A stretch of DNA of 32,159 nt, taken from contig JABLUY010000303.1 of NCBI GenBank assembly GCA_013306675.1, positions 1-32,159 of the forward strand, written 5' to 3'. Every line of letters begins with the position of its first letter. Position 1 is the first letter of the stretch. A program made the translations under genes and the position numbers. Positions 1 to 32,159 of the stretch are shown here, in pieces. The notes under the pieces were generated by a model. The model worked only from the letters and a program-made list of their open reading frames with translations, searched no databases and was not told the DNA's origin. Source of the stretch: Thraustochytrium sp. TN22. Its lineage: Eukaryota > Sar > Bigyra > Thraustochytrida > Thraustochytriidae.

Positions 1-264
1 GCGCGCCGCCGGGTCCGCGGCGGGCGGGCGAGGGCGCGGCGAGCGGCGAGCGGCGTGGTCGCGCGGCGGGCGCGGCTCGTGCGGCGGCGGCGGCGGCGGC
101 GGCGTGCCGCTGCTCGGCCTGCACAGGCCTGCACAGGCTGCAGAGCAGGTGCAGGCGCGCGTGTGCGCGAGCCGCGAGGCGCCCAAGCGACCGAGGCTGC
201 GGCCACTGCCAGCGTGGCACGCGCGGCTCGCGGCGCCCAGGCTGCGAGCCGGAGGTGCTTTCGC

Positions 265-1100
265 TGCATCGTGCCAGCTGGACTCGGAGGGCCACGGCGG
301 CGAGGTGCCAAGCGTGGCCACTTACGACATCGCGTCCGCGCGTTTTGTCTCGTGTCTGGGCCACGGGACCAGACGGTGCGCGTGTGGACGATGCGGTCGC
401 CGTCCAGGGCCGCGGTCTCCACGGCGCCGCCGTGGCCCTCTAGCACGACGAGAAGATCGCCGCTCGCCTCGGGTCTGGTTTCATCATCGTTGTGAGGGAC
501 GCAGAGGCCCAGGACGTGGCCAGCTTGTATATGCGCCTCCTGGAGGGCCACGGCAGCTCCGTGTGGAGTCTGGCGAGCGCATCGTGACGGCGCTCTTGAA
601 CACGCCCGTCCGCGTCTGGGACGTGGAGTCCGGCGCTTCAGGTGCACGTGCTTGGTGGCCCGCCACCTTGACTCGGCGTTGGGCGTCACGATGGACGGTG
701 ACGCGATGGTGGCCAGGGTCGGATGACTTGATCGTGTCCGTGCCGGATGACTCGACCGTGCGCGTGTGGGACGCCTTGGATGAGGCGCAGGTGGAGCCAG
801 GCCACGCCGATGCGATGTGGAGCGTCGCATTGATGAGCTGCACCATGACCTCAAGATCGAGTCGATGAAGCTGCAGCGGCTGGCAAGCACGAACGAATGC
901 GTCCGCTTGTCGGATCGGGTCCTCTTGGTTTACTTTTGCAGCCTTGGCCTCAGTGCCAAGCAGAGTTCGTCCATTTCTTCTTTGGATTTTGCAGCGTGCA
1001 CCGTGGCCACACGTTGGGCGTCTGGACCTTGGCCCTGGACGGCAGCCTCACCGCGTCGGGCTCGTATGACAACACGGTGGCGCTGGGAGAGCAAGTCTAG
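265..1100 (+). pseudogene. Decayed WD40-repeat (beta-propeller) gene
   Basis: Blade-like fragments occur in order on the plus strand but in changing frames: EGHGGEVPSVA then DQTVRVW (about 285-400), RLLEGHGSSVWSLA (about 535-575), NTPVRVWDVESG (about 600-635), DDSTVRVWDALDEAQ followed by GHADAMWSVAL (about 745-832), and HTLGVWTLALDGSLTASGSYDNTV (about 1000-1080). These match the GH...VWSVA...SGS.D.TVRVWD cycle of WD40 blades, which form propeller scaffolds for protein interaction. Frame changes and stops separate nearly every blade, so no single product is possible. Bases 1-264 upstream are GGC/CGG-rich, with no gene I can recognise. Introns could explain one or two breaks but not this many. 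Confidence 0.7.
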
Positions 1101-1144
1101 GTGTGGCCCGGAGGCGAGCCTCGGCAAGGTGGCCGTCGGAGGAG

Positions 1145-1242
1145 GTTGTGCCCTTCGTGGTGGCGCACCGAGGCAGACGAGCCTTGCAAGCTGGCCCTCG
1201 CATGGCGATGCGCGTTGCCTCCTTTTTCTGTGGCGAAACTGG
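1145..1242 (+). repeat. Dispersed repeat DR1, copy 1
   Basis: A roughly 95-bp block running from GTTGTGCCC through GGCGCACCGAGGCA and GAGCCTTGCAAGCTGGCCCT to TTCTGTGGC. Near-identical or related blocks lie at 13970-14054 (plus), 26122-26216 (minus) and, more diverged, 13759-13834 (plus). All sit in non-genic or decayed DNA. The family is not one I can name; no coding capacity or terminal repeats are evident. Confidence 0.8.
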
Positions 1243-1258
1243 AGGCAGTGCGCATCGT

Positions 1259-1406
1259 GCGCATTGCCCTTATTTTCTCTGTCTGGCCATCTCGTGCGCA
1301 TTGCCCTTCTTTTCTCTGTCTGGCCATCTCGTGCGCATTGCCCTTATTTTCTCTGTCTGGCCATCTCGTGCGCATTGCCCTTCTTTTCTCTGTCTGGCCA
1401 TCTCCG
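1259..1406 (+). repeat. 37-bp tandem repeat, four units
   Basis: Four head-to-tail 37-bp units start at 1259, 1296, 1333 and 1370 with the core GCGCATTGCCCTT(A/C)TTTTC and CTGTCTGGCCATCTCGT. Units 1 and 3 carry TTATTTTC while units 2 and 4 carry TTCTTTTC, suggesting duplication of a dimer. The array directly follows DR1 copy 1 and may be part of the same element. A diverged single unit is recognisable on the minus strand near 26425-26465. Confidence 0.9.
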
Positions 1407-1524
1407 GCGCAGGGCGTTTTCGAGAGCAAGGGGGCGTTCAACTTTTCGGACCTCGTCACGCACGAGGCCTGAGAAGGTCTTTGGCTGAGAGAGAACAACT
1501 GATTTTGATGAAAGGGGCAAGAGC

Positions 1525-4500
1525 TTAGGTCTCCGGGCAAATGGCCGCACGGTCGTACGAGTACGTGAAACTGGCAGTGAAGCCAAAGACAGTGGCACAG
1601 CTGGCCTGAACGTTGGTCTGGGGCGGGCATGCGTCTTCGTCGAGGGTGCACTGCTCGAGGCGGACCGGGTAGATGAAGAGCGGCTCGGTGTCGGCAGAGT
1701 ACGGGACGGTGAGCTGAAAGTCGCAGGGCATGTTGTTGGCCGGGACGAAGAAGGCCTCCTGCCAGCCGGAACCATCGTCGTACTGCACGGAGATGCCCGT
1801 GACGCAGGGGTCGGTGTCGGAGCGAGGGCCGTACTCGGAGATGGAGGCGGCGCAGAAGCTCGAGACGGAGAAGCGGTCGCCGGCGGAGCCGTACTTTTCG
1901 ACGAGGGCGTAGTAGGAGTCGTAGTCGCCCTCGGCGACGCTGGAGGTGCAGGCATCGACAAAGTCGGAGACGGACTGGCCGGGGTCGCGTCTGGGCGAGA
2001 GCGCAGTGCAGACAGCCTTGACCCAGTTGCGGCCCTGGCGCTTGGGCTTGTTGGAGGTGATGGCGTCGACGCAGTCCTCGACGGTGGTGTCGATGTTGGC
2101 GGTGGTGCACCAGGCCTCGATGCCCCTGGGGATTTGATCGGGCGTGCAGGCGCCAGCCCAAAAGGCCTTGCAGGCGGCGTGATCCGGCGCGAGGTCGCGA
2201 GTCTGGCAGGCCTCGCCGAAGGCGTTGCTGGTGTAGCTGCCACCGTAGGCCTGGAGGTCAGCGGTGGCGCAGTAGCCGCCCTGGAGGTCGGGGGAGCGGT
2301 CGGTGGTTTCCACGAGCGCCTCGATGTTGAGGCGGTAGCCGCCGACAAAGTCGGAGGTGACGGCCTTGGTGTTGAGGCAGGTGACGCGGAAGAAGATGCC
2401 GGTGTTGGGGTCGGTGACAGCCCAGACGCGCTCATCGTCGCCATAGCCATCCTCGCCGCCGGGCGTGTAGGTGAGGCCGAGGGCCTGGTCGAAGGGCGTG
2501 CCGGAGACGGTGGACCAGCCCGGGTACGAGGCGGAGTCGTCGTAGCAGTCGACGGGGTCGAGCGTGTAGGAGCCGCTGGCCGTGACGAGGTTCATTTGCG
2601 TGAGGATGGAGCGAGAACCGGTGTAGAAGCTGAGGTTGAAGACTGGATCGGCGAGCGTGTAGAAGAAGACCTCGTTGTCGCCGGAGAGGTCGTAGTTGGG
2701 GTTGCAGGGCGAGCCGTAGGCGCCGACGTTGCCGCGGTTGGAGCCGACAAGGTCCGCGATGGTCTGGTTCCAGACGCAGGGGTTGCCCTCGTGGTCAGAG
2801 AGGGCGGTGCAGGTGTCCGGGTCGGCGAAGCAGGTTGCGTCGCGCGAGTCGCAAATGATGAGCTTCTGGCGCGAGGCGTCAAAGGCCTGGCCAAAGGGGT
2901 CGCCCCAGATTTGGCAGTTCTGGCAGCAGGTGCCGTTGGTGTATCCGGAAGCGTCGTTCGGGGTGAAGTCGAGGACCACCTGCAAGCCGTCGTTGTCAGC
3001 GAGGTTGTCGCTGGAGCAGTAGTCCTCGGCAGCTTGGTCGCAAAAGGGCGTGTCGACAATGAGCTCGCGGCATGTCTGCGTGCCTGGCTCGGTGTCTCCA
3101 AAGTCGAATTCGCAGCACTCCGCGCAGAAGCCCCGAAAGTAGGTGGTGGTGTCGGTGCTCGTGCAGGCGACGGGCGGGGGCTGCACGTCGTCCGAAATGC
3201 AGTCCTCGCACCCAGGTTCGAAGAAGCCGCACTGGGCGCGCCGGAAGGTCATGTCAATGTTCATCTCGGCCAAGGGCGAGCACTTTTCGTCCTGGGAGAG
3301 GCAAGAGGCGCCGTAGCCGCAGCGGCGCAGGCGAAAGGCGTAGAGGAAGAGTTCCGGGAAGTCCTCGCCGTTGGCGGCAATGTTGGCGCCATCGCAAGGC
3401 GGCTGGTCCGGGGAAAAGTAGAAGAGGGGCGTCCAGGTGCCCTCGATGTTGACCTCGAGGACCATGCCGGGGGCGCACTCGAGATCGTCCGGGATGGTGG
3501 TGTAGGCGGAGAGGTCCGAGGCGCAGGTGGGCTCGGAGGCGTCCCACTGGTGCGGGATGAGGCTCGTGTAGGTCTGGTTCCAGGCAATGTAGCCGTCCTC
3601 CTCGAGCATGGTGAGGCAGGTGACGACGTCGTCGGCTTGCGCGTTGGAGCCGTACGGGTTGACGGAGTTCATCTGGCAGGCGTAGGTGGCCCAGGCGAGC
3701 GCGTTGGTCTCGTCGTTGCCGGCGCGGATGTCCTCGATGCAGGTGTCCACCATGTCTGCGTAGGTGCCGGCGCCGCTGGAGGCCTGCGTGTTGCTGAGCT
3801 CGGCGGTCTCGCACCAGTACTGCTGCCAGGCCGGGAGCGAGCGCTCGGTGCAGGCCTCGTTGGTGAGCGTCTTGCAGGTCATGACGATGCTGGGCAGCTG
3901 GCGCTCGAGGCACTGGTAGTGCGTGAGGTCGCGCATCTCCACGTTGGTGCCCTGGATGCCCTGGGAGTCGAGCACGCCGGTGAAGCAGAAGCCGTCGCCG
4001 TCCGTGCGGTTCTGCGTATCGGTGAGGTTGAAGACGTCGATGCGCGAGCGCGTGGCGTTGATGGCCTTGGTGCAGACGACGTCGGCGTAGATGCCGAGCG
4101 TGTCGTTGGCGATGTGCCAGTGGATCTCGACGTCGTACGGCGTGGTGACGGACCACGCGGCCGGCACGCCGGAGGCGCCGTTCGGGAGGCCCCAGGCGGC
4201 GCCGGCGCCGGCGGCGCCCACGTCGCGGGGGTCGTAGTCGAAGCAGGTGTCGGAGTTGAGCGAGTACTTGCCGTCGAGGCCGTCGATGCTGAGCATGAAG
4301 TCGGTCTGGACGCCGCGCTCACCGACGAGCGTGGACACGGAAAAGCCGTCCACGTCCATCATGGTGAGCTCCAGCTGGCCGCTGACGCTGTAGTCGGCCT
4401 GGCATGGCGAGCCGTCCTCGAGGTTGCTCGTCCACCACGGGTAGTTGAGGTTGCCCTTGAGCCACTTGCACCGGTTGCCGGCGTGGTCGAACTGCTGGCG

Positions 4501-4971
4501 GCAGATCTCCTGCTCCATCTTGCAGTCGCCCGTGAGGTTGCGGCCGTCGCATTCGATCAGCACGTCGCGCGAGCCGTCAAATGCACGGCACAGCGGGTCG
4601 CCGTAGCACATGCACTTTTGGCAGCACGAGACGTCCACGTCGGGGTACACGATGTCCACGTCAAAGGTCACGACGCTCGACGACGACGGCTCAAACGCGG
4701 CGCACCCGCCGTCGGCTTCATTGCAAGCGGGCTCGTTCACCACCCACACGCTGCAGAGCGGATCCACGTCCGCGAACGCCGACTGCAGCACGTTGCCGCA
4801 GCACTGGCCCGTGCTCACGCTCAGCGTGTCGCACCCGGACGCCGTCGGCCACGTCAGCGCCTCCGCCACCACCGAACACGTGGTCGTGTCCGTGCCAGGG
4901 CCGGTCACGGGCTGCGCGCTTGCGCTCGCAGCCAGCGCCGCCGCGCTCCCGAGCACCGCCGCGAGTTTCAT
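1525..4971 (-). CDS. Secreted Cys-rich twin-GDP repeat protein, paralog 1
   Basis: 1,148 residues. The signal peptide is MKLAAVLGSAAALAASASAQ, with cleavage probably after residue 20. I count 68 cysteines and nine N-glycosylation sequons. Two homologous halves run from about 45 to 590 and 600 to 1148. Half A has CCQKCMCYGDPLCRAFDGS at 116-134 and half B has CCQNCQIWGDPFGQAFDAS at 682-700. Both halves then carry in the same order a GSPC block, a segment ending in TDF or TQM, a (S/T)L-x3-C-x-D block, a V(V/T)C strand, W-x4-C blocks and a PPCD or MPCD loop near the end. C-x-x-C-x3-GDP-x4-FD resembles the opening of vWF type D domains; the rest matches nothing I can name. No transmembrane helix or GPI tail is visible, so it is probably exported and disulfide-rich. 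It is the most diverged of the four paralogs. The start is fixed by the signal peptide. Function unknown; matrix, mucus or adhesive protein is inference. Confidence 0.9.
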   Translation of the reverse strand: MKLAAVLGSAAALAASASAQPVTGPGTDTTTCSVVAEALTWPTASGCDTLSVSTGQCCGNVLQSAFADVDPLCSVWVVNEPACNEADGGCAAFEPSSSSVVTFDVDIVYPDVDVSCCQKCMCYGDPLCRAFDGSRDVLIECDGRNLTGDCKMEQEICRQQFDHAGNRCKWLKGNLNYPWWTSNLEDGSPCQADYSVSGQLELTMMDVDGFSVSTLVGERGVQTDFMLSIDGLDGKYSLNSDTCFDYDPRDVGAAGAGAAWGLPNGASGVPAAWSVTTPYDVEIHWHIANDTLGIYADVVCTKAINATRSRIDVFNLTDTQNRTDGDGFCFTGVLDSQGIQGTNVEMRDLTHYQCLERQLPSIVMTCKTLTNEACTERSLPAWQQYWCETAELSNTQASSGAGTYADMVDTCIEDIRAGNDETNALAWATYACQMNSVNPYGSNAQADDVVTCLTMLEEDGYIAWNQTYTSLIPHQWDASEPTCASDLSAYTTIPDDLECAPGMVLEVNIEGTWTPLFYFSPDQPPCDGANIAANGEDFPELFLYAFRLRRCGYGASCLSQDEKCSPLAEMNIDMTFRRAQCGFFEPGCEDCISDDVQPPPVACTSTDTTTYFRGFCAECCEFDFGDTEPGTQTCRELIVDTPFCDQAAEDYCSSDNLADNDGLQVVLDFTPNDASGYTNGTCCQNCQIWGDPFGQAFDASRQKLIICDSRDATCFADPDTCTALSDHEGNPCVWNQTIADLVGSNRGNVGAYGSPCNPNYDLSGDNEVFFYTLADPVFNLSFYTGSRSILTQMNLVTASGSYTLDPVDCYDDSASYPGWSTVSGTPFDQALGLTYTPGGEDGYGDDERVWAVTDPNTGIFFRVTCLNTKAVTSDFVGGYRLNIEALVETTDRSPDLQGGYCATADLQAYGGSYTSNAFGEACQTRDLAPDHAACKAFWAGACTPDQIPRGIEAWCTTANIDTTVEDCVDAITSNKPKRQGRNWVKAVCTALSPRRDPGQSVSDFVDACTSSVAEGDYDSYYALVEKYGSAGDRFSVSSFCAASISEYGPRSDTDPCVTGISVQYDDGSGWQEAFFVPANNMPCDFQLTVPYSADTEPLFIYPVRLEQCTLDEDACPPQTNVQASCATVFGFTASFTYSYDRAAICPET

Positions 4972-5007
4972 CGAGCTAAGAGAAAGTAAAGTAAGACAGG
5001 CCGAGCC

Positions 5008-5020
5008 GAGCTAGCTAGAA
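5008..5020 (-). promoter_or_regulatory. TCTAGCTAGC motif upstream of paralog 1
   Basis: The minus strand reads TTCTAGCTAGCTC about 39-48 bases before the paralog 1 start codon. Paralog 3 has TCTAGCTAGC at nearly the same distance (18858-18869). It could be a start-site or promoter element, but only two of the four genes share the spacing. Confidence 0.3.
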
Positions 5021-5246
5021 GCCGAGCAAGCCGAGCAAACCTTGGCGCGCCTTGGCGCCTTGATTCCAGGTCTGCTGCCCTGCCCGTCTTGCGCGCCGCC
5101 TTGCGCGTACCCGGCCGTCACGTGGCCGAGCACGGGCCGCGAGGGAGCGGGCCGACCGACGTCTGCGGCCCGTGCAGTGCGACTGCTCAAGATGGAGGTC
5201 CCCGAGCATTCACTGTCCATGTCTGCCATTGCATTGTCTGGCAAGG

Positions 5247-5282
5247 CAAGTCGCCTGCCAAGTCGCCTGCCAAGTCGCCTGC
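5247..5282 (+). repeat. 12-bp tandem repeat, three units
   Basis: AAGTCGCCTGCC is repeated three times exactly, within the region upstream of paralog 1. Confidence 0.9.
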
Positions 5283-5325
5283 CCGCCGCGGCGCCGCGGC
5301 GCGTGCAGAGTCAAGGCAAGGCGAC

Positions 5326-5426
5326 CGAAGGCAAGGCGAGGCGAGACGCGCGAGGCGAGAGGCGAGAGGCGAGAGGCGAGAGGCGAGAGGCGAGAGGCGA
5401 GAGGCGCGAGGCGAGAGGCGAGAGCG
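5326..5426 (+). repeat. 7-bp GAGGCGA microsatellite
   Basis: GAGGCGA is repeated about ten or more times with a few interruptions (GAGACGCGC near 5343, GCGCGAG near 5404). It lies 350-450 bases upstream of the paralog 1 start codon. Copy number is likely to vary between isolates. Confidence 0.9.
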
Positions 5427-5820
5427 ACCGTGTCCAGATGGCTGGCACGGCCTGGCCGACGCGATCGCGATCGCAGCCGGAACTGGCTCGTCCGAAGGGG
5501 GGCGACTCAGGCTGCTTCGGCTGGAAGCGAGAAAGTGCGGGATGGCGGCCGGGAAGGTAGGGAGCCGAGGATGTACACGGCCTGGACTCCGCCGGCCCGG
5601 GCTGCCTCGAGGAGGGAGTCGGCCGCGGCACCGTGACGCACGCGGGCAGGAGGAAAAGGGCGACGGCTGCAAAGCGCGAGTGCAACTTGAAGAGTGGACT
5701 CGGAATGGGTCAAGCCTGACGCAGTGAGTGGCACCTCACTGGCAGAGTCAGCCTGAGCGTTGCTTTCATCTCATACACGGAGAGTTCTTATTAGCTAGCT
5801 ACTAGCTAGCCTAGAGGCAG

Positions 5821-8800
5821 CTAAGCGTCGCCATCGGTGGGGCAACCAAGGCCATTGGCGTCGTAGGAATAGGTAAGGCTCATGGTGTAGCCAAAGGTGC
5901 TGGAGCAGGTGGCAAGAACGTTGGTGTTGGAGGGGCAGCCATCTTCGGAGTCGTCGAGGGTGCACTGCTCGAAGCGCGTGGGGTAAATGAAGAGCGGGCG
6001 CGTGGCGGACGAGTACTCGATGGTGAGCCCGTAGTCGCAGGGCATGTTGTTGGAAGGCACGAAGAAGGCCTCCTGCCAGCCGGAGCCGTCATCGTACTGG
6101 ACGGAAACACCCGAGACGCAGGCGTCGGTGTCGGAGCGCGGGCCGTAGTCAGAAAAGGACGAGGCACAGAAGCTGGACACGGAGCCGCGGTCTCCGGCGG
6201 AGCCGTACTTGAGGACGATGGCGTAGTAGGAGTCGTAGTCGTCGACGTCAACCATGGCGACGCACTCGTCGACAAAGTCGGAGACGGACTGGCCCTCGGC
6301 GCGCTTGGGCGAGAGGGCCGTGCAGACGGCCTTGACCCAGTTGCGGCCCGTGCGGGCGGAGCGGCGGTTGGTGATGCTGCTGACGCACTTGTCGACGGTC
6401 ATGTCGGTGTTGGCGACGGTGCACCAGGCCTCAATGCCCTTGGCAATCTGGTCGGGCGTGCAGGCGCCGGACCAAAAGGCCTTGCAGGCAGCATGGTCCG
6501 CGGCGAGGTCCTGCGTCTGGCAGTCCTCAGCGACGGAGTTGTTGGTGTAGGAGCCGCCGTAGACGCGGAGGTCCGAGGTGGCGCAGTATCCCTCCTGCGA
6601 GGTGCGCTCGATGGCGGTGGGGTCGACAAGGTTCTCAATGTTGAGGCGGTAGCCACCGACAAAGTCAGCGTTGACGGCGCGCGAGTTGACGCAGGTGACG
6701 CGGAAGAAGACGCCGGTGTTGGGCTCGTAGACGGCCCAGGCCCGCTCGTCGTTGCCGTAGCCATCCTCGCCGCCAGCGGTGTAGGAGAGCTCGAGGGCGT
6801 CGCCGACCGGAGCGCCCGAGACGGTGGTCCAGCCGGGGTAGTCCATGGACTCGTCGTAGCAGGAAACCGGGTCAAGCGTGTAGGAGCCGGACGGGGTGAG
6901 GAGGTTCATCTGGGTGAGGATGGAGCGCGAGCCGGTGAGGAAGCTGACGCTGAAGGAGTCGTCCGGGAGCGAGTAAAAGATGACCTCGTTCTCGCCGGAG
7001 GCGGCGTAGTTGGGGTTGCACGGGGAGCCGTAGGCGCCGGTGTTGCCCCGGTTGGAGCCGATGAGGTCGGCGATGGTCTGGTTCCAGACGCAGTTGTTGC
7101 CGCCGTGGTCAATGAGCGAGGTGCAGAGGTCCGCGTCGGCGAAGCAGGACTCGACGCGGGAGTCGCAGACGATGAGCTTCTCGCGCGAGGCGTCAAAGGC
7201 CTGGCCAAAGGGGTCGCCCCAGATCTGGCAGTCCTGGCAGCAGGCGGTATCCATGAAGCCGGACTCGGGGGGCGTGAAGTTGAGAACGAGCTGAAGGTCG
7301 TTGCCGCGCAGGTTGGAGTTGGAGCAGTAGTCGGCAGAGTCGTCGTCGGAGACGTCGCAAAAGGGCGTGTCGACGACGAGCTCGCGGCAGGTCTGGTTCT
7401 CGCGTGCGTCGGGGACGTAGTTGATGAGATCGCAGCACTGCTCGCAGAAGCCGACGAAGTAGGTCTCGGTGCCGGAGTCCGTGCAGACCTGAGGCGGCGG
7501 CGAGGACTGGTCGCGCGTACACTCGGTGCAGTCGCCGACGTTTTCGACACAGGGGGCGCCGGTGAAGGTAATGTCGACGTCAACGGTGGGGAGCGGGCTG
7601 CACTCGGTGCCCTCGACCTGGGCCAGGCACTTGGCCTCGAGACCGCAGCGGCGCATGCGGATCTGGTAGGAGAAGAGCTGCGGCATGTCGCGGCCGTTGG
7701 CGATGATGTCGGCGTCGCTGCAGGGCGGCGACTCGGGCGGGAAGTAGAGCACGGGCGTCCAGGTGCCGTCGACATTGGCCTCGACCATCATGCCGTTGGC
7801 GCACTCGACGTCGTCGGGGATGTCCGTGTAGGCGGAAATGTCGGAGACGCAGTTGGCGTCGGTGGGCACCCACTGGTGCGGGATGATGCCGCGGTAGGTC
7901 TCGTTCCAGGTGATCCAGCCGTTCTCGGCGATGACGTCGAGGCACTGCGCGACGTAGGTCTCCTGCGCGTTGGAGCCGTAGGGCAGCTGCGAGTTCATCT
8001 GGCAGGCGTAGGTGGCCCAGACCTCGGAGTCGCCGGAGCGGATCTCGTCCAGGCAGGTGTCGACCATGTCGGCGTAGGTGCTGCCCGTGGCCTGCGTGTT
8101 GGCGAGCTCGGCCGTCTCGCACCAGTACTGCTGCCAGGCGGGCAGGGTGCGCTCGTAGCAGACCTCGTTGGTGAGCGCCTTGCACGTGGTGATGACGGTG
8201 GGCAGCTGCTGGTTGAGGCACTCGTAGTGGGTGATGTCGCGCAGCTCCACGTTGGAGCCGGCCAGCTGCTCCGAGTTGATGGTGCCCGTGAAGCAGAAGC
8301 CGTGACCGTCGGTGCGGCCCTGGGTGTCGGTGAGGTTTTGCACGTCGATGCGCGAGCGCGAGGCGCCCACGGCCTTGGTGCAGATGACGTCGGCGTAGAT
8401 GCCAAGCGTGTCGTCGCCAACGTGCCAGCGGATCTCGACGTCGTTGGGCGTCGTGACGCTCCACGAGTCGGGGATGCTCGAGGTGGTGTCCGGCAGCGCC
8501 CAGGCGCCGGCCGCCTGCGTCGTGCCGACGTCGCGCGGGTCGTAGTTGAAGCAGTCGTCCGAGTTGAGCGAGAAGGTGCCGCCCACGCTGGGGATCTCCA
8601 GCATGAAGTCGGTCTGCACGCCGCGCTCGCCCACGAGCGTGGACACCTTGAAGTCCTCGACATCGATCATGACGAGCTCCAGCTGGCCGCTGACGTTGTA
8701 GTCGGCCTGGCACGGCGAGCCGTCCTCCAGGTTGCTCGTCCACCACGGGTAGTTGTCGTTGCCCTTGAGCCACTTGCAGCGGTTGCCGGCGTGGTCGTAC

Positions 8801-9261
8801 TGCTCGCGGCAAATCTCCTGCGACATCATGCAGTCGCCCGTGCGGTTGCGGCCGTCGCACTCGATGAGGATGTCGCGCGAGCCGTCAAAGGCGCGGCACA
8901 GCGGGTCGCCGTAGCACATGCACTTTTGGCAGCACGTCTCGTCCACGTCCGGGTAGCTCACGCTCACGTCAAAGACCACCTGGTGCGTGATGTTGGGCTC
9001 GAAGTTGTCGCAGCCATCAAAGTTCGGGTTCGTGCAGTACGCCGCCTCCAGCGCCCACGTGCTGCACACCGGGCCCTCTTGCTCGCTCAGCACGTTGCCG
9101 CAGCACTGCTGCGAGTCCACGCTGAACGACCCGCACCCTGGGATCTGCAGCCACGAGAGCACCTGCGCCGTCACGCCGCACGTGCCGGTCTGCGCCTCCG
9201 CCGCGCCCGGCAGCCCGGCCGCGGCCAGGGCCGCGGCCACGGCCACCACGCTCTTCATCAT
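5821..9261 (-). CDS. Secreted Cys-rich twin-GDP repeat protein, paralog 2
   Basis: 1,146 residues. The signal peptide begins MMKSVVAVAAALAAAGLPGA and probably ends at AEAQ, residue 24. The two-half layout is that of paralog 1: CCQKCMCYGDPLCRAFDGS at 110-128 and CCQDCQIWGDPFGQAFDAS near residue 690. Cysteine spacing is conserved throughout, with NQT, NRT and NLT sequons in matching places. The C-terminus GCPTDGDA is identical to that of paralog 4, its closest relative. The start is set by the signal peptide; the second Met is equally possible. It lies 849 bases from paralog 1 on the same strand, as expected for tandem duplication. No membrane anchor is visible, and the predicted location is extracellular. 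Function unknown beyond the vWD-like motif. Confidence 0.9.
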   Translation of the reverse strand: MMKSVVAVAAALAAAGLPGAAEAQTGTCGVTAQVLSWLQIPGCGSFSVDSQQCCGNVLSEQEGPVCSTWALEAAYCTNPNFDGCDNFEPNITHQVVFDVSVSYPDVDETCCQKCMCYGDPLCRAFDGSRDILIECDGRNRTGDCMMSQEICREQYDHAGNRCKWLKGNDNYPWWTSNLEDGSPCQADYNVSGQLELVMIDVEDFKVSTLVGERGVQTDFMLEIPSVGGTFSLNSDDCFNYDPRDVGTTQAAGAWALPDTTSSIPDSWSVTTPNDVEIRWHVGDDTLGIYADVICTKAVGASRSRIDVQNLTDTQGRTDGHGFCFTGTINSEQLAGSNVELRDITHYECLNQQLPTVITTCKALTNEVCYERTLPAWQQYWCETAELANTQATGSTYADMVDTCLDEIRSGDSEVWATYACQMNSQLPYGSNAQETYVAQCLDVIAENGWITWNETYRGIIPHQWVPTDANCVSDISAYTDIPDDVECANGMMVEANVDGTWTPVLYFPPESPPCSDADIIANGRDMPQLFSYQIRMRRCGLEAKCLAQVEGTECSPLPTVDVDITFTGAPCVENVGDCTECTRDQSSPPPQVCTDSGTETYFVGFCEQCCDLINYVPDARENQTCRELVVDTPFCDVSDDDSADYCSNSNLRGNDLQLVLNFTPPESGFMDTACCQDCQIWGDPFGQAFDASREKLIVCDSRVESCFADADLCTSLIDHGGNNCVWNQTIADLIGSNRGNTGAYGSPCNPNYAASGENEVIFYSLPDDSFSVSFLTGSRSILTQMNLLTPSGSYTLDPVSCYDESMDYPGWTTVSGAPVGDALELSYTAGGEDGYGNDERAWAVYEPNTGVFFRVTCVNSRAVNADFVGGYRLNIENLVDPTAIERTSQEGYCATSDLRVYGGSYTNNSVAEDCQTQDLAADHAACKAFWSGACTPDQIAKGIEAWCTVANTDMTVDKCVSSITNRRSARTGRNWVKAVCTALSPKRAEGQSVSDFVDECVAMVDVDDYDSYYAIVLKYGSAGDRGSVSSFCASSFSDYGPRSDTDACVSGVSVQYDDGSGWQEAFFVPSNNMPCDYGLTIEYSSATRPLFIYPTRFEQCTLDDSEDGCPSNTNVLATCSSTFGYTMSLTYSYDANGLGCPTDGDA

Positions 9262-11599
9262 GCTCCTCCCTCGTCAGGCTCCGTCTGCAGGCCTGTCTTG
9301 CTTTTCGGGGTTTGCTTTGGCATCAGCGGCCACGAGCTCCGATCTAGGATACAAAGCAGGCTCCGTGATGCAGCCGGAGCCGCGCCGCGGCAGCCCGCCA
9401 TGTTGGCCCGCTCCCGATCCGCGCCCATTTCCTGCGCCCTCGCGCGCCATCCGCCCCCCCCCCCGCCCACAGCGCGGGCCCGCCGCGGCCGCGCGTGATG
9501 CCAGTGCGATCGAGGGCGGCGGCGCCGACTGGCCCGGCGAACGACGCGCGACTAAAAAACAAACAACTTGACTGCGAGGAGAGCTTCATGCCGTCAAAGC
9601 TTTGCTGCGCCGCGGCGCCGTCACGGAGAGGGCCATGCAAGCCGCACGCGCGGACGAGGCCGCGGACGAGGCGCCATCTTGGCCCGTGATCATGTGGTCT
9701 GAGCGCGTGGGCTGCCAGGGTTTCAACGTGAGCGCATGCTTTGCGACGCTCAGGATGGACAGGTTGTGCGCCGGCTGCACGCGACATGGCAGCCTGAGCC
9801 CAGCCAGGCCCCAAGGCGGCAAGGAAGCGCTGGCTCGCTCTGCCTGCCTGCCCGGCTACCAGGTGGCAAGGCGAGTCGGCCGCGGATCGCCGTGACGGGC
9901 AGTTCGGCGCGAGTGCGCAGAACGAAGAGCCCAACGCCGCAGAAAAAAATAAATGTACGAGGCAGCGGCAAGCGCACTTTTACTGCACGTGGAGGACTCG
10001 GACTGCAAGTGGCCGGGCGGTTTGACAAAGTCCAACTGCGCTTCTCGCACCAGCAAGCTTTGCGCGCCGCGTCGCTTTTGCGCTCCGAGGAGCTGAGCGT
10101 GATCGACGGGGTTTGGTGTGGGCGCAGTGCGGGAGTTGCGTCCCGGCCCGCGAAAAGCGAGTCATTGCTTCTCCTGCTCGACTCTGACCGGGTGGCAATG
10201 GGTGGCCCGGGCGCGGTGTCGCAGCCATCCATCGCGGCCAACGGATGTCCCTGCGCCTCTTGTGCGCTGCACTCCTCGTCATCACCCACAGCAAGACCAG
10301 GCGTCGAATTTTTCGAGCGGCGCTGAGCCCGCAGACGACAAGGAATCCGAGTCCTCGCACAATGAGTCAGCAACGTTTGGGCGCGTAGACGACAATTTGA
10401 ATCAAGCGGCTGGCTCGGGGACCAATGAGCTGGGCTCGAAGCAGGTTAGGTGGCTGTGCGCGCGAAGGGGAACGCCAGGGTCAAACTTCAGGAACTCGTC
10501 CAAACGTTGAATTGGCCAAGGCCGCTTCTGCTGGCGACAATTCGAACTGCCTGCGTTGGCTTTCGAGCGTCGTTGAGCTCGCAGACGACAATGAATCGTC
10601 GCTCGGCGAGGCTCGGCGAGGCTGGCCCTAGAAACTAGGAGTCAGCGACGCTGGGCTCGCAGTCCATGAACTCGTCCAACGTCGAATTGGCCAAAGTCGC
10701 AGCTGCTGGCGGCAATGCGCACTGCGAGGGTAACTCGTAGCCGCACCACGACTACCGCTTGAAGAAAAAGGACCACAAAAACACAGTCTGGAGTTTGGTC
10801 GATGTGTGAAGCGTTTGCCACATTATCTGCATCGCGCCGGTCGTGCTCTTGCCCATGTCCTAGATGCACGCCCCGGTACAACATCTTCGGCACCTTCGTC
10901 GCGCTCAGCGCCATCAACCTTTTCTTAGTCGGCATCGCCGGCGGCGTGCCCTGCACGACGAGTCCGAGCCTTCAGTCGTTTGCATTTCCCCGGCCTCAGC
11001 AAGCCGCATTTCTGGTGTCTCAGCTGAGTCTCGTTCTGCTTCAGCCGAACTTCGAGTTACTAGCTCCGCCGCGCCGAGACTGCCACTAATCAAGAGTCTG
11101 CGGACAGCACATGAGTCAGATGAGGCGGCCTCGGCCAACTCGGCGCCGGACGAGCCTTTGGGCGAGCCCGACGCTGCTGACTCATTGGGCGCCGAGCCAG
11201 CCTCGCCGAGCGACGAATCGTCGCGGAGCGAGTCCGGCTCGGAGCCCTCGTCGTCTGCGAGCTCAGCGACGCCCGAGAGCCAACGCCATGTAAGGGTAGG
11301 GCAGGGCTAGCGCCGCAAGGCGCTCTGGTCTCGCAAGCGAGCGCGCACGTGAGACTGCCTCGAGGGGCAGCGCAATTGAACTTTAGGCCGAGATTTTAGC
11401 GGATGCAAGCTCCGCACTGCCCACCCGGTGGGCGCCAAGCACCGGCGCGCGCTCGCGCACGCCGCGACCACACTCGGTTCCTCAGAGTGCAAGGTCGACC
11501 CAGAGCCTAGGCAAGGGGTGTGAACGATGGTTTTCCCGCGGCCATCATCGACTTTTTTGTAGATCAATGCTGCTTACCACCTGTGGAAAGCTCCGCCGC
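9262..11599. other. 2.3 kb spacer without a supported gene
   Basis: The first few hundred bases must contain the paralog 2 promoter; a run of ten C lies near 9455-9465. I find no intact gene in 9500-11600. Frames such as 10864-11310 (plus) end in a Ser/Glu/Asp/Ala-rich stretch (EPASPSDESSRSESGSEPSS) but have no paralog or domain support. Two related segments, 10494-10556 and 10670-10731, both read NVELAK-(A/V)-A; with CLRWL in the first, they faintly recall ankyrin-repeat phrasing. That is too weak to call. Confidence 0.5.
10494..10731 (+). repeat. Diverged direct repeat pair
   Basis: AACTCGTCCAAACGTTGAATTGGCCAAGGC-type sequence at 10494-10556 recurs at 10670-10731, with about 80 percent identity by eye. 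Nearby segments with GCAGACGACAA(G/T)GAATC at about 10330 and 10578 suggest an older, larger duplication. Confidence 0.6.
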
Positions 11600-12010
11600 G
11601 CCTCGCTCAGCGATCTCTCTCCAGCAGCATCGTGTCGCCCGCGAAGAGCGCGCCCCGCACGTGCACGCGTGGCTGGCTGTTCTGCACGCGCGCTTCGTCT
11701 TTGGGCCAGCCGTCAACTGATGAACAAGTTGGAGAGCACCGGGCTCAGTGTGAATCCCTGCAGCAGCCCGCAATGTGAGTGCCCGAGAGCTGCTTCCCCG
11801 AGTGTACCTGCATGTAGATGTACGCGTACAGCTCCATGATAAAGCGCAGCGTCCTGGCGCGCACCCCTATGTGGCCAGGTTGTGGGAAAAGCGCACAACG
11901 CTTGCGCAGATCGACCAAGGTCGCAAAGGTCTCCTCGCGGTCAATCTTCGCCACCTCCAGCAAGGCCACGGCCTGCGTCGCGCACGCCTCGTGCCTCCTG
12001 AAACGCCACG
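11600..12010 (-). pseudogene. Reverse transcriptase fossil (LINE-like)
   Basis: Reading the minus strand, three RT core blocks appear in order. The first is FRRHEACATQAVALLEVAK, then TFATLVDLRK (motif A region) leading into RTLRFIMELYAYIYMQVHSG (11800-11985). After a frameshift comes GLLQGFTLSPVLSNLFI (11722-11770), matching the QG-x2-LSP-x-L-x-NL motif. After a second frameshift comes GALFAGDTMLLERD (about 11615-11650), matching the F/YADD catalytic motif. The FADD aspartate pair is FAGD here (11634-11645), and the KAFD aspartate of motif A appears lost, so it cannot be active. The block order fits non-LTR retrotransposon RTs. Endonuclease and RNase H domains are not seen. It joins the TPR-like remains at about 12010-12040. 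Confidence 0.8.
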
Positions 12011-12029
12011 GTGTCGATCCTCGTCGCGG

Positions 12030-12590
12030 TGATGCTGTTCATGACTTGCCGTCATCGCCACCATTTCGCGGTCCAGCCTCGGTGCGCCCCTGGGGCACAC
12101 CTCAAGCAAGAATCTCTTGGCCTGCTTGAAGAGGTACAGGGCTGTGCGCCACTCCTTGCGTGCGCGATGCATCCCGGCGATGTTGTTGTAGCGAGCTTGC
12201 CGTCAAGTAAATTACCAGATTCATCGCAGCTCCGCAGCGCGTCCTTGCGGTGGCCTGCGCCTCGTGGACGGCGCAGGAGACTCTTGGCCTCTCTTCAAAG
12301 AGGTGCAAGGCTACGCGCCACCCTTTGCGTGCGCGATGCATCCCGGTGATGTTGTGTAGCGAGCTTGCCGTCAAACGCAGCTCGAGCAGCGCGTTCGTGC
12401 AGCGGCCCTGCGCCTCGTAGACAGCAAGCAGCAACATTGTTGAGCAGGGTCGCGATGAAAAGTACGCAGAAGCTGATGCTCGCTTTTTACGTGAGCCGTG
12501 AAAAGGTGGCGTGGCCGAGGTCAAGAGGCCTTGTTCATTGCAACGCAGCGCCTCGTCGTGGCAGGCCATGGGCCTGTACGTATCAAGTGA
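12030..12590 (-). pseudogene. Decayed TPR-like repeat remains
   Basis: The minus strand encodes three similar units: DEALRCNEQG, then EAQGRCTNALLEL followed by LHNITGMHRARKGWRVALHLFEE, and in another frame IAGMHRARKEWRTALYLFKQAK. The N-x-A-x-K-x-W-x2-AL-x-L pattern is that of tetratricopeptide repeats. The same pattern, CKRKAWRTALPLLEEAK, follows the TIR-like domain in the second relic at 29370-30436. This segment is therefore probably the C-terminal part of the broken gene at 13087-13968, separated from it by repeat unit U. Frameshifts lie between the units. Confidence 0.55.
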
Positions 12591-12593
12591 CGA

Positions 12594-13080
12594 AGCACAA
12601 ATCCCAGTGAACTGGCGAAAAGATGGACAGGTATTAGAGACGCAACAAAGCCCCGCCCTTGCGCAGGCCGAGGGGGCAGCCGAAGAACGGGGTGAAGCGG
12701 GTTGCGATGTTGCTGAGAGCTGGATTGCCAGGTCGAGCGGTGTTGCGAGTTTGCCGATGCGGTGGGGCGGTCCGGTGTCAGACGGATGGTTGCGTGGCCT
12801 ATGTAGTGGATGCTGCCTAGGACTTCGTAACGGGTACAAGATGGTAAAGAGCAGCTCGTCGATCGAAACGATCAGGCGAAGGGCACATTCTCTGCGGCGT
12901 GCGAAGTATTTACTGGTCAAGCGGAGTCTCGGAGAGATTTCGTCGCTCACCTGCAGTCGCGCTGGAGTCGCCCGGACGAGGGGCGCGTCACACGAGGCTT
13001 CCGACGGGTCGGGCATTCAGGCGTCGTTCTTGTTGATCTTTCGCTTTGGGCCCTGTCGCACGCCGTTCCTTGGTGCTTGA
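12594..13080 (+). repeat. Repeat unit U, copy A (contains FYVE-like start on minus strand)
   Basis: This block has two parts matched elsewhere in the same order: 12594-12800 matches 26594-26785, and about 12900-13080 matches about 28869-29045. On the minus strand the second part encodes KINKNDA-stop-MPDPSEASCDA here and KINKSDVWMPDPSEALCDA in copy B. W-M-P-D followed by Cys is how FYVE zinc fingers begin, but only this first portion is present. The Trp codon TGG is TGA here. The other part gives ATPLDLA(I/F)QLSA in both copies. It is probably a duplicated gene fragment rather than a functional gene. Confidence 0.6.
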
Positions 13081-13086
13081 TTCCTC

Positions 13087-13968
13087 CTAGAGCGTATCCA
13101 TGAAACATTCCTCTTCGCCGAGCGTGTTTTGATGACGGCGGGCGGACGGCCGCTGCGCTTGGCGCCGACGATCGATCGCCTCCACGCACCATGCGCGCTG
13201 CAGCGGCGCGGGCTCGTCCCAGTCGTCCAAAGAGGCCAGCGCTCTGTCGAAGTGCGCAATGCTATCGTGCAGGCCGTCCGTGAGGATGCGCTCGCGCAGC
13301 TTCTGCGTCTCGGGATGAGGCTGGTTTCTGCCGGTAAGCAGCGGTTGGCTGGCGCACAAGAGGTCGAGCCACACACGAAGACCTCGTCGCTCAAGGAAAG
13401 AACAAGGAGCATACCAGCCGCGGGTGCGGACACAACAGGAAAAGCATCCCAGGTGCTGTGCACGAGGCCAAACTCCTCTGCCAAGCTCGCGCGCCCACGG
13501 GGTCTGCAAAGCGGCAGTGGCGCGCCGCCTGGCTCTCGAAAGTACCCCGGAACCGCTCGGCCGACGGCTGCGGGCGGGATGGGCATTCATGTAAATTGCC
13601 TCGTCGTCTTCCATTTGCTGTGCACGTGGCGTGACCACGTGCCCTCAGGGGACCGACCACTCCATGCGCGGCTCGAGGGTCAAGTCGCAGCATCAGGTGG
13701 AGGTTCTTGTCCACGTAGGCAGCTTTCACAAGAAGAAGGTCGTCGCCGTGTTCCAACAGTTGTGCCCCAGCGGCGCGCCGAGGCAATGGTGGCCCTCGCA
13801 GGTTGTGTGCATGGCCGCCCTTTTCTCTGTCCAGTATTTTACGCTGCAGCGTGGCGCCCATGTTCGCGTATTCGCCCAGCTCGCTCGGCGCCCGGACCTC
13901 TTCCGCAAGGTAGCTTTTCATCACGTCCTCGAGCACCTCTCGGAGCTCATGCAGGCTGATGTCGTCCT
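13087..13968 (-). pseudogene. Decayed TIR-like 'VWLD...LQRAWC' gene, copy A
   Basis: Minus-strand fragments follow the intact relative at 31586-32159: ISLHELREVLEDV and LAEEV (about 13910-13965), GATLQ, AAYVDKNLHLML (about 13700-13730), VTPRAQQMEDDEAIYMNA (13575-13638), and then in frame VWLDLLCASQPLL, PETQKLRERIL, DWDEPAPLQRAWCVEAI and EEECFMDTL, ending at 13087. In algal and protist proteins the WLD-x2-x-NQ ... PL-x-RAWC-x-EI pattern often precedes TPRs, and I infer a TIR-like or signalling role. Frameshifts and two DR1 insertions break it. The TPR portion (12030-12590) is cut off by repeat unit U. Confidence 0.75.
13759..13834 (+). repeat. Dispersed repeat DR1, diverged copy
   Basis: It shares GTTGTGCCC, GCGC(A/G)CCGAGGCA, GGCCCTCGCA and the TTTTCTCTGTC end with the other DR1 copies in the same order, with internal gaps. 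It lies inside the TIR-like relic, between its GATLQ and AAYVDK segments, which are contiguous in the intact relative. Confidence 0.5.
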
Positions 13969-13969
13969 A

Positions 13970-14054
13970 GTGGTGGCGCACCGAGGCAAAAGAGCCTTGC
14001 AAGCTGGCCCTTGCAAGGCAATGCGCGTTGCCTCTTTTTTCTCTGATCAGACTG
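13970..14054 (+). repeat. Dispersed repeat DR1, copy 2
   Basis: GTGGTGGCGCACCGAGGCA through GAGCCTTGCAAGCTGGCCCT and GCGCGTTGCCTC matches copy 1 closely. It abuts the point where the TIR-like relic's N-terminal homology stops (about 13968). Confidence 0.8.
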
Positions 14055-14094
14055 TCCTCCATGCGTCCTTGCTTCGTTTTCGCTGCGTTTCTGG

Positions 14095-14805
14095 ACGTTG
14101 TGAGAGACGCTGGGAGAGCGAGTGCGAGAGACGTTGTGAGCGATGCTGGGTCTGCGAGCGACGCTGCGAAAGCGTTGCGAGCAACGCTGCGAAAGCGCTG
14201 TGAGCGACGCTGTGAGCGACGATGCGAATGACGCTGTGAGCGACGCTGCGAGCGACGATGCGAAAACGCCGCGAGCGACGCCGCGAGCGACGCTGCGAAT
14301 GACGCTGCAACCGGCGCTGCGAGCGACGCTGCGAATGACGCTACGAGTGACGCTGCGAATGACGCTACGAGTGACGCTGCGAAAGCGCTGCGAAAGCGCT
14401 GCGAAAGCGCTGCGAGCGATGCTGTGAGTGACGCTGCGAGAGCGCTGCGAGAGCGCTGCGAGCGACCCTGCGAAAGCGCTGCGAGCGACGCTACGAGCGA
14501 CGCCACGAGCGACGCTGCGAAAGCGCAGCGAGCGATGCTGCGAGCGACGCTGCGAATGCGCTGCGAGCGATGCTGCGAGCGGCGCTGCGAATGACGCTGC
14601 AACCGATGCTGCGAGCGACGCTGCGAATGCGCTGCGAGCGATGCTGCGAGCGGCGCTGCGAATGACGCTGCAACCGACGCTGCGAGCGACGCTGCGAAAG
14701 CTTTGTGAGCAACGCTGTTCAAGCGCTGCGAGCGACGCTGCGAAAGCGCTGCGAAAGTGTTGCGAGCGACGTTGCAAGCGACGTTGCGAATGACGCTGCA
14801 AACGA
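14095..14805 (+). repeat. Degenerate GCGA(C/A)GCTGCGA minisatellite
   Basis: About 0.7 kb of 12- to 15-bp variants such as GCGAGCGACGCT, GCGAATGACGCT and GCGAAAGCGCT. Longer periods are layered on top; a 71-bp unit starting GCTGCGAGCGATGCTGCGAG at 14560 repeats at 14631 with one difference over most of its length. All frames are open and give ASDAANDAASDAA or QRRSQRRSQ peptides, which I take as artefacts of the repeat. Confidence 0.9.
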
Positions 14806-15366
14806 ATGTGACGCGTGGGCGCGCGCACGCGGCACGCACTGAAGGGCTTCCCGTGGGGTACCAGCGGGTACACAGGTGGTTCCTGGTAGCATGGTCGCAT
14901 CAGGTACCCGGTACCCACCATGTACAGGTAAATTACAGTCACGGCAACCAGATCGTAAGAACTTTGCCAAACGAGCGCGTCCATGCAGTGGCGTGCAGTG
15001 GCGTTGCACATGCAGACGCGGTAGCAGGCTTGAGCAAAGTGCGATTTAGCAAAGCAGAAACCTGGGCAGGCACGGCGATGCTCAAGCTGAAGCTCGAGCT
15101 CACAAGCTCACAAGCTCACAAACTCACAAGCTCACAAGCTCACAAACTCACAAACTCACAAACTCACAAGCTCACAAACTCACAAAGTCGTGCCGCAAGA
15201 CAGACAAGCTCACAAGCTCACAAAGTCGTGCCGCAAGACAGACAAGCTCACAAGTGGTTGTGCCAGTGCAGTGGTGGCGCGGCAGTGTGGCACCGAGACG
15301 ACTAGGGTCAAGCGCGCATGGGTGTCACGATGAGGGAGGAGCAAAAGTTGCCAACCTTACATACAG
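14806..15366. other. Repeat-bearing spacer downstream of paralog 3
   Basis: Nothing gene-like is seen apart from the CACAA tandem repeat at 15098-15255. The last 60 bases are the 3' flank of paralog 3. No obvious polyadenylation motif stands out. Confidence 0.5.
15098..15255 (+). repeat. 8-bp (G/A)CTCACAA array plus 38-bp repeat
   Basis: GCTCACAA and ACTCACAA units run from 15098 to 15186. A 38-bp unit beginning GTCGTGCCGCAAGACAGACA at 15187 is then repeated at 15225 (partial), itself containing the 8-mers. Confidence 0.9.
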
Positions 15367-18300
15367 TTAGGCATCGTTGTCTACGCCACCAGCGTTGCAG
15401 CCGGTGGCTTGGGCGTCGTAAGAGTAAGTGAGGGTCATGGCATAGCCAAAGGCACTGGCACAGGCGTGCTTGCTGTTGTCCTCGACGGAGCAGCGATCGG
15501 TGTCAATGGAGCACTGCTGGAAGCGAATGGGGTAGATGAAGAGCGGGCGGTAGGTCTCGGAGTAGGGAATGGTGAGGGCATTGTTGCAGGGCATTTGGTT
15601 GACCGGGATGAAGAAGGCATCGTGCCAGACGGAGTCGACTTTGTACTGGACGGTGAGGCCGGAGATGCAGGGATCGGCGTCATCGACAAGACCGTAGTCA
15701 GCGGGAGAGGATACGCAGGAGTAGGTGGGGTTGTGAACGGAATGGCGGTCGCCAGCGGAGCCGTACTTGAGGACAATGTCGTAGTAGGAGTCGTACTCGC
15801 CGTCCTTGGTAATGGCGGTACACTCCTTGACGAACTTCTTGACGGACTGCCCGGCGGCACGCAAGGGGGCGAGGGCCTTGCAGACCGCCTTGACCCAGCG
15901 CTTGGCCTGGCGCTTGGCGTTGGAGGCGGAGATGGAGTTGACGCATTCGGCGACGGAGGTGTCAATGTTCGCGGAGGAGCACCACTCGCGGATGGCCTTG
16001 GGGATCTGCTCCGGGGTGCAGGAGCCGGCCCAAAAGGCCTTGCAGGCAGAGTGGTCAGGCGCGACGTCCTGGGTCTGGCAGTACTCGCCAATGGAGTTGC
16101 TGGTGTAGGAGCCGCCGTATTTGGTGAGGTCGGCGTCATAGCAGTAGCCATCCTGGAGGTCTGCGGAGCGCTCGAGCGGGTCGATGAGGTTCTCAATGTT
16201 GAGGCGGTAGCTGCCGACATAGCTGGAGGTGACGGCCTTGGAGTTGACGCAGGTGACGCGAAAGAAGATCTTGGCGACGGAGTCGTAGACGGACCAGGCG
16301 CGCTCATTGTTGCCGTAGCCGTCCTCGCCGCCGGCAACGTAGGTGAGGTCCAAGGCATCCTGGACGAGGGTGCCGGAGAGCGTGGTCCAGCCGGGGTAGT
16401 CCATGGACTGGTCGTAGCAGGTGATGGGGTCGAGCGAGTACGTGCCGTTGGCCGTCGTGAGGAGCATTTGCGTGAGGATGGAGCGCGATCCGGTGAGAAA
16501 GCTCATGGAGAAGAAGTTGTCGTCTTTGTCGGTGAGCTCGTAAAAGAGGATCTCGTTGTCGCCGGAGTTTTCGTAGTCGGGGTTGCAAGGGGAGCCGTAG
16601 GCGCCGACGTTGGCGCGGTTGTCGCCGACGAGGTCAGCGACGGTCTGGTTCCAGACACAGTTGTTGTCGCCGTGGTCGAGCAGGCTGCGGCATACGGATT
16701 CGTCAGCGAAGCAGGACGCGACGCGAGCGTCGCAGACGATGAGCTTCTCGCGCGAGGCGTCAAAGGCCTGGCCGAAGGGGTCGCCCCAGATTTGGCAGTC
16801 CCTGCAGCAAGTGTCGTTCTGGAAGGTGATGCCGTCGCTAGCGGTAAAGTCGAGGACGAGCTGGAGGTCGGCGTTGTTGAGGAGGTTGTCGTGCGTGCAG
16901 TAGGGCGCGAGGTCGTCGTCGGAAGCGTCGCAAAAGGCGGCGTCGACATTGAGTTGGCGGCAGGTCTGGTTGTCGTGGTTGGCGAAGCCGTTGAGCTCGC
17001 AGCATTCGGCGCAATAACCGGGCGAGTAGGCGTCGGTGGCCGTATCGGAGCAGATCGTGGGGGGCAAACTGCTTCTGTCCTTGGCGCATGTGTCCTTGCA
17101 CTGGCCGTCGTCCTCGACGCAGGAGAGGCCGGAAAAGCTCAAGTCAAGGTTGATGGCCGGGATGGGGCTGCACTCCTGGGTGAAGGCGAGGCAAGAGGCG
17201 TCGAGGGCGCAGCGACGGATCCGGATGGGGTACTGGAAGAGCAGAGGGTGGCTAGCGCCGGTGGCGATGATGTCGGCGCCGTCGCAGGGCGGGGAGTCGG
17301 GCGGAAAGTAGAGCACGGGCGTCCAGACGGCGTCGGCGGTCATGGCCTCGACGATGAGACCGCCGGCGCAGGAGAGGTCCTCGGGGATGTCGGTGTAGGC
17401 GTAAATGTCGGAGACACAGGAGGCGTCGGTGACGACCCACTGGTGCGGGATGATGCCGAGGTAGGTCTCATTCCAGGTGGTCCAGCCGTTCTCCTGCACG
17501 ACGTCGAGGCAGGCGTCGACGAAGTCCTGCTGCGCCCTGGTGCCGTAGGGGAGCTGCGAGTTCATCTGGCAGGCGTAGGTGGCCCAGGTTTCGGAGCCGC
17601 CGGAGCGAATGTCGGCGAGGCAGTCGTCGACCTTGTCCGCGTAGGTGGTGCCGGTCGCCTGGGTGTTGGCAAGCTCGGCGGTCTCGCACCAGTACTGCTC
17701 CCAGGCGTTGAGCGTGCGCTCGTAGCAGACCTCGTTGGTGAGCGTCTTGCAGGTGAAGACGACGGAGGGGAGCTGGCGCTCGAGGCACTCGTAGTGCGTG
17801 ATGTCGCGCAGCTCGACGTTGGTGCCGGAAACCTGCTCGGAGTTGATGGTGCCGGTGAAGCAGAAGCCGTCTCCGGCGGTGCGGCTCTGGGTGTCGGTGA
17901 GGTTGTGCACGTCGATGCGCGAGCGCGTGGCGTTGACGGCCTTGTTGCAGATGACGTCCGCGTAGAGGCCGAGGTTGTCGTCGCCGATGTGCCAGCGGAT
18001 CTCGACGTCGTTGGGCGTCGTGACCGTCCACGAGGAGGGCACGGCGACCTCGCCGTCCGGCAGCGTCCAGGCTGCGGCGGCGGCGGCCGTGCCGACGTCG
18101 CGCGGGTCGTAGTCGAAGCAGGTGTCGGAGTTGAGCGCGTAGGTGCCGGCGCTGACCTCGAGCATGAAGTCGGTCTGGACGCCGCGCTCGCCGACGAGCG
18201 TGGACACCTTGAAGTCGTCCACGTCGATCATGACGAGCTCCAGCTGGCCGCTGACGTTGTAGTCGGCTTGGCAGGGCGAGCCGTCCTCCAGGTTGGAGGT

Positions 18301-18828
18301 CCACCACGGGTAGTTGAGGTTGCCCTTGAGCCACTTGCAGCGGTTGCCGGCATGATCGAACTGCTTGCGGCAAATCTCCTGCTCCATTTGGCAGTCGCCC
18401 GTGCGGTTGCGGCCGTCGCACTCGATGAGGATGTCGCGCGAGCCGTCAAAGGCGCGGCACAGCGGGTCGCCGTAGCACATGCACTTTTGGCAGCACGTCT
18501 CGTCGTTGTCCGGGTACACCATCGTCAGATCAAAGACCACCTGGTGCGTGATGTTGGGCGCGAAGCTCGCGCAGCCGTCACTGCCAAGGATGGGGTTCTC
18601 GCAGTACGCCTCGTTCAACACCCACGTGCTGCACTCACCCGACGCACCCAGCACGTTGCCGCAGCATTGCTCCGTCGCCAGCTCAATGTCACCGCAGCCA
18701 GCGATGTAGCTCCAGCTCAATGCTGTTGACGTCGCCTCGCATGTTGCCGTCTGAGCTTGGGCCTGCTCTACGGCAGTTGCGAAGAAGCCCAAGATGATGA
18801 GCGTGAAGATCATCGCGCGAAAGTACAT
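15367..18828 (-). CDS. Secreted Cys-rich twin-GDP repeat protein, paralog 3
   Basis: 1,153 residues from the first Met. The signal peptide is MYFRAMIFTLIILGFFATAV followed by EQAQAQ. Starting at Met6 would give 1,148 residues, exactly as in paralog 1, but the Arg at position 4 makes a better n-region, so the first Met is kept. Two halves: CCQKCMCYGDPLCRAFDGS at 112-130 and CCRDCQIWGDPFGQAFDAS near residue 690. Cysteine and sequon positions follow the other copies. The C-terminal half is the more divergent part (for example ITKDGEYDSYYDIV and a Tyr-Ser-Cys insertion near HNPTYSCVSS). It ends NAGGVDNDA with no anchor. It lies 1.0 kb from paralog 4 and 6.1 kb from paralog 2, all on the same strand. 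Confidence 0.9.
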   Translation of the reverse strand: MYFRAMIFTLIILGFFATAVEQAQAQTATCEATSTALSWSYIAGCGDIELATEQCCGNVLGASGECSTWVLNEAYCENPILGSDGCASFAPNITHQVVFDLTMVYPDNDETCCQKCMCYGDPLCRAFDGSRDILIECDGRNRTGDCQMEQEICRKQFDHAGNRCKWLKGNLNYPWWTSNLEDGSPCQADYNVSGQLELVMIDVDDFKVSTLVGERGVQTDFMLEVSAGTYALNSDTCFDYDPRDVGTAAAAAAWTLPDGEVAVPSSWTVTTPNDVEIRWHIGDDNLGLYADVICNKAVNATRSRIDVHNLTDTQSRTAGDGFCFTGTINSEQVSGTNVELRDITHYECLERQLPSVVFTCKTLTNEVCYERTLNAWEQYWCETAELANTQATGTTYADKVDDCLADIRSGGSETWATYACQMNSQLPYGTRAQQDFVDACLDVVQENGWTTWNETYLGIIPHQWVVTDASCVSDIYAYTDIPEDLSCAGGLIVEAMTADAVWTPVLYFPPDSPPCDGADIIATGASHPLLFQYPIRIRRCALDASCLAFTQECSPIPAINLDLSFSGLSCVEDDGQCKDTCAKDRSSLPPTICSDTATDAYSPGYCAECCELNGFANHDNQTCRQLNVDAAFCDASDDDLAPYCTHDNLLNNADLQLVLDFTASDGITFQNDTCCRDCQIWGDPFGQAFDASREKLIVCDARVASCFADESVCRSLLDHGDNNCVWNQTVADLVGDNRANVGAYGSPCNPDYENSGDNEILFYELTDKDDNFFSMSFLTGSRSILTQMLLTTANGTYSLDPITCYDQSMDYPGWTTLSGTLVQDALDLTYVAGGEDGYGNNERAWSVYDSVAKIFFRVTCVNSKAVTSSYVGSYRLNIENLIDPLERSADLQDGYCYDADLTKYGGSYTSNSIGEYCQTQDVAPDHSACKAFWAGSCTPEQIPKAIREWCSSANIDTSVAECVNSISASNAKRQAKRWVKAVCKALAPLRAAGQSVKKFVKECTAITKDGEYDSYYDIVLKYGSAGDRHSVHNPTYSCVSSPADYGLVDDADPCISGLTVQYKVDSVWHDAFFIPVNQMPCNNALTIPYSETYRPLFIYPIRFQQCSIDTDRCSVEDNSKHACASAFGYAMTLTYSYDAQATGCNAGGVDNDA

Positions 18829-18857
18829 GCGCGAGAGCTACGCGCGAGTGCGAAAAT

Positions 18858-18869
18858 GCGCTAGCTAGA
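18858..18869 (-). promoter_or_regulatory. TCTAGCTAGC motif upstream of paralog 3
   Basis: The minus strand has GCTCTAGCTAGC 30-41 bases before the start codon at 18828, matching paralog 1's upstream motif in sequence and approximate distance. A shared 5' UTR or initiator element is inferred. Confidence 0.3.
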
Positions 18870-18975
18870 GCGCGAAAATGCGCGTGAGCGCGACAATGCG
18901 CGAGAGCGCGACAATGCGCGAGAGCGCGACAATGCGCGAGAGCGCGACAATGCGCGAGAGCGCGAATACGCGAAA
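18868..18975 (+). repeat. 18-bp tandem repeat, six units
   Basis: Units GCGCGACAATGCGCGAGA start at 18886, 18904, 18922 and 18940, with variant units at 18868 and 18958. The array begins 40 bases upstream of the paralog 3 start, inside its promoter or 5' UTR. Confidence 0.9.
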
Positions 18976-19838
18976 ATGCGCACGCGCGATTGGTCTTTGC
19001 TGTTGTCTACGGCTGGACACCGCACGACGCGAGTGCATGGCTGGACACCGCGCGACGCGAGCGCGTGGCTGGCACAGCAGCCTGGCTTGGCTTGGTTCAG
19101 CAGCGACGGCATGGCATCGCCTCCTCCTCTTTTTTTGTTATCTTCCGCTTTGACTGCACGGTTGGCAGAGCGTGGCACGGCGTGCACGCGCCAACACGCC
19201 GCGGCCGGCAATGGCGGTCCGCCCAGGCTGCCGACTCCGGCGCACGCACTCGGCCAAACAGTAAAGTCTGCACGCACTGCTGGCTTGCCAGCGCTTCACT
19301 GTCAGCCAATGACTTGAGCGACAGTCACAGCTGATTGTATTCGCGTGCGGAGCGCCGGAGGCACGGCGGTCTGCACGCGCCAAAATGTCTGGCTGATGAA
19401 ATCCGAGTGGAAAGGATACAGACCAAGCACAGCTGACTGATGTGAGCCACGTGACGAAAGCGTCTGCCACGTATACAGACCAAGCCGAAGCACAGCTGAC
19501 TGAGCCATCGGAATCAATGTGCATGCAAGCTCCGTGCGAGCTTGCCGAAGAAATGACGCAGACTGGCAGACCAAGCACAGCTGACTGAGCCATCGGAATC
19601 AATGTGCATGCAAGGTCCGTGCAATACCTGCTTGCCAGCAGCAAACCCGAATCTGGTCGAAGACTGGCCGAGGCTTTTGCTGGCTGAAGGATTTGCGGGT
19701 CGAAGTTTTTGCTGACCGAAGTTTTTGCTGCTGGCTCAAGAGGGCAAGGCTCGCCATGACCATCATCATGTGCTCTGCTCTGCTCTGATCAAACTCATCA
19801 TCACAGCGCTAAAACTTCTTCTTCATCTTCAAGCATCT
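18976..19838. other. Spacer between paralogs 3 and 4
   Basis: No gene is supported. It holds a partial duplication near 19010-19075 (GGCTGGACACCGC(A/G)CGACGCGAG twice) and the 49-bp direct repeat listed separately. Just after the paralog 4 stop codon, the stop region GATGCTTGAA is duplicated (19827-19846 on the minus strand). Confidence 0.5.
19489..19622 (+). repeat. 49-bp direct repeat, two copies plus a fragment
   Basis: AGCACAGCTGACTGAGCCAT and the following 29 bases occur at 19489-19537 and again at 19574-19622 with one difference. A 15-base fragment of the same start lies at 19426-19440. Confidence 0.85.
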
Positions 19839-22800
19839 TCAAGCATCACCATCGGTAGGGCAGCCGACACCAGAGGCATCATACGAGTAAGTGAGACTCA
19901 TGGAGTAACCAAAGGTGGAAGCGCAGTTGGCGAGGACGTTGGTGTCGGAGGGGCAGCCGTCGTCGGAGGGGTCGAGGGTGCACTGCTCGAAGCGAATGGG
20001 GTAGATGAAGAGCGGGCGGTAGGTGGACGAGTAGGGGATGGTGAGAGCCCAGTCGCAAGGCATGTTGTTGGCAGGGACGAAAAAGGCCTCCTCCCAACCG
20101 TTGCCGGCATCGTACTGGACGGAGACACCAGAGACGCACGAGTCGGTCTCGGAGCGCGGGCCATACTCGTCAACCGAGGAGGCACAGTAGCTGGAGACGG
20201 AGAAGCGGTCGCCGGCAGAGCCGTACGTGAGGACGATGTTGTAGTAGGAGTCGTAGTCGTCAGTGTCGACGGAGGAGACGCACTCGTCGACAAAGTCAGA
20301 GACGGACTGGCCGGAGGCGCGCTTGGGCGCAAGGGCCGTGCAAACAGCCTTGACCCAGTTGGCGCCCTCCTTGGCAGCCTTCTTGGCCGTGATGCTGTTG
20401 ACGCACTGGGCCACGGTGGTGTCGATGTTGGCGGTGGTGCACCAGGCCTCAATGCCCTTGTCGATCTGATCGGGCGTGCAGGCACCAGACCAAAAGGCCT
20501 TGCAGGCAGCGTGGTTGGCCGCGAGGTCCTGGGTCTGGCAGTCCTCAGCGACGGAGTTACTGACGTAGGAGCCGCCGTAAACGCGGAGGTCGCCGGTAGC
20601 GCAGTAGCCCTCCTGCGTGGAGCGCGTGACGGCCGTGGGGTCGACGAGGTTCTCAATGTTGAGGCGGTAGCCGCCGACAAAGTCGGTGGTGACAGCCTGC
20701 GAGTTGACGCAGGTGACGCGGAAGAAGACGCCGGTGGTGGGCTCGTAGACGGCCCAGGCCCGCTCGTCGTTGCCGTAGCCGTCCTCGCCGCCGGCCGTGT
20801 AGGTGAGGTCGAGGGCGTCGCCGACCGGGGTGCCGGAGACGGTGGTCCAGCCAGGGTAGTCCATGGACTCGTCGTAGCAGGTGGTGGGGTCGAGCGTGTA
20901 GGAGCCGGACGGGGTGACGAGGTTCATCTGGACGAGGATGGAGCGCGATCCGGTGTAGAAGCTGACGCTGTAGGATTCGTCGGGCAGGGAGTAAAAGAGG
21001 ACCTCGTTCTCGCCGGAGACGTCGTAGTTGGCATTGCACGGGGAGCCGTAGGCGCCGACGTTGCCGCGGTTGGAGCCGATGAGGTCAGCGACCGTCTGGT
21101 TCCAGACGCAGGCGTTGCCGGCGTGGTCGAGGAGCGAGGTGCAAAGGTCCTGGTCGGAGAAGCAGGACTCGACGCGGGAGTCGCAGACGATGAGCTTCTC
21201 GCGCGAGGCGTCAAAGGCCTGGCCAAAGGGGTCGCCCCAGATCTGGCAGTCCTGGCAGCAGGAGGTGTCCTGGAAGCCGGTCTCGGCGGGCGGGGTGAAG
21301 TTGAGCACGAGCTGGACGTCGTTGTTGTTGAGGACGGAGTTGGTGCAGTAGTCCGCGACGGAGTCGTCGGAGACGTCGCAAAAGGGCGTGTCGATGGTGA
21401 TGTCGCGGCAGGTCTGGTTGTCGGCGTAGTCCGGCACGTAGTTGTTCTGCAGGCAGCACTGCTCGCAGTAGCCGGCCGTGTAGGTCTCGGTGCCCGAGTC
21501 GGTGCAGATCTCGGGCGTGGGCATGGTGGTGTCGCGCACGCACGAGGTGCAGTCCTCGCCGCCCTGGGTGCAGACGGCGCCGGAGAAGGTGAGGTCGACG
21601 TCAATCTCCGGGATGGGGCTGCACTCGGTGCCCTCGACCTGGGCCAGGCACTTGGCCTCGAGGCCGCAGCGGCGCATGCGGATGCGGTACTGGAAGAGCT
21701 CCGGGAGGGTGGCGCCCGTGGCGATGATGTCGGCGTCGCTGCAGGGCGGGGATTCGGGCGGGAAGTAGAGCACGGGCGTCCAGGTGTCGTCGCTGGTCTC
21801 GGCCTCGACCATCATGCCGTTGGCGCACTCGGTGTCGTCCGGGATGGTGGTGTAGGCGGAGATGTCCGAGACGCAGTTGGCGTCGGCGGGCACCCACTGG
21901 TGCGGGATGATGCCGCGGTAGGTCTCGTTCCAGGCGATCCAGCCGTTCTCCTCGATGACGTTGAGGCAGGTGGCGACGTAGGACTCCTGGGAGTTGGAGC
22001 CGTAGGGCAGCTGCGAGTTCATCTGGCAGGCGTACGTGGCCCAGGTGGTGGACTCGTTGGTGGCGCGAATGTCGTCCAGGCACGAGGTGACCATGTCGGC
22101 GTAGGTGTCGCCGCTGGCCTGCGTGTACTGGAGCTCGGCCGTCTCGCACCAGTACTGCTGCCAGGCGGGCAGGGTGCGCTCGTAGCAGACCTCGCTGGTG
22201 AGCGCCTTGCAGGTGGTGACAATGCCGGGGAGCTGGCGCTCGAGGCACTCGTAGTGGGTGATGTCGCGCAGCTCGACGTTGGAGCCGGAGAGCTGCTGCG
22301 AGTCGAGCACGCCCGTGAAGCAAAACCCGTCGCCGCCCGAGCGGTCCTGCGTGTCGGTGAGGTTCTCGACGTCAATGCGCGAGCGCGTGGCGCCCACGGC
22401 CTTGGTGCAGATGACGTCGGCGTAGATGCCGAGCGTGTCGTCGCCAATGTGCCAGCGGATCTCCACGTCGTTGGGCGTCGTGACGGACCAGCTGTCCGGG
22501 ATGGCGGACTCGCCCGACGGCAGGTACCAGGCGTCGGCCGCGCCGCTGGCGCCCACGTCGCGCGGGTCGTAGTCGAAGCAGCGGTCCGAGTTGAGCGAGA
22601 AGTTGCCGCCCACGCTCGGGATCTCCAGCATAAAGTCCGTCTGCACGCCGCGCTCGCCCACGAGCGTGGACACCTTGAAGTCCTCGACATCGATCATGAC
22701 CAGCTCCAGCTGGCCGCTCACGGCGTAGTCGGCCTGGCACGGCGAGCCGTCCTCCAGGTTGGACGTCCACCACGGGTAGTTGAGGTTGCCCTTGAGCCAC

Positions 22801-23312
22801 TTGCACCGGTTCCCGGCGTGGTCGAACTGCTGGCGGCAGATATCCTGCGACATCTTGCAGTCGCCCGTGCGGTTGCGCCCGTCGCACTCGATGAGGATGT
22901 CGCGCGAGCCGTCAAAGGCGCGGCACAGCGGGTCGCCGTAGCACATGCACTTTTGGCAGCACGTCTCGTCCACGTCCGGGTAGCTGACGCTAATGTCAAA
23001 GACCAGCTGGTGCGTCGAGTTCGCCTCGAAGCCGTCGCACCCGCCCAGACCCGAGTTCGAGCAGTACGCCGACGCCAGCGCCCACGTGCTGCAGATGGGC
23101 TCGCCCTCCACCGTCGCCACGTTCTGGCTCAGCACGTTGCCGCAGCACTGGTCCGTCTCCAGGCTCAGCGTGCCGCACCCGGCCTGGACGCCCGTCCACG
23201 ACAGCACCTGCGCCGTCACGCCGCACGTGTCCGTCTGCGCCTCCGCCGTCGCCACCGCCGCCGCGGCCAGCACCACGGCCACCGCCGCGGCCTTGCTGGT
23301 CATCATCGTCAT
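19839..23312 (-). CDS. Secreted Cys-rich twin-GDP repeat protein, paralog 4
   Basis: 1,157 residues starting at 23312. The open frame extends 13 codons further to 23351. MTMMTSKAAAVAVVLAAAAV gives a clean signal peptide ending at TAEAQ, so an internal Met is preferred; MMTSK at 23306 is also possible and matches paralog 2's MMKS start. Two halves: CCQKCMCYGDPLCRAFDGS at 118-136 and CCQDCQIWGDPFGQAFDAS near residue 700. It is closest to paralog 2: blocks such as TLVGERGVQTDFMLEIPSVG and the tail GCPTDGDA are identical. No transmembrane or GPI signal is seen, and it is predicted extracellular and disulfide-bonded. Function unknown. Confidence 0.9.
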   Translation of the reverse strand: MTMMTSKAAAVAVVLAAAAVATAEAQTDTCGVTAQVLSWTGVQAGCGTLSLETDQCCGNVLSQNVATVEGEPICSTWALASAYCSNSGLGGCDGFEANSTHQLVFDISVSYPDVDETCCQKCMCYGDPLCRAFDGSRDILIECDGRNRTGDCKMSQDICRQQFDHAGNRCKWLKGNLNYPWWTSNLEDGSPCQADYAVSGQLELVMIDVEDFKVSTLVGERGVQTDFMLEIPSVGGNFSLNSDRCFDYDPRDVGASGAADAWYLPSGESAIPDSWSVTTPNDVEIRWHIGDDTLGIYADVICTKAVGATRSRIDVENLTDTQDRSGGDGFCFTGVLDSQQLSGSNVELRDITHYECLERQLPGIVTTCKALTSEVCYERTLPAWQQYWCETAELQYTQASGDTYADMVTSCLDDIRATNESTTWATYACQMNSQLPYGSNSQESYVATCLNVIEENGWIAWNETYRGIIPHQWVPADANCVSDISAYTTIPDDTECANGMMVEAETSDDTWTPVLYFPPESPPCSDADIIATGATLPELFQYRIRMRRCGLEAKCLAQVEGTECSPIPEIDVDLTFSGAVCTQGGEDCTSCVRDTTMPTPEICTDSGTETYTAGYCEQCCLQNNYVPDYADNQTCRDITIDTPFCDVSDDSVADYCTNSVLNNNDVQLVLNFTPPAETGFQDTSCCQDCQIWGDPFGQAFDASREKLIVCDSRVESCFSDQDLCTSLLDHAGNACVWNQTVADLIGSNRGNVGAYGSPCNANYDVSGENEVLFYSLPDESYSVSFYTGSRSILVQMNLVTPSGSYTLDPTTCYDESMDYPGWTTVSGTPVGDALDLTYTAGGEDGYGNDERAWAVYEPTTGVFFRVTCVNSQAVTTDFVGGYRLNIENLVDPTAVTRSTQEGYCATGDLRVYGGSYVSNSVAEDCQTQDLAANHAACKAFWSGACTPDQIDKGIEAWCTTANIDTTVAQCVNSITAKKAAKEGANWVKAVCTALAPKRASGQSVSDFVDECVSSVDTDDYDSYYNIVLTYGSAGDRFSVSSYCASSVDEYGPRSETDSCVSGVSVQYDAGNGWEEAFFVPANNMPCDWALTIPYSSTYRPLFIYPIRFEQCTLDPSDDGCPSDTNVLANCASTFGYSMSLTYSYDASGVGCPTDGDA

Positions 23313-24509
23313 GCCGCTTGTATCGCGATACACAACCGCGATTGATTGCAATTCCAGTTCTGCCGTCTTCAGGATCGCAAGGCATCTTGCTCTTCGTCAC
23401 GGGATCGCGCGCCTCTCTGCGCCGCCAGCCCCCCGGACTCGCCCTGCCCGTCCCTCTGGGCGCCCCTGCCGCCGCGCCCCACAGCCGCCACCGCCAAGAT
23501 GGATGGCCGCGCGCGTGATGTGATGATGATCCAGAGGCGCGCGCGAGCTGAGCCTCGGCCACGCCGCGGCCCCGCGCCGGCCGGCTACCGCGCCGCGCTC
23601 AGAGACAGCGAGCGCCAGCCTGAGCGCCAGCGAGCGCCAGCGAGCGCAGCGAGCGCCAGCGAGCGAGCACGGGACCTGCGGCGGCGCCCGCGCCGCAGCG
23701 CGCTTGTGGCAGGAAGCGCCGCGGAAGCCCGCGCCCAGCCCGCCAGCCAGCCAGCCAGCCACTGCAGCCGGCCAGCGGCGGCGGCGGCGGAGCCGGCCGG
23801 AAAGATGGCGGCGAAGATGGCGGCGCCGCGTGGGAAGAGGCAGACGACGCAGCGAGGCTGGCGGCCGGCCTTAGGCAGCCGCGGCTAGCTAGCTAGCTAG
23901 CTAGCTAGCTTGCAGGCTAGCAGCACGCGCCCCGCAAGAGCCTCGCCGCGCGCCGCTCGCGGCCGCCACGGGACCACCGATGGCTGCGCGCGCAGGGCGG
24001 CGTGGCGTGGCGTGGCGCGGCGTGGCGTGACGCCAAGCCCTGCACTGCGGCGAGGGAAGGACTTGGAAGGGAAGAAAAGGCGGTCCCACGCCACGAACGT
24101 GACTCGGACGGCGCGGCGCGGCGTGACGCTTTGCCTGAACCCCGTCGCGCCGGCAGAGAGAGCACTTGCGCTGCGCTGAGGCAACTGGACTCGCGAATGT
24201 CGCAGGGCTAGGAGGCTGACACGGGCGGTCACGGGTGGGACCTCCGGGACAAGGAAAAGTGCGGGACTTTAAAAAGCGTCGGCCGCGAGGCGATCGCTTG
24301 GCGGTGGCACGGTGCTCGCTCATTTTGAGAGACCCATCGACGAGCAAGCCGGTCGACCAGTCAACAGCACGGCCAGCCGTGAAACGTCTCGAGACTGCCA
24401 GGAATGCGACTCGTGACCGGCCGGCTTGTGCTCTGCTCATCATGTCCATGCATGCAAAAATAAATCGATTGCCGTTTTTTTGTTTTTGTTTTTGTTGTTG
24501 TTGAAAAAT
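23313..24509. other. Spacer between paralog 4 and the glycosyltransferase gene
   Basis: The bases next to 23312 should include the paralog 4 promoter. I see no gene. Notable sequence includes CCAG(C) repeats near 23735-23760, GGCGGCGGCGG near 23780, the GCTA array, a GCGTGGCGTG run near 24000-24030, and a T-rich TTTTTGTTTTTGTTGTTGTTG tract at 24475-24502. The T-rich tract lies just beyond the stop codon of the minus-strand glycosyltransferase gene, where it reads as an A-rich 3' UTR. Confidence 0.5.
23884..23921. repeat. (GCTA)n tetranucleotide array
   Basis: GCTAGCTAGCTAGCTAGCT continues from 23884 to 23910, and one more GCTAGC lies at 23916. The unit is self-complementary, so the array could form a hairpin. 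Smaller clusters of the same motif lie at 5008-5020, 5792-5814 and 18858-18869. Confidence 0.9.
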
Positions 24510-25970
24510 TCAGCCTCGCGTGCGAAAGTCCGAAGAATGAATGCCAAAGGATCGGCCAACGTGCTCGAGTGTGTCGGCATCCGCTTGAAAGGCCTGCTGG
24601 TCCGCAAGCGAATGCACAAGACGCAACATGTAACAAGCGAGATCTTCGAGGCGGAAGCGATCCCGCATGAAAGCCTCAAGGCGATGGTGCAGAGCAGTCG
24701 CCTCGGCGTCGCCTTGAGGAGTGCGCAACCAGTCGCGCAGAGCGCGAAGGTTGGCAAAGTTGGCGTCGACAGCCAAATAGTGGACACCTGGCTCGAGAAG
24801 AGCATAATAGTGCTCGCGAAAAGTCACAGGGGAACGGTGCCAGAGAACAACGGCGCCCATGGCGAGCTTGCCGACGAGACCCCAGCTGGCCGTGTTGCCG
24901 TCGAGGTGCAAATGGTACCGATGGCGAGCAAACTCCGCCTTGGAGGCGAGCGGGACGACGCGCGTCATTTGCAAAAAACCCTCCTCGCGCATTTGCGAGG
25001 TGACACCGTCCGTCGTGGTGAGCCCAACGTCGAAACCCGGCTCGTCGCGGAACTCACGCACCAACGCCGGCCGCGGCATCATGTACACAAAGTCCGGGTC
25101 GAACGGTATGCCCGTGGAGCCGCCACGCCAAAAGATGACGCGGTCGCGCCTGTCCCACGGCGTGAAACCAGCGTCCAAACCAGCGTCCAAGGCGCCGCCA
25201 AAGCCCATTCTGCGCAGAAACGGTGGCGTAGGAAACAACGGACACGGGTTGGCGTCCGTGCCAACGAAGCGCACCACCTGCGGCAGCGGAAAGGTCCAAT
25301 CCGCCGAACTGAACTGGAGCGGCGGACGGCCCTGCGGCACGGCGTAATCGTTGCCGTCAAAGCCAAAGATCACGTCCGGCAGCTTCACGACGCACGCGAG
25401 CGTAGCCAAGGCGTCCATGGCCTCGCGGAACTGCGACTTGCCCGTCGGCTTGTCCTGACACGCGCGGTAACGCACCTCGCCCCCGGTGACCCACACCAGG
25501 TACGGGAAGCTCGCCGCCTGGCACAGCCGCAGCAGCCCGCGCAAATTGTACTTGCTAATGGACAAGATGCCAAAGACGCGCTCCAGCTCCGGCTCGCGCA
25601 AAGCGCACTGCGCCAAGCACACGAAGTCGCGCGCACTCGCACGACCCGCGGCGCCGCCACCGCTACACCGTGATCTCGCATCACGCAGGGCAGTCCTCAG
25701 CCAGCTCGACTCCGGACTCAACGCCCTCGCCGGCCGCCGCGCGCACGCCTCCACCTCCGCCTGCAGGCCCACGCCCGAGCTCGCACGCACGCCAGCCCCG
25801 GGCGTCCATGCCGTCGGATCCGAGCGCAGCTGCCGCGACGCCGACGCCGACGCCACCTCCGGCCGCCCCGGCGACGCCGGCAGCAGCGCCACCTGCGCCA
25901 ACAGCAGCACAGCGGCCGCAGCCGCCAGCCCTGCCGCCACGACCACGCGCCGTCGCCTCCCCGCGCGCAT
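24510..25970 (-). CDS. GT90/CAP10-family glycosyltransferase, type II membrane protein
   Basis: 486 residues. A basic n-region (MRAGRRRR) and one hydrophobic helix (about 9-30) indicate a type II anchor in the ER or Golgi, with the catalytic domain in the lumen. The domain (about 130-460) carries GT90 hallmarks: VIFGFDGNDY at 200-209, FWRGGSTG at 280-287, RYHLHLDGNTASWGL at 351-365 followed by GKLAMGAVVLW, and LEPGVHYLAV near 392-401. GT90 enzymes include protein O-glucosyl/xylosyltransferases (POGLUT) and fungal CAP10 capsule xylosyltransferases; the donor and acceptor here cannot be told. Residues 30-110 are low-complexity stem. The frame is unbroken. It is on the same strand as the secreted paralogs, 1.2 kb from paralog 4. 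Whether it modifies those proteins is speculation. Confidence 0.9.
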   Translation of the reverse strand: MRAGRRRRVVVAAGLAAAAAVLLLAQVALLPASPGRPEVASASASRQLRSDPTAWTPGAGVRASSGVGLQAEVEACARRPARALSPESSWLRTALRDARSRCSGGGAAGRASARDFVCLAQCALREPELERVFGILSISKYNLRGLLRLCQAASFPYLVWVTGGEVRYRACQDKPTGKSQFREAMDALATLACVVKLPDVIFGFDGNDYAVPQGRPPLQFSSADWTFPLPQVVRFVGTDANPCPLFPTPPFLRRMGFGGALDAGLDAGFTPWDRRDRVIFWRGGSTGIPFDPDFVYMMPRPALVREFRDEPGFDVGLTTTDGVTSQMREEGFLQMTRVVPLASKAEFARHRYHLHLDGNTASWGLVGKLAMGAVVLWHRSPVTFREHYYALLEPGVHYLAVDANFANLRALRDWLRTPQGDAEATALHHRLEAFMRDRFRLEDLACYMLRLVHSLADQQAFQADADTLEHVGRSFGIHSSDFRTRG

Positions 25971-26593
25971 CCCGATTCCCTAACCTGATTTGACTTTGAG
26001 AGATCAGATCGAGCGAATCGGCCTATCGCGCAGCTTGCGGCTCTTCCTTGGTACCGTGGCTTCCTTCCCCGTGCTGGGTGGGAAAAAATCATCCAGGCCA
26101 CGTCGCCTCGCCGAGCGGAGAGTTTGGCCACAGAAGAAGATGGCAACGCGCATCGCCACGCGAGGGCCAGCTTGCAAGGCTCTTATGCCTCGGTGCGCCA
26201 CCACACAGGGCACAACTAGTATGCCTCGCTTAGCTCACTCTGCGCGAACGACAGCCGCGCGCCACCCATCATTGTCACACCGTGACGACTCGGCCCGGGA
26301 GAGAGGACAAAAATAACAAGGCGCGATGCGCTCGCGACGTGCTGCCTGCGCCATGGCGAGGAAAAGGCACATGACATAGAACGCCCGCGAGGCGCTGTGA
26401 GGCGCCAAGCCGGAGCACGTGCCGCCAAGCTTCGTCTGGCCTGAGAAGAAAAGCGGCAGTGCGCACTGCCTGCGAGGAACAGCTTCTTCGCATTTCAAAA
26501 GTAACCCTCCGGCCGCGGCAAGCAGGCTCGCTCAACATCATCGACACCCTGCACACTCACGGTCAGGTCGCATCGCGTGGTCAGCCGCCCGCA
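25971..26593. other. Spacer upstream of the glycosyltransferase gene
   Basis: This should contain the promoter of the gene ending at 25970. It includes DR1 copy 3 (26122-26216). No gene is supported. Confidence 0.5.
26122..26216 (-). repeat. Dispersed repeat DR1, copy 3
   Basis: The reverse complement runs GTTGTGCCCTGTGTGGTGGC, GCACCGAGGCA, GAGCCTTGCAAGCTGGCCCT to TTCTGTGGCCAAAC. By eye it matches copy 1 at about nine bases in ten. Confidence 0.8.
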
Positions 26594-26785
26594 AGCATGT
26601 AACAAGTGATGAAGCACTGAAAAGATGGAGACGCAACAAAGCCCCGCCCACGCGCAGGCCAAGGCAGCCAGGCGAGGAACGGGGTGAAAAGGTGCTGCCG
26701 AGAGCTGGAAAGCCAGGTCGAGCGGAGTTGCGCGGCGCAAAGCGGCGCGGTGCCAGACGGTTGGTCGCGAGGCCTACGACCGTTT
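26594..26785 (+). repeat. Repeat unit U, copy B, left part
   Basis: ACAAGTGATGAAGCAC, GACGCAACAAAGCCCCGCCC and GCCAGGTCGAGCGG through CAGACGG correspond in order to 12594-12800. It ends exactly at the left inverted repeat of the candidate element. Confidence 0.7.
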
Positions 26786-28860
26786 TTAATAGGCCATCCA
26801 CCCCTTAAGTGTACCACCAAAACGGGCGGAAAATCGAATTATCGAGTCTCGTGCGATGGCTTTCTGCTCGCCTGGGCGTGCGTAGGGAAGCCGACCCGGC
26901 CAGGATTTCGCCCACCAAGTGGCTTAGACGTAGCTGGCGTGGTCGTTGAGAACGAGCGACTTGAGCATGCTGGTGAAGGGCTCGAGCACGGTGTCGAGCA
27001 GACCGGATTAGAGGCGTGCGACGGCGGCGCCACGCGCTGGAGGCGCTAGGGGCTCCCCTGGGAGCTTGCAGACGGCGATTCAGGCGCTGGGCTGCGCTCT
27101 AGGAGGCGGGGCGCCCCACCATGGATGGCTCATCTGCATAGCATGTGAAGGCGGAGACAAGGGCAACGACGAGGCGCGGGACGGCGCGAGCGAGGGCGAC
27201 GACAGCGGTGGCACGCTGCATCATAGAGGCGGGCGCAAACCTGGTGAACAGCCTGGCAAGCGCAAGATCCTGCAGATGCCACCGCGGGCGAAGCGTCATC
27301 GTGGCGCTGCGCTCGAGGCTTCCCAGGCGATCAAGGCAGACGCGGCGCCGAGCGAGGAGCTGGAGGACAAAGCGAAGGAGAGGGGCAAGGAAGATCGTCT
27401 CATCAAGGACATTCCGGACCTTCTTGCAGCCTTTGGGTTTGGAGAGAGCTCTCGCAAGAAGCTGCCCAGCAAGAAGGACCGTGAGGCGGGAGAGCTGCTG
27501 GAGGACGACTCACGGGTGCGAGCGTTGGTCAGCGACGTCTTGGCCGCGACCGTGCGAATGACGGAGCTCATGTATCCTGGAAACACGGGCATGATTCAGA
27601 CGCTTGTTGGCGAGAAGCTCGCTGCGCGCTCTCGTTGGCCCACGTGACGCAACGCGGCAGCGACGGACAGGCGCCTCGGGTGCAGGCCAACAGACTGCCG
27701 CGCGAGTCGATCTCGTGGCGTTTGCTCTTCGCTGTGCTGCCCATGAGATGAACTCCCTCACAACCCGCTCTGGCCACGCCCATATGGAGGAGTACGATCT
27801 CGCAGCGAACACGCCCACAACACCACGGCTGCAAGGCTGGGCCCGACGGCCTCCGAAGGGTAAGCAGTACGGCGTCGACTACGCTAACAAGTATGCGGAG
27901 CAGATCGCTGCAATGTTCAACGAGGGCGTCGTCAACACAACCGCGAAGAAGGGCCCGGCGCAGATGCGTGAGCGGCTCATGGCTGGGAACCTGCCCTACT
28001 CGGTACCAAGCGTTGGCGAAATCCAGACGAAGATCTCGGCCCTCGTCATGGAGGGAAAGAATGCCGGAACTGGGTTGGTGGACGGGAAGAAACCTGCAGG
28101 TGGCCAGCGCGGACGCAAGAGCAACGCACCGGAGGAGGTGCACGCCCTCCTCGCCTCCCTCGTGCTTCGCGGCCCGTCCAAGAAGCGGAAGCCAGGCGGC
28201 GTGGTGACAGAGATCAGGACGAGGTTCGTCGTCCTCGTCGGCGTGAATGGCAAGAGCCTTACAGACCCGCAGCTCAAGAGCGCCTTCAATGCTGCTAGGA
28301 AGAGGCATCAGGTCGCCAACTGAGAGTAAACGCTTGTACTCATGAACGTATCACTTCTCCTAGAGCATGCTCGACGTCCTTGAGGCTTGAAAAGTCACGG
28401 AACTGCGCGCAGTGTGAGCTTTCGCACGTTCCTGCCGCTTGAAGCAGGCCTGACCGCGCCGCATCCCCCCCTGTTGGTCTCCCCCTCCCCGTCGCATCCG
28501 CATCTCATCGCGCGCATCGCCCGGATCGACACTCAACGCTTCCTTCCCGCGCTTCCCAGCCATCAAGAATGGTTCTAGAAGGTGCCCGGGGCCTGCCCGA
28601 GGCTCCCCACGGTCTGGCGTGGCCTGTCGCAGCTCTCCGTCGCCTCCAGCCGCTTCTGCGAGAGGCGACTTTGGAGGCCTCGTTCTCGCCGACCATGCCG
28701 CCGTCGACCGAGGAAGAAGGCGCCAGAGGGCCTCCTCCGTGTCCTCTGCCCCCCGCACGCCCGGATGAGGCGAGACGTTTCGCACAAGAGTCGATGTATG
28801 CCAGGGCGCGCCCGTTCTGAGGCCTGTTTTGGACCACTTGAGGGGTGGATGGCCTATTAA
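26786..28860 (+). mobile_element. Candidate DNA transposon with 26-bp terminal inverted repeats and TTAA ends
   Basis: TTAATAGGCCATCCACCCCT plus 6 bases at 26786-26811 matches the reverse complement of 28835-28860 at 25 of 26 positions. Both ends start with TTAA. The flanks belong to repeat unit U: left part 26594-26785 and right part 28869-29045. In copy A (12594-13080) those parts are only about 100 bases apart, so this segment looks like a 2.1 kb insertion into copy B. Internal DNA holds one broken gene (27066-28323). No transposase catalytic triad is recognisable. The TTAA ends recall piggyBac target sites, but the terminal sequence is not typical. It could instead be two chance-oriented copies of a short repeat. 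Confidence 0.45.
27066..28323 (+). pseudogene. Broken basic-protein gene inside the candidate element
   Basis: Three frames join into one product of roughly 420 codons. The first, 27066-27647, includes KRHRGAALEASQAIKADA, KKDREAGELLEDD and TELMYPGNTGMIQTLVGEKL. A middle piece, about 27635-27751, reads LAHVTQRGSDGQAPRVQANR. The last, 27748-28323, includes YGVDYANKYAEQIAAMFNEG, AKKGPAQMRERL, YSVPSVGEIQTKISALV and GGQRGRKSNAPEE, ending KSAFNAARKRHQVAN. The last part resembles uncharacterised algal/protist repeat-associated proteins with a P-S-x2-EI-x3-I-x-L motif; that is from memory and uncertain. Two frame changes mean decay, introns or sequencing error. It is highly charged and could bind DNA, which is inference. 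Confidence 0.5.
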
Positions 28861-28868
28861 TTCAAAAA

Positions 28869-29045
28869 AGGGTGAACGCCATGGTTGGCGCAGAGTTGGT
28901 CGGAGAACACCTCGTGGATCGATTTTGCCGCTTGCCCTGGAGTCGCCCGAGCCGTACGCGTCACATAAGGCCTCCGACGGGTCGGGCATCCAGACGTCGC
29001 TCTTGTTGATCTTCCGCCAAGCATGGCTCAACAAGTGCCGCCATG
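28869..29045 (+). repeat. Repeat unit U, copy B, right part (FYVE-like start on minus strand)
   Basis: CTGGAGTCGCCCG, GCCTCCGACGGGTCGGGCAT and CTTGTTGATCTT match 12960-13040. On the minus strand it encodes LSHAWRKINKSDVWMPDPSE, then ALCDA. Here the Trp is intact, unlike copy A. The cysteine pairs that should follow in a FYVE finger are absent, so it is a fragment. Minus-strand frames 28360-29247 and 29028-29597 extend across it without other recognisable content. The stretch 28324-28834 to its left, inside the element, shows no gene I can support. Confidence 0.5.
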
Positions 29046-29369
29046 ACCTTTGAAAAGATCTCTGTGCTTGGCGACGCATGCACGCTCCGCCTCGTGACTC
29101 TTCGAGGCCCCGCATGAGATCAGTACCACAATTCCAAGGCCTGGAAGCGGGCGCGCTGGCATGAAGACAGCATGCACTCCTACCTCGACCTTTTCGCGCG
29201 GCAAAATGCGCTCTTCGAACTCTTTTGGCAGCAGCGTTCTTGCGCACTCCCGCACGGGTGATCGCTTATCCACGTCGCCGTCCACCATGCGTCGCCCAGC
29301 GAGTGTGCATCTTCGCCGCTCTCCTGTCAGCTCGCTTGCCGCTCGCGCGACTCTCAGCGCCAGCCTGTT

Positions 29370-30436
29370 CGCTTGCCTGCCTTGTGGCACGACTGGACGA
29401 ACGCGGCTGCGCGCTTCTCCGCGCGCGGGTTGCACGGCGCGTGCTCTCTTTCTCTTGCGCGTGCTTAGCTTGAGCGCGGCACAGCAGGCCACGGGCGGCA
29501 GGGCGCGGGCGTGCGCTCGCTCGAGGCCAGCGCGCGACCTCAGCGAAGGCGTCAAGGAAGAAGCCACGCTGCGGCTCGTGGCCAAGTTCGGCGACAACCG
29601 CGTCCAAGCGGAAGCCGCCTACGCGGGCAAAGATCTCTACGTATTGCTGGGCCAGGACGCGAGGAGTGGTCCACCGAGGACATCGCCGAGCACGTGGTCC
29701 TTTATGCCTCGTGCGCGAGCGGCTTCATCACCGCACCTTCGTGAGCCAGGCGCGGCGTTGGCGCTTCGCAGACCTCGTCGGGGCGCTGCGGAAACGCATG
29801 GACGACCAGAACCCGAGGGAGGTCTTCGTGTGGCTCGACCCCTTCTGCGCCAACCAGCAGCTGCTGACCAACAGGGACCGGCCGGCTCCCGAGACGGCGA
29901 GGCTGCGCGAAAAGAGCCTGGCAGAGTAAGCCTCCACGAGGCTTGGATCTTTTTGGACCGCCGGGACGAGCCCGCGCCGCTGCAGCGCGCATGGTGATGT
30001 ACGGCGCCGTTCACAGCCGCCGTCCCTTTCACGTCATCGACGCACCCAGCCATGAGGAGTGCCTCATCGAGACGCTCGTGGACCAGATCGCCACCATCAT
30101 GGCCCGCAACGCGGACATGCGCATGATCGACGCCGCCGTGAACGACAAACTCCCAGACGGATATACCACGCTGAACGCGGAGGTGCAGGGCCGCCAGCGC
30201 GACTGGCTGACCGGCCATGGAGATTCGCAAGGACAAACTCGGGCCGCGGCATGCTCACGTGTGGCGACCACGCTCTTGAACACTGCCGCGCTGCATTGCA
30301 AGCGCAAGGCATGGAGGACCGCGCTCCCGCTCCTGGAGGAAGCAAAGAGTATATCTACTTGGAGTCGCTCGGCGCGGGCCACGCAAACACGCAGAATCTG
30401 CAGCGATGGCTTCGCCGTTGCCGCGAGAACCTGTAG
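29370..30436 (+). pseudogene. Decayed TIR-like/TPR gene, copy B
   Basis: This is a close relative of the gene at 31586. From 29370 the DNA matches 31305-31517, then jumps to the equivalent of 31779, missing 261 bp that include the start codon. It continues DLSEGVKEEATLRLVAKFGD and GKDLYVLLGQD, then EEWSTEDIAEHVV after a 16-bp deletion. Next come FVSQARRWRFADLVGAL and PREVFVWLDPFCANQQLL, PETARLREKSLAE-stop, WIFLDRRDEPAPLQRAW-stop, YGAVHSRRPFHVIDAPSHEE and CLIETLVDQIATIMARNAD. A TPR-like CKRKAWRTALPLLEEAK closes it. At least four frame changes rule out function. It shows the family order: N-domain, TIR-like domain, TPR. Confidence 0.85.
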
Positions 30437-31518
30437 CTAATGAACGCTTCGCCATCCTTCTCGCTTGGCGCCCGGCGAGCATGTTGGCAGCTGGCCCAAG
30501 CGCCGGGGTGCTCTCGCTTGGCAGCGCCGCCCAGCGTTTTCGCGCCCAAGGCCAAGGTTAGAGGTGCCTGCTTGTGGGACGCCGCGAGGCGCTCGCTGCT
30601 CCAGGTCTGCTTGCACGCCAGCCAAGGCCGTCAGCCCGGCGCACCGAGGCAGCGTCGAGTCCGCGCTGCTGTGGCGCGTCCTTCGGCGCGTTTTAGCTCT
30701 GGCGGCTCGCGTTGGTGCGCGCGAGGCCACGCCTGGCCTGCTTGTGGCCGCGCCAAGTCTGCTTGCTTGCTCGCCAGCAAGGCGCGACCGCGTCAGGCCG
30801 CGCTGCGGCGGCGACCTTTGCTCTCGCAGGCCGCGAGACTCTGCACGCCTTGGCTCGCTTGGCCAGCCAGCCCTGCGCGTGGCACGCCTTCGCGGCCCTG
30901 CGCACGCCGACGCGACGGGCGACTCGTAGCAGCAGCGCGCAGCCCGCAAGCCCACGAGCACGGCCTTTCCAGGCCGGCAGCGCGCAGGGCGGCGGCCTCC
31001 CAACCAAGCTCGAGGGGCTTGCAGCGCGCCGCCGCCGGCGCGGCCGTCTCGCCTCGCCTCGCCTCGCCCCGCCCCGCCCGGCCCCGCCCCGCCCGCCCCG
31101 CCCCGCCCCGCCTCGCCTCGCCTCGCCGCCAAGTCCGAGTCGCTGCCGCTTGTGCTTGCTCGCTGCCAGGACGGTGCACGCGCGCGCGGCCAGCGCTTGG
31201 AGAGCGGCTTGGCCCGTCCGGGCGCGCGTTGACGACGCTCGCGCGCGCGGCTCGCAGAACCGCAAGCCCGCGCGCCGCTCGCGCTCCGGGGCGCCGGGCG
31301 GGCGCGGCTGCGCGCTTCTCCGCGCGCGCGGGCGCGCTCTGCCGCAGGCGGCGAAGCGCGCGCGCCGGCGGAGTCCGGCGGCTTCTTTCTCTTGCACGCG
31401 CTCAGCTTGCACCCGCTGGCTGGCCGCGTACCTCCAGGACGACCCGGAGGACGGACGGGGAGCGCGGCGCGGCGGCCACGGGCGGCAGGGCGCGGGCGTG
31501 CGCTCGATCGAGGCCAGC

Positions 31519-31523
<5 letters not shown>
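30437..31523. other. GC-rich upstream region of the right-edge gene
   Basis: No gene is supported. The long frames on both strands (plus 30712-32118, minus 30437-32113) are Arg/Ala/Pro-rich and come from composition. The part from 31305 to 31520 is duplicated upstream of copy B (about 29400-29530), so it probably includes the promoter or 5' UTR of this gene family. Confidence 0.6.
31048..31127 (+). repeat. CGCCT/CGCCC pentamer array
   Basis: CGCCT units, then CGCCC units, then CGCCT units again. The minus strand is a run of GGGGC blocks with four or more G-tracts, which could form a G-quadruplex, about 460 bases upstream of the right-edge start codon. Confidence 0.85.
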
Positions 31524-31567
<44 letters not shown>

Positions 31568-31580
31568 ACCACCACCACCA
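31524..31580 (+). repeat. (CAG)14 followed by (CAC)n
   Basis: Fourteen perfect CAG triplets occupy 31524-31565, then CCACCACCACCACCA to about 31580. The array ends five bases before the ATG at 31586, so it should be 5' UTR, unless translation begins further upstream in another exon. Confidence 0.95.
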
Positions 31581-31585
31581 GGAAA

Positions 31586-32159
31586 ATGAGGCTGGCGTCG
31601 AGCGTGCGCAGGAGCCTCGGCAGGCTGAGCAGGCGCGGCAGCGGCAAGGGCGAGGCGTACGAGGCCGAGCAGCGGCGCATCGTCGACTACCGCAGCATCA
31701 GCCTGCGCGCGCTGCAGGTGGTGCTCAAGGACGTCGCGGACGGCAGGCTCGCGGAGGACGTCGTGCTGGTCGTGGCGACGCGCGACCTCAGCGAAGGCGT
31801 CGAAAAGGGGGCCACGCTGCGGCTCGTGGCCGAGCTTGGCGACGACCGCGTCCAAGTGAGAGGCGCTTATGTGGGCAAAGATCTCAACGTGTTGCTGGGC
31901 CAGGACGTGGTACTCAAGCCGCGCGAGGAGTGGTCCACCGAGGACATCGCCGAGCACGTGGTCATGCCTCGTGCGCTCCGAATGGACAACGAAGAGGCCT
32001 TCTACCTGAACGCGGTCCCGCCCGCGGCCGTCGGCGAGCGGTTTCAGGGCACCTTCGTGAGCCAGGCGCGGCGCTGCCGCTTCGCGGACCTCGTCGGGGC
32101 GCTGGGGAAACACTTTGACGACCAGAACCCGCGGGAGGTCTTCGTGTGGCTCGACCTCT
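31586..32159 (+). CDS. TIR-like domain protein, 5' part, runs off the window
   Basis: An unbroken frame of 191 codons from ATG 31586 (context AAAATGA) to the last base. Visible order: basic N-terminus MRLASSVRRSLGRLSRRGSG, ISLRALQVVLKDV (38-50), LAEDVVLVVATRDLSEGVE (55-73), GAYVGKDLNVLLGQD (93-107), EEWSTEDIAEHVVMPRA (114-130), FQGTFVSQARRCRFADLVGA (153-172) and PREVFVWLD (182-190). The decayed copies at 29370-30436 and 13087-13968 indicate that NQ, LQRAWC-x-EI and TPR segments should follow beyond the window. The FVSQARR...FADLV...VFVWLD pattern is TIR-like; I infer an intracellular signalling or NTPase-like role. The start is set by the absence of coding homology upstream and by the end of the CAG/CAC repeat. 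There are no frame disruptions, unlike both copies. Confidence 0.8.
   Translation, partial: MRLASSVRRSLGRLSRRGSGKGEAYEAEQRRIVDYRSISLRALQVVLKDVADGRLAEDVVLVVATRDLSEGVEKGATLRLVAELGDDRVQVRGAYVGKDLNVLLGQDVVLKPREEWSTEDIAEHVVMPRALRMDNEEAFYLNAVPPAAVGERFQGTFVSQARRCRFADLVGALGKHFDDQNPREVFVWLDL

Follow-up and report, generated by a model that had tools for sequence, protein, structure and literature searches.

In VWF and the mucins the D assembly has the order vWD-C8-TIL-E, and the animal signalling protein RGMB carries a single vWD without duplication of the module. To our knowledge, the proteins that make up the walls, scales and ectoplasmic nets of thraustochytrids are mostly unknown. The thraustochytrid wall is described as noncellulosic, with sulfated polysaccharide and scales (PMC11642839), and a study of candidate proteins of the ectoplasmic network of Aurantiochytrium limacinum has proposed secreted adhesin-like proteins, the term 'willebrand' being absent from its main text (PMC12221091). 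Judged by title and the opening of the abstract, no publication was recognised as describing the protein family presented here; absence from print is not claimed.

A four-gene array and its genome-wide family

The window, i.e. the whole stretch of 32,159 nucleotides that was analysed, is one entire contig of the 37.9-Mb assembly of Thraustochytrium sp. TN22 and has a GC content of 60–72% in 2-kb steps. The genome contains a 3044-aa frame with a match to a PfaA-type synthase (2540 bits with neighbours in frame) which adjoins a divergently oriented 2083-aa frame with synthase matches, and such a divergent arrangement is a mark of thraustochytrids. Light-harvesting proteins gave no match in the genome search, for which the control in Synechococcus was positive. 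The array comprises the following features:

1525–4971, minus strand: paralog 1 (g1), 1148 aa, signal-peptide-like start and two modules, 68 Cys
3235–4812, minus strand: g1 module 1
1552–3129, minus strand: g1 module 2
5821–9261, minus strand: paralog 2 (g2), 1146 aa, 68 Cys
7558–9111, minus strand: g2 module 1 (structure model spans 7489–9192)
5860–7449, minus strand: g2 module 2 (structure model of the C-terminal part spans 5824–6747)
15367–18828, minus strand: paralog 3 (g3), 1153 aa, 68 Cys
17131–18675, minus strand: g3 module 1
15415–17016, minus strand: g3 module 2
19839–23312, minus strand: paralog 4 (g4), 1157 aa, 68 Cys
21579–23156, minus strand: g4 module 1
19878–21470, minus strand: g4 module 2

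The initial annotation of the window had described four minus-strand genes of 1,146–1,157 codons for secreted proteins. This description holds: none of the four frames contains an internal stop, and each protein starts with a hydrophobic segment, a second one being absent at the cut-off applied (mean Kyte-Doolittle >1.7 across 15 residues). All four proteins are acidic (D+E 161–165 versus K+R 55–69), and S+T+P account for 19–22% of their residues overall.

Upstream of the array lies a 486-aa ORF (24510–25970, minus strand) with a match to Glycosyl transferase family 90 (Pfam E 2.4e-13). A minisatellite with 12-bp and 71-bp units occupies positions 14152–14799 and 14184–14717, and the long ORFs across it are probably repeat products. 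Shorter repeats are located directly downstream of g1 (1255–1411; 37 bp, 4.2 copies) and directly upstream of g3 (18867–18965; 18 bp, 5.5 copies). Two plus-strand ORFs (29161–29997 and 30440–32158) without a Pfam match at E 0.01 have similar protein stretches in common, as seen by eye, and are possibly a partial duplicate. At the contig end (2–868, plus strand) there is a weak beta-propeller match of the THOC3 type (E 7.5e-4), far under the curated cut-off. The window has no match in Rfam or in a tRNA scan, and its gaps contain no remnant paralog pieces at E <0.1 beyond g1–g4.

The count of four genes is right for the window, and the genome total is at least 17. A search of the genome with g2 yielded 21 matches in 17 open frames on eight contigs, and three additional queries representing divergent modules yielded 27 matches each on the same eight contigs and, judged by frame length, in the same 17 frames; these match counts are lower bounds. 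By an iterated profile search, 28 modules of roughly 500–560 residues each were delimited in the 17 proteins. Two modules are present in 11 proteins (the four of the window, three encoded on contig C111, and two each on C89 and C222), and one module is present in the remaining six. Family genes are clustered on six of the eight contigs, five times in tandem and once as a divergent pair. In both C181 proteins the single module is followed by a linker and a terminal vWA domain (Pfam E 4e-7 and 3.5e-9), while in the one-module proteins of C299 and C402 a single membrane segment and then a short tail form the C-terminal end. Long PT-rich linkers were noticed by eye in the paralogs on C89, C181, C299 and C402 only. 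In the C402 paralog (L019 2–5032, minus strand) about four Cys-rich repeats of some 100 residues lie between the module and the membrane segment; they look PAN/apple-like by eye, and a Pfam match to a PAN/apple domain was not obtained for them.

Cysteine pattern and age of the internal duplication

When each g1–g4 protein was split ahead of its second CC block, first and second halves aligned with BLASTP E values of 6.6e-33 to 5.4e-42 at 24.6–27.9% identity, in agreement with the two homologous halves per protein noted earlier; like halves of different paralogs are 58.5–81.4% identical. The proposed order of Cys blocks within the halves stands, with two corrections: the block given as W-x-C is in fact W-C with both residues adjacent, and three of the eight halves have PCS or PCN where PCD had been given. 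The count of 68 cysteines in paralog 1 is right and applies to the other three as well.

When the 28 modules were analysed by maximum likelihood (548 of 712 columns), all 11 second modules fell on one side of one branch of the tree (support 100/98). On one side of another branch (99/96) are the 11 first modules together with the two C181 modules; a side is a clade only when the root falls on the opposite side. The C181 modules are sister to the C89 first modules (100/100); the C402 module forms a long row, and joins between long branches were flagged by the program (C222 to the window second modules, and C181 to the rest). FastTree likewise recovered a branch dividing the second modules from all other modules (support 1.000). 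Both trees support the earlier proposal that the intragenic duplication predates the tandem gene duplications. On the simplest reading, the two-module form would have arisen once, ahead of the tandem duplications, and the C181 proteins may have lost their second module or exchanged it for vWA.

Among the 28 modules, 22 Cys columns are invariant and five more are occupied in 26. The number of cysteines after the first hydrophobic segment is even in all 17 proteins: 68 in nine, 64, 42 and 40 in two each, and 56 and 94 in one each, with no cysteine within or past the membrane segment of the C299 and C402 proteins. Because the 17 proteins are not independent, one draw per contig was taken (eight in total), at which the chance of all-even counts is about 1 in 256. 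The same 13 modules lack both Cys 66 and Cys 72. Six modules lack both 310 and 318, and four of these six carry cysteines at 314 and 326 in their place, while 217 and 229 occur jointly and only in the C222 second modules. Several observations count against simple pairing. The C222 first modules lack five further cysteines and have gained two (76 and 423), a cysteine right before the CC block occurs in nine second modules only, and the C375 and C299/C402 pairs have single extra cysteines. Similarly, Cys 306 is found in the C181 and C89 first modules, and its candidate partners 362 or 363 are not in one aligned column. Gain and loss of cysteines are mostly paired, and we infer that they are engaged in disulfide bonds, with 66–72 and 310–318 as predicted pairs.

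Resemblance to the vWD module

All 28 modules carry the C-x3-GDP-x4-F opening motif of the vWD domain (PF00094), one of them (C402) having Y at the F position. The next conserved cysteine after FD, at module position 85, is also found in all 28, and its distance from the G of GDP is 18 residues in 24 modules as compared to 19 in FCGBP domains. The CGLCG-N-x-N loop at the vWD end was not found in the 17 proteins with the patterns CGLCG, CG-x-C or two looser versions of the loop, and Pfam VWD did not exceed the gathering cut-off in scans of the 17 full-length proteins and the 28 single modules. A search of the genome for the VWD family likewise gave no hit, as did its control. An outright vWD-protein label was dropped because neither CGLCG nor a Pfam VWD match was found, and a mucin label because a long S/T/P region is missing from the window proteins.

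Pfam and NCBIfam scans of g1–g4 gave no match, Pfam found nothing above its curated cut-off in all 17 full-length proteins except vWA, and sequence searches of the PDB with a single protein and with a profile were negative. A peptide pattern matched 49 and 118 stretches of the viral and prokaryote collections, among which there was no confirmed relative.

In a comparison of profiles, 18 columns alone match vWD and the remainder is at shuffle level. Taken with the absence of CGLCG and the low confidence of the structure model, this speaks for a Cys-rich fold that is specific to the lineage and has no relation to vWD, in which C-x3-GDP-x4-FD is convergent and the protein is still structural and secreted. 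We consider this rather unlikely, given that the motif and the cysteine following it are conserved in every module and that, among the matches listed for the low-confidence model of g2 module 1, entries 1–14 are all of the vWD type. They include RGMB entries which align over model residues 166–308 and thus away from the motif at about 95–103. A model of the C-terminal region of g2 module 2 (308 aa, pLDDT 49) gave no fold, and C8-type domains were not among the structure matches listed for it. The viral structure library contributed nothing usable (one match, E 0.0004, probability 0.14, rmsd 34). In sum, the vWD-like reading of the initial annotation is borne out by the motif and the weak-model comparison and finds no backing in the remaining profile columns; a vWD-like fold is supported rather than shown. 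This is a real multi-gene family to which the searched libraries assign no annotation, and its module is either related to that of vWD in a strongly altered form or a look-alike.

Possible functions and comparison with known systems

Secretion-type N-termini, module structure, even Cys counts, mostly paired Cys change and a duplication preceding the paralogs are established at the level of sequence. Our preferred interpretation, to which we assign a probability of roughly 50%, is that g1–g4 are soluble secreted proteins whose two modules each consist of a diverged vWD-like β domain, then a Cys-rich region of helices and lastly a small β part, and which serve as disulfide-locked matrix blocks. 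The modules would be oxidised in the ER to rigid, acidic building blocks and, after export, would bind one another, calcium or sulfated polysaccharide in the wall, scales, ectoplasmic net or mucilage, while the vWA-bearing and membrane-anchored paralogs would link the matrix internally and attach it to the cell. A role of the family in wall, scales, net or mucilage is suggested because of the secretion-type start, the inferred disulfides, the acidity, the anchored and vWA-fused paralogs and the clustered expansion; much of this also fits the adhesive, mucus or cell-wall role guessed at the outset, as do the even Cys counts.

Secretion could also serve osmotrophic digestion, for which the proteins would be enzymes or enzyme inhibitors of a non-Pfam family. 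Among the functions ascribed to the ectoplasmic net are the secretion of enzymes and uptake (PMC11642839), and invariant Asp, Arg and Trp positions are found next to cysteines. By contrast, the parts added to the modules are vWA and membrane segments and no catalytic domains, and no enzyme family passed its cut-off in the Pfam or NCBIfam scans; this is the least probable of the explanations considered.

Only slightly better placed, and still improbable, is a set for cell-cell recognition or mating/agglutination with paralogs diverging for specificity. The NG86 dN/dS ratios among g1–g4 (0.51–0.69, from computed dN and dS) are high for a structural protein, yet uncertain because GC3 is about 0.9 (0.89–0.94), NG86 being biased at extreme GC3. 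Clustering of the genes and the existence of vWA and membrane-anchored paralogs would be in line with recognition. Against it speaks the best-kept stretch of g1–g4 (g2 residues 103–222), where 102 of 120 columns are invariant compared with 576 of 1184 overall; it corresponds to the vWD-like core of module 1 and may form a surface for binding or assembly that the paralogs have in common.

Based on the matrix-block interpretation, at least 17 secreted-type genes, including anchored and vWA-fused members, become candidates for wall or net components. It is tempting, if more doubtful than the matrix-block interpretation itself, to speculate that labyrinthulomycetes elaborated a vWD-type D module independently, or retained it from early eukaryotes, as a secreted matrix system encoded by at least 17 genes, whose products include soluble two-module proteins as well as vWA-fused and membrane-anchored ones, and which builds scales or the ectoplasmic net, i.e. 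a protist counterpart of mucin/VWF assembly without CGLC.

The network candidates of A. limacinum come from the same protist group as the host of the array and include secreted adhesin-like proteins; as reported there, an adhesin candidate resembles the apple-domain protein MIC4, unlike the vWD-like family (PMC12221091). Compared with the vWD domains of VWF, mucins and FCGBP, the modules lack CGLCG and a Pfam VWD match and have in addition a conserved Cys pair and GSPC/GERG blocks. Moreover, C8, TIL and E domains of the D assembly were not recognised in them by the Pfam scan, and the long Ser/Thr/Pro region of gel-forming mucins is missing from g1–g4. What VWF, the gel-forming mucins (MUC2, MUC5AC) and FCGBP have in common with the family is the C-x3-GDP-x4-FD opening with the next cysteine, a predicted β domain with a Cys-rich helical region after it, and a large, secreted-type, repeated and Cys-rich protein. 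If the vWD fold is true, a strongly altered building block of the mucin/VWF type would be at work in a unicellular stramenopile.
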